A DNA stretch of 64,000 nucleotides from the NCBI GenBank assembly GCA_944989445.1, contig CALYLW010000348.1, positions 310,001 to 374,000 on the forward strand, read 5' to 3'. Below the pieces are notes generated by a model, which saw nothing but the letters and a program-made list of their open reading frames with translations, searched no databases and had not been told where the DNA came from. This stretch comes from Ampullaceana balthica. Its lineage: Eukaryota; Mollusca; Gastropoda; Lymnaeidae. The position numbers and the translations under genes were made by a program. Positions 1-64,000 of this stretch are shown here, one piece after another; within the stretch, counting starts at the first letter, position 1, and each line of letters starts with the position of its first letter.

Positions 1-226
1 AACACCTTTCTTATTCCGTATGCAAGAACAAACACATACAAGTTTTCCTTCTTCCCGTCCGGAATTCGGGCGTGGAATGGGTTGCCTGAAGAAACCAGGA
101 AAACCAACACTTTATCAACATTTAAATCTCTAATAAAAATGCAGGACTAAACACAAACCATAGATAAGCGTAGGACGCATTATCTTATGTAAACAGATAA
201 GACAGATAAGATAAGATAAACGTCCA
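1..226 (+). mobile_element. 3' end of CR1/L2-like LINE (copy C, cut by window edge)
   Basis: Frame 1 reads the C-terminal tail of a non-LTR retrotransposon ORF (motifs IPYARTNTYKFSF and IRAWNGLPEE, ending LIKMQD then a stop near 148). The same tail occurs on the minus strand at 40089-40499. After the stop comes the family 3' UTR and a (GATAA)n end near 190-222, the short tandem 3' end typical of CR1/L2 elements. The upstream part lies outside the window. Compared with the copy at 39981 its 3' UTR carries a small internal deletion. Confidence 0.85.
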
Positions 227-307
227 AGTCTTGATTTTCATACATACATAAATTTGTTTTGGAAGATTTGGAGTGTGTTATCTTTCGCCATGTTATATTT
301 TTAAGTA

Positions 308-1272
308 CACCAGTCCCCCGCGTTACGAATCTAATTCGTTCTAGAACTCGGTTCAAAACCAGAAACGTTCGTAACACAAAACATTTAAATCGTACAAACA
401 AAGAAAATCTTTTTTTCAAGATGAAAGATACAGAGTGGTCCTACTTTAAATTAAAATTTAGTAATTTATCTGAAAAATGCAAAGAATATATGTGCTTCAC
501 GAACTAAAGAAAGACAACATAAAGTCTAATACAGTTGATTTTGTCATGCTGTACCTATGCGCAACATTGTACACGAACGCCATTTTCATAATTATTTCTA
601 AATTATTTAATTAATCTAATTAATAAAATCCATTGTTATGTGTTTCTGCTTCATTGCAGCACCATTACAGGTCTTAGGACTCACAGTTGATGGGGTTAAC
701 AAGAAAAATAACGAAAGGGTTAAACTGAACCCATTGCCAATGATAAGAAACCTCTACTGCTGTGTAGTAAGTAAGTAAGGCAAATAAAAGCGAGGCTGAC
801 AAATAAAATCTAGTCTTGCGCTAGTTCATGTTAGTACTGCGTGGCCTTAGTATGAACTGCACGTCATCGTTTGTCTCAAAACGTTAAGCCTTGCTCTCTC
901 TCGTACTCACCTCTCTCTGTAGACTTCATTCGCAACTCGGGGCACTGTTTGTTACCCGAAATACACAAAGAAGGTCGAAGCTGTTGTTCATAAGGGGCCG
1001 TCCATGAAGTACGTCACGCTCCAGAGGGGGGGGGGAGGTGTAAGAAAGTGTGACACTTTGTGACAGGGGGGACGTCACGCTGTTTTATATTAAATTTTGA
1101 TTATTTTGTTAATTAAAAAAAAATTTGTTCGAAAGTGTGACCTACTTTGTCCAAGATGTGTGACAGGGGGAGGGGGAGTTAAAATGGTCAAAAATAGCTT
1201 GACGTACTTTATGGGCGGCCCCTAACCTACATTTTTTAGACCCCGGGGCATTCGTAAACCGAGGTACCACTG
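308..1272. mobile_element. Non-autonomous Tc1/mariner-like element, decayed left end
   Basis: The right end, read in reverse, is TACAGTGGTACCTCGG, a typical mariner-type terminus with a flanking TA. The left end near 308 is a diverged partner containing CCCCGCGTTACGAAT. No transposase ORF is visible. A separate TAA-flanked element (994-1222) sits inside it near its right end. The short ORFs around 180-507 are chance frames. The right end is clear; the left boundary is less certain. Confidence 0.55.
994..1222. mobile_element. Short TIR element GGGGCCGTCCAT, TAA target duplication
   Basis: Inverted termini GGGGCCGTCCATGAAGTACG and, in reverse, GGGGCCGCCCATAAAGTACG bound 229 bp. Both sides carry TAA (991-993 and 1223-1225), as for PIF/Harbinger-type 3-bp TWA duplications. 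No ORF. A related, more diverged copy is at 21987-22412. Confidence 0.7.
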
Positions 1273-1512
1273 TATTTGTGAAGCGCGGTTAGCCCAGCTT
1301 GAGGATGGGGAACCGTGTTTTATAAGTGTATATAATAAATAAATAAAACACTGAAACACAGAAGGTCAAGACTGATATAATACTAAACATCTTTCTAAAG
1401 TCTTCTGCAGGTATATTGCCCCATTCTTATGAGACTGCTAGAAAAAATATATTTAAAGCCCCCCACCACAAAAAATTAATTTAAAAAAATAATAAAATAA
1501 GCCATATTTAGG

Positions 1513-2220
1513 ATGCTAATACAGTGTACTACTATATATTCAGAACATTCCAACACACCGAAGGGGTCGAAACTTATAGGGTTTGACACTTTCGTTTACT
1601 CGGACTCCAGATCAGCACTCGAGGTCTTAAAACAGGAAAAACGTGACACTCACTTAGATGACGTGGGTAAACTTGAAAGACTCGTTGGTAAGGTAACAGT
1701 GCAGTGGATCCCGAGTCACGTGAATGTTGAAGGAAGTGACAAGGTGGACTCCATGGCAAAAACTGGGGCGGCCCAACCACAACCAAATTTCCCAGTCACT
1801 TATCTCAGACCACTTTAGAAAGTAGATGTACCAGGATTGGTCAGCTGGACTGCTAGAGGGGTATATGCCAACATGCCCAGGTCAAGTCGAAGAGACCAAT
1901 GGTCAAAACTGAGTTTCAAACACCAGAGTTTGGTGACTCCAATGAGGCCAGAGCACTGCCCAACCAACTCTTACTTCAACAGACTAGACCACGACAGGGA
2001 CTCAAACTGCAAGCATTGCAGCCTAGCCTCTGAAACAGCGGTGCACCTGTTGACTTCATGCGCTGGACATAGCCGGGGACCGGGAGGATAGGGTGGCGAG
2101 AGTCTATACTCTATACCCTCAGACAATATTGTTTGGCACTGCCCAGCAGATGGAGCAGGTTGCCCAGGTGTTTACCAAAAGCTTTAAGAGAGTAATCTCA
2201 AGCTTACAGAATATGAGATA
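1513..2220 (+). pseudogene. Non-LTR retrotransposon fragment: RNase H and C-terminal region
   Basis: Frame 1513-1818 contains an RNase H-like segment (VYSDSRSALEVL, then QWIPSHVNVEGSDKVDSMAK, the SH..V.GN.. type motif). Another frame, 1837-2091, carries the downstream region with a Cys/His cluster (CKHCSLASETAVHLLTSC) seen after RNase H in I-clade and related LINEs. The two frames are separated by a stop, so the copy is dead. Endonuclease and reverse transcriptase are missing, so it is a truncated copy. Confidence 0.7.
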
Positions 2221-3354
2221 TTAGATTAGATCATGGATAATATTTTTGTTTTCACCTTTAGATAAGTTCATCATCTCATTTGAATTTTAAACATTTTTAA
2301 AACAGTGATATAAATATCATTATTTTATAGAAAATCTACTTAACTTATTATAATTATTGTCTAAACCAGAACCACTCTACACATTTAAATTCTGATTATC
2401 CATATGTAAATTATAAGTGAATGGAGGAAAAACCAATAATATTTTCTAAACCTTTTGTACATTGATTAGTAACTCTAAAGCTTCATTGAAAGCTTAAAAA
2501 AAAACAGATATATTTTAATGCAAGCTGGATATATGCTGTAAGTATTTTATTTCATTTTTTAATACAACAAGAAATGTAATCTCAAAGGCACAAAATATTA
2601 ATTAATATCATTAAAGTACAGAAACAGCTAAAATGCTGATGATCAAGATTTAAGTTTGTTTTTACTATATGGATATGACAAGTAAGAAATAAAATATTGC
2701 TTAAATATTGAATGCAAATGAAGAAATAAAATAAGAAATATCATATATATTTTCAATATGAGCAAATATTTTTCTTTTAACAAATAGTTCATGTAGCATG
2801 CAGAGAATATTTAAAAAAAAACTGCTGAAATATTTATCTTAATTAGACATTTTAGATTTTTATTATCATAATTGCTGGACCGGAGCGATATACATGATTA
2901 ATTAGTCTTATGTAAATGTTTCTGATTAATTAAAATAACACTTTTAATACTGTTTCGATTTTGGAAAAAAAGTAATTTAACTCAACAATGATAGTCAAGT
3001 AAAATGACACCAGTGTATATAAAGAAATACTCTTATTTGACCAACCTGCAGGAATAATGCAGTACAAGGGTATTTTAAAAAATAGTTATAGATTTTTAAC
3101 ATAAAAATAATGAGATACAAAGCAAAGAATATATAACAATTTTAAAAGGAGAGAACAATTATAAAAACTCTTTAAAAATCTGTCTATATATTTTATTAAA
3201 ATATATCCTGATAAATAAATTATTAGTTAATGAAATGGTACAAATAACTGAAAAAAGACTAGAAGATCATGTTTTTACTGATGGTTAAAAAAGCATTCTT
3301 ACCCTTGCTTTATAACAACAATTCATAAGATCAGTAATACTTCCCAATCATATT
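2221..3354. other. AT-rich intergenic stretch, no gene seen
   Basis: About 1.1 kb of AT-rich sequence between the RNase H relic and the 3' end of the C11orf54-like gene. I see no long ORF, no splice-flanked coding segment and no clear repeat family. Confidence 0.5.
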
Positions 3355-3360
3355 TTTATT
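3355..3360 (-). terminator. Candidate poly(A) signal of the C11orf54-like gene
   Basis: AATAAA on the minus strand, about 11 nt past the stop codon at 3371-3373. If used, the 3' UTR would be only a few tens of bases. Position is suggestive; use is inferred. Confidence 0.4.
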
Positions 3361-3370
3361 TAATTTCTAC

Positions 3371-6300
3371 TCAAAAAACAAAATTTCTATTATCTGGCAG
3401 ATCGATGCGGTAGAGAGATTCAGCCACATTAAAATATGCAAGATAAGATGCATCACTGGGTGTTGTATCATAGTGGTAATGTCCACCTTGTCCGTGGTGG
3501 CTAAAACAGTGGAAATGTTCTTGACGGAGATGGAGTTTCTGGAACAAAAATGTTCAATATAAGACAATTTTTTTCTTTTTACTATTACATGTAAGCAAAG
3601 AATTTAATTTTAAAATGTTAAGATCTATTAAGCATATTTACATAAAACAATAATAATAAATATTTGCCAAAGAAATATTTAATAAAAACTGGCAGTTATG
3701 GCTAAGACATTTTCAAAACAGTTAAAAAAAAAGAAATTAATATATGGAGCTATGTATTTTCTAGTTTGTCAATACTGATGAGAGAAATGGCTATGTTTTA
3801 TATTTAATTTGTGATTTCAGCTATTAGGAATTTAGTTTTTTATGTGGACTCATAAATTATAACATAAATAAGTTTCTAAATGTATAAATTGCTGCTGAAA
3901 CTTTATTTAGTATTCTGACAGTGACTGCAATAACTATCGCGGCATTTCACTCCTTAGAATTGTAGGAAAGACTTTTGCCCGTGTCATACCAACACAATTA
4001 CAGAGATGAGCCTCCCGAGTTTATCCAGAATCTCAGTGTGGTTTCCGTGCTGGTCGGTCTACCATAGACACAGTGTTCTCTATATGACAGCTCCAGGAAA
4101 AATGCAGAGAGCAGCAGACGCCACTATTTGTGGATCTTACGAAAGCTTTTGATTTAGTTAGGCTATTTCAAATCCTGGAAAAATTCGGCTGTCCCCCACA
4201 CCTACTCGCCATCATAGGACAGTTCCATGAAAATATGCAGGGCGCAGTGCAGTTTGATGGAGCTACGTCAGAGGCGTTTCTAGTCAGCAGCAGAGTTAAA
4301 CAAGGTTGTGTACTCGCACCAACACTGTTCGCAATATTCTTCTCTGTATTGCTTCGTTACGCATTCAAGGATAGCAGTGATGGAATCTGGTTACACACCA
4401 GAGCTGGTGGAGGACTTTTCAACACTGCTCACCTCCGAGCCAAAACCAAAAAGACAGATGTCCTAATTCGCGAGCTACTTTTTGCAGACAATGCGGTACT
4501 GATAGCACACACAGAAACTGGTTTGCAACAACTCGTTTCATGCTTCTCCAAAGAATTTGGTCTGCAAATCAGCTTGAAAAAGACAAACATCATGGTCCAA
4601 ACATACGTTCTCCTCCTACCATCAATATCGACAATGTAAACTTGGAGGTTGTGGACAGCTTCACCTACTTGGGGTCCAAGGTTTCCAACTCACTGTCCAT
4701 TCAGGACAAAATAAACAGTAGAATTGGCAAAGCAGCTGTCACAATGGCTAAACTAAATAAACGAGTTTGGCAAAGCTAACGAAGAAAACCAAACTGTGTG
4801 TCTATCAAGCCTGCGTCATCAGTACGGTGCTATACGGAGCGTGACATGGACCACTTATCCACCTCCGTGAGTGCAAGCTTAATAGCTTCCACTTGAGGTG
4901 CCTGCGTCGCATCCTTGGCATTAAATGGCAGGACAAAGTGACAAATAGTGAGGTCCTGATGCGTGCCAATATCCAAAGCATGTTCTCAACCCTTGTGAAA
5001 GACGCCTAAGATGGAAAGAACATGTAAAAAGAACGAGCCCTGGTCGTATCGCCAAGGACCTCCTATATGGATAACTGGCATCGGGGAAAGAGGAAGACAG
5101 GTCACCCACGTCTCTGATTTAAAGATGTCTGCCAGAGAGACATGAAAGAATCCAGAATAAACACCATTGAATGGGAATGCAAAGCAGAAGACCGATCTAT
5201 GTGGCGCACAGTTGTAAAAGAGGGCATCATAATAGCCGAGGAGCGAAGGATGGAGGAGACTAGAGAAAGAAGAGCTAGGAGAAAGGCCAAAACATTGGGA
5301 AGCACAGAACTCGTGTGCAAAAGATGTGGAAAATACTGTCACTCAAGAATAGGACTGCTCAGCCACAAGAGGAAATGCAACCCAACCCAACGGCGACGCA
5401 CCATCGTCTCTCGAGGCGGAAGGATGCCGATGACAGTGATGTAATAAAAATATCAGAATATTTATCTACTGTTCTTACAGAAATATTCACTAACCTCTGG
5501 ATCAGCTGATACGATTTCTCCCACATGAATCAATGGAGCATCCATCTCATAGAACTTAAGCCAATGGTCTGTTTCTGCATCTGTTATAATGGGTGTTGCC
5601 GAAAAGTCTGGCTGCAATAATCATCAAAAGATTATAAAAAATTTATTGAAAAAAAAACCCAGTAAAATTCATAAGCTGTCATAATGAATTCGAAGGTTGA
5701 AATCAGAAAAATAGTGGATCTTCATCTTAAGATAAAAACATTTCATCAAATCAACTTGCAAACGCATTTTTCATTCTGGAATTGTTTCCTAATTGTTTCC
5801 ATTAGTATTGTGATATTTTTAATATTTTTTCCCCCAGAAACATAAAGACATTTTTATGAATGATATCATTCAATACATTTGTTGTTATTCTTTTTATCTG
5901 ATTATTTTTACCAAGTGCTATGTGTTTCCCCTTTATATTAACTTCCTTTAGTGTGCTGTGAAATAAGCCAATGAGAAATCTCCTGCCCTGACAAATTATC
6001 TAAACCCTCTACATCTGTCCATGGACATTTGCTCTTTTTCTTTTTGCACCAAGAAGTGTAATGTATTTTATGAATGGTCTCTTACATGTACCTGCTTGAT
6101 AGAAATCAGCCAGAAACCTTTAAAGACGTCAAATCCAATCCACTATGCAAGGCAATTTCTTCTAAACAGCTTCAAAGCACTTTCAATAATTTTTTTGTTA
6201 AAAAGTACACAGCAAACCAATTATACTCCAACCCTAACCCACTCCCTTCAGTGTCTAGATGGCACAGCCGTCTGTGGCCCTAATGTTGGGAGCCTCTTTT

Positions 6301-9300
6301 TTTTTGTTGAGATTTTGACAGTAGCCCTCTTATCACTGGGCCTTTTGACAGCACAGGGCTGAATTTTCCTCGACTGAATGACATGACATTTCTTCTTATT
6401 GCACAAGTTTTTCTTTCTTTTTTTTTAATGATCAAAATAATGATACTCATGTTTTTAAAAAAAAGCATCAACACATACCATCACATGAATGTTGGCTTTC
6501 CCAGTTTGAAGAAGAAAGGTACCTCCTAAACCAACAGCTTTATCTCCATAATGGGCAGTCAAAGTTTTATGTAGACATGATACAAAGTTCTCGTTCCCTA
6601 TTCTATTTTTGGCTTTAATTTCAAGAACCTGTAGTTAGAGAAAAGAATTGCAAGTGAATTTTGAAATCAGAATTTAAATAATACAAACAAATTTACCCAG
6701 CTTTTTGTTACTTTTCTGCTAAAAAAAATACTATTTAGAATACTGGCAACTCTAAGAAGACTTTTGATAAGCTGTTGTGCTATAATATCCATGATTGTTG
6801 TTGCTTTACCCCCCTCACCCCAAAAATACTAAGACTTGGTATGTGAAAAGGATCTGGGATGTCAATGAACTTACTTCCTCACTTTTAAAAGACTGACAAT
6901 ATTATTAATCTGACAAATTGATCTATTTTAATGAAAAATTATCTTATCTTGTATAATAATAATTTAATATTTTAATAATAATAATAATAATAATTTATAT
7001 AGCGCAGTACCCCAGCAAGCAGCTGGGCTCACAGCGCTTCACATAAAAATAGTAACACACACGTATTTATAAACGCATTCAATGTAAAACATTCATATCC
7101 TAACTACAACATATAATGAAATTATGGTGTACTTAAGCTATTTTTATCATGTAAAGAAATGTTTGATTGTTTTTTTTAATTAATTTTAAAAAGTAAAGTT
7201 TGAAGAGATGTGTTTTTAGCGCAGTCTTACAGATGCTCCTTCCATACAGGAAATTACAGATGTACTTGATATTTAAGAAGTTACCTTCCCTGGTTTTCCT
7301 TCACTAATAAGAAAGTTTCCCATGAGACTGAATTCTCCTGAAGAATCCTCCTCTAATATATAAGAACCATCCTTTAAAAAAAAAGTTTAAAATTAGTTGA
7401 ATGCTTACAATATACACCAAGAAGGGAAATTTAGCAGCTTATGATTTTACTGCTTAATAAACTAAATATTTAAAAAATTTATAAAATATTCAAATGCCTT
7501 TGGAATAAATAAAAATTATCTTGAAAATTACATCATAGTTGAACAAAAAAAATGTTTTTTTGTAGTTTTAAACTGAACAATGTTTTCACAAAATGATCTT
7601 CAGTTTAATGATTTTTAGCATATAAAAGTATTTTTTTTTCAATAGGAAATAAAAAGATAATAAAGCAATTATAAACTTCTTACATTTTTCTGTATTTCAT
7701 ATTTCAAGTTAGCAAAATTTGAAATAAAGATTCATTTCTTTAGTTGTGCACAAAACACAGAAAATAAATCTTGACATTTATTGCCATCACCTTCTCATCA
7801 ACTTTGGCGATCCTAGTTTTATTGACTGCATTCTGACCCAGCTTAGCATTGCACATCAACTCACAGTTGACCTTAGCTTTGTGGTGAGGGCCAGCACCTG
7901 CTCCCATTATGAAACATTCTGGAAGTTCTGACAGCTCAGCAATTGTTTTAAAATCATATGTCTATATAAAAAATATGTTTTAAAGTTAAAAGAAAATTAT
8001 GTTATATTTTTATCCTTAATATTATTTGTATTATAAGTTGTCTACAACAGTATCTTAAGAGCTAAACATGAATTTGCTAATGAGCTCTGAGTGAGTTTTA
8101 TCTAAAGATAGCTTGTTTTCAAACAATTTTTAAGTAAACTATTATAAAAATTTAAGGGATAAATTTTTAATAACTGTTAATGATTATTAGCATAAAAGCA
8201 AAGTTATCTGAAGCAAAGATTGGTTTAGGGACCATCTACAAATCATGTTATGCTATTTGGCATATACTTTAATCTCCCCATCCTCATGAATTTATCCCAT
8301 AAAGTCATATACCCTCATCACAAATCAACCCCTTTTCTTTTTTCAATGCATGACATAATTTTCTGAATGGTCCCTAAATCAAATGAAAATATTACTGCTA
8401 ATAATATATGATTTATACAATTACTACAATAGAAAGAAATAATTTTATCACATCAGAAAAGATTACCGTATTTTAAGAAGAAAAAAAATAATTGAATTAT
8501 AAATTATAAAGCATTAGTGAGATATTGGTAAGTGCCAGAAGTAATTTTTCTGATATTATTTGTTTCCAAAATTATATTCATCTTTCAACTATGAAGTAGA
8601 AAAAAGATAATGAATTAAACAGAAATGTTAAATCATTCTCAGAGATTTATCAGTTGGAACAAAACATTTAAACCACATTACCCCAATGGAGTAGGAATAC
8701 AAATTAATTTTGCTAACACCAAAGTTATTGATTATTGTGCTTTTAAAAATTTCTATGAATCTATTGAATCACAATTTAGAGAAATAATTTCAACGGGTAA
8801 ATTAGATCTTAATTTGCCTTATTTTTCTGAGGCAGTGGCTTGAGGTAATCCACTCCACCAACATCCACAATGCGGGGCTGACCAGAGATACCTAATTTTA
8901 TTTGAAATGTAAAAACTTACTTATTTTCTAATCTTTGTGTGGTCATAGAGAAAGTGATTTATTATTCACAGTGATAAGGTAGGATGAATCCTTGTTATAA
9001 AAATTAAATTGAATTTAGTTTATTATAAGGTGTTTTGAATGTGTCCTTTCATCATAATTTTCAAAGAATAATTAAAGCATTATTTCCCAACTTTAATTAT
9101 AATAAAGTAATACATTGATTTGATAATACCGTAATAGGCTATGATCCAACTATATTAAGCATCTTGTTATTTAACAGTCAATTCAAGCACAAGTAAAAAA
9201 AAAGTACCATAGTATTCTTAGTAATTTAAGTGTTGTTATCTATGAGGTGAAAAATACAGAGCACATTCATTAAAGTTGTAAATGTAGGTGACCTCTTTAT

Positions 9301-11912
9301 GTCATAAAATAACATCATTCAAATAGAAACATTTCCTTTAATGAAATTTGATACATAAAATTAAAAAAAATAGGCCTAAATATATTTTAGACACTTAATT
9401 CTTTTCATCTGCACATTTGTCAACTGCCTAACTAAACAGTGTGCTAAAAATTCTTTTCACATTATAGTTAAAGATAATGAACAAATTGTATGCATTCGGT
9501 ACATAAATCAACCTCTTGACATACATGTAAAAAAAATTCTTTGGATTTTTTTCCATAGCGCCTGAAGCTTGAATTTTAGTTTAAAGATGCGCGTAATGAC
9601 AAGTCAAAGCAGCGATAATTAAGTATTGAATGATAGCATTAGGCTTAAGTGATATATGAAAGAAAATCACTGTAAGAAGAATATAATAGACAAATAAGCT
9701 ATAGTGTACCTGTATCTGCCAAGTCAAAAGGTAGTTTAGTAAGGTCTGGACAGTCTGCAACATTTACTTCAACTGAACCGAAATTCTTTTCCAAACCATT
9801 CTTTAGTACTGAAAAGTAAATAAAAAAATAATATTACTAATATGACTAATGAAATTTATCATTAGCATAGGAGTTAAGCCTGAAAGTTTTTTTAAAAATA
9901 TATACAGGGTAGCTCCCTGACTTGTGACAGTTCAACTTATGAGAGATACAAACTCAGTCACAGAGCTGCAAACATTATTTTTTAAATTTTACAAGAAAAC
10001 GTTTCAAAATCTACGCACCGTTAAGCATGTCTCAGGATTATTTAATCATTACATACACCTCATACTAGATGCTTAAAAAATTTAAAGAGCTAGAAACTGA
10101 AAATACTATCACAAAGGTTAACATAAAAGTATTAGTTCAGGGATTCTGATTCTCCTCTATCCCCAATGGATACGCAGTTTTAGAATTGACAGAAACACCG
10201 AATGATACCTCAAAATTGAAAGGAAATGATACTCTTGTCTGAAAAATTGTTCAAGAAAGGAAAAATAATAGTCAAAGCTTAATTCCTACTCCTTTAAAAT
10301 AGAAATGAGTGAACCTCATACATCCACTAGCAATACTAGCAAAGCAGCTGGTTCACCTCAACTATCCACCAGTCAAGAGGTTTTAAGTGGAATAGGGAGT
10401 TAATGATCCTCCTGAAAGATCATCTAACACTTTCTCATCTTTCTCCCAATAGTACTCGATGTGCGGTACTGAACCTAACAGTAACTGAATGTCCCAAAAT
10501 TAGGGCTGCGTAAATTAAAGATTAATTTCTAGATTAATCATGAAAAACTTTTAACGATTAATCGACCCATCACTTACAAATTATTGGAAGTCAAAAGTAA
10601 ACAAAAAAAGAAAAAAATAGCGGCCGATAAATAATAACAAATTTCCTGACGATTACACAAACATTTTGGTTTTAAACTATTGACTGACGGGAATGTTCAA
10701 AATGTTGATAAAGTTTATTGTATCCATTGTGAGAAATCGTTTGCCTACCATGGTTCTAGCACTTCGCCTACTTATCAAACCAAATGAAAAGCGTATTAAG
10801 CAAATGGCAGGAATGGAGTCAGACTCAGAGACAGAAAATGACTACAGCTCTTCTGATGAATTACTGCGTTACAAAATGGAGATGAAAGTTCTTGAATCCA
10901 TTAACCCTCTACAATGGTGGAAACTTAATGAACACCGATATCCGATAATGTCAATCCTTGCCAAGACCGTTTTGTGCATACCAGTTACCTCAGTTCCAGC
11001 TCAGCTGGTTATATTGTCAATAAGACCCGCTCATCACTTGAACCAAATAATGTAAACACACTTGTCTTTTTGCGTAGTTGGTTAAAAGATGACATATAAA
11101 GGAGACATTCCAGTGTTATTTAAATTTTCAACAGGAACGTTTAATAAGTGCTACTTATGACATCATAAAATTTAAATTTTTGGCTTTAATCGAAATTAAC
11201 GATTAATTAATCTTTAATTTTTCTAAAGTTAATTATTACATTTAAATTAATCGTTAACAGCCCTACCCAAAATACTAATTATTGTAAGCTAATATGATGA
11301 TGAGAATGTTTTTTTTATTGCACTTTTGTCCATGCTAGTCTAGCAAGCTCAAAATGCTCTAATTTTCAAGACTGAAGAAACAAATTGTTAGATGATTCTT
11401 TTTAATTGTTAAATTCTCTCAAAGACATAGAAAAACTATTCCATATCCTAGCCACAATAGCTTAACAGTGCGCACTCCAGGGAACTTCTTTCTGTTAATT
11501 ATATTTTTAAAATTTCAGTTGGTTTATTAACTGCTCTCTATGTTGCAGTGTATGATGGTAAAACATATAATATACCATACATGACTAACAAAATGTTGAC
11601 TTTGGAAAGGTTTTCCAATCCTTATCTATTTCATACATCAGATACTTATAGTAGTTTTAAATTAGTGTTTTTTAAATAGTGATTAGTTAAATAAATATTA
11701 TTGTTTACGTAGAGATTATTTATGAAGGAGAGACAAATAACTTTGAGGTGTACAATTAAACAATTAGTGATTAAAAATAATTATAGCCTAGGCTTAAAAT
11801 AAATAAATATAACCATAACATTAAAAAGAGACAAAAATATTTTTATTTAACTACCTTCTGCAACCTCAGCCAAGGATGGATGATGCAACTTCATTCTTTT
11901 TACAGGAAACAT
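3371..11912 (-). CDS. C11orf54: Ester hydrolase C11orf54 (PTD012) homolog, 8 exons, 307 aa
   Basis: Coding exons (minus): 11855-11912, 9710-9808, 8818-8891, 7791-7961, 7285-7371, 6479-6628, 5495-5611, 3371-3538. Lengths total 924 nt (308 codons with stop) and phases match at each junction. The family is a zinc-dependent ester hydrolase (DUF1907). The zinc site is visible in the last exon: EHFHCFSHHGQGGHYHYD, with His260, His262 and His272 as the likely ligands. Other family blocks are NVADCPDLTKLPF (exon 2), SGQPRIVDVGGVDYLKPL (exon 3), FIMGAGAGPHH (exon 4) and GLGGTFLLQTGKA (exon 6). Start: Met in MFPVKRMKLHHPSLAEVAE aligns close to the family N-terminus; a 5' UTR exon was not sought. Intron 3 needs a GC donor. 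Intron 7 contains a LINE fragment (3918-5444), intron 5 holds a dispersed repeat and intron 1 a hAT-type element. No signal peptide is seen. Confidence 0.93.
3918..5444 (+). pseudogene. Non-LTR retrotransposon fragment: reverse transcriptase and C-terminal zinc finger
   Basis: Opposite to the host gene and inside its intron 7. From about 3930 it reads RT motifs (NNYRGISLLRIVGK, then after a stop QCGFRAGRST, FVDLTKAFD, VKQGCVLAPTLF). The polymerase box is LLFADNAVLIAHTE, so FADN replaces the usual FADD. The ORF is broken by stops and frameshifts (4130-4639, 4540-4779, 5142-5444). The last frame ends in a C2H2/C2HC-like finger CKRCGKYCHSRIGLLSHKRKC spanning about 5311-5377, a C-terminal finger found in several LINE lineages. 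The clade was not resolved. The endonuclease half is missing; a comparable endonuclease 5' fragment of similar style lies at 47150-47520. Confidence 0.85.
6965..7240. repeat. Dispersed repeat with TATATAGCGC...CAGCGCTT core, copy 1
   Basis: An (AAT)n run leads into a core TTTATATAGCGCAGTACCCC and CTCACAGCGCTTCACATAAA, then a tail containing AAGAAATGTTTGATTG and AAAGTAAAGTTTGAAG. The same order recurs at 20303-20460 (core only) and 22826-23045. GCGC and GCGCT flank a short hairpin. It lies in intron 5 of the C11orf54-like gene. Class unknown (SINE- or MITE-like). Confidence 0.6.
8811..8820 (-). other. Non-canonical GC splice donor of intron 3 (C11orf54-like)
   Basis: Exon 3 reads CCTCAGAAAAATAAG followed by gcaaat. 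No GT donor nearby keeps the frame, while the GC donor joins in phase to ACATATGAT of exon 4, giving PLPQKNKTYDF, which matches the family spacing. This is the standard form of GC-AG introns (AG before GC, A-rich after). Confidence 0.7.
10501..11265 (+). mobile_element. hAT-type internal-deletion element (TAGGGCTG family), perfect 8-bp TSD
   Basis: Ends TAGGGCTG / CAGCCCTA, flanked on both sides by the 8-bp duplication CCCAAAAT (10493-10500, 11266-11273), which is diagnostic of hAT. Subterminal ATTAATCG-rich sequence is shared with copies at 23528, 23990 and 36009. Inside is a collapsed transposase: a BED-like finger segment (VYCIHCEKSFAYHGSSTS, near 10716-10790) and, in the frame 10693-11055, the C-terminal dimerisation block (NPLQWWKLNEHRYPIMSILA). 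The catalytic middle is absent. It lies in intron 1 of the C11orf54-like gene. Confidence 0.88.
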
Positions 11913-12295
11913 TTTAATGATTAATGTGTTGCTTTCTTACTTTTACTCCTAAAAAATCTGTAAATGGAAATATCAGTTGAAAACGTACTTACACTTCATT
12001 TGCATTTTAAACCAGCTACTTTCATGTAGTTTTAGAACTGTTTTTAAAAATGAAATATGTTAATGTTGTTTGATTTTGATTTTTTTTAGTTTTTAGATCT
12101 AATTAAATGGATGTTATCCTATGGTTATAACTAAAATTAAGTCTATATAACATATTTAACTAATTACATAACAAATTTCAAAACCCATTCATTAAAAAAA
12201 TAATAATACTTTTAACAGTCAAACAAATGTGCTTTTACTATTTTTTTTAATATGCTTAAATGAGCTAGGGTTGTTAGCTATACAATATAGTAGAG

Positions 12296-14198
12296 CAGGA
12301 GTGGGCAAACTTTTTCTACGGAAGACCGCATTGAATACCTAATTGTTTTAAGATTTTACAATTTATTATTATTTCAACCAAAGTTTTCTGTTACCTGTCA
12401 TAATAACTATGAAGAAGTAGAAATGTAATTTACACATAAGCTGACCATAGAATACAATTATAATTAATGAGAAGTATGTAACTGCTGACAATTTCGAATA
12501 ATGCTCTACAACTGTGGAACCAGTTTACTGGTTGTAATTCGCACGGCTGCATTCAAATTGAAGTCAGTCAACATCGATCTGTTTTTAGACTTCTTTATTT
12601 TCATGCAAGAAAAAGCTTGCTCACAGATGTATGTGGACCCAAATACATGTAGTGACAAAAGTTTGGCAGCAAAGTTTTCTAAGTGTGGAAAAGCTGCTGC
12701 TGGCAAACATCCATAAAACTCCAGCAGAACTGACTTGAACTTCTCCTTCTGCTTGTAAGTCACACAGCTCTAACAGTATATCCTCTGGGGCTGAATCAGA
12801 TTCTACACTAAATGGCGAACTGAGGATATTGAAGTGGTTCCAGGTTCTTGAATTCTTGGAATCTACTTTCAAATTCCACAACCTAGACATCCAACTGAGC
12901 TTTGAACTTGTTAGCCGTTTCACCAGAAATTGTTTTCTGTTTCAGCAAAGGGAAATGGCTAAACCGGTTTTCACCTGCTTGCCTGGAGAACAGGGAGAGC
13001 TTTCCCTGAAAGGATTTAATATGCACATACATTTATTTTGCAAAAAAGCTATTGCCCTGAAGTTTGACATTCAGTTCATTCAACTTTTCCATAATGTCAG
13101 TAGCAAACATGAAGTCTGACTTCCACTCTTCATTAACAATGTTAGTAACAGAGTCACAAACAAAACCCTTCATCTCTAGGAACATAACTATTTCTTCCTT
13201 GAGATCCCACACTGGCCTCAATATCTTGCCCAGGCTCAGCCAGTGGACACTGCTGTGGTAGATAATATCATAATACATGTATTCAGTTTCCAAATCTTCA
13301 AGCAGTGCCCTGAACTGTCTGTGGTTAAGTGCCATGGCTCTGATGAGGTTTATCACACTGACAACTGGGTCAATAACATGCTTGATATTAAGTGCAGCTT
13401 TACACAGACTTTCCTGATGGATGACACAGTGGAGATGTAAGAATGTCTGGCTACAGTTTTCCTTGATAAAGAAATGCTATCAAATTTTGTTTTCTGTTCT
13501 GGACACATAATGCTTGCTGCATCTGAGAAAAATTCCTTGATGAACTCGCTGTCAGAAATAGACTTGTTTCGTTTTACAATCTTATGGAACAGCACCAAAC
13601 TGGCTTTGGTTGCAGCATCTTGTATTAAATACTGTTTGGTGGAAACAGTTTTCTGCTTTTTAAATTATGAACCAACTCCTGGCAATTCCCTTTTCTCTCT
13701 TCATTTGTTAAATTGTGCCAGAAATACAAATGTTTTATTTGGTGGTGTCTTTTTAAGTTGTACTCCTTAAAGATGCTCACACACTCACAGCACAGCAAGC
13801 AGACTGCTTTGCTGCCAACCCTCGTGAAGCAACATTTAGCGGCCCATTCGTCATTAAAAACACAACATTTGTCCTCAATCTTTCTTTTTTTGACAGCACT
13901 CATGGTTTAAATAAACGTCTTTTCGCTTTTAAATTACAATTTTTACAAAACCGCCAATATGTACATCATAAACAAAAGCAACTTCTGGTTGAGATGAATA
14001 AGGATGTTAATAATTAATGATTAATAATTACTAATCAATTCTGGAGCCATAAAACCAATTTAATATCCCTTGATTCGAATCAAATACATGTACTCGGAAT
14101 AAAATTTTTAAAATATAGCAAAAATTCCTAACAAAGAAAATTAACATATGCTCTGGCGGGCCGCATGCGGTCCAGGAGCCATAGTTTGCCCACCCCTG
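12296..14198 (-). pseudogene. hAT (Charlie-like) transposon with broken transposase
   Basis: Termini CAGGAGTGGGCAAACT and, reversed, CAGGGGTGGGCAAACT are classic hAT/Charlie ends. Flanks TAGTAGAG (12288-12295) and TAATAGAG (14199-14206) form an 8-bp target duplication with one mismatch. The minus strand encodes transposase in separate frames: an N-terminal BED-like finger at 13625-13903 (CLLCCECVSIFKEYNLKRHH), middle pieces at 13353-13598 and 13033-13356, and the C-terminal dimerisation region at 12506-12763 (FGSTYICEQAFSCMKIKKSK). Frameshifts between pieces show it is dead. The style resembles transposases related to GTF2IRD2/ZBED-type proteins. It lies just upstream of the C11orf54-like first coding exon. 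Confidence 0.9.
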
Positions 14199-14206
14199 TA
14201 ATAGAG

Positions 14207-16040
14207 CATTCCAGATATTTCAGATAATGATAAAGTATAATAATAACAGTCAATATATATTATTATAATTTAAAATTAACTATTATTTTTAAAGAAATGG
14301 CAGTATCAGTTATTAGTCATTAGCATTGCTAGGAGTAGGCCGACTAAGACTAATGAGTTAGTAATAAATGCTAAACAATTTATAAATATAATTGTAATTG
14401 TAAGTAATTTGTACATGGAAGATTAAGAGTGCAATGTCTTTTTGTAAAATGTTAGAAATAGAAATGTTTGTAAAAGTAGTAAAGTCTATACTATGAGTAA
14501 CTATGACTTTGGCATGACATGACTTCAAATTCAATGAGTTTTTACTTTTACAGTTTTAGTATTAAATTTTTTAAAAAATAATGAGAATAGTATAAGACGA
14601 CAAGACTATACAGACTATACACTATGCCACTATACTATAAATTAGTATAAATTAGTATAAATTACTATAAATATTAATATAAGTTTTAGAATAAAAATAA
14701 AAATACGTTATATAACAAATAATAAGTTAAGTAAGTTATAATAAGAGTATAAAATTAAAATAATTTTTAAAATGCAAAAGCACGCTTAATGCTTAACTTT
14801 GAATTTGTGCCACGCAACTTGACCCTGCATCCAGGACCAGGAGAAAATGAATAAAAATAGATAACATACGGATACAAGATAATGAGGGCACTTAGAATGG
14901 TCAATGGGGGCGTTAACCTGGCTGTGAAAAGATAAGAAAGCGAAACAGAAGCAGTATGGGCTAAATAAAATTAGGTGAAACTTATAATCACCATAATTTA
15001 TCTTACCTTGGCAATGTCATAAAAGGCACCGTCATAAAATTAAAATAATTCATCATATTAGTCAAATTATATTGAAGTTTTCATTGTTATAATATATTTA
15101 AAATTGCTTAAAATATTATCACATAAAAAAAAGAAACTAAAATAATTTTTAAAGTATTTAAATTATACGGGGTAAAAGAGGAAATATAAGTTTTGGATGG
15201 TTGATAAGGTAAACAATCGCTTTACTTTACACAACGGAAAGAGTTGTCAAAGTCCGAAAACATCCTATTTATTTATTAATACGACTCTAACTGATTTATT
15301 TGACAGAAGAGTTTCACACGAACTAATGGTGTGATTGAGATTATCGTTGTAAGTTGTAGTCTTAACTTGACGTGTTCTCAACTTTAAGCCTGGCTAAAAC
15401 CATTAATATAAGATTTTTAAAAAAAGGCATCTTTGATACTTTGAAGTATTACAAATATGTGACAACACCATCGCAAAGGTCCATCGCCAAGCCATTGATA
15501 GTCATTGATAGAGTGTTGGTTGTCCTGACCTGGTGTCTGGTTTTACTCAACGGTTGCCTTGGCCCCTTGGTCAAATATTCAGCATTCTAACCCCATTCAG
15601 ATTTCAATATTGTCTTTAACTTTAATGCTTAGGCTTAGTAATAGTAGATGCTAGAGGACATAAAAAATAAGCCACTAAACTAAGCATTGGTCGTTGGTAC
15701 CATCTGTGTAAATAAATAGATATAAATTAATTAAATTATATAATATAGTAAAACAAATCCAATTATTGATTATTGCAACTCTAGTCTAACTTAGAGTCTA
15801 AGCAACACACTTTCACTTTATTATTTATTAATTAGTATCTGTATTGTAATTACATCTAACTTCTTAGAATTCTATTTTGCTCATCAGCATCAACATCTCT
15901 TAGAGTCTCTTGAACACAGTATGATATCAGATAGTTAAAGTTATAGTATAGCAAAGTAAACATAAATTATAAATTTAAAAATCCAGGTTTCATAATTCCT
16001 TCTATTACAATGCCAACCCCCACCTTTTTTTTCAAGGATG
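14207..16040. other. Intergenic region, no gene supported
   Basis: About 1.8 kb of AT-rich sequence between divergent genes. A 72-codon ORF at 15372-15590 has no recognisable domain, no splice context and no repeat partner here, so I do not call it. Confidence 0.45.
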
Positions 16041-17240
16041 TTGCTAGCGTTATGACATGTCATAACCCTAGACAGGAAACTGCTGCTACGACAGTTGTAG
16101 CTGCAGATGATTCGACGGGATGTTGCTAGCGTTACGACATGAAACTTCTGCTACAACTAGTTGTAGCAGAAGTTTCCTGGCTAGTGCTACGACTAGTCAG
16201 TAGACACTTCGAAAAAAACTAAGTTGCTATAACATCTTAACAAACTCTTCTTAATATTTTATACGCATATTTAGTAAGATATTAATAGATCTGGGCTTAT
16301 TTATGTATGTATTAATTCTAAAATCTCAAATTATTTAAATATATTTAATCAACGTATCCGCTTTGCAGAATAAACTTATAAGCAGTATAAAAATTTACCA
16401 TCACCAGGTTTGTCAACACCCTAATTATGGTTAAAAGAAATATTTATATATAAAAAAAATAATTTAAAAAAAATAATAAAAAAATAGACAACCGTATTGG
16501 GATTACAATTTTAAAAATTCTAACTATTTATTATTATTATTTTGGACAGTACTAGCAGTAATGACTAGTCGTAGAAATAAAATTTATTTCGTATGGTTAC
16601 GACTAGTCGTAACACTTGCTACTACTAGTCTTAGTACTCTTAGCAGTAAACACTTCGAAAAAACTAAGTCGCTATAATATTTTAACAAACTCTTTATAAT
16701 ATTTTATACGCACATATCATATATAATGCGATAATTATAGATCTGGGCTTATTTATGTGTTATGTGTGTGTTAATTCTAAAATCTAAAATATTTGTATTT
16801 AAATTGATTTAATCAACGTATCCGCTTTTCAGAATAAGAAGAACAAAAATTACAATTATTAACACACTCATTGTGTTTTAAAAAAAAATTTACATATAAA
16901 ATTAAATTTTTAAAACATTGGACGGGAGGTGGATTCAATCCCACTATCAGTTTTAACATCAAACTCATCCGACTACCACTTGGTCTAGCGAAGCTCATGT
17001 CAGATTTTGATTTTTTAAAATTATAACTGTTTGTCATTAAATGGACACCAATCAAGTTTCTTTTAACCTTTAAAATTCATTAATCGGCTAACCTAGTAAT
17101 CATGAAATTTTGATTATGAGAACTATTGTTTAGTATTAAAGTACAGATGTATTAGTATTAGCATAATTAAAAAACAGCATATTTTTTACGACTAGTTGTC
17201 TGCCCTTACTTTGTTGTAGCAGCAGACACTTCGTTTTTTC
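16041..17240. repeat. Repeat block built from CTACGACTAGT motifs with duplicated 180-bp segment
   Basis: Segment 16199-16378 (starting CAGTAGACACTTCGAAAAAA, ending CAACGTATCCGCTTTGCAGA) recurs at 16644-16836 with modest divergence, and a third partial start lies at 17221. Clusters of TACGACTAGTCGTA-like palindromes sit between copies. A 36-bp perfect palindrome lies at 16141-16176. No coding potential is seen; it looks like a TIR-rich element or several tandem insertions. Confidence 0.6.
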
Positions 17241-17630
17241 AACTGCATCAAACACAGTTCACTGACAAACCCTACCTCCTCCCCCTGACATACCCATCTC
17301 ATAAACTCAGTTTACTGCCTGCTTTTGTTATGAAATAATCCCATAATGCCATAATAAATATTAATAATATTCTATTTACAGGAGTTTAAAAGTCATGTAT
17401 GAAACTCACTGCATAAAGTCCTGTTTTTATTATTAATATTATCATGCACTTTTAATATAAAAAAAGGAAGCATTTTGATTTAACCTTGGCACCAGAGAAG
17501 AAATATATGTGTTAGATATTAATCCTCATGAGATAAAGCCTTTTAGACTATCAGTGCCAAGGAGACAGATCCCATTTTTCAAGCCCTGCATGTATGCACC
17601 AAGTATAATTTTTGTAAGTAGGTAACTGAA

Positions 17631-18366
17631 ATAATGGTACTTGTTTTTATCTGACCACAAAAAAAATGTCTTTATTATTTTGGTATTAACTGTTGGCAAC
17701 CCCGCAATACTTAAGCTATTACAACTGGATAGTTATGGTCACTATGGACTTCTCCCCCTCACGATGATGAAGATTGAATGTTTATATTATTTATATATAT
17801 AATATGACAGGGGAGTCCTGTTGTGGTTCCTTCACAGATTTCCATGACCGCTCGATTTGTTGGGTGTTAGCACCGGTATTAGGATCGACAAAATGTAGGC
17901 TGTGATTCACGGTTTCTTGAGTGTAATCCATGCCAAATTAAAAAAAGGAATGGTAATATTATATTACAATTGATAATAAGATAAGATAAATAAAGCAGAA
18001 AATTTATTTTTTTAAATCCAACTTCTTTTCATTTATCATTTTGTTAGTATTTAGTTTTAATCGGGGTTGTTCTTGTTAAATATCAATATTACAAAGTTAA
18101 TATAGTGAATATATAGTAAATCTTGTTACTTATAATTTATTTTATTACTGTAATAGTATTGTTTATAAATAAATAATATTAAAATTTATTTTAACACGAT
18201 TAATTATTTTAAATTATTTTTCAATCTTTGTCGTAAGTCGGGAGAAATCTATAATGACCATAGCTATCTAGTTGTAGTAGCCCAAGTATGGTGGGGTTGC
18301 CAACAGTTAATAACAAAAAAATTAAGAATTTGTTTTGGTGGTCGGATAAAAAACAAGTACCTATTA
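17631..18366. mobile_element. Foldback-like element with about 140-bp inverted arms
   Basis: The left arm (17631-17770) runs GGTACTTGTTTTTATC ... TTAACTGTTGGCAACCCC ... TACAACTGGATAG. The right arm (18225-18366), read in reverse, gives GGTACTTGTTTTTTATCC ... TTAACTGTTGGCAACCCC ... TACAACTAGATAG. The arms stay alignable over about 140 bp with small changes. The roughly 450-bp centre has no ORF. Target duplication not resolved. Confidence 0.65.
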
Positions 18367-19328
18367 CTAACACTAATATGACTAACAAGCCAACTAAAAT
18401 TAGGAATTTATTTTTTTACGCAAATTGTTACAATGTGAAGTTTAATTCTAGAATCTAAGTTCCCAAGCCCAAAATTGTGCTTTTGAAAAAAGTGGGCGCC
18501 GTAGGCGCCCCAGAACAACCTAGTTGTAAATATTAGGCCAAGTTCTGTTGTAGTCAGTGCAGTAATTTAGATATTTAAATTAGATATCAATGTATTGCAC
18601 TTCAAATTTCAAATATTGAAATTGAATCACATTGAATCAGTGATTTTATAATTGTAGTCTTTAACAATCAGCTTGTAAAAACATCGGTTTCGTTTTAAAG
18701 TACACTCACTTATGTTTTTTCTACATCTCACCCAATACAGTAAGTAAGGCATACTCATTATTTTTTTAACATTTTGTTATGTTCTATTTAAATTACAACT
18801 ATTTTATTGAAAATTTAAGTTGAACAACAAGAATTTTTTAAAAAGCTATTCAAATTTAGTGTATTTTTCTTTTAGATTAGATAAGATAAATAAAACCAAC
18901 AACAGTTAGCATTTTATCATTGACTATGTCTTAACTTGACTGTAACAACAATATGATCACTATTTTCAGACACTGTATCAATTTTAATCTTATTTATAGC
19001 TTTTTGTATCTAATCATCATGACGTGCATTTGCACAAATTTGTATTTACTTCCATTAATATATTTTCTTTTTAATAGTTTATGGTTCACAAGATATGAGG
19101 CAACTAAGTAATAGAATAATTTAACTTCATATAAAATGCTGAGTAAAAACATTATCTTTCTATCTAAGTTTTTAAATTTTATTTTGTAAATTGGCATAGA
19201 AATAAAAAAACACAACTTTTTACATCTTGAAAAGTTATCATGCTTGTTTTATTTGGCCTTCATCATTTCAGGGGTGTGAATTACTAGGAACCACCAAGTA
19301 CATAGTGCGTCTGCACTTCCTATAAAAT
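18367..19328. other. Upstream region of the SEC14-like gene
   Basis: About 960 bp before the first coding exon. It should hold the promoter and any 5' UTR exon, but I see no convincing TATA box or initiator to place one. Confidence 0.4.
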
Positions 19329-22300
19329 ATGAGTGGACATGTTGGTTCTCTGAGTGAAAAACAAGAACTTGCTTTGGCAGAAGTGAGATTTCTTTAAAAT
19401 TTGTACCAGATTTTATGAATAAATAAACACTGTAATGATTTGTATGGGTGTCACTGTAGCCTTTGAACAACACTGACATTCATGATGCTCCATTCAAACC
19501 TCTCTCCTCCTAAATGGGCCTGGGCTGTCTATTTAGAACTTCTTATTTATGTCAGGGTTTTTCACTGAACATTTTTATCTAAGAAATAACTTTACATCAT
19601 ATGCTTGAATAAATATGTGATACATATCCAGTCAACAGAGTAAATGGGAAATACCTGATATTTAATTAGTACATGTAATAAGTGATGTTTCTGTGAAAGA
19701 AGAATATTTTGTTACCACTCAAATGATACAATTTTAAATACACAGTGAATTCATTCCCCCTTCTTCCTATAACTTTCTAAGATTAATCATGGTTTCCATT
19801 ATGGTATATGATGAAGTTCAGTTTTGAATGAATACGTCATTTTTTGTATTCCATTCACCTTATGAATTTGTAATATTTTTCCGATAATAAAACACAAATT
19901 GTCATTACGTTACAGTGACTATTTGTATAATAAAAAGGTGTGTCTAAGCAAAATGTCTTTTTTTAAACTGAAGAAAACATTTACAAATTCCTAATTAATT
20001 TTCTAATATAATAATGTGTTTACAGCTTAAAAAAGATCTCCAAGATAATATGTCATTTATTTATTGAATGTTTCTGCATCATAGTCCGTTTCATCTAAAT
20101 TGGCTTCTTCTTATGGATGATTTTGACCCTTTTGGAAAAAACAGCTTTTATATGTATAACTTCTCTTTAAAATGACAATTAACATTTATTTTAAAAAAAT
20201 TCATCTTAGTTTAGGAAAAATGTTGAAGAGCTGTTGAAATCTCATCATGATGACTACTTTCTTCTGAGATGGCTAAGAGGTAAAAAGTGTTTGATTAAAT
20301 CAATAATAATAATAATAAATTGATAATTTACATAGCGCTTTACCCCAGTATGAAACTGGGCTCACAGCGCTTTACATAAAAATAATAACATACATCATAT
20401 ATACATATACAAGTATCAATGCATTCAATAAACATTCAATCAACATACATAATTTGCAATGTCTGTCACGTCTGTCTGTCCGTGAGGCTATTAATTTTAC
20501 AAAGCAGCACACCAAATTACTGCACCAAAAATAACTCTTTTCGAATGTTCCACATAAAATATTGCAATATGAAAATAAATGAATAAAATAAAAATAAATA
20601 AAAGGTCTGTATTACATTACTTTTTATTCTGTGTATTTTTTCAAAATAAATAGATTTCGGCTGAAATATATTTATTTTGAAAACTTCTGTCATTTTTGAC
20701 GGGTAATACACTAGTAATGTAAATATTCATAAATGAGGGAAGATGAAATGTAATTTATTTACTATAATGCTCTGAGACTAGCAGTGGTAGCATATTTTAA
20801 TATATATATTTGTTTACTATTTCCGCAAGGATATATGTGACGGGGGAAATGTCACTGCACTTGTATGTACCTAAAATACAAGATAGACTAGCGAATTGTG
20901 TGATTAAAATAATAAATTTAAAGCTTTATTAATTGATAAAAGCATTTGTAAATGTTTCGGCAAACGCCGTCATTGGTACAAACACAAGTATTTAAGTTAA
21001 ACTTACATTATATATTTCTACAATATCATGGAAAAATAACTAAGTAGAGATAAATAAAACAGAGAAATGAAAAGAAGAAAGATGGGCACAAGTTCTTAAC
21101 AAAAACACTGGATAGAAGAAGAGGAAGGAAGTATGGTAAAGTTAGAAATAAAACTTTAAATGACTCACATGCACTATGATGAAAATAGTGGAAACTTTAA
21201 CAACTTATCTGTGTGTTTCTTATTCTAATACATGTTTTCAAAACTTGCAGCCAGAAACTTTGATCTGAAAAAGGCTGAAGCTATGCTCAGAAATGTGAGT
21301 ATTTCTAAAATGACCCATCTGATAACATACAGTGGAACCTCGGTATACATCATTAATCCGTTCCAGACACTTGGATGTATACCAAAAAGGACGTATACCA
21401 AGCGTATTTTTACTATAAGAAATAGAAGGGAAATAATTAACTCGTTCCGATGAAACAAAATCACATTTGTTATTTACATATTTATACATTTATTGACGTG
21501 GTTGTATAAAATAATCTAGGCACTGCTTATTATCAAAATACAGAACTAAAAATAACTTAAATTTTTTTTCCTTCTTTTTTCCTGTGATCCAGATCAAAAG
21601 CAATGTTTCAACATGCTCAAATGTCCCTGATCTTTTTTTGTAATCGATTTAACCCCATTTGCCCATTTTATAAAGTCTTTGTTTTTCACAATCATAGAAA
21701 TCGTCATTCTTCCCTTGCTTCAATTAACTCCTGCGACTCTCATGCCAATTTCATCTTATATAACAATCTCTATTTTCAACTCCATAGTGATCCTAACCAT
21801 TTTTTTCTGTTGCTTGGCTCCTCTTATTAACATTCTTAGAACTCATGATAAGTCATAAAATCACGTTACAATTTATAGTCATTGCGCGAATCGTTTACTG
21901 TATGGTAGCAACTGCTACTAAAACTTCGCACGGTGTGCTGTGATCACTACATGCTAGGCATGTGGGATGTGTCATTTTGAATTGTAGGAGCCGTTCATAG
22001 ATGACGTCACGCACCTAGGGGGGGAGGAGGGTCATACATTTGTGATGATCTGTGATGAGGGGGAGAGGGGTGTTTTAAACTGTGACATTACATCAAAGCG
22101 CACAACTTTAAATAAAAGTTCCACTTAAATATTTGATTTCTTAAAATTTATTTAATGACGTTTTAAATGGCTTCACATGTGTTACAATATTAGAGTGCAG
22201 CCTTATACTAAACTAATAATACATACTTAAATGACAATAAAGTGATTTGAAGCATGCTCATTTTCAAATAGGAAATACGGCTCTTATGGGGAGGAGGGGC

Positions 22301-25300
22301 GAAACTTTGTGATGTCATATTTGAGTTGGGGGGGGGTTAACTTTTTGTGACGTGTGATGAGGGGGGAGGGGGAATCGGCAAAAATCGCGTTATGTCATTT
22401 ATGGACGACTGCATAAAAATAGGTCGTATTCCAAACAAAGGTCGTATACCAAGCAAAAAGTTGTACCACTGTAATAAGCAATAGTTGTAATTTGGGACAG
22501 AGATTATTCAGAGAGCCAATAAATAAATAAAAAGACATAAATATACTTCCCCATCAGTAGGTGGGATTTTAAAAAGATGGTATAAGAGATTTGTAAATGT
22601 GTTCCTGTTCCTTATTTGAACACAATCTGTCTTAAAGTTATCCTGGACTAAAATCCTATATCCATTGAAAGATATCAACAACTAAAAATTACTTCTGGCA
22701 ACTAGATCTTTTAGCCTGGGCCACTTTCATTTTTTCCTTAGTCTAATATTATCTCTATGAAAGATTTTTAAAATGCCTGGTGCTAATAACCATAATACAT
22801 TATTTTACCAAATGTAATTGTATTAATAATAATAGTAACAAATTGATAATTTATATAGCACAATATCCCAGCAAGCAGTTGAGCTCACAGTGCTTCACAT
22901 AAAAATAGTGACACACAAAATTATAATTATCAATGCATTCAATGTAAAAAAAACATATCCTAACTGCAACATATAATAATTGACATTACAAAGAAATGTT
23001 TGATTGTTATTTAATTAATTTCAAAAGTAAAGTTTGAAGTTTTCCCTATAATTTAAGGTAGATATTGTTCTGTCTCACACACTCTTTTTTAACACTACCG
23101 TACAATATTATATCTATTAAAAAATATTTCGCACATAAGCTGAGTATCAATCCCATGCTGAAAAACATTCTTATCATTAAAATTTAACCATAACTTTTCC
23201 ATTTCTTTAGGTTCATGATATCTCTTGTTTACTTATCTTTTAGCACATAAAATGGAGGGAGCAAAACAATGTGGATACGATTCTGCAAGACTTTGAAATC
23301 CCTGAAGTAATGAAGAGGTACTACACCGGGGGCCTGTTTGGTCAGGACAAAGAGGGTGCTCTTATTTGGATTGATCCCAATGGTTACATTGATATGAAAG
23401 GTTTGTTGAATAATCAAAAATATTACAACATAGATTTCAGAAAGTGGATATTTTGCCTATTGGTTTCATTCATCTGTTGCTCATTGGTAACGTTTCTGCT
23501 AAGTGCAGTATATATATATATATGTATTAGGGCTGGGGAAATTAACGGTTAATTAATTGATTAATCGTTAATAATGATAATCAATTGAAATTAATTTAAT
23601 CGATTAAAATTTAAGAAAATTTATAAATTTTTTTCTTCAATTTATTGATTTTATTTAATTTTTTGTTACTGACACACTTTTCCCTCGAACTGTTATTATT
23701 ATTTATTTTAGACGTCCATGCGTAAACAAAAGGGTTTTTATTCCTTATTTCTTGCATAGCAGAGCGAATTTGCTGTGTTACGTCTCAAAATTTGGGAGCC
23801 ATTAAATTACCGCGACCTAACCGATTTAGCGAAATAATGAATCCCGACTTAACGGGATCTATATATGCGTTATATAAAATATAATTAATCAAAATTTAAT
23901 CAATTAATCGATTAATTTTTTTCCAGATCAATCGAACAAATTTTTAAAAATTAGTACCAGCCCTAATATATATATATATATATATATATTAGGGCTGTTA
24001 TCGATTAATTTAAATTTAGTCGTTAACTTTTGAAAAATTATCGATTAATTAATCTATAATTTCTATTAAAACCAAAAATAGAAATTTATGACGTCATTAA
24101 ACTGAACATTTCTCACGGACATTGAAATTAAGAATATTTTGAACTAAATTTCATGACAATGTGTTGATACTTGATTTGTGCTGAAGGTGGTACGTCAGCG
24201 ATGTATTTGATCCTTTAAAAGAGAATTGTTTATGGCAGTGGACACAGTAAACGTTTTCACCATCTTCGACTTTGCCATCCGCAGTTAGCTTAAAAACAAC
24301 ATATTTGCTCAACTTTCTAGTTATATGTTTAAATTTAACTGCGCTGATGCTGTCAGCAGGGCCGTCTTAACGCATAGGCCCTTTGGGCATTATATATATT
24401 ATGTATATTCATTTGTTATTCCTTCGGGGGAAGGGCTCAACACTATTTCTTTGCCCGGGGGCCCAAAATGGTGTAAAGACGGCTCTGGCTGTCAGCCATT
24501 TTATAGTTGACGTCTGCCGGTCAACATAAATTAATAAAATTAATTTTAATATTACGCGGGAGATGTTTGTACGGTAAAAAAAATATATAAATTATTATTA
24601 ATTATTAATAATTTATTATTTATTACTAAAAATTTTAAAAAATATAAATATTTCCTTAAATTTTAATCGAATTTTTATCGATTAAAATTATTTTAATCGA
24701 TATTTAGTCGATAAAATTGTTAACGATTAATCGACAAATTAATCGATAATTTCCGCAGCCCTAATATATATATATATATATATATATTTATCAGTCATTA
24801 TTTTTCTTACACTTTGTTTCTAGATGGTTTCAGCTCTTGTGATAAACAAGCCATTCCACTTATGATGGGAGTCATTTTCTTTACTTGCCCTAAAATAATT
24901 TTTGTAAAAACATTACTAAAATGAAGAAAAAAAACTATTGATTGCAGTTTTTTATTTAAAAAATATATTTTTTATCTTTTATCTGGTTTATGTAAGAATA
25001 ACTGAACATTGACTTTATGGGGAAAAGTTTATATGATACTACATGTAAGGATTTGACTGTTATTGTTATGATATTCCAGGTATATTAATGTCTATGAGAA
25101 AGCAAGAAGTGATAAAAAGTAAAATTTGGCTGTTGGAGGAGATCTACAGATTATTTGAGCTGAAAACAAAAGAGGTACCATACTCTCAAGACAACTGTTT
25201 TTGAGATGTTTGATGACTAGAATAAATAATGCCAATTATTCCACTTTAAAACATTTTAAAAGGATATGTGATGTTAATGTCCTGTCAGTTAAAGCTTTTA

Positions 25301-28300
25301 TTTACAAATATTTAGACAATTTTCAAAAGAACAAATGTTCCTATCAATTTTAAAATATGATCTTCTGTTGGTCACTAGGTGTTAAAAAGTTTGCAAGAAA
25401 AATTGTAAAATGCATACGTGAACTGAAGAAAAATTAAAATTTCAAAGATATATGATTTCTAATTGTCTGCCTGATTTCAGCAAGGTCGCAGAGTAGACCA
25501 AATTGTAATTATATTTGATTTGGAAAACTTTGGGATGAAGCATTTATGGAAACCTGGTAAGTTTTTTTTACCTTTCTTCACACAACCCTTCTAATGTAAA
25601 GTATAGTTTTAGTTATTACTTTTTTACCATAATAAATGAGTTGCTTATGCTACTACAATGGATTGTTATAAGTGACACACTGTGAAACATTCTTTGTAGC
25701 TATGTGATTATGAAGTGACCAAAAAATGATTATTTAAATAGATTATTATGTGGTTTGTTTCATACAGAAACTTTTTCTTGATAAATACCTCATACAAAAC
25801 CTGTTAATACTAATTTCACCCAACTGAAATTCTTTTGTATTTTCTCTACAGGTGTCGATATATTTACAGAAATTGTAGCCATATTTGAAGATCACTACCC
25901 TGAGACTTTGAAAAAAACCTTTGTTATAAATGGTAGGATCCTAAAATGATTACCTCACAAAAGTTATCTGTGTATTTATTAGACTTATACTGAAGCATTC
26001 AGATAAATTATTGTAACCATTCTGAGGGGTAGTAGTAAATTTTTTCTCAAATACCTTTTAAAATTTTATGAAACTTTCTCATTAAAAAAACAACTACATA
26101 TTTTCATCGTTTAAAACATGTCTTTTAATTTTGTCTAAGTATTTCCCATTCTTAATTTAACATAAAATTTTTTTGAATCCCTTTAAGAGTAAAACATTTT
26201 TTTTTAAACTTAAAGGAAATTTTTTAATTTTATCTTTAAACAAAATACAGTGTACAAGTTTTTAAATTTCCCTTAAAATTTCAAGTTGAATTACCAAACT
26301 CCTAATTGACGGCTCAGTAAAAATAACACAAGGGAACACTGTACTCTGAATAAATAAAGATCCATTAGTTGTTCATATTAAACTAAGAATATTTATTGTT
26401 TAAATCAATTACTTATGCTGCCATTCTGTTGTGTTTTATTTTTCAGCACCAAAAATATTTCCCCTTGCTTATAATTTATTGAGGCCATTCCTGAGTGAAG
26501 AAACACACAGGAAAGTTACAGTTTGTGGATGTGAGTTTGAAGTTTGTAGAGATCTAAGTTACAGTTTGTGGATGTGAGTCTAAAGTTTGTAGAGATCTAA
26601 GTTACAGTTTGTGGATGTGAGTCTAAAGTTTGTAGAGATCTAAGTTACAGTTTGTGGATGTGAGTCTAAAGTTTGTAGAGATCTAAGTTACAGTTTGTGG
26701 ATGTGAGTCTAAAGTTTGTAGAGATCTAAGTTACAGTTTGTGGATGTGAGTCTAAAGTTTGTAGAGATCTAAGTTACAGTTGATTCAAGTCTAACATTGA
26801 ACCAGGCGTCAGTTTATTTTTTGTTTGCAAATTACATAAATATTATCCCCATTTTGCACTCCTCAATATCTAGAATTTTAGTCTCAGAAATTATTTTCAA
26901 TATGGTGATAAGCTACCATATTCAGGAGTATATATTATTTATGTGTATAGACTGAAACTCTCTTTGAATGAGTAAGAAACATAACTTGAATGTACTGACT
27001 CTCTTCTATCACCCTTCAGCCAACTACAAAGAAACTCTGCTACAATTTATTGATGCTGACCAGTTGCCTGCACACTGGGGAGGGACATGTGTTGACCCAG
27101 ACGGGGATCGCAGATGTCCATCTAAGGTTTAATAAGTATTTTAATGCTATCAGGCGGATATTTATGACATAAGGAATTGGTCTAAAGATTAAGCTCAGTA
27201 AAATTTAAAATTAACTTGTTTTCGATGTCGAACAAATATTACCTATATATTAGTATTGATTTCTGTGAATAATTTTAGTAAAAGATTTTTGGATGAAGAT
27301 GAAATATATAATCATCGGCTATACATAAAGCTTTATTTTAATGTTTCGTATCAGAATAACAATCAGTTGGTTTTTTTAATTTAGATTATTCCTGGCGGAG
27401 AAATTCCAAAATCTTTCTACCGCCAAAATGACTTGGCTGATGTCAGTGGATTTACAGAGGCTACCATTGGTCGTGGCTCAACACTACAGCTAGACTTTGT
27501 CATTGATAAAGTTGGATGTGCAATAAGGTCAAGTCTTGTTTTGTTTTTGTTTTCCCATGATAACAAACCAAGTTCACTTTTTCATTAACTGATAGTAGCT
27601 TCCGCATCATTCCGTCTCGTGAGACAAGGGTGCATCACCGTTGGGTTGGGTTGCATTTTCTTGTGTGATTAACTAATAGTATGTCATAGGCTAAAGGTTT
27701 TTAACCAGGGTTGCAGGTGGTGATGTCAAAGGTTGTGGCAAGACCAAGAAACTTCATTTAAATTTAGTTTGAAATTTTAAAATCGTTTTTATCGTGTGGG
27801 GTGCTGAAAATTTTATCTTGAATTCATGGTGGTGCTGCTTATAACTTTGGAAGCACTGCCTTGTGGAATTGCTTGTATAAACTATCAGCTAAAATCGTCA
27901 TTTAATGGATCACGAATGATCAATGTTTGATTTTGACTTTTTATCAACTTTTATATCCAATAAATCTATGATTAATTGTTTTAGCTTTCAAAATACTTCA
28001 TTTTTTTTTAAAATCAGGAATTTTAATCAATTGAATATATGCCTCTCTTCTTAAATTATTGAGTGATGTCATATTCCATAAAATGATTGTATCCAAATAC
28101 TAAATATTAGTTATAAATTAAGATTTACTTACCTTAAAAACTAAATTACATTCAATCACAGTGGCTCCCAACCTGATGCAGGAGCGGCCTTTGGGGGTGG
28201 CAGCTGGGGCAATTGTCCCAGGCCCCCCGCTCAGGGGGGCCCTGTGTTTCAGACTTGAGACTATATTTTAGTAACAAAAGAGCCGGCAGATATTGCACTA

Positions 28301-30235
28301 CTGTGTTCGCGCAAGAATTGATCTAATCTAGGGGGCCCCGCGGGGTCATTGTAATGTTGCACCAGGCCTCGCGCGTACCCAACGCCGCCTCTGACCTGAT
28401 GTGTACATGTTAAAAGTAACACAAAGTTTTTGTTTACAAGTTATTTTTTATTAAGAAAGTGTGTTAGCAAGAGTTATGAGATACACACACACACAAAAAA
28501 AAAGGATGGAAGCTGCTCCGCCTTTAGTATATGAAACTAAAAATGCATTGCCTTGACAAATTCAGGTGATCTGCAGGTGTGGTAACCAGGCTAAAAATAA
28601 GGTGATTCAACTCTCTTTTTAGGTGGCAGTTCAAAACTGATGGGTTTGACGTTGGGTTTGGTGTGTTCCGACGAACAGAAGACAAAAAGCAGAAAGCCAA
28701 TGAGATGGAACATGTTCTGCCGTCCCAGAGAGTCAACAGTCACATGGTTCCAGAGGATGGTATGGTACAGTGTAAGCATCCTGGAACATGTAAGTTATGC
28801 TGTTAAGTTTATTGGTATTGTTTTTAAAGGTTTAGGATTTGTTCAAATCATTGGTGTTCAGTTGTGGATCATTACATACATTGTTCACATTTGTTTCTAA
28901 GCTTACACAGTAATCTCCTACAGTTTTTTTTCATTAGTAATGTCTTACAGTTTTTTTTTCCAGAACTAAAAACATGTTTTTGGGAGTGGATTTAGTTATC
29001 ATTATTGTAGTTTTACTTAAGAGAAAATGTGATTATTACAGTAAAAGTCCGATAATCCGGCATCCAACAGTCCAGAATACCCGATAGTCCGGCATCGCTC
29101 CGGAAAATTGTAAAAAATTTGGTTTTCTCCAAAAGTGTGTCTTTAAAGGAAATAAAAACGCTTGAGAGATACTCGGAAGTTTTCAGGGTAGTTCCGGGAA
29201 GCGCTCTGTATTGTTCGGAAACAATTAGCGGCCGGCTAGTCTCAGCTGTCACAACAAATACAGGTGCAGTGCAGCGCAGATTATAATCAATCACGATGCG
29301 TCTCGCCTTTTTTTTGTGTGTTGTTGTTTTGTGTCCTTTCACATCGCAGTAAACTGTGTCTCAGTACTCTCTACTGTAATACAGTACATCTGTAGTGATG
29401 TACGTAACTTTTGAAACTGTTTATAAACAAAGTGAGTTTTGTTCTAACTGTACAGTGACCATGTTTTCAAAACCTAAGCTTTCGAGTTCAAAAGAAGAGA
29501 AAAGAAAACAAGTAGCACTGACTCTCAATCAGAAATAAACTTTGGTGTATTTGAATACTGTATTTGTAGTTTAATTATTAACCTGATTGTTCTTATAATT
29601 ACGATTTATGTATGTATGTAGTTAAGAAAACAAAGTACATTTGTTTTACGGCAAAGCCTAGACTAAAAAGAAGGGGCACCGCCCGATAGACCGGAATTTC
29701 CGATAGTCCGGCACCGAGCCGGTCCTGAACGTGCCGGATTATCAGAATGTTACTTAAGTATGTTTGTATTAGCTAAAATGTTTTATTATCCTTTGTTTAA
29801 AAGTTATAAATCCAATTTCCGCTTTAAAAAAAACACACTATATTTTGTTCCAAGTCATTTCTGCATCATTCTTTTGTTACCTGTAGTGTATTGTAATAGT
29901 TCAACACCTGTCAATTAATTATGGAAAATAGAAACTTCTGGCTCAATAATAAAACAAAATGGCGTTCAATGAATGTTGTTGTTATGCTTCATTAAATAAT
30001 GTAATTGAAATCACTTAGTACTTTACATGACCCACTTACTGCAACTTGTTATATCTCATCTTTAGATATTGTAAGGTTTGACAATACGTACAGCTGGGCC
30101 AGGTCTAAGAAACTCTACTACCTCATTGAGATTTTGGAACCACAAGTCTATGATTTGAACATCCCCAAGATAGACTCAGTGTCCAGCATAGCATCTGAAG
30201 AAAGTCCAGGCGGGGGCAGCACAGCAGTGTCATAG
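19329..30235 (+). CDS. SEC14-like protein (CRAL-TRIO + GOLD), 12 exons, 415 aa
   Basis: Exons: 19329-19382, 20210-20279, 21251-21294, 23244-23400, 25080-25174, 25481-25556, 25852-25932, 26447-26530, 27020-27126, 27385-27527, 28623-28789, 30066-30235. They total 1248 nt (416 codons with stop) with consistent phases and GT-AG introns. The product resembles vertebrate SEC14L2-type proteins, cytosolic carriers of hydrophobic ligands such as phospholipids or tocopherol. CRAL-TRIO N region: about residues 9-55 (DDYFLLRWLRARNFDLKKAE). Lipid-binding CRAL-TRIO: about 75-245 (FGMKHLWKPG, APKIFPLAYNLLRPFLS, LPAHWGGTCVDPDG). GOLD: about 265-395 (TDGFDVGFGVF, VPEDG, RFDNTYSWARSKKLYY). The C-terminus is a short Ser/Gly tail. 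Start MSGHVGSLSEKQELALAE matches the family N-terminus. Introns hold several DNA transposons; a minisatellite copies the exon 8 donor. The exact SEC14L paralog is not decided. Confidence 0.95.
20303..20460. repeat. Dispersed repeat TATATAGCGC family, copy 2
   Basis: An (AAT)n run, then TTTACATAGCGCTTTACCCC and CTCACAGCGCTTTACATAAA, matching the core at 6965. In intron 2 of the SEC14-like gene. Confidence 0.55.
21330..22471. mobile_element. Non-autonomous Tc1/mariner-like element with nested insertion
   Basis: Left end CAGTGGAACCTCGGTATAC and right end, reversed, CAGTGGTACAACTTTTTGC, each bordered by TA (21328-21329, 22472-22473). Repeated CGTATACCAAGC phrases lie near both ends. A second element (21987-22412) interrupts it near the right end. 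The small ORFs at its left end are not transposase-like. In intron 3 of the SEC14-like gene. Confidence 0.75.
21987..22412. mobile_element. GGAGCCGTTCAT element, relative of 994-1222
   Basis: Left end GGAGCCGTTCATAGATGACG, right end reversed GCAGTCGTCCATAAATGACA. Subterminal G-rich tracts (GGGGGGAGG...GTGATGAGGG) match the style of the first copy. TA-containing flanks. No ORF. Confidence 0.6.
22826..23045. repeat. Dispersed repeat TATATAGCGC family, copy 3
   Basis: Same order as 6965-7240: AAT run, TTTATATAGCACAATATCCC, CTCACAGTGCTTCACATAAA, then the tail AAGAAATGTTTGATTG and AAAGTAAAGTTTGAAG. In intron 3 of the SEC14-like gene. Confidence 0.6.
23528..23965. mobile_element. Short hAT-type element, TAGGGCTG family (a)
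   Basis: TAGGGCTGGGG ... CCAGCCCTA, 438 bp, subterminal TTAATCGATTAA-like sequence. Inserted in a TA microsatellite, so the target duplication (ATATGTAT / ATATATAT) is only suggestive. No transposase piece recognised. Confidence 0.7.
23990..24763 (-). mobile_element. hAT-type element, TAGGGCTG family (b), with BED-finger relic
   Basis: TAGGGCTGTTATCG ... CGCAGCCCTA, in the same TA microsatellite right after element (a). The minus strand around 24180-24260 reads a BED-type finger (NVYCVHCHKQFSFKGSNTSL, then TYHLQH), the N-terminal DNA-binding part of a hAT transposase; the rest is gone. It is itself interrupted by the 131-bp element 24357-24487. Confidence 0.75.
24357..24487. mobile_element. 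131-bp hAT MITE with perfect 8-bp TSD
   Basis: Ends CAGGGCCGTCTTAACG and, reversed, CAGAGCCGTCTTTACA. Perfect duplication GCTGTCAG at 24349-24356 and 24488-24495. It lies inside element (b), so it is the younger insertion. The 61-codon ORF over it is an artefact. Confidence 0.88.
26513..26779 (+). repeat. 43-bp minisatellite copying the exon 8 splice donor (SEC14-like)
   Basis: Starts inside exon 8 and runs into intron 8. Each unit holds AAGTTACAGTTTGTGGAT (the last 18 exonic bases) followed by gtgagt. Donor-like junctions occur after 26530 (native), 26573, 26616, 26659, 26702 and 26745, spaced exactly 43 bp. The first intronic segment has small differences from the later ones, which are almost identical. 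Confidence 0.95.
28179..28393. mobile_element. 215-bp hAT MITE with perfect 8-bp TSD
   Basis: Ends CAGGAGCGGCCTTTGG and, reversed, CAGAGGCGGCGTTGGG. ACCTGATG is repeated exactly at 28171-28178 and 28394-28401. GC-rich interior without an ORF, in intron 10 of the SEC14-like gene. Confidence 0.9.
29039..29754 (+). mobile_element. pogo/Tigger-like element with transposase N-terminal relic
   Basis: Ends CAGTAAAAGTCCGATAATCC and, reversed, AGTAACATTCTGATAATCC, bordered by TA on both sides (29037-29038, 29755-29756). An internal short frame from 29461 reads MFSKPKLSSSKEEKRKQVAL and then TLNQK before a stop, like the start of a pogo/CENP-B-type transposase. The rest of the enzyme is missing. In intron 11 of the SEC14-like gene. 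Confidence 0.75.
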
Positions 30236-31166
30236 CCAACAAGTTGAGATACGGAATCAAGTTCAATTATTGTAAGTCAGGATCACAGAAAATATTGCCC
30301 TGATGTCAAGAAGTAATGTTGTCAGTACTTGTTATCATGGATATAATTGAAACAGAAAGTTAAGTAGTGATATTATAATGAATTTCAACATATTTGTATC
30401 AAACTAACACACAAAACTAGTGAAATGAAATTTTTATAGTACACAGAGAAAATGAAAACTTCTTTACATATAATGTTTGAGAGTAAAAATGTTAAAAATC
30501 CAAAGTAAAATTCATTATCTTAATGGTTGCATGTGATCTATAAGGGGTAATTCATTTATTTTTAAACTCGAGGCTCATTTTTAATGATCTAAAAAAAATT
30601 CTAAACAGTCAAAGTCAGTGTCCCACAAGACATGATTAGGGATGACACAAACACTGGTAAAGTAGTTTATAGCAAATACCAAGGATCAATATGAACCTGT
30701 TTGATGCGGACCGCTCAGAAATGTGTACCCTCTGAGTTGCCAGTTAAAATAAAATGGATTTAACCCCACGTTATGTACCTACTGATATGACCATAGATAA
30801 ATGTAGACAGAAATAAATATATATTGTGATATAATGAGACAAAATAAAGTGAATTAAATTAATAACTGATCTGATTTATGTTTAATTATTTTGATTTTTT
30901 CCAATGCTTTATTTTCATGTCAATTTTGAAATGTCCATTTAAGGCAAGGCCTCATTTTAACCATGACCATAACCAAACAATCAAAAAATGTTGCTAATTA
31001 AATAAAGAATGCACACTGTCCATTTAATAATCAAAATATTAGATAGTTCCCATAATTGTCCACATAATAGCCAAAATATTAGATAGTTCCCATATTTGTT
31101 CATATAATAGTGAAAATATCAGGTATTTGTCCATATAATACTTAATAATAGTCAAAATATCAGGTA

Positions 31167-31791
31167 CCGTATATACTCGAGTATAAGTTGATCTTGAGTG
31201 TAAGTCGACCCCCTAACATGTCACTTGATAAGTGGAATTTTACATTTCTTCAACTATCACTAGGGTAAACTCATGGTGTCAGCCGTGTGTATATATCTGA
31301 ATTAGCTACACACACTATGGTTTCACAGTAACATATCAGTTATATAGTATAATTATTTTATTTTTATTTTTTTATTTTTATCAATACAGACGCTCCTTCT
31401 ATGCAGAAGATAGTTGCGTCCACAGACCATGACAGATGATCTGTTGGCAAGTGATGCAGCATTCACAGGCCACGGCTTTGTGGGTTCCACGCATTACCCA
31501 GCCGCCTAACTACATGTAGTGTTAGGTACCCATTCGGAGCGGGATGACTCAGGGACGCCCTAGGCCCCGGGAACAAACCCTTGCCTTCACACGGATTCAA
31601 ACCCGTGACCATCGGTACGACAGTCCAGTGCGCTGCCACTCGACCACCGCATAGTCTGATATAAATAAACTATATTAACTTACCGTAATAATTTAATTTA
31701 TAAAATGAGTTACACATGGATAAGTCAATCCCCCTGATTTTTTAAAAGAAATTTTGAAGAAAAAACTCTACTTATACTCAAGTATGTATGG
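31167..31791. mobile_element. TA-flanked MITE with CCGTATATACTCG ends, copy 1
   Basis: Left CCGTATATACTCGAGTATAA, right reversed CCATACATACTTGAGTATAA, each flanked by TA. Subterminal GTAAGTCGACCCC. It sits in the 38-bp minisatellite and carries a SINE inside. A second copy is at 33731-34301. Confidence 0.75.
31353..31651 (-). mobile_element. tRNA-derived SINE, copy 1
   Basis: Minus strand: tRNA-like head GCGGTGGTCGAGTGGCAGCG and a B-box region CGGGTTTGAATCCG, a central domain (ACTACATGTAGTTAGGCGGC), then a tail ATAGAAGGAGCGTCTGTATT and an A/T-rich end. The tail matches the 3' end of the LINE at 39981-40953. It has about 22 bp near GTTCCCGGGGCC that copy 2 lacks. Confidence 0.88.
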
Positions 31792-32093
31792 TAGTTCTCA
31801 TATTTGTCCATATAATAGTCAAAATATCAGGTAGTTACCATTTGTCTATATAACTGTCAAAATATCAGGTAGTTACCATTTGTCTATATAACTGTCAAAA
31901 TATCAGGTAGTTACCATTTGTCTATATAACTGTCAAAATATCAGGTAGTTACCATTTGTCTATATAACTGTCAAAATATCAGGTAGTTACCATTTGTCTA
32001 TATAACTGTCAAAATATCAGGTAGTTACCATTTGTCTATATAACTGTCAAAATATCAGGAAGTTCCAATATTTGTTTAGATTAATAAGTAAAC

Positions 32094-32722
32094 CAGGAGT
32101 GTTCAATGTCCGGCCTGCAGGCCAGATATGGCCCATATTTAAATTTTAAGCGGCCCACTGCCTCATCATAAATAGTTAATTGACTTGTAGATTTTTTCTG
32201 TAATGAAGACATAATATTTATAGAAAAGCCGTTGAGTACAAAATGGATGATGTTTTATTGTTTACCAATGTGGATATTGATTACAAAAAGCCGATATGAA
32301 GTTATGTGCTGTTGTGTACAAAATTTATTGACGTCCTATGACAAAAATAAGTGATGTACATGTAATATAATTTATTTTTGACAACTCGGAAAAGAAAATG
32401 AAAGTAAAATCAGTGGGTAAATTATCGTTACGCGGATCAGGCCGCCATCTTTTTTCTATTACTTTGCTATTATTTGTCTCATTTTAGTCATTTCTAATGA
32501 TGGAATAAGATATTTATAAAGTCTGGAAAATTGCAATAGTATGTCCACTTCTTCCCCCCACCAAAATATCACTCTTAAAAATTATTTTAAAAGTTATGTA
32601 AAAACTATATAGTTGCAAAGCCTCTAACTCAGTCTCAATTTTTGTTTTTTATCTTAATGCGGCCCCCAGATATTTTAATTTAGGAATTATGGCCCTCTTT
32701 GCAAAAAGTTTGGACACTCCTA
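32094..32722. mobile_element. 629-bp non-autonomous hAT element
   Basis: Ends CAGGAGTGTTCAATGTCC and, reversed, TAGGAGTGTCCAAACTTT, with AAGTAAAC (32086-32093) and AGGTAAAC (32723-32730) as an 8-bp duplication with one mismatch. Subterminal GGCCNNATATGGCCC and GCGGCCC. No intact ORF. Confidence 0.82.
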
Positions 32723-33730
32723 AGGTAAACTGTTGGTCAGAAGGATATTGAAGGTACAGGATTGAAACTTCAGAGGCTGGAGTTAGCTGTTGGTCTTTTC
32801 AAAGTCGATATTGACTTAGCCTTTTAATAAATTGATCATTTTATGTATCATTTAGTGTTTAGTGAAAATAACTTTATTATTAATCCCTTCAAAAGATTAT
32901 TGGATTTACCAAAAAACACAAAAATACAAATGGTTATTGAAGTTGTGTTTGTGTGTGTATAAAACAAGTAGGTGATGGGGGCAGCTTAAAAACTGCTTGT
33001 ATGTCTTTAGACAAAGTAGGCACATTTTCATTTAATTTTTATTTTATATTTATTATTTATATACTGGCAACCTGCTAGATGAAATTTTGTGTATGGCTTA
33101 CAATAAAAATATTCTGTGCAAGTAAAATGTCTTATTTAAATTGAAACATAAATGCAGAATTGAAAAAAATAGATAATAAATATTCGTTTGAAAATACAAA
33201 TTTTTCTTCATGTTAAAGATCAGTTCTCTATGATATATACTGATCTTCTAAATTTTTAAACTTTTACATTCTTAAAAACTACTACTACTATGATGGAAAT
33301 TGTGATAGATTGTGCTTTGCTTAACAATAATTAACTATTTTGTTTGTTTGTTGGGGTCTTTGTGTACCTTATTTCTATGCAAGTACAATTTTGTTTAGAG
33401 CCATGTTTAGGCATATTGGTTAACATCCCTGTATTCTGAGGTGTTTCGGTTACTCATATTTACAGTAAAAGTAATCCATTTCTACCTCTTTTTTTTTGGT
33501 CTGAAAAGTTTACAAGTTAAAAATTTCTACTGTTTATAAATTACATCATTGAAAAAATAAATAACATCATTAAAATAAAACTGTTCAAAATGTCTTTCAG
33601 TGTTGATGCTGTGGCAAATGGTTATGCAGAATTTTTTTTTCAATTCTGAAATTAAATATATGGCACATTTATATAACATTGTTCTTGCCCTGTCAGAATT
33701 TTAAAGAGTTTTTCTTTAGAACAAAATCTA
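32723..33730. other. Intergenic stretch, no gene seen
   Basis: About 1 kb of AT-rich sequence with no ORF of note and no repeat partner recognised in the window. Confidence 0.45.
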
Positions 33731-34301
33731 CCGTACATACTCGTTCTATAGCCTGTTCGTTCATTAGCCAACCCCCCCCACTTTTGGAAGGGAAAAGTAT
33801 TAAAAGTGCATAACCCGATCGCAAGCCGACCCCCCAAAAATAAAAGGACAGCTTTAAAAAAAATGGTACATATTTTTTTAAAAACTACAAGTACAAGCTA
33901 AATCGGTCATTATGATTATTTACTTTGTACTGCCATCTTTGTCTTTCTGCTCTTTGTTAAGCAAGAGTTTTAAAAAAATTCTTTGGTAAACAGTGACGAA
34001 AGCGCGTACATTAAAATCCGTTGTTGAAAACAAAATTTGTAAAACAATTTATTAAAACGTTCACAAAAATAAATAAAATGATTAATTAAGGTAAGTGCTG
34101 ATTTTTAATAATATATTATAGCTTCTGATAAAGTAGTCGAATCTTGTAGAATGTAGAAAAGGAAATTGATAATCTACAATAACAACACCGATATTCAATA
34201 TCCATGCAGAAATCACCTATGACCCGCTCATAAGCCGACCCCCCCACTTTTCCTCTTAGATCTTGTCCAAAAAAGTTCGGCTTGCGAACGAGTATATACG
34301 G
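33731..34301. mobile_element. TA-flanked MITE with CCGTACATACTCG ends, copy 2
   Basis: Left CCGTACATACTCGTTC, right reversed CCGTATATACTCGTTCGC, both bordered by TA (33729-33730, 34302-34303). Subterminal AAGCCGACCCCCCCACTTTT occurs at the right end and a close copy near the left. The short ORFs over it are chance. Confidence 0.75.
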
Positions 34302-35236
34302 TATGTTGATTTTTCTTGTTTTTGCAAAAATTCTTCTCGCTCAAAGACAAAAATACCCTGCACATTTTATGATTTTTAAAATCTATTTTATTATTTTGTT
34401 TGCAATAGTTTACAAAAATTGAATTGTCTATTGTGATTATCACGAATAGAATGCAACGTACAGTAGAAATCATAGTTCACACTGTTCACTGGGACTATGT
34501 GCATCAACTTCATTTTCTAATTTATCATTTCCTGGTTTTATGCCAACTAATTTTCTGGTGTTGTTGATGGTGCATATATATATTCTTATAATTTTCACCT
34601 CAGTGTATGACCGCAATAAATTAAAGAGATATTTATTTCTATTGTTTTCATCATTCCATATATAGTAATATTTTAAATAACATATCTTAATGTTGTTTCT
34701 TCATGAGTACATGAATTATAAGTTACTGAAAAGAATTTTATTTCACTCAACAACTTGATTTAATTATTTAATGTTCTGTTGTTTTTGAAATGATTTTAGT
34801 GATATTATTATAAGTGCTCTAAAACTTTTTGTCAATTTTATTAAAAAGAATATGGCAAATACACAAACTGGTTTTGTTTATTATAAGTGTGTCATATTAA
34901 GGCTAATGATATGAAGGGAAGTAGGATACTTTCTTTATATTATTCACAGACAAGGGAAGAAAGTTAGTTTCTATGATTATATATGCCACAATTTATCAGA
35001 ATATATATCTTTGTAAGCCAAATAATAATTAATGCTCTCAATCCAGAAATCTAAACAACAAACTTGATGATCATAAAGTTGATTATTCAATAAACAGTCC
35101 TCTCATACTTACTCTCATATTTACTGACAATCTTTATTTTTTAAATTTATTTAACAATTCCCACACTTGTGGGTAGTTTTGAAATGTTTTGTTTTAAAAT
35201 ATCTCTCTGATCAAGATATTGTCAGGATAAACAACA
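34302..35236. other. Intergenic stretch, no gene seen
   Basis: About 0.9 kb, AT-rich, no coding or repeat signal that I can support. Confidence 0.45.
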
Positions 35237-35494
35237 GGTCGAGTGGCAGCGCACTGGACTGTCGTACCGATGGTCACGGGTTCGAATCCGTGTGAAGGCA
35301 AGGGTCCCTGAGTCACCCCGCTCCGAATGGGTACCTAACACTACATGTAGTTAGGCGGCTGGGTAATGCGTGGAACCCACAAAGCCGTGGCCTGTGAATG
35401 CTGCATCACTTGCCAACAGATCATCTGTCATGGTCTGTGGACGCAACTATCTTCTGCATAGAAGGAGAGTCTGTATAGATAAGATAAGATAAAA
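35237..35494 (+). mobile_element. tRNA-derived SINE, copy 2, with GATAA tail
   Basis: Head GGTCGAGTGGCAGCGCACTG (A-box region) and CGGGTTCGAATCCG (B box), the same central domain as copy 1, then TCTTCTGCATAGAAGGAG, CTGTATAGATAAGATAAGAT. The final segment matches the LINE 3' UTR and its (GATAA)n end, so the LINE's enzyme is the likely mover. It is not a tRNA gene: the acceptor stem is not restored after the B box. Confidence 0.9.
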
Positions 35495-36008
35495 GAATAA
35501 CAAACAAATTAAAACTAAGACTTACTTATTTATTTCTGGAATAAATGTAATAGAACAACCAGACAGTGACAATCTTCCAAAAACATTCTCTAAGTAATTA
35601 CAGCACAAATAAAAACTAATCTAAAAGCAACAATGGATGAAAGTGTGCCAACAAAACATACATCAAATTAAACAAATACTGGTTCAAAACAATTAAAGAA
35701 ACATTGGAAAAAAAAACCAAAGTCTATTTTTAAAAAAAATTAAAGCTACCAAAACAAAAATAGTACAAAAAGAGACTTTTAAATTACCATAACATGTAAT
35801 ATATTAGTATAGTTAATCACCTAGAGACACATCAATGTGTCCTCAACAACAAGGCTTTAGGAAAAACAGATCATGTGAAACCCAATTAATTGGTCTAATA
35901 GATGACTTTCAAAAGGATTAGATAATAATCAAATAAATACAATATAACTAGACTTCCAAAAAACCATTTGATAACTTCAACGTTCTAGCTTATGATTTAA
36001 AAAAAAAC

Positions 36009-36831
36009 TAGGGCTGTTAACGATTAATTTAAATTTAATTGTTAACTTTTGAAAAATTAACAATTAATTATTCGATAATTTCGATTAAAGCCAAAAATTG
36101 AAATGTATGGTGTGATAAGTAAAATTTATTAAACCTATTTGTCGAAAATCGAAATAACACTCGAATGTCTTCTTAATATGACATCTATTAACGAACAACG
36201 CAAACAGACAAGTGTATTGACATTATTTGTTTCAAGTGATGAGCAGGGTCGCATTGACAATATAACCAGCCGAGCTGAACAATCATTCACTTAGCTTTAG
36301 TTAGATGTCTCAGCTGAAGTTTCTGATACTGTAGTGGATGTGTGGTTTGCAGGTGATATGTAAGTGAAGTGTTAGTACCATGGTAGCATTGTACCCTTTA
36401 AGCAGCGCAGCTGCGAAGATATTTGACCGACGCCACACAGGAGCTTAGAATCACAGCGCAGCAAATTTTGTAAAATAATGCACAAAAATGGACGTTGTGC
36501 AACTTTGGGCACGATTTTTTTTAACTTTGCACACGCACCAACGAAGCGTAGACTTAGAGGGAACATTGCATGGTAGGCAAACGATTTCTCACAATGGACA
36601 CAATAACCTTTATGAAAATTTTGAACATTCACATCAGTCAATAAATAGTTTTAAAACCAAAATGTTCGTGTAATCGTCCGGAAATTAGTTTATATTTATC
36701 GGCCGAAATATTTTACTTTTTACTTCCAGTACATTTATAAGTGGTGGGTCGATTAATCGTTTTAAAAAAATTTAATAGTTAAAAAAATTAACGATTAATC
36801 GAGAAATTAATCGTTAATTTCCGCAGCCCTA
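36009..36831 (-). mobile_element. hAT-type element, TAGGGCTG family (c), with BED-finger relic
   Basis: TAGGGCTGTTAACG ... CGCAGCCCTA, flanked by A-rich runs (AAAAAAAC / AAAAAACT), a weak duplication. The minus-strand frame near 36560-36640 reads FHKGYCVHCEKSFAYHAM, part of the BED finger seen in the 10501 copy. Other shared blocks (TGATGAGCAGGGTC..TATAACC) correspond to 11010-11040 of that copy. Interrupted by 36387-36568. Confidence 0.8.
36387..36568. mobile_element. 182-bp hAT MITE, perfect 8-bp TSD, nested third-deep
   Basis: Ends CATTGTACCCTTTAAGC and, reversed, CAATGTTCCCTCTAAG. The duplication CATGGTAG is exact (36379-36386, 36569-36576). A related copy lies at 55046-55209. It is inside element 36009-36831, which is inside the LINE relic. 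Confidence 0.9.
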
Positions 36832-37330
36832 AAAAAACTGAAATATTTTGGCATCTTTTGTACCTAACACTAGTGGATTCACAATTTTCTTAAACTGTAA
36901 TAATTAATGTGATGTAAATCAGCACCAATTACATTAAACGCAGGAGTTCCACTAAAAACAGCCCCTAGGCCCCCTACTCCTGCACTTTCTAATTTATACA
37001 AATGATTATACCCATCAGCATTTAATCAGGAACAAAATTTTGGTTATTTGCTGATGATTGTTTAATCTATGGAACAGTTACATTAGAAAGTAAGATAACG
37101 AGTTCTTAAAATAAGAAAAATAATTTAAAGAATGAGAAACTAAATGGAGTGTTTCTAACCACCCAGTGTCAACCGTTAAGGGTATCAAGAAAAAGAAACA
37201 AATAAATTCAAAAAATGAAATTCATGGAACACGGCAGATCCAAACTAAAGAAGCAAAGAACATAAATTTAATAATAGTAATAATAAATGAAAAATTGTGA
37301 TGGAATCCACATGTTAATGGAATAATATAT

Positions 37331-38047
37331 TTTTTAAAAAGAACTCTCCAAAAATATACTTGACATGGCTGGAAAAGGATGACAACTGTTCACATGGGGG
37401 AAAATGGGAAAGGAGTGTCCAATAATTGACGTCAAATTGTTTTTGTTTTTTAAAATTAATATATAGTTTTATTAACAATTTTGTTTAAAAGTCATCAACT
37501 GGCCTGAAAGCTATCACTAAATTATGTAGCAAAATATTTTGTTAATTCTAGAAGCTATAAAAAATACGTATTTTACGTATTTATAATAATTATTTCAAAT
37601 GGTCAGAGAGCCAGTAACCATGTATTACTTGGCTTAAGAATAAACGCGGGGTACTGAAATTAGCTGTTCAAGTGTAGTTAGCAAAATAATTGGTTATACA
37701 GAACAATGTTGGTAAAGATGTTTTAAGATCCGAATTCATTATGCAGGTTCCATCCATTTCTATTATATAATTTATATACGTGGGTTAACAAATTTTATAA
37801 AAATCATTTTAAAATGGGTTTTAATCTTTGAAAGTTATTACCCCAACCACCCTTTTACCACTTATGATTTACTTTTTTTTGGGGGTGGGGGGGGGGCAAA
37901 AGGCGCGGGTGGGGTGTGGAATCATTGTCTAAGATTATTGACATGCATGAATTAGTCGTAAGAATTAGAATACAAAACATGACATCTGATTATATCGCCA
38001 TATCATTAGCGTATTCAAATGTCTGAGAATTAGTTATTAGTATTAGA
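37331..38047. other. Intergenic stretch with a G-rich tract
   Basis: No gene seen. A strongly G-rich run (37873-37920) is the only notable feature. Confidence 0.45.
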
Positions 38048-38225
38048 CAGTGCTTTTTTTCTAGCGAAAAATGTTTGGGAACTAATTTCACATGCCGTGA
38101 GTCCCCACTGTATAAAAAGGACTGACAGTAAGTAAAATGCCGACTATTTATATAAATATACACGAATCTGGCCAAAAAAGGTATGGGAACTCAGTTCCCA
38201 TGAGTTCCCACTGAAAAAAGCACTG
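38048..38225. mobile_element. 178-bp hAT MITE with perfect 8-bp TSD
   Basis: Ends CAGTGCTTTTTTTCTAGC and, reversed, CAGTGCTTTTTTCAGTGG. GTATTAGA is repeated exactly at 38040-38047 and 38226-38233. Internal GGGAACT repeats. No ORF. Confidence 0.9.
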
Positions 38226-38233
38226 GTATTAGA

Positions 38234-39483
38234 TACAGATTATAATCTTTTTACGCACAATACAAGGGATATTCTAATAGCTGCATAGCTTTGGGCATTG
38301 GGACCATCATTTAGCCAAGTCACATTTTTTTTTAAAATCTCACGGCCCATTAAGTACGTGACAGCGTAAGCTTTATAAACCCTTGTGGGCAAGAACTATG
38401 TGATGCAATACTCTGTATTGAGAGAGTATTTTGTGTTGTTCTTTGTTTGCACAAGCTCGAGTGTTAACCGGAATTTAAAAATGCTCTTTAAAAAAAGGTA
38501 TGGAATATGTACTGAGTTATTTCCCATGAATAAATTGTATTTCCTGAAATGTTATCGTTACCTCTCTTATTTTTGCATTTAATATTCTTAAATTGAATGA
38601 TTTATATTAAAATTTATTTTAAAATATAAAATTAAAAATTTAAAATCAAAATTAAATAATGTTTTCAATTTAATTAAATGAATTTAATAAGTTTATAAAC
38701 TAGTGATATATTTTCTTTTTTACAAATAAATGTACTATATGAATTATATTGCATACAATAATATTGTTTAGTAAATTTTTGTAGCAGTTCTCTCAGGTCG
38801 CATTTTCCTACTAAGATCATACTTTTAGGGATCATTTCTAAAGTGTGTCTTGCCGAGTCGTCGAGTAAATCTTGACGGCATTAAAGCCATGATGATGAGA
38901 TTACGTCTCTTCCTCTGAGCGTGAAGCTGGCTCTGATTGTGTTTCTTGCTCGTGGATTCACAATTGAGAGTCGTTGAGGATCGTTCCCCGTCTCCATTAG
39001 TGAGACGGTGGAGGAGGAAGAGACAATCTGAGTGGTTTTAACCTCAATACAAAATTGCATGTTAGGTTGAGTAAAGATTTGCAATTAAGAGTGACTTAGA
39101 AACTCTTGGAAATCTTAGGCGTAGTAACGCCCAAATTGCTGCCGAGCTCACAGTGCTTGACCGAATTGAGTCAAAACCATAATTGATTAATTGCCTTCAC
39201 TTCAAATCTGTAACGGTGTTAAAACCCATGAATTAACCCTCTGCGCATCATAAGCTATTAAAAAAACCTCAAGCTCGTGGGTTATAGAGATCCACTTGAC
39301 AGCTAAAGCTGCGTTTACTGCGGCCTTCGCACTCATCTCATCGTTATGTAATATCCATTGTAGATGAATCGTCATTAAAATTTACTCTGAGTATTGAGGA
39401 AGGGGCTGCTATATTTCCACAGGTTAGGGGAGAATTATGCTCTCCTTGCCTCGAGGGCTGATAACCCACGCCACATCAGTGTG
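38234..39483. other. Intergenic stretch, no gene supported
   Basis: About 1.25 kb. The part 38800-39480 is less AT-rich and has CpG-containing, regular-looking sequence, but I find no conserved protein or repeat partner. The ORF at 38881-39084 has no recognisable domain. Confidence 0.4.
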
Positions 39484-39491
39484 ATCTAGGT

Positions 39492-41916
39492 CAGTGCTAC
39501 TCAAAGTGGTGGTCCGAGGACCATCAGCTGCCGGTCCGCAGAGATTATACAGATAGGGGAAAAAAGCACATACAATTTAAAAAAATTATAATAAAATAAA
39601 TTATATTAATTTCAATAACAATAAATTAATGTTATTTTTGCGTGTTAATGTGAAACAGAGGCGAGCTTTGAACTGGCTCATACATTAAAAATAGATCTTT
39701 AAGATTTCTTACACCAGCATTTGGTACTTGCCATCTGCTGATGTAAACAAAATGTCCGACTGAAAATAAATTTAAATGAACAGATTAATAGCTTACATTG
39801 ATTTCAATGAAATATTTAGTAAATTTAAATGAATATAATAAATATAATTAATTTTTTTTTAAAATGTAATTTTGACCATGTCACTATGTTTTGTTTGTTG
39901 TTTTATTTTATTTATTAATTATTATTTTTTTATTATTTTTTTACTTAATTTTTTTTACAAACAGCATTGATGTGTTGATTTTATCTTATCTTATCTTATC
40001 TGTTTACAGACGCTCCTTCTATACAGAAGATTATTGCGTCCTACGCTTATCTATGGTTTGTGTTTAGTCCTGCATTTTTATTAGAGATTTAAATGTTGAT
40101 AAAGTGTTGGTTTTTCCTGGATTCTTCAGGCAACCCATTCCACGCCCGAATTCCGGACGGGAAGAAGGAAAACTTGTATGTGTTTGTTCTTGCATACGGA
40201 ATAAGAAAGGTGTTTTTATCCTTATGTCTATCTGAGGGTTGTATTAAGTTATCTTTGTGTTGTATTTCTAAATTAGAATTAATTGCTTTATGTATGATTA
40301 CTACTTTGCTCTTGGTTCTTCTATCCTCTAGTGTTTCAAGGTTTAATGATTTAACTAATGGTGTTATTCTTGTCAGTTTTGAATATTCTCCAGTAATGAA
40401 TCTGGCAGCTCTTTTTTGAATTTGTTCTAGTTTATCAATGTTTTCTTTGGTGGATGGGTCCCATACAGAAGATGCATATTCTAGTACAGGTCTCACCAAA
40501 GTGAGGTAGCATTTTAGTTTTATATCTCTATTACATTTGTTAAAGTTTCCTTTTTATAAAGCCTAAGGTTTTGTTTGATTTTTTAATAACTTCATTGACA
40601 TGGGGATTCCATGATAGTTTCTCATTTATTAAGACTCCTAAGTATTTTGCATCTTTAGTTTGGGTCAGTTCTTTTCCATGAATGTAATATTTTGAATTTA
40701 TTTGTTTCTTTTTCTTTGTTACTCTTAACAGTTGACACTTTTCTGGGTGGAAAGACATACTCCAGTTAGTTTCACATTTTATCAATTCATCTAAGTCTTT
40801 TTGTAAAATTTTGCTATCTTGTTCTGATTTAATTGTTCTATAGATTATACAATCATCAGCAAATAACCTAACTTTTGTACCTGTTGAGATGTTGTTGGGT
40901 AAATCATTTATATAAATTAAAAAGAGTAAGGGACCTAGCACAGTTCCTTGTGGATTTTATTTTTTTGAGATGATTTATTTAAAGTCTCAATAAGTATAAA
41001 CCAAAGTAAATGAACAATAAGCCATTAATGGTTAAGATTTTTCGTTTCAAAAATGTTGGAAGACATAATCTGTTTCCAAATATACCGAAATAATACAATT
41101 ATATCTGTAAATATATGGGTATACAAATAGGCACTATATTTTGTCAGTGAGAAAGTCACTTTATTTTTTAACTTAAAATAAATTTTTCTTTTTAACATCT
41201 GATGTGCATTACAATTTAACTGTCAGTAATCGCTGCAACACAAAGCACCGGTACAAATATATTTTTTATTTTATTTTATCAATTGCGCTGTTCTTGAGAA
41301 TATTTAGGTGACTATTTAAGAAGTTAAGAATTGTTCATTTATTTTAAACTCTTTTAAAATTTCATTTACAATGCTGTGAGACATATTATTATTAACTTGT
41401 GTTACTTTAAAAAATACACTTAGTAACTTATACATAACTTTACAGAAAATTAAATTCAAATAAAAATACATTTTAAATATTGCCTCTATTTATAATTACA
41501 GAAACTATGAAATTAGTATATTAATGTAAACTATAGTAGATTTATCTTTGTTAAACTACACGCATCAAAATATTAATTCTACTAACATTTAGAGTGGTAC
41601 GCCACTTGACTTCGATCCCTAAATATTTAGGGATACAATGAATTTCAATGGTTTTCATGCTTATCGGTTAACGTTAACTTTAAAAACTTTTTTATATGTA
41701 TTTTTTTTACCACGTTTTTATTAACACGCTTTCGTTGGGCATTGTTTGTCCAAGATTTTTTCAAATCTGCCAACGTAAAATTGAATCACTTCTGATGGTC
41801 CTAGAGATCTGAAAATTTTACCACAGATAGATCTTGGATGACAAAAAATTACCGGTCCCTGGTGCAATGGAAAAACTCCTGCCGGTCCGCCATACTAAAA
41901 AGTTTGAGAAGCACTG
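39492..41916. mobile_element. Non-autonomous hAT element with perfect 8-bp TSD, hosting a LINE
   Basis: Ends CAGTGCTACTCAAAGTGG and, reversed, CAGTGCTTCTCAAACTTT; both subtermini contain GCCGGTCCGC. ATCTAGGT is repeated exactly at 39484-39491 and 41917-41924. Without the LINE (39981-40953) it is about 1.45 kb. No transposase segment was recognised. Confidence 0.9.
39981..40953 (-). pseudogene. 5'-truncated CR1/L2-like LINE (copy A) inside a hAT element
   Basis: Minus strand: starts inside the RT domain (GPLLFLIYINDLP, FADDCIIYR), runs through the thumb and C-terminal tail (EYASSVWDPSTKENIDKLEQ) to the 3' UTR and (GATAA)n end. A one-base gain in a T run near 40550 breaks the frame relative to copy B, and a second break follows NGLPEESRK. 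GATTTTAT flanks both ends (39977-39984, 40953-40960), consistent with target-site duplication. Over about 490 bp it is nearly identical to copy B. Confidence 0.9.
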
Positions 41917-42123
41917 ATCTAGGTCATGTTATCTTCTATAATTAGTTGTCTAATTTATTCTAATGCATTTAAACGCCTCACTGTTGTCACAGACAAGCAG
42001 TACTTGTCAGAGACATTTCTTTTTTTTACCCCCCCCCCTTTTTTTCCCCCTTTCGATACAGCCAAAAAGCAACAACTATGGCTTACGGTACACATTACAT
42101 TAATTACTTAAAAGTTTATGACT

Positions 42124-45100
42124 TCACTTTTGTGAGGCACCTACAGAAGATGCATATTCTAGTGCAGGTCTCACCAAAGTGAGGTAGCATTTTAGTTTTA
42201 TATCTCTATTACATTTGTTAAAGTTCCTTTTTATAAAGCCTAAGGTTTTGTTTGATTTTTTAATAACTTCATTGACATGGGGATTCCATGATAGTTTCTC
42301 ATTTATTAAGACTCCTAAGTATTTTGCATCTTTAGTTTGGGTCAGTTCTTTTCCATGAATGTAATATTTTGAATTTATTTGTTTCTTTTTCTTTGTTACT
42401 CTTAACAGTTGACACTTTTCTGGATGGAAAGACATACTCCAGTTAGTTTCCCATTTTATCAATTCATCTAAGTCTTTTTGTAAAATTTTGCTATCTTGTT
42501 CTGATTTAATTGTTCTATAGATTATACAATCATCAGCAAATAGCCTAACTTTTGTACCTGTTGAGATGTTGTTGGGTAAATCATTTATATAAATTAAAAA
42601 GAGTAAGGGACCTAGCACAGTTCCTTGTGGAACTCCTGAGTTAACCTTTATTGGTGCAGATTTAGATCCATTAATTATTACAGTTTGCTCCCTGCCCAAA
42701 AGGAAGTCTTGGATCCAGTGATGTAAGGAACCTGAGATTCCAAAGTAGTTAAGTTTTTTAAGTAAACTAAGGTGGTGAACTTTGTCAAATGCTTTTGAGA
42801 AGTCTAGTAATATTGTATCTATTTGATCATTTTTGTCCAAGCCTTTTGATAGTTCATCTATTAAACCTATTAATTGTGTTTCACATGATCTGTTTTTTCT
42901 AAAGCCGTGTTGATGTGGGCATAGGGCATTATATTTGTCAAGGTGGTTAACTATTCTACTATATATTATGTGTTCTAGTAATTTACAGGTGATACTAGTA
43001 AGTGATACAGGCCTGTAATTACCAGGGTCTGATTTATCCCCTTTCTTAAAGAGTGGACTTACATTAGCTAATTTCCAATCCTGGGGCACTTTACCCTGGT
43101 TTAGAGAGGCTTGAAAGAGAACTACAAGGATTGGGGACAGTTCATTGCTTAGTTCTTTTAATAATCTTGCAGGCAAATCATCTGGGCCAGTAGCTTTGTT
43201 TATTTTTAAGTTTTTTAGGAGTGAATGTATACCTATCTCATCTACAGTTATGTTACCTATTTCCTCCATTTTATTTAAATTTATTAAAACTTCCTTGTCG
43301 CCTGAGGCAGAAAAAGATGATGCAAAATATGTGTTAAGGATATTAGCTTTAGTTTCATTATCATTATAGGTTTTATTATTTGAGCCTTTTAGTGTGGCTA
43401 TTCCTGAAGGTTCCATTTTTTTAGATTTGATAAAGGACCATAAGTTTTTATTGTTATCTTTGGTAATTACATTGTTTATATATTCATTTTGGAGGTTCCG
43501 ACTAAGTTTTTGTGTCAAGTGTTTAATCTTTAAGTATTTTTTGTGTATCCTATATGAATTGGTAGCTTTATATTTCTTAAATAAGTTCTCTTTTAGTTTG
43601 CATAGCTTTTTCAATCTAGAATTGAACCAGCATTTGTTAATTTTATTTGATGTTAGTTTTGTTGGAACATTCTCATCCATTATAGTTTTTAGATTTGTTT
43701 TTATATCTTTCCAAATTTCTTCTACTGGGCTATTTGTGTTAAATTTACTTAGGAAAGTTTGTTGGAAGTTAGCCGCTGATTGGTGTAGTTTTATTGAATT
43801 ACATTTATTCCAAAGATAGATTATTCTTCTAGGTATCTTATTAATTTTAGTTTTTATTGTATTGGTGACCCTAACAATATCATGGTCGGACAGTCCTGGA
43901 ATTATTTTATAGTCTAACACTAGTCCTGGTCTATTTGTTAGGAATAAATCTAGTGTTTTATTTTTCCTTGTTGCTGTTTTTACTATCTGTTCTAGGTTTA
44001 TGTTGTTTATAGTGTCTAGGAAGTGTTCATTAATTTCTTTGTTAGTTTGATGGTTATCAATTGTATAATTTTTCCAATTTATATCTGGAAGATTAAAGTC
44101 CCCCATAATCCATAGAACTGCATTTTTATTATTCTCTTTTATGAAAGTTAATTGACTACAAAGATTGTTCATGTATTCTGGGTTTGTATTCGGAGGTCTA
44201 TATATACTGCCTACAATAAGTGGGGATGAGTTTGGTGTAATTATTTTACAATAAATAGACTCTATATTAAAATTTTGCTGTGTAGTAATTTCTTCAGCTA
44301 TGATATTTGATTTAATTGCAAGTAGCACTCCTCCATAATTGTCTGATCTGTCTTTCCTAAAAATATTATAATTGGTGTTTAAAATCTCAGAGTTATATAT
44401 GTTGGGGTTCAACCAAGTTTCAGAACCAGCAATTATGTCTGGTTCTTCTGTTTTTATAAGTAGTTCTAAATCTGGAATTTTATTTTTTAAGCTTTGGAAA
44501 TTAACTATTAGTGTTTTGAGAATGTTTTGATTATTATTATTATTAGATTTTTTATGGGTAATTTTATGGGTTTGTGTGGTTGGTTTCATTTTATCTAGTG
44601 GTTTATTTATAAAAGGATTAGCCAAAACACTGTAAGAGTTTGTGGTGATAAGGTCCTTATAGTTAAATAAATCTGAACTGATTTGGGGCAACCCACAATG
44701 TATGCAGTGCCAAGATGCATATTTATTTCTTAGGCCTATTGCTTTGTGCTTTGGTGTGTTAGAATGCAGGCATGCAATGTGGTACCATTCATTGCAGGTG
44801 TCACACTGAATGGTTCCTTGTTTGGTAGTGCATGCCTTAATACAAATTTGACATTTAGATGATACTGGGCCTGGGTTAAGTTCTATGTCGCCTGAGAGGA
44901 GCAAAATTAAGATTAAGTGTTTTTGCTTATATCTACATATTTTATGTTTCCATTGTTTGAAGGAGATTTCCTTTATTGTGCTTAAGATAGAGGTGTAGTC
45001 AGTGTGCTTTGTGTTGTGGTGGTTTATAATTATTGATATATTACTCTGATTTTTAGGATGTTTGTTGGTTGACGTTAATGTCCTTAAAAGTAGTGTGGTT

Positions 45101-45129
45101 ATTACTAAAACTAAGATGAAAATTCTCAT
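42124..45129 (-). CDS. CR1/L2-like LINE polyprotein (copy B): leader, 2A, PHD, APE endonuclease, RT
   Basis: One uninterrupted 1001-codon ORF. Residues 1-20 form a hydrophobic leader (MRIFILVLVITTLLLRTLTS). Residues 81-88 are DIELNPGP, the 2A ribosome-skipping consensus DxExNPGP. A C4HC3 PHD finger follows (C93, C96, C109, C112, H117, C120, C142, C145). The APE-type endonuclease spans about 205-430, with SETW 236-239, GDFN 343-346 and SDHD 414-417. The reverse transcriptase spans about 680-960, with LLDFSKAFD, SGVPQGTVLGP and catalytic FADD 864-867. After residue 996 the frame leaves the family: copy A continues VWDPSTKENI, whereas here it ends GASQK, so roughly the last 130 residues and the 3' UTR are lost. 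The element's 5' end lies near 45160-45190. Enzymes look intact, but the copy lacks the tail it would need for its own mobility. Confidence 0.93.
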   Translation of the reverse strand: MRIFILVLVITTLLLRTLTSTNKHPKNQSNISIIINHHNTKHTDYTSILSTIKEISFKQWKHKICRYKQKHLILILLLSGDIELNPGPVSSKCQICIKACTTKQGTIQCDTCNEWYHIACLHSNTPKHKAIGLRNKYASWHCIHCGLPQISSDLFNYKDLITTNSYSVLANPFINKPLDKMKPTTQTHKITHKKSNNNNNQNILKTLIVNFQSLKNKIPDLELLIKTEEPDIIAGSETWLNPNIYNSEILNTNYNIFRKDRSDNYGGVLLAIKSNIIAEEITTQQNFNIESIYCKIITPNSSPLIVGSIYRPPNTNPEYMNNLCSQLTFIKENNKNAVLWIMGDFNLPDINWKNYTIDNHQTNKEINEHFLDTINNINLEQIVKTATRKNKTLDLFLTNRPGLVLDYKIIPGLSDHDIVRVTNTIKTKINKIPRRIIYLWNKCNSIKLHQSAANFQQTFLSKFNTNSPVEEIWKDIKTNLKTIMDENVPTKLTSNKINKCWFNSRLKKLCKLKENLFKKYKATNSYRIHKKYLKIKHLTQKLSRNLQNEYINNVITKDNNKNLWSFIKSKKMEPSGIATLKGSNNKTYNDNETKANILNTYFASSFSASGDKEVLINLNKMEEIGNITVDEIGIHSLLKNLKINKATGPDDLPARLLKELSNELSPILVVLFQASLNQGKVPQDWKLANVSPLFKKGDKSDPGNYRPVSLTSITCKLLEHIIYSRIVNHLDKYNALCPHQHGFRKNRSCETQLIGLIDELSKGLDKNDQIDTILLDFSKAFDKVHHLSLLKKLNYFGISGSLHHWIQDFLLGREQTVIINGSKSAPIKVNSGVPQGTVLGPLLFLIYINDLPNNISTGTKVRLFADDCIIYRTIKSEQDSKILQKDLDELIKWETNWSMSFHPEKCQLLRVTKKKKQINSKYYIHGKELTQTKDAKYLGVLINEKLSWNPHVNEVIKKSNKTLGFIKRNFNKCNRDIKLKCYLTLVRPALEYASSVGASQK
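44866..44889 (-). other. 2A-like ribosome-skipping motif in the LINE ORF
   Basis: Encodes DIELNPGP, preceded by the hydrophobic stretch HLILILLLSG. Skipping would fall between Gly87 and Pro88, separating the N-terminal leader peptide from the PHD/endonuclease/RT protein. 2A-like signals at this location are known from other APE-type non-LTR elements; activity here is inferred. Confidence 0.8.
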
Positions 45130-45189
45130 TTTCGGGTTAGTGTTAGACTAGGTTTAATTTTATTGAATGTCAATGAAAAATATTTCCAC

Positions 45190-46039
45190 CACCACCGCCT
45201 CTAATAGTATTATTGTTTTATTATTATTATTACCATTAATACTAAAAAAATGATACTAGTTAAGGCGTTATTGGGTAATTGTTCAGATATAGTTCTAAGT
45301 GTCCCCCCCCCCAATCACTATAGCCGCCTGTTTCATTATTTTAATGTGTGCTCCTCTAGAGTTCTTCATTGAAATCTGAATATTGTTGAAATAAATCCTG
45401 ACATGCCGAAACAAGTCGTTATTGTTCGTGACAGGATAAGGTACCCCCCCAAACCCACCCCAAACCACTACCACCTCCTTCACACCCTTCAAATGTATCC
45501 AAAACATAACTCCAGAGTCCACTCACAGCCTGTAGGAAATAAAGACATCAGAGACGCCACTAGGGTTGGTGTCCCCCAGTGAGGTTATAGGTCAAGGTGT
45601 TACCCCCCCTCACAACTTACCCCATAGACCTCCAACGAGTCTGCAAGTGCCAAATAACGAGAGAGAATTTTCCTCTTTGGTATCACCCGTTATGATGGCG
45701 TCACCCAGTGCGGTCCGCACCCCTACGCACCCCTTAGTGACTTTCCTGGCAAACATGAAAAGTTAATTATTTTATCAATTAATTGCTAGACCTGAAATAA
45801 TAACATTCCAGATACTAACATTCCAATTTGTTCGACTGGCTGGTTTCGTGGCTGTTGAAGTTTTGTTTTGATTGAGGGGAAGGGATAACACTGCATATGC
45901 AATTATAGAACCAATTATCACATCATTTGTGCAGGCCTGGGTGTCGGTGGTGTGTCCACGTTCGTCCACTGTCTACCAGACGCCGGGTCATTTTCAGACG
46001 TGCGTGAGGTCTCACAGTTGTTTTCAGTGTTCGTTCAAG
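45190..46039. other. Region between LINE copy B and GPx; possible GC-richer repeat
   Basis: The segment 45545-45770 has imperfect inverted ends (GCCACTAGGGTTGG and, reversed, GTCACTAAGGGGTG) and C-rich interior; it may be a MITE but I found no second copy. Poly-C runs near 45303 and 45444. Bases 45900-46039 should contain the GPx 5' UTR. No separate gene supported. Confidence 0.4.
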
Positions 46040-49000
46040 ATGGTGAACCAGGTTATAATGAAGATGGTGCTGCTGAGTTTTCTGATGGTCTCGGTGGACT
46101 CCGGTACGTGAATTAAAACGTATAGATTTAAAGAGTCGATTAGTTATATTTAAATAAGATCACGCGACAATAGTCAACAAAGTGTCTTCTCGGGATAGAT
46201 TCAAAGGAAGTTACTAAAAGTAAACGTGGAAACTCTGTCTGTGTGTCTTTCTCTCTCTCCCTTTCTCTCCCCCTCTCTCTCTCTCAAAAATTTAGCTATA
46301 TAAATACTTAAATGGAATGATTAATTAGCTTAACTTGAATACATTTTTTTTAAAGTTATTATAATAAGTGTAAGTAATAGTTCTATAGGGATTGATTTAG
46401 TGCTGATTATTAAAGCGTAATTATGTCGCGCTTCATGGTTACACGGTTGAAGGATTGGGGAGTTCATCGATTTGTTGATGTTTTGTTTTCTCAGGAAGAT
46501 ACTACAGCCGATGTGAACCAGAGCCAGGTACCTCAGTCTTGGAGTTCTCAGTGACGGACATCCACGGGAATGTGACCGAGACCGTGTCGAGCTTAATCTC
46601 TGGAACATACAGCCTAGTGATCAACGTCGCCTCATTCTGTCGTGAGTATAACGCTGGAAACAAGCGCTGCGGGCAAACTCCTGTCTTGGGGGCCAGATGT
46701 GGCCCTAATTACTTCCCTTGTTCACATATTTTAATGTAACCTCGTATGCCTCATTTTGGCGCCTTGTGCTTTTGCACTCGGGTACATGCATACTCCACTA
46801 CCACCCCCCCCCCAAATCGTTACACCACTGAGATATGGCCAGTCTGTAATTCCATTCTGGCCAGAGCCCACCAAGAACTTGTTTTATTAAATAGAGTCGG
46901 CCTGATTAAATGTTGACGTTAAAATTAAATTTGTTCACGCTGTTCTCGACCCAGGCTTTGTCCTAGGCAGTGGCGTGGCTAGGGATTTGTAGGGAGTTGG
47001 GGTCCCGGGGGCTTGGCCTCTTTGGGGGCCCTTCATACATGGCGTTGCCGTAATATTTAATGTAAAAAAATATTTCGGACACCCCTTTGGGGGCCCCCTC
47101 AAGTGGGAGCCCCCCCTCAAGTGGGAGCCCAAGTCGGTGTTATTACCACTATAAAATACTGTGTATTCTCTTGTTTTTAGTATGTCTGTATTTTTCCATC
47201 GAATTTCCTGCAGTGCTGCGATGGATATCTTGTATTTATTCAATTGGATTATAAGATTGTTTAAGGCTCCTGCTCTGAACAGGCTTCGAACATTCCATGT
47301 CGCAAAACTAAACTCGCGTCCATTTACAGGCGTAGGTCGATTTCCATTGATATCAGTCCGGGTTTTATTCAGTTGATTGGCTTTCGTAACATGTTTTTTT
47401 TTACATGGCTGGGTTGTTAGCCCTGCGCACAACCATCTGGGGGGTTGCCCCTCACAGCTCTCTGGGTAGCTGCCTTTGTTCGGGTTGGGTCCCTTAGCCT
47501 TTGTGGATCCCTCCACTTCCTACAAGGCAGTAGGGCTGATTTTGGTCCACCCCGGGTATTTTATTTCCCCGGTACCCTCCATATCTGGTGGGCTTTCCCC
47601 TATCCGCCGGCTGGGGAGGCGCTCGATAGAAGATCAGCATCTCCCACGAGCATCCACTTACTACAGGCGGAAATTTTGTTTCTTGGTCTTTATTTAATTA
47701 CGGACACTTGGTTCCAACATACAACCCAAATTACCAAGTATGGAGAGCAGAAGCAGAGTGCAGCTACCAAGTTTAGCTTAAAGAGAAATAAGCAACATCT
47801 TCTGGGTCAGGTACTTGAAGGTTCCGTGTGTGCAACGGTCAATTGGATTTTTGGTGTTCACGGACATACCAATAGATTTGTGCAACTTATTCGGGCCGGG
47901 TGTTCTTTGTTTGTTATGTTCTTTGTTATGTTCCTTGTTTATGTTCTTTGTTTTGTTACGTTAATTGTTTCTTCTTCCACAGCCTTATACTTATAGGGTT
48001 ACTTTTTTTTTGGAAGCCAGAAATAAAGTGAAGACACTTTTTGAAATTCACAGGTTTGACCCTTCAGTACCACGATCTGAATCAGATGCTGACCAAATTC
48101 CCCAGCGACCATTTCAGCGTCCTGGCCTTTCCCAGTGACCAGTTCGGCCACCAGGAGCCGGGTGTCAATGGGACAGAGATTCTCAACTGTCTGAAGCACG
48201 TCCGGCCCGGAAAAGGCTTCACCCCGTACCCGGGATTAAACTTAATGCAGAGAGGGGCGATCAACGGAGAGAATGAGATCCCTCTCTATACGTACCTCAA
48301 GGTAAGTTGAGGTTGTTTATATGTTCCTATACGTACCTCAAGTAGGGTTACCAGGTGGCTGTCTCAAAAATACCGGACACTAGTGTCGAATTTTGTCGAT
48401 GGCACAATATTTCAATGTAAAATGTCCGGTATTGCTTCCATTTTTCAACTGGACAAATAACGATAATACCGGACAGTCCGGTACAAAACCGTACATCTGG
48501 CAACCCTAACCTTAAGGTAAGTTGAGGTTGTTTATATGTTCCTATACGTACCTCAAGGTAAGTTGGGGTTATTTATATGTTCCTATACGTACCTCAAAGT
48601 AAGTTGGAATTGCTTAAATGTTTCTGGGCGGGATTAAAGTGATATATTAGCTTATATGCGCAGAGGCTTAACTGGGTTTTTGACGCCCTCGGCTAATTTA
48701 TTTATGGCGCCCTTTATTTAAATAAAAATTTAAAAATTAGTGATTTAGCGGCGCCCTTTTTGAACTGGCGCAGGCCGGCGCCCTTGGAAACTGACCCCCA
48801 ATGCCAAGCCGTTGTTACGCCACTTTGTAGGCGGCAGTAGTCGGGAGGATAAAATTGAAGCACAAGATATAGTTCAATTCCTAACAGCCCAGTTTCTATC
48901 TCACATTGTAATTTGCAGCCACGTCGATGGGATTTTAGAAGCTACTCTCCCGGTCATTTAGAAAATAATTAAAACAAATTTTATGTGAAGAATATTTTTC

Positions 49001-49526
49001 CTTTTACCGATGTACACCTCAGTGTAACACTTGCAACTATAGCAGCAGTAATCAGTAACAGAGGAAATATAGGGTGACCAATGGTGGGATCAATCGTAGG
49101 ACCAATATTGGCAGTGGGTTAGGGGAGAATAAGTTTGGCCCACAGTGGATAAAATCCCTTCAGCTTTAGCAAGGTTTATATTTTTAGGAAAGTTTGTTTA
49201 CCCCCCCCCCTTTTTTTTTCCCCACCGGTCATCCACAGAGGTCATGCAGTCAGCCCTCTCTCGCAAAGTTCAAGCCACGAGAGAGCTTCTGGGACCCGAT
49301 CCGAGTCAATGACGTCACGTGGAACTTCGAAAAGATCCTCGTTTCCCCGGAAGGTCGTCCGCTGTATCGCTTCTCTCCAACAGTCAGTCCGCTGGAGATA
49401 GGTGCTCTCATCAAAGCTCTTCGTAGTGGTGAGCAGCAAGCAGAGCAGTCAGAAAACGTTGCCGACATCTTGGAACAGCTCGAAGCGAACACGGAAAAGA
49501 AAACTCAGCTCAACCACAAGGGTTAA
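46040..49526 (+). CDS. Secreted-type glutathione peroxidase, Cys form, 4 exons, 248 aa
   Basis: Exons 46040-46103, 46495-46641, 48054-48301, 49239-49526 total 747 nt (249 codons with stop), phases consistent, GT-AG introns. It should reduce peroxides with a thiol donor. Residues 1-21 form a likely signal peptide (MVNQVIMKMVLLSFLMVSVDS). Family blocks: NVASFCRLTLQY, FPSDQFGHQEPG, LKHVRPGKGF, VTWNFEKILVSPEGRPLYRF. Catalytic tetrad by alignment: Cys70 (TGT; Sec in many animal paralogs), Gln104, Trp181, Asn182. Oddities: Arg71 where Gly is usual, DQFG in place of NQFG, and a C-terminal extension after LIKAL of about 35 Glu/Gln-rich residues, possibly helical. Intron 2 contains a LINE fragment. 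Intron 3 starts with a minisatellite that copies the exon 3 donor and holds a hAT MITE. Confidence 0.94.
46965..47150. repeat. CAGTGGCGTGGCTAGG-type repeat fragment
   Basis: Starts with CAGTGGCGTGGCTAGGGATT and contains repeated GGGGGCCC and AAGTGGGAGCCC phrases, the style of a hAT-like MITE end. The opposite terminus and target duplication were not found. It abuts the LINE fragment in GPx intron 2. Confidence 0.4.
47150..47690 (-). pseudogene. 5' fragment of a non-LTR retrotransposon (APE endonuclease start)
   Basis: The minus-strand ORF 46935-47516 contains FATWNVRSLFRAGALNNLI and IAALQEIRWKN, the first endonuclease motifs of LINEs often annotated as craniofacial-development-protein-2-like. 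The upstream segment is Pro/Gly-rich (PPRWLCAGLTTQP). It is cut near 47150; RT is absent. In intron 2 of GPx, antisense to it. Confidence 0.75.
48285..48610 (+). repeat. 41-bp minisatellite copying the GPx exon 3 splice donor
   Basis: The unit is CTATACGTACCTCAAG (16 exonic bases) plus gtaagttgaggttgtttata and tgttc. Donor-like junctions: after 48301 (native), 48516 (after the MITE), 48557 and 48598; the copy ending at 48342 is separated from its intronic half by the MITE 48343-48508. The last units diverge (CTCAAA|gtaag). Confidence 0.9.
48343..48508. mobile_element. 166-bp hAT MITE inside the GPx donor array
   Basis: Ends TAGGGTTACCAGGTGG and, reversed, TAGGGTTGCCAGATGT. The duplication is ACCTCAAG (48335-48342) and ACCTTAAG (48509-48516), one mismatch. 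Inner repeats ATACCGGACA. It inserted exactly at a duplicated exon-end sequence. Confidence 0.88.
49239..49526 (+). other. Last GPx exon (defines C-terminus)
   Basis: The acceptor ccacag lies after a C/T-rich tract (49201-49234). The exon opens RSCSQPSLAKFKPRESFWDP in phase 0 and holds the catalytic Trp-Asn pair. The open frame upstream to 49194 is intron reading through the pyrimidine tract, not coding. Confidence 0.9.
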
Positions 49527-49718
49527 TCTCAAGATCAGATTACATTTACCTGGGATTTAAAAAAACAAAATGTTTCTTTTAATCCCAATTATGATAATGG
49601 CTTAAAAAGAACGTATGAATAGTATGACGTGTGGTGTAGAGAACAGTCACAATTTGGAGAACGTGACTGTGATGGGGGCAGAGTGCTGGGGTTATTGAAT
49701 GAGATGGCAACACATTCT

Positions 49719-52105
49719 ACTGCTCTATAGCTGACAGATAGTATTTAGCTGACGCTCTATAGCTGACAGACACTCTTTAGCTGACGCTCTATAGCTGACA
49801 GACACTCTTAGCTGACGCTCTATAGCTGACAGACACTCTGTAGCTGACAGACACTCTATAGCTGTCAGACACTCTTAGCTGACAGACACTCTATAGCTGA
49901 CGCTCTATAGCTGACAGACGCTCTATAGCTAACAGACACTCTATAGCTGACAGACGCTCTATAGCTAACAGACACTCTATAGCTGACAGACGCTCTATAG
50001 CTGACAGACACTCTATAGCTGACAGACACTCTATAGCTGACAGACACTCTGTAGCTGACAGACACTCTATAGCTGACAGACGCTCTATAGCTGACGCTCT
50101 ATAGCTGACAGACGCTCTATAGCTAACAGACGCTCTATAGCTGACAGACACTCTATAGCTGACAGACGCTCTATAGCTGACAGACACTCTATAGCTGACA
50201 GACACTCTATAGCTGACAGACACTCTATAGCTGACAGACACCCTATAGCTGACAGACACCCTATAGCTGACAGACACTCTATAGCTGACAGACACTCTAT
50301 AGCTGACAGACACTCTATAGCTGACAGACGCTCTATAGCTGACAGACACTCTATAGCTGACAGACACTCTATAGCTGACAGACACTCTATAGCTGACAGA
50401 CACTCTATAGCTGACAGACACTCTGTAGCTGACAGACACTCTATAGCTGACAGACGCTCTATAGCTGACGCTCTATAGCTGACAGACGCTCTATAGCTAA
50501 CAGACGCTCTATAGCTGACAGACGCTCTATAGCTAACAGACGCTCTATAGCTGACAGACGCTCTATAGCTGACAGACACTCTATAGCTAACAGACGCTCT
50601 ATAGCTGACAGACGCTCTATAGCTAACAGACGCTCTATAGCTAACAGACGCTCTATAGCTGACAGACGCTCTATAGCTAACAGACGCTCTATAGCTGACA
50701 GACGCTCTATAGCTGACAGACACTCTATAGCTAACAGACGCTCTATAGCTGACAGACACTCTATAGCTAACAGACGCTCTATAGCTGACAGACGCTCTAT
50801 AGCTAACAGACGCTCTATAGCTGACAGACGCTCTATAGCTGACAGACACTCTATAGCTGACAGACACTCTATAGCTGACAGACACTCTATAGCTGACAGA
50901 CACTCTATAGCTGACAGACACTCTGTAGCTGACAGACACTCTATAGCTGACAGACACTCTATAGCTGACAGACACTCTGTAGCTGACAGACACTCTGTAG
51001 CTGACAGACACTCTATAGCTAACAGACGCTCTATAGCTGACAGACACTCTATAGCTGACAGACACTCTATAGCTGACAGACACTCTATAGCTGACAGACG
51101 CTCTATAGCTGACAGACACTCTATAGCTGACAGACGCTCTATAGCTGACAGACGCTCTATAGCTAACAGACACTCTATAGCTGACAGACGCTCTATAGCT
51201 AACAGACACTATATAGCTGACAGACACTCTATAGCTGACAGACACTCTATAGCTGACAGACACTCTATAGCTGACAGACACTCTATAGCTGACAGACACT
51301 CTATAGCTGACAGACACTCTATAGCTGACAGACACTCTATAGCTGACAGACACTCTGTAGCTGACAGACACTCTATAGCTGACAGACACTCTATAGCTGA
51401 CAGACACTCTGTAGCTGACAGACACTCTGTAGCTGACAGACGCTCTATAGCTAACAGACGCTCTATAGCTGACAGACACTCTATAGCTGACAGACACTCT
51501 ATAGCTGACAGACGCTCTATAGCTGACAGACGCTCTATAGCTGACAGACACTCTATAGCTGACAGACGCTCTATAGCTGACAGACGCTCTATAGCTAACA
51601 GACACTCTATAGCTGACAGACGCTCTATAGCTAACAGACACTCTATAGCTGACAGACGCTCTATAGCTGACGCTCTATAGCTGACAGACGCTCTATAGCT
51701 AACAGACGCTCTATAGCTGACAGACACTCTGTAGCTGACAGACACTCTATAGCTAACAGACACTCTATAGCTGACGCTCTATAGCTGACAGACGCTCTAT
51801 AGCTAACAGACGCTCTATAGCTGACAGACACTCTGTAGCTGACAGACACTCTATAGCTAACAGATGCTTTATAGCTGACAGATGCTCTATAGCTAACATA
51901 TACTTTATAGCTAACAGTGTAACAGACGCTCTATAGCTGACAGAAGCTCTTTAGGTGACATACACTCTATAGCTGACAGATGCTCTATAGCTCACAGACA
52001 CTCTATTGCTGACAGACACTCTAAAGCTGACAGATGCTCTATAGCTGACAGACACTCTATAGCTAACGGTCACTTTATAGCTGACATACACTCTATACTC
52101 TATAT
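49719..52105. repeat. 18-bp satellite array, about 2.4 kb, after the GPx stop
   Basis: The basic unit is CTCTATAGCTGACAGACA, roughly 130 copies, with three main variable sites (GACACT/GACGCT, GCTGAC/GCTAAC, TATAGC/TGTAGC). Shortened 12-bp units (CTCTATAGCTGA then CGCTC) recur with similar neighbours near 50095, 50467, 51670 and 51776, suggesting higher-order duplications. The edges (49719-49860 and 51850-52105) are diverged. The long minus-strand ORFs with repeating SYRVSV are by-products of an 18-bp, stop-free period. Confidence 0.95.
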
Positions 52106-54416
52106 AGTCATATTTAGATTAAAACTTCGGGTAAAACATTAGGGAGATATTTTGCCATTAGCCTCTATTTTGTGATTAAAAAAATTAGAAAAATGAAATT
52201 TCGGGAATAAACAAAAAAAAATTAAACTGCCTTGATTGTAAAAATATTTTGCTTGTGCTTCTTTCTCAGATAAACCAACATAATTTGTGAGCCAAGAACT
52301 CAATTAAAGGAGGGTTTATTCTATTTAATCAAATATATATTTTCATCAAGTGGTTTTGTATTTATTTAAATTGCCATTTTTAAAAATTTACATCACCCTA
52401 ATAAAGAACTCTTGTACTATAAACAAATAATCACACACAAAAAAAATTGCATTCAAATTACATCATTGTAAATGTGTAAACATTACTCAAAAAAAATTAA
52501 ATAAAGAATCAGAATATTTTAGAAATGTAAATACTAAAAAAAATCCATTTCCCTTTACCATAAAGCCATCGTCATCATTATTGCGCCTTGGGTCATTTGG
52601 TTTAACTTGAGTTAGACTGAAATTCATGAACAAACTCTAATGAAATTTCACAGAAAAACTTGAGGTGAAATTAGAATAACATAAAATCTTTACATACATC
52701 AATAAATATGTATAATGTAAGTAAGTACAATAATATGTGGTTCTAACTTTTTAGCTTGATTAAACAATATTAGATACAATAAGAGCATAAGAATGGAATC
52801 AATAATTCACAAACTTGATTAATCTCGGAATTGAGGACACTGCTGTATTTGTACAATAAAGTAGTATTGTTATAGGCCTGTTATGGTGTTAACAATTATT
52901 GAGATACAACATAGGTTATAAATAATTTAACATTAAATTATGCAAATTTATGATTGAAATTACATAAGAGGAAGGTGGGAGGGGAAGAGGAAAAATAAAA
53001 AAAATAATATCATGATCATTATGGTAACTTAGTTGCATTCCTGGAATAAATGGTCAATATTTTAAATAGATAAATAAAAAGTTAATGTGGAACAAATTCA
53101 GACAAGTTAAAGTACATTAAAACTAATACAAGGTCACATTTCTAGTTGACATGCATGCAACATTGTAACACCAAAAAATTAGGCAGTGTTTTTGGTTTTG
53201 TTTGTAAATAAATAGTTTAAGTTAATGACATTGTTTCTTGTTTGAATACATGCTGATAAGTGGTAAAAAAAATACCACATTTTCTATTTCTATATAACTT
53301 TCAATTTCTAGTAGACACTCTCAGTGCCTAACTCAGGATATTATTGCTCATTGCATGCAACTGACTGAGACTGTTAAAAGGTGTTATTATAATTCTTTAG
53401 ACATTAAGTGTCAAGTCTACTTTAAAAAAAAACACAATAAAATCATTAAAAAAAACAATAAAGGATGAGAACAGGCATAATATCTTTCCGTGATTACTTT
53501 TAAAGCTTGCATGAGCTTTTCAGCTATATTAAAGGCATAAGATATACACGGCATGCAAGCCTGGCTACAGAGCTGACAAGTACATCATCCAACATCACAT
53601 ACCACAACATAACTTGGACTCCGCAGCAGTGCTTGCTGGTTACTTCTAAGAAAGTATAGCCATAATCCATGAGATTTGTTTATGTACAACTACATGCAAA
53701 CACATTCAGCAATTTTTGTATATGAGCTATGGTCAAATAAATAATAATAGTATGGCACCAGGCGCAGGAGATATGAGTGATTTTAAGTTCCACATTTGTA
53801 CAGGGTCACTTTGGTAGAATCATATACAGCATAATGCCTTGTGTATAAACCACCTAACCCTAAGACATTGCTTCATCCTTCTATCCACATTCATTAATTG
53901 ACCATTCAGGCAAGACATCATTTTGTATTGTTAGAAAAAAAAATTCAAGCACTATCTCTCTACAAGTACATGGAAGAGGAAACAATTCACATCACAAACC
54001 TAAAACATCCTGACCCTTGGAAAATAAATTGAACAAATCTATGGGTATCTAGTATCTCTGTCAAAGGAATTACAAAGAAGATCAACAATGAGAACCTGTT
54101 CTATTTTTTTCAGTAATTTTAAATTGACGTAATAAAAATAAGGATCCAGTTATTTTTATCTTTTAAAGTAAAGCCTGGGTGACGATTGCTATTGACATAA
54201 TCCCTGAAATAGCTTTATGATTCAGTCTTCAAAAACAATTACTAATAATCTTCATGACTAGATTATCTGGCAACAACTGACTTAATCTCCAGAACTATTA
54301 TTCTTACCAGACACATAAATGCTATTTTTTCCCCTGCCATTTTTGTGTCAATGATTGTTTCATGTCACACGTCTGCACCTGCCTCCTTAAAGCTACACTC
54401 AAACTGGCATCAACTT
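52106..54416. other. AT-rich region, no gene seen
   Basis: About 2.3 kb without coding signal. AATAAA at 52206-52211 (plus) is the first canonical poly(A) hexamer after the GPx stop. The stretch could be downstream flank or 3' UTR of either neighbouring gene; this cannot be decided here. Confidence 0.4.
52206..52211 (+). terminator. First canonical AATAAA downstream of GPx
   Basis: No AATAAA or ATTAAA occurs between the GPx stop (49526) and the satellite. An ATTAAA lies at 52118-52123 and this AATAAA follows. If used, the satellite would be part of the GPx 3' UTR. Non-canonical signals nearer the stop cannot be excluded. Confidence 0.3.
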
Positions 54417-55037
54417 CTGGGACACTGAACATCCATAACTGGGACACTAAACATCCATAACTGGGACACTAAACATTCATAACTGGAACCCTAAACATCC
54501 ATAACTGGAACCCTAAACATCCATAACTGGGTCACTAAACATCCATAACTGGGTCACTAAACATCCATAACTGGGTCACTAAACATCCATAACTGGGTCA
54601 CTAAACATCCATAACTGGGTCACTAAACATCCATAACTGGGTCATTAAACATCCATAACTGGGTCACTAAACATCCATAACTGGGTCACTAAACATCCAT
54701 AACTGGGACCCTAAACATCCATAACTGGGGCACTAAACATCCACAACTGGGACACTAAACATTCACAACTGGGACACTAAACATCCACAACTGGGACACT
54801 AAACATCCATAGCTTGGACACTAAACATCCATAACTGGGACACTAAACATCCATAACTGGGTCACTAAACATCCATAACTGGGTCACTAAACATTCACAA
54901 CTGGGACACTAAACATCCATAACTGGGACACTAAACATCCATAACTGAGACAGTATAAATTCACAACTGGGACACTAAACATCCATAACTGAGACACTAA
55001 AAATTCACAATTGGGACACTATACATTCATAACTGGG
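54417..55037. repeat. 22-bp minisatellite
   Basis: The unit is GGGACACTAAACATCCATAA then CT, about 28 copies, with variants GGTCACT, GGAACCCT and TTCACAACT. No exon edge is recognised at either end. Confidence 0.92.
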
Positions 55038-55045
55038 GACCAGAC

Positions 55046-55209
55046 CAATGTTCCCTCTAAGGTTCGTTGGTCCGTGTGCAAAGTAAAAAAAAACTTGTGT
55101 GCAAATTTCCACAGAATCTATTTTATTTTGCAATATTTTACAAAATTTGCGACGGTCAGATATCTGGGAGGCGTCGGTCAGATATCTGGGCAGCTTAAAG
55201 GGAACATTG
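55046..55209. mobile_element. 164-bp hAT MITE related to 36387-36568
   Basis: Ends CAATGTTCCCTCTAAGG and, reversed, CAATGTTCCCTTTAAGC; internal GTCAGATATCTGGG repeats. Flanks GACCAGAC and GTCCAGGC agree at 6 of 8 positions, so the duplication is decayed. It abuts the end of the 22-bp minisatellite. Confidence 0.75.
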
Positions 55210-56994
55210 GTCCAGGCATACACTGAGATCAGCAAAGGCAGTCTTTTATGTAATATATTTATGAGACGTAACACACCAGTTGAATCTATAACATGTTTTA
55301 GTGTAAAAATAGACATACCCATATGGTGAACCAAATTAATGAAGAAAATTTTAGAAAACAGTATCCCAGATAGCAAACAGAATCCCAGAACTGGTTGTTG
55401 CATACTGTATGATCCAAACCCCATTCTTCCCCTTTTAATATTAATTAATTTAGATCTATTTAACCTAACAATGACAAGTAAATATGCATGATAAATGAAC
55501 CTATACATTTAAGCCTTTACAATAATAGAATTCAAATCATTGAAGACCAAATAAAACTATTAAAAGCCTACAAGTGATTTTTTCAAAAACTTTAAAAAAT
55601 CAGCTGTGTTTGTCTTGTCCATGTGTGATGAAGAAGAAGAAAAAAATGGACAAATATTCCTTAAATTATAATCAATGAGATTGTGACACTTTTGATGACA
55701 TCTATTGGAATCAAATTATTTCAAGCAAGTTTCAATCAACAACAACTCATTTGGATGTATAAAGAAACTCTACATTTCTTCCATTTCTGTGTATTGGAAG
55801 TCAAGGCATTGGATTCAACCGAACAGACTCTTGATACTGAAGTTGTATGAATAATGAGATACACGTCCACAGATTTCTTTGGACCAACTATCAGGGGATA
55901 ATCCCATAATCCTATAAATGACTGACGTGATAATATTAATACATTGACAAATACATAATTGACAGCTGCTTTGGGAGAGTGACAATGTCATTTTATTTTC
56001 ATTTTATGTATAGCTGAAAATAGCAAACATTAATCTTTCCAATGGGAGGCCGCTATGAAACCAACGGCCAGGTCTCTAAAATTTCCCAGCTAGCCATATC
56101 AAGTGTCAAGTAATTTAACATGACATGTCACAGGTAATCTAACACCATTGAAAATAAAGGCAAATAATTTCCAGACTTGAGAACTAAATACATGTATTAA
56201 TATGAAACAAACTATTTTTTTGTACTATTTTTCTACATTTCTGGACATTCATTATGATAATAAAGCTGTACTGAGTCAAAACCATTGTGTTAGATCACCA
56301 TCTGTAAAGCATTCCGCCTCATTAGTGCTTAAGGGCTTGGATTGTAATCTAAGTGGCTTAGTATAGCTCAGAATATTTATTTCCTTTGTTAAAATTCCAA
56401 GGAAAGAAAAAATCTTTATAGTATAGTCAATTTTTAATACTGTGGTATACATTAAATCGATAGCAAAATGTTCATTTAACTAAACAAGCAATCAGTAACC
56501 TGAAATTCTTGATGAATTCATTCATCTATTTCATTACTATACCCACACCCTTGCCTGTGGATAATTTAATAGTAAAATATTTTCTAAGCAAATATCATTT
56601 ACCAAACTGATGTTTGCTCAGAATATGGAGGCAGAGCCCTGAAGGAAACAATTTGTAAATAAAAAAAATAAGCGGTGTCTAAGCTTCCTGCAATTAATAA
56701 TTTACATGTTCTTATTTTACAAACCATTTTAAATTCTAAAAACAGAATTAATAAATCAGCCTGCTGAAATTTACAGTAAATAAACAAAGTACAATGACAA
56801 AAGCAGCTAATGTCTTAATCATGTATTACATGTCATGGTGTTCACTTAAAAAAAGAATTTTTTTAAAATGACATGAATTAGAAGTTGGTATCTTGCTAAC
56901 AATGGTATTCATGTTTTTCTTACAACTTCAATGCAAATCAGCATCTGAGTTTAAACTAAGAAATCTCATACTTCCTGGCCCCAGATTGCACATT
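55210..56994. other. AT-rich region, possible 3' UTR or flank of the HIP1-like gene
   Basis: About 1.8 kb with no coding segment that I can support. It lies directly downstream (minus strand) of the last recognised HIP1-like exon. Confidence 0.4.
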
Positions 56995-59900
56995 TCACTC
57001 CCTTGTGGTCGGTTGAACAGTTTGAAGTGGGGACCAAGGCATTTCTTCTGAAACAGCCTCACGCAGTCTGGTGTTAATGTCCAACAACTCATCATCTTTT
57101 CTGGAATACAAGAAGATGAAAACTAAAGTTAGCTCTGGCATTTATTAATGGAATTTAAAGCAGGTTTTTTCAGCATCAGAGATGTCATGGGTAAATCTAG
57201 GAATAAAAAGTCTTTAAAATTTTTTTTAGTTTACTTCTGTTGATAAATTGTTTATTTAAATAAATGTTGACCTATACAAGATCATCATCAGTTTAAAAAA
57301 AAGTATTTTATTAGTTGGTTTATGAATTAAACATCAAATACTGCTGTAATGAGATTGTCAAATAATTGCTAGCTATAAACTAATTACTCTATTCTTGCCG
57401 ATAACAAATTGAACAATAGCTGTACACTAACAAATGACAATCTGGCAAAAGTAGAATATCTATGCAATCTAAAGTTATTACAATTTTAACAGACCAAAAA
57501 TATTTTGGTCAATGATTACGATAATAATACAGATCTCGTATTAGCTTTAACTCTTTTTATTTTTAAAAAAAAATGTACATGTATATATATAAAAAAAATT
57601 CAGATTTCTACTTCTATTGATTTGACAATTGAAATATTTATTATTAATTATTTTTGCAATTGAGTTTAATTTTTTTAAAATGTTGACAAGAGAAAGAGTC
57701 TCAAGTTGTCTATTCAAGATAAAATATGAAAATATGAATAAAATCTCATGTATTTAATTATGCAGCCTTAAAAAAGTATTAAATATATATTAACAACATG
57801 CAGCAAATTTTTCCAATCAAATGCAATCATACAAATTTCAAAACGTTTCCATTCTTTTACAAAACACAAAAATAAATGCCCTAAAATTAAAAAATAAAAT
57901 AAAATCAAATATATGAACACAGATAAACCCCAAATTGCAGTTCATGTGTATCAAATTTATATCACCCAAAAACCTATAAAGAAAAAAAATGAAAGTTGAT
58001 GGCAAAACAATTATCAGGCAGTTTTCATAATGAATGTTTAACAAAAATATTATTTTTAAAAATGAAGCTCAGCTTATATGTCATGATGGCTAAAAACTTT
58101 CCAAAATCTTCTTTTTACAAGATTTAGTTACATTAAATATATATATGAGAGTTAAGAACTGGCAGCCACACATGCAAGTTGTACCAGTCATTCAAGCAGG
58201 TTTTTTGTTTGTTTGTACACATCAAGTTTAATTTCAGACTTGCATGCAGCTTGTACCACACAGCTGTACATGCAGCTTGTACCTCTCTAAGTTTTATTTG
58301 TACAGTCACTCATGCACATTGTACCACACCGCCACACATGTGGTAGCACAAAGATAACCAAACATGCAGCACATTTAACTTTACACAACCATGCAAAGTT
58401 TCACACGCAGCCGGCTGGGAAAATCTGATTTCTCAATTTTTTTCTCTTCTACTTACCTGATCAGTTCGTATTTTTTTTTGGTTCAAAGCCCATAGCTGTT
58501 AATTTTGGCATGAATACCTCGTCGACATGTGCACAACAGATCTAAACTTACATAATGTCATTGATATAGCAGCTGACCTGTGAACTACTGATCTAACTTA
58601 AATGATGTCAGATAAATATAACAAGTTTGTTAAATGGTAATAGCATTGGCATTGTAAATAGAAAATGCATTACAATGCTGACCTCATGAACTGACTTCTG
58701 CTGGCTATGAGACAAAGAATCGTTGTCAGACTCATACCCCCCTCCTCAACCCTTCCTGCTAAGTTTTATCATAATTGATCAATATGAAAAATTCTATCCC
58801 AACTGTGTAAAATCAGTTTGCAAAAGCCCCCAGCGAAAATATGTTTAAAAAGCAGTGCATAAAAAACGTTTTAAAACATGCTTAAATAGCTGTTTGAAGA
58901 ATTTATTCTGTATTTAATGTCCATAACTATTGATGTAAATTGTGTCATATTGTGTAAGTAATTTTAATATACGGTTGAAATTTTATAACAAACTTGGAAC
59001 TGATAAAGAAAGTTCTTGACATATTGTTTTTCTTAGGTTCACTATAACATTCACCTTTTTAATATTCACTATTACTATACTACATTGAAAATTAAAGAAA
59101 GAATGATTATTTCTGTTATTTTTACTGTAGCTTAAGAAATGATCTTAGTTCACAGTATAAGATCTTAGTTCACAGTATAAGATCTGTATAATACAAAATT
59201 TGTTCTTATCGCAGCTGCATCCTCCCCATGTATAGAAATTCCTTAAAAAATAACATTTGAATTCCACCCCAACACAAAACCACTGACAAATACAAATATG
59301 TAATTTTTAAAAGGACATTGTATGTATGTATGTGTATTTTCAATATTAATGCAGTAGTCATAGAAAAGCATATTTGAACAAAATAATAATTATAAGCAAT
59401 GTTTGGAGACCATTTGCTGAAGGCCGACAGGAATTGATTGTTAGTGCAGAGTGATGAACAGACAACAGGACGCTGTACAAGTGGTTAGACTTTTGCTTTG
59501 ATTTACATAAATATTTTTTCACTGTAAACTGTAAATCTACAAAAAAAAAGTGAGTTAAATCACGGTGAAAATTTTATAAGTTTAATGTGAGAAAAAGTTC
59601 TTGAAGGAAAATATTCAATTTATATAATAAATTTGTAAAATTAATTTTTTTAAAAACTTAGTGATATGAAGTAATAAAATCTCTTCTGAAATCCAGGATG
59701 AAAAGTTTTTGCCAATACATAAACATTTTGCTGTAATGAACAATATAAAATTACATCGTAATACTGTAGAAGCTTTTAACTGATAAAAAAAATATTAGTG
59801 CATGGAACAACATGAAGGAACAATTAGTACATGGAAAAGCCCTGATAATGAGAAATGTCCCAAAATTATTCCATAAAATAAGATGACATAGTAGCCAATC

Positions 59901-62636
59901 TATATTAGGATCACTAAAGTGCAGTCAGCATATGTGTAATCTATGGCTGTCAGCATACAATTTAAAAAAACAACTATGTTTAATGAGCACAAGGCTGGAC
60001 TAGGGCTGCAACAAATAATGTACAAAAAATGCAATAATGCAAATCTCTGAAATTAATGAGTGCTAAAAGAAATGGTGGCAGACACTAAACTCTGGCACAT
60101 CTTTAATTAAGGGGCATAACACAACTGTTTGAGGATGTTTCTTTGGTCTGCAGTAATTACTAAGTGCTTGAGGCCTCACCTAAAAAAACCCAGACGAGAA
60201 AATTCATCCTTTGTATTTGACTCAGATAATTTCTAACGGATATTGGAGCCTACCATGTCTTCTAGCACAAACGCCTGGAAATGTAAGCCGCATGAAAGAT
60301 CCCACATTGCCTCGGCACAAAAGTATTTTAACTTGAGCTTAATTACACAGTTTAAATGAAAAATGGGAACCCCTTCAAGGAGCTGCATTAATTTACCCAT
60401 CAGATCTGATTATTAAATTGTATTATTTTGCTAGCTGGCTTACATGACCATGACAAAATGTCATATCTAAAGATAAATATGAATTTGTGTGCAACATCCG
60501 AACTATGAGCAAATTATAGGAAAATAATTTCAAAGAGTTACTGATGCGAACAGTTAAACACCACAGATGCTCATTTCAGAGGGGGGGGGGCGTAACTCAC
60601 TTCTAAATCATCGGATGATGATTTGCCATCCAGCGGAGCAGTGTCATCGGTTATCAACTCTCCAAACTAACAACAACGACAACAGTGAATGAGTTGAGAT
60701 GAAAGGTGATCATTTATCAACAATAACAATAATCGTTATGGCACAGAACAAATCATGCTACAGTCTGATTTCATCTAGTGAGGAATTTTAATTAGTCAAT
60801 TAACAAAAAATTCACCTGATGGCAATCAATACACAGAATATTGTATTCTTAAGTCAGTTTTCTTTACTGTTAATAATTACATTAATGAAGTCAAATGTGA
60901 AATAAAATTTATAAGATCGTAATCATTACATTAATCTCTCATCCTAATTTATGAAATGTTTAAATGTGAAGCACAACTTACCCCCTTGGTAAATCAATAT
61001 TTCTGACAGGACATGTAGTTATGCTTTGACAAATGGGAAACTTCCTTGCTTGTGACTGCACTTTTTTAAATTGCTTGTAAAATGAAATTGTACTTTAGAT
61101 CAAATTAAACAGATATGTTTCGACAACCAGTAAATATTATATTTTAATATATTATAAACATTGTGGTGGGACACCTTCAGTGTCCTGCCAATCCCCGATT
61201 GACTTGTTACACACAATTAATGGCCGTACCCAAAATAAAATCAATATAAATTACCAATGTTGTAAACGGCTATGTATGTTAACTATGTATGATAAACGGA
61301 AGTACATATAAAAAAAAACTTTCCTGAGTTTATATGGCCCTGCTTGTAAATGACTATCAATATAATAAGCCATATAAGTAAATGGCTGTGTATGTTAATT
61401 GTTTGGCAAACAGCAGTAGAGGATCAACTGTGGCCTGTGTTGATAAATTTCCCATCTGTCAATGACTATAAATTATGAACAGCTATGTATGTAACTAACA
61501 CTTGCCTCCCAAACACAGGCCCAACACACACAGTACATTACCTCATTAACCTCCCAACACACAGTAAATTACCTCATTAACCTCCCAACACACACAGTAC
61601 ATTACCCCATTAACCTCCCAACACACACAGTACATTACCCCATTAACCTCCCAACACACACAGTACATTACCCCATTAACCTCCCAACACACACAGTACA
61701 TTACCCCATTAACCTCCCAACACACACAGTACATTACCTCATTAACCTCCCAACACACAGTAAATTACCTCATTAACCTCACCACACACAGTACATTACC
61801 TCATTAACCTCCCAACACACAGTACATTACCTCATTAACCTCCCAACACACACAGTACATTACCTTATTAACCTCCCAACACACACACAGTACATTACCT
61901 TATTAACCTCCCAACACACACACAGTACATTACCTTATTAACCTCCCAACACACACACAGTACATTACCTTATTAACCTCCCAACACACACACAGTACAT
62001 TACCTTATTAACCTCACCACACACACAGTACATTACCTTATTAACCTCCCAACACACACAGTACATTACCTCATTAACCTCACGTCACACAGTACATTAC
62101 CTCATTAACCTCCCAACACACACAGTACATTACCTTATTAACCTCCCAACACACACAGTACATTACCTTATTAACCTCCCAACACACACACAGTACATTA
62201 CCTTATTAACCTCACCACACACAGTACATTACCCCATTAACCTCCCAACATACACAGTACATTACCTTATTAACCTCACCACACACAGTACATTACCCCA
62301 TTAACCTCCCAACATACACAGTACATTACCTCATTAACCTCCCAACACACACAGTACATTACCTCATTAACCTCCCAACACACACAGTACATTACCTCAT
62401 TAACCTCACCACACACAGTACATTACCTCATTAACCTCCCAACACACTCAGTACGTTACCTCATTCACCTCACCACACACACACTATGTTACCTCCCAAC
62501 ACACACACACACAGTACATTACCTCATTAACCTCCCAACCCTCAGCCTCTCCTGCCAGGCTGTAGTGTTGTTTTCTCAACTGTCCAAGTTTCTTTCTCTC
62601 CTTTTCCAAGTTGGACTCAAGCTCCATCACCTTGAT
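56995..62636 (-). CDS. HIP1/HIP1R-like adaptor, C-terminal exons only (partial)
   Basis: HIP1-family proteins link clathrin coats and phosphoinositides to actin through an ANTH domain, a coiled coil and a C-terminal I/LWEQ module. Exon 62532-62636 (or to 62523) encodes IKVMELESNLEKERKKLGQL, then RKQHYSLAGEAEGWE, the conserved helix following the I/LWEQ core (compare LGELRKxHYxLAG..EGWE of vertebrates). Exon 60601-60666 follows in phase 0: FGELITDDTAPLDGKSSSDD, then LE, with a good donor gtgagt. The last acceptor is at 57101. In the spliced frame it would end two codons later (KR, stop). A different frame of the same exon stays open for about 34 codons to 56995 (KDDELLDINTRLREAV...). All upstream exons lie beyond 64000. 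The HIP1 assignment is firm for the first exon; the 3' end is tentative. Confidence 0.75.
57101..60600. other. Last intron of the HIP1-like gene, little structure
   Basis: About 3.5 kb of AT-rich sequence. A possible 39-nt exon on the minus strand (about 58457-58495, preceded by taacag, followed by gtaagt) reads LWALNQKKIRTDQ in phase 0 but has no family support. A 21-bp doublet of TAAGATCTTAGTTCACAGTA lies near 59141-59185. Confidence 0.4.
61505..62531 (-). repeat. 33-bp minisatellite copying the HIP1-like exon donor
   Basis: On the minus strand each unit reads GTTGGGAGGTTAATGAG, gtaatgtactgtgtgtgt; the first part is the end of the exon at 62523/62532. About 31 units, with variation in the (GT)n part, GAGG/GGGG and TAAGG. 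Standard units are 33 bp (11 codons), so read-through is open over parts of the array (61546-61758 encodes a repeating CWEVNGVMYCV), but shorter or longer (GT)n units shift the frame. Confidence 0.92.
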
Positions 62637-63056
62637 CTATGGAGACAATTAGAGACAATGAAATGACACTATGGAGACAATGAAATGACACTATGGAGAC
62701 AATGAAATAACACTATGGAGACAATGAAATGACACTATGGAGACCATGAAATGACACTATGGAGACAATGAAATGACACTATGGAGACAAAGAAATGACA
62801 CTATGGAGACAATGAAATGACACCATCGAAACAATTACAGAGGCAATGAAATGACACTATGGACACAATGAAATATGAAATAACACTATTGAAACAATCG
62901 CAGAGACAATGAAATGACATTATAGAGACAATGAAATGACACCATGGAAACAATTCCAGAGGCAATGAAATGACACTATGGAGACAATTAAATAACACTA
63001 TTGAAACAATCACAGAGACAATGAAACAACACTATGGAGACGATGAAATGACACTG
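62637..63056 (-). repeat. 22-bp minisatellite copying the HIP1-like exon acceptor
   Basis: On the minus strand the unit is GTCATTTCATTGTCTCCATA then GT; the exon's own acceptor is TTGTCTCCATAG. About eleven copies of the CCATAG acceptor-like end occur (plus-strand CTATGG at 62637, 62669, 62691, 62713 and onward). The distal part is more diverged (CCATCG, CTATTG). Confidence 0.92.
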
Positions 63057-63203
63057 AGTTAAAGGGAGCTGGATTTCAAAGTAGATGTGGGCCGATATTT
63101 GTCACTATTTTTGTGCGTGTAGATCTGGATAATAATCTAATAATAATGATTTGAAAAGTACTGAAGTGCAGGCATGCATTTAGGAAGCCATTTTATTCGT
63201 AGT
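63057..63203. other. Upstream intron segment of the HIP1-like gene
   Basis: Short unstructured stretch between the acceptor array and the foldback element. Confidence 0.35.
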
Positions 63204-63968
63204 GTTAACTTGCACAGTATCATACCGTGTAAGTTATTTTTTTCCTAAGTTGCACGGTATTTGCGCATGCGCAGAGACGGTTTTGTAGTCACTTATTTAT
63301 AAGTTTTTAAAATTTACAAAAAGTACCGAACTTCCGTGGTCTCATAATTGAGAGTTGGACTAGAGAACGTAATGTAGATGACCAGGCATGGGTTCAATTT
63401 TTGGTTGAGACTAATATTTTTTCTTTTTGTTACAATTCTTAAATTTTTATAATTATGATTAAATTAGATCTTTTACTTTTAGGGTCAGGGTTAGAGTTAG
63501 TTGTCTATTTTTTTAATTTTTACACTAAAATAGAAAAATAATAATATGGAAATCAATTACAAATTCTTATTATAATTACTATTAAATTAGATCTTTTAGT
63601 TTTAGGGTCAAGGTTAGGGTTAGTTGTCTATTTTTTACATTAAAATAGAAAAACAAATATATTGAAATCAATTAAAAATTCTTATTATAATTACGATTAA
63701 ATTATATCTTTTAGTTTTAGGGTCAAGGTTAGGGCTAGGGTTAGTTGTCTATTTTTTACATTAAAATAGAAAAACAAATACAGTAATACAGGGACTAAAA
63801 CTAATTAAATCAATTTAACATTCTTATAATTACAATTATATTGTAATTATTAGTTTTAGGGTCAGGGTTAGGTTTAGTTGTCTATTTTTTACATTAAAAC
63901 TAAACATTACTGTACCGTGCAAGTTATTTTTTTACTAACTTACACGGTATCATACCGTGCAAGTTAAC
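63204..63968. mobile_element. Foldback-like element with about 59-bp palindromic TIRs and GGGTTAG-rich repeats
   Basis: The left end GTTAACTTGCACAGTATCAT and the right end reversed, GTTAACTTGCACGGTATGAT, continue in register through ACCGTGTAAGTTA and GCACGGTA for about 59 bp. Each arm itself contains inverted TTGCACGGTAT units. The interior (63430-63900) has about four copies of a roughly 120-bp repeat with TTTTAGGGTCAGGGTTAG and TTAGTTGTCTATTTTTTACA. CCATTTTATT occurs just outside both ends in direct orientation (63188 and 63974), a possible long target duplication. No ORF. Confidence 0.7.
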
Positions 63969-64000
63969 GGCACCCATTTTATTTATCTGACCAAAACATA

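Follow-up and report, generated by a model that had tools for sequence, protein, structure and literature searches.

Minisatellite-like duplications over exon-intron boundaries have been described in amphioxus, where they were named mirages in Adh3 and also reported in the globins BflGb6 and BflGb9, in troponin C and in PGBD5. The passages concerned (PMC3087553, PMC3902484) report them as harmless to regular splicing, propose them as a source of new introns, and describe boundary-spanning minisatellites from amphioxus only. The arrays that we found in a pulmonate snail share with these mirages, as those passages present them, the position over a 5' or a 3' boundary and the varied unit lengths (10-72 bp in Adh3), and they differ in that their rate was sampled (9/142 junctions), in their bias towards donors, and in a filled and empty pair of related genes. 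Intron gain by tandem duplication, as in the potato RdRp, is a second related process, and according to the passages on it (PMC4974935) what the two share is that a tandem duplication runs across splice signals and, in potato, also over an intron-exon boundary; the snail copies lie within an existing intron. Our literature searches, with subscription papers mostly outside reach, found no boundary-spanning minisatellites in molluscs, and the available passages on conotoxin introns (PMC3862624) and on gastropod hemocyanin introns (PMC7931591) contain nothing on such arrays, the word 'repeat' being absent from the latter. The phenomenon is thus a known one, and what is new is its occurrence in a snail together with a first small estimate of its rate.

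The window, by which we mean the whole analysed stretch of 64,000 nucleotides, is C348:310001-374000 of the Ampullaceana balthica assembly (1.097 Gb, 3363 contigs). Its SEC14-like protein showed 95% identity to a Lymnaea stagnalis protein and at most 80% to the next among the relatives listed. To describe the array load of the genome, 20 random stretches of 10 kb (200,000 bases) were sampled, and 77 arrays with a period of 15-200 and a score of at least 100 covered 43,928 of these bases, so that 22% of the sample is minisatellite; the seed rate, as unit bases per ancestral base, was 1.76%. Pervasive tandem repeats are also known from the slug Deroceras laeve, in whose genome TRF masks an additional 28.39%, and the passages that give this value (PMC12506671) are silent on splice junctions, which the snail arrays described here span. 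We consider it probable, at roughly 0.7, that tandem duplications across existing junctions, mostly at 5' splice sites, grew into these arrays, that the copy touching the exon probably remains the splice site in use, and that the arrays are of the same kind as the amphioxus mirages.

Arrays at exon boundaries in the window

All four arrays listed in the first-pass annotation were recovered by TRF and direct reading of the letters. The SEC14-like gene model has 12 exons and a complete ORF of 415 aa, with every intron GT-AG, and its protein is collinear with SEC14-like protein 2 (PDB 1o6u, which we take to be the human protein) at E 2.5e-128, the exon 8/9 junction being crossed gap-free. Exon 8 occupies 26447..26530 on the forward strand, and its native donor GGAT|GTGAGT, after 26530, was placed by the 12-exon ORF and by homology. 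A 43-bp x 6.3 array (99%) at 26513..26781 on the same strand spans this donor and takes in 18 exonic nt of exon 8, as seen by TRF and direct reading. All six GTGAGT copies are intact; units 2-6 are identical, and the exon-side unit 1 deviates at two intronic bases. Homogenised inner units beside a divergent boundary unit were therefore found in the array that was checked, and the boundary units of amphioxus BflGb6 likewise escape homogenisation in the passages describing them (PMC3087553, PMC3902484). When a 24-mer of the SEC14-like unit was searched through 1.1 Gb with at most 2 mismatches, it was found at six places, every one within its own array. This genome-wide result differs from a dispersed, introner-like family, in which the same sequence lies at many genes, and it agrees, as far as tested, with the first-pass statement that no single repeat family accounts for the arrays.

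The GPx gene model consists of four exons (248 aa), and its protein aligns to GPx6 across the exon 3/4 junction with E 7.9e-38. Exon 3 (48054..48301, forward strand) is followed after 48301 by the native donor CAAG|GTAAGT, placed by the 4-exon ORF and the GPx6 match. The opening 41-bp unit and a truncated copy after it (48286..48342, forward strand) cover 16 exonic nt of this exon, and the remainder of the array, 2.8 units by TRF, lies at 48509..48622 on the same strand. Between the two parts we read directly an inserted element of about 166 bp (48343..48508, ends approximate) with terminal inverted repeats TAGGGTTACCAG...CTGGCAACCCTA. Because this element sits inside the array, the donor array is the older of the two. 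Another array, 18 bp x 133 (49723..52097, TRF), lies off junctions, 3' of the GPx stop. At window 46632-46641, which we take for the active site from the general GPx motif, the codon is TGT (Cys) and not TGA (Sec).

The HIP1-like C-terminal exon (62523..62636, reverse strand) encodes the end of I/LWEQ and has a donor GAG|GTAATG at 62523 and an alternative GAG|GTTAAT at 62532. Its match to the end of I/LWEQ reached 26.6 bits, slightly below the cut-off of 27.5, and upstream HIP1-like exons in the flanking locus L007 match I/LWEQ with E 4.1e-21 and 3.2e-07; the HIP1-like exon at 57100, next after exon B, gave no in-phase join to exon B. A 33-bp x 31 array (61520..62539, reverse strand; TRF and direct reading) spans the donor, with the donor-containing pattern matched at 29 places, and it overlaps the exon by 17 or 8 nt, as set by the choice between the two phase-0 donors. 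A 22-bp array (62652..63055, reverse strand; TRF and direct reading) lies upstream of this exon at a distance of 15 nt. It had been described as a copy of the HIP1-like acceptor, and its units do share the intronic 13-nt ATTGTCTCCATAG with the 3' splice site, but the array ends 15 nt short of the exon and contains zero exonic bases. The arrays and the closed gene models bear out the other part of that description, namely that unit 1 holds the native donor in SEC14-like exon 8, GPx exon 3 and the HIP1-like exon, with 18, 16 and 8-17 exonic bases.

The C11orf54-like gene (3371..11912, reverse strand), whose name comes from the first-pass annotation, has 8 exons, one of which, exon 3, has a GC donor, and 0/14 of its junctions lie inside an array, as had been stated. 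The GC donors are AAG|GCAAAT at window 8818 and AAG|GCAAGT near 6722 of the myosin locus L031, the remaining placed donors of those genes being GT. Further off-junction arrays were found by TRF at 31017, 31802, 54417 and 63447. Window 4088-4636, 12400-13900 and 40100-45200 presumably represent transposable-element remnants, with reverse-transcriptase-like and zinc-finger/hAT-like reading frames. At L020 3682-3902, the unit of a 32-bp array is similar to the end of a dispersed element that also occurs in the window (TATACAGAAGATTATTGCGTCC); arrays may therefore arise from dispersed elements as well.

Array rates at donors and acceptors

For the tally, 142 junctions (70 donors and 72 acceptors) were placed by hand in the window, in the flanks L007, L008 and L010, and in the myosin-head loci L031-L035. 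The flank and myosin loci were chosen regardless of repeats, the myosin-head loci via Pfam rows only, and the tally left out L009, which has no known exons, and a few unplaced HIP1-like exons of L007. Arrays with a period of 12-250 were accepted, and the first GPx copies, split from their array by the inserted element, were entered by hand; TRF alone gives 8/142. Near-junction arrays at a distance of 30 nt in L010, 28 nt in L031 and 15 nt at the HIP1 acceptor were not counted. The results showed that units span the native exon-intron boundary at 9/142 junctions over all annotated loci, comprising 8/70 donors, three of them in the window, and 1/72 acceptors; the array counted in L008 overlaps just 3 exonic bases. 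As in amphioxus, both 5' and 3' boundaries are affected, the acceptor arrays being those of myosin locus L035 exon 1 (78 bp x 2.1) and of a predicted exon in the random stretch L014 (92 bp x 6).

In the window, a near copy lies within 1.5 kb of 8.6% of positions, and against this plain coverage null the 3/47 junctions in arrays are no excess. The seed rate is the fitting null, because each array consumes one unit of ancestral sequence and the rest is new. Outside the window, arrays lie on 6/95 junctions, which are 5/47 donors and 1/48 acceptors. Simulation gave an expectation of 0.67 for donors and 0.78 for acceptors (P 0.0002 for donors, 0.002 for all), and the random-genome seed rate gave 0.83 for donors and 1.67 for all junctions (P 0.0014 and 0.0067); donors carry arrays about six times as often as the random seed rate predicts, and those reading GTRAGT do so most often. 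When L035, a related copy of L031, was removed, 4/43 donors and 0/44 acceptors (4/87) remained, with P values of 0.0012 for donors and 0.016 for all by simulation, and of 0.0068 for donors and 0.068 for all by the random-genome rate, the all-junction test being weak without this copy. These counts agree with the first-pass annotation in that array edges recur at exon edges and that donors outside the window are hit more than a random-seed null predicts. A process confined to these neighbouring genes is contradicted, since such arrays recur on other contigs (L014, L028, L030, L031, L035).

In the random stretches, at least 5/77 arrays lie on predicted exon edges, and the full number may be higher. 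A coding score above 6 was used just to choose candidates, of which seven regions were examined. By this unspecific score, the edges of the 77 random arrays as a class were no richer in coding-like neighbours (21/154 edges, 14%, vs 17.8% of 3000 random positions), a control that slightly lowered our confidence in the preferred reading. In L030 one array covers the donor of an exon with an Fz domain (Pfam E 1.5e-9), in L014 two cover the donor and the acceptor of a single predicted exon, and in L028 the remaining two each cover the donor of a predicted exon. Of these five cases only the Fz exon is supported by homology; the L014 and L028 exons had no Pfam match above the cut-off and were called from an open reading frame together with coding score and splice signals. 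The predicted exon at L014 5568-6436 is flanked by acceptor- and donor-spanning arrays, and the HIP1-like exon by nearly the same arrangement. About 200,000 exons are expected per 1.1 Gb, and five random junction arrays by chance would require about 285 junctions per 200 kb.

Among the counted arrays, donors exceed acceptors (Fisher 0.017; an unplanned contrast with 9 cases), and GTRAGT donors make up 6/8 array donors vs 16/62 others (Fisher 0.0098; likewise unplanned, with 8 cases). PWM donors were in no clear excess in the units of the 77 random and 9 window arrays. In off-junction random arrays GTRAGT was present in 3/72 as against 6/72 reversed, which is no enrichment and rules out the motif alone as an array seed. 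Genome-wide, triple-AGGTAAGT patterns numbered 5045 vs 3672 in the reversed control, mostly in long arrays, and because this excess is only 1.37-fold, junction arrays are a small share of all arrays; beyond ruling out a large share, we judged the count uninformative.

Direction of change and rival explanations

The loci L031 and L035 are related myosin gene copies on two contigs, either sister genes or diverged alleles; their aligned blocks, which take in introns, range from 79 to 100% identity, with 94-95% in the two longest. At the exon-3 donor CCTGATACAG|GTCAGTTG, L031 has an array of 8 units and L035 a single copy, with flanks that are 95% identical upstream and 79% downstream. Since L035 has the same donor array-free, the L031 array grew from a pre-existing junction. 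In L032, at 2188-3615, there is a 44-bp x 32 array whose CTG|GTAAGT reads on the other strand from the myosin gene.

The same pair bears on intron birth through tandem duplication across AG|GT (Rogers model), which was proposed for the amphioxus mirages and is supported in other taxa according to the passages concerned (PMC3087553, PMC3443670). At the sole junction checked, no new intron lying between duplicated splice signals was found: L035 has the myosin intron and its donor without an array. The window introns, moreover, extend past their arrays. This route, which the first-pass annotation had raised, fails at the single testable junction and is the least credible of the explanations considered. 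The reverse order of events, in which exons captured older arrays and the splice site moved into the repeat, is very improbable too. In the SEC14-like and GPx arrays, the exonic bases of unit 1 code for conserved residues: KVTVCG, which aligns gap-free to SEC14-like protein 2 as well as to six relatives from gastropods, and YTYLK, which aligns gap-free to GPx6. Positive selection would have arrays retained because spare donor copies recruit U1 snRNP or yield alternative isoforms, and inner copies can indeed remain intact, as the SEC14-like array demonstrates. The next donor copy is in frame and stop-free in 3/12 donor arrays (HIP1-like L008, +30 nt; myosin L035 exon 4, +48; Fz, +45), but it shifts the frame or meets an earlier stop in 8/12, and the second copy in the remaining one, at L031 exon 4, has lost its GT. 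The array-free myosin copy has the same donor as its filled relative, and we regard such selection as improbable.

Chance deserves more weight, although we still think it unlikely as the whole account. By this explanation, seeds land everywhere in a minisatellite-rich genome, a few percent of them on junctions where they are tolerated, with no preference for exon edges. The 22% array content and the seed rate of 1.76% per base agree with it, as do the coverage null in the window, the ordinary coding-like surroundings of random-array edges and the all-junction P of 0.068 without L035; because so much of the sampled DNA is minisatellite, chance explains part of the pattern. It is opposed by the outside-window donors (5 found, 0.83 expected), by the five random junction arrays, whose required density of junctions is above expectation, and by the consideration that selection ought to reduce the rate at junctions and not increase it. 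Tolerance, with the first donor or the last acceptor left usable, had also been offered as an explanation, and it agrees with both biases, towards donors over acceptors and towards strong donors: if a strong first donor wins, mostly strong donors and few acceptors would be expected. Tolerance alone cannot lift the rate above random, so either duplication must be biased towards functional donors or selection must retain the arrays there. Taken together, the first observation of the arrays was confirmed, and its interpretation was partly supported.

Under the preferred reading of duplication across existing junctions, a duplication would start, or be retained, more often at functional strong donors than elsewhere, the array would expand and homogenise through slippage or unequal exchange, and selection would purge most acceptor-spanning and weak-donor arrays on account of mis-splicing. 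Splicing of each gene probably continues at the original copy, and surplus copies are therefore predicted to be removed with the intron. Gene predictors may misplace exon ends in genomes with such arrays. With several snail contigs, a rate, a donor bias and a filled and empty pair, a curiosity becomes countable, and two questions can be put to the test, one being whether splice sites act as hotspots of mutation, the other how the spliceosome chooses among identical tandem donors. More tentatively, functional 5' splice sites may be hotspots of minisatellite birth, with co-transcriptional duplication at strong donors; roughly one in ten donors would then have an array, and these could form a latent pool of splice sites for new isoforms.
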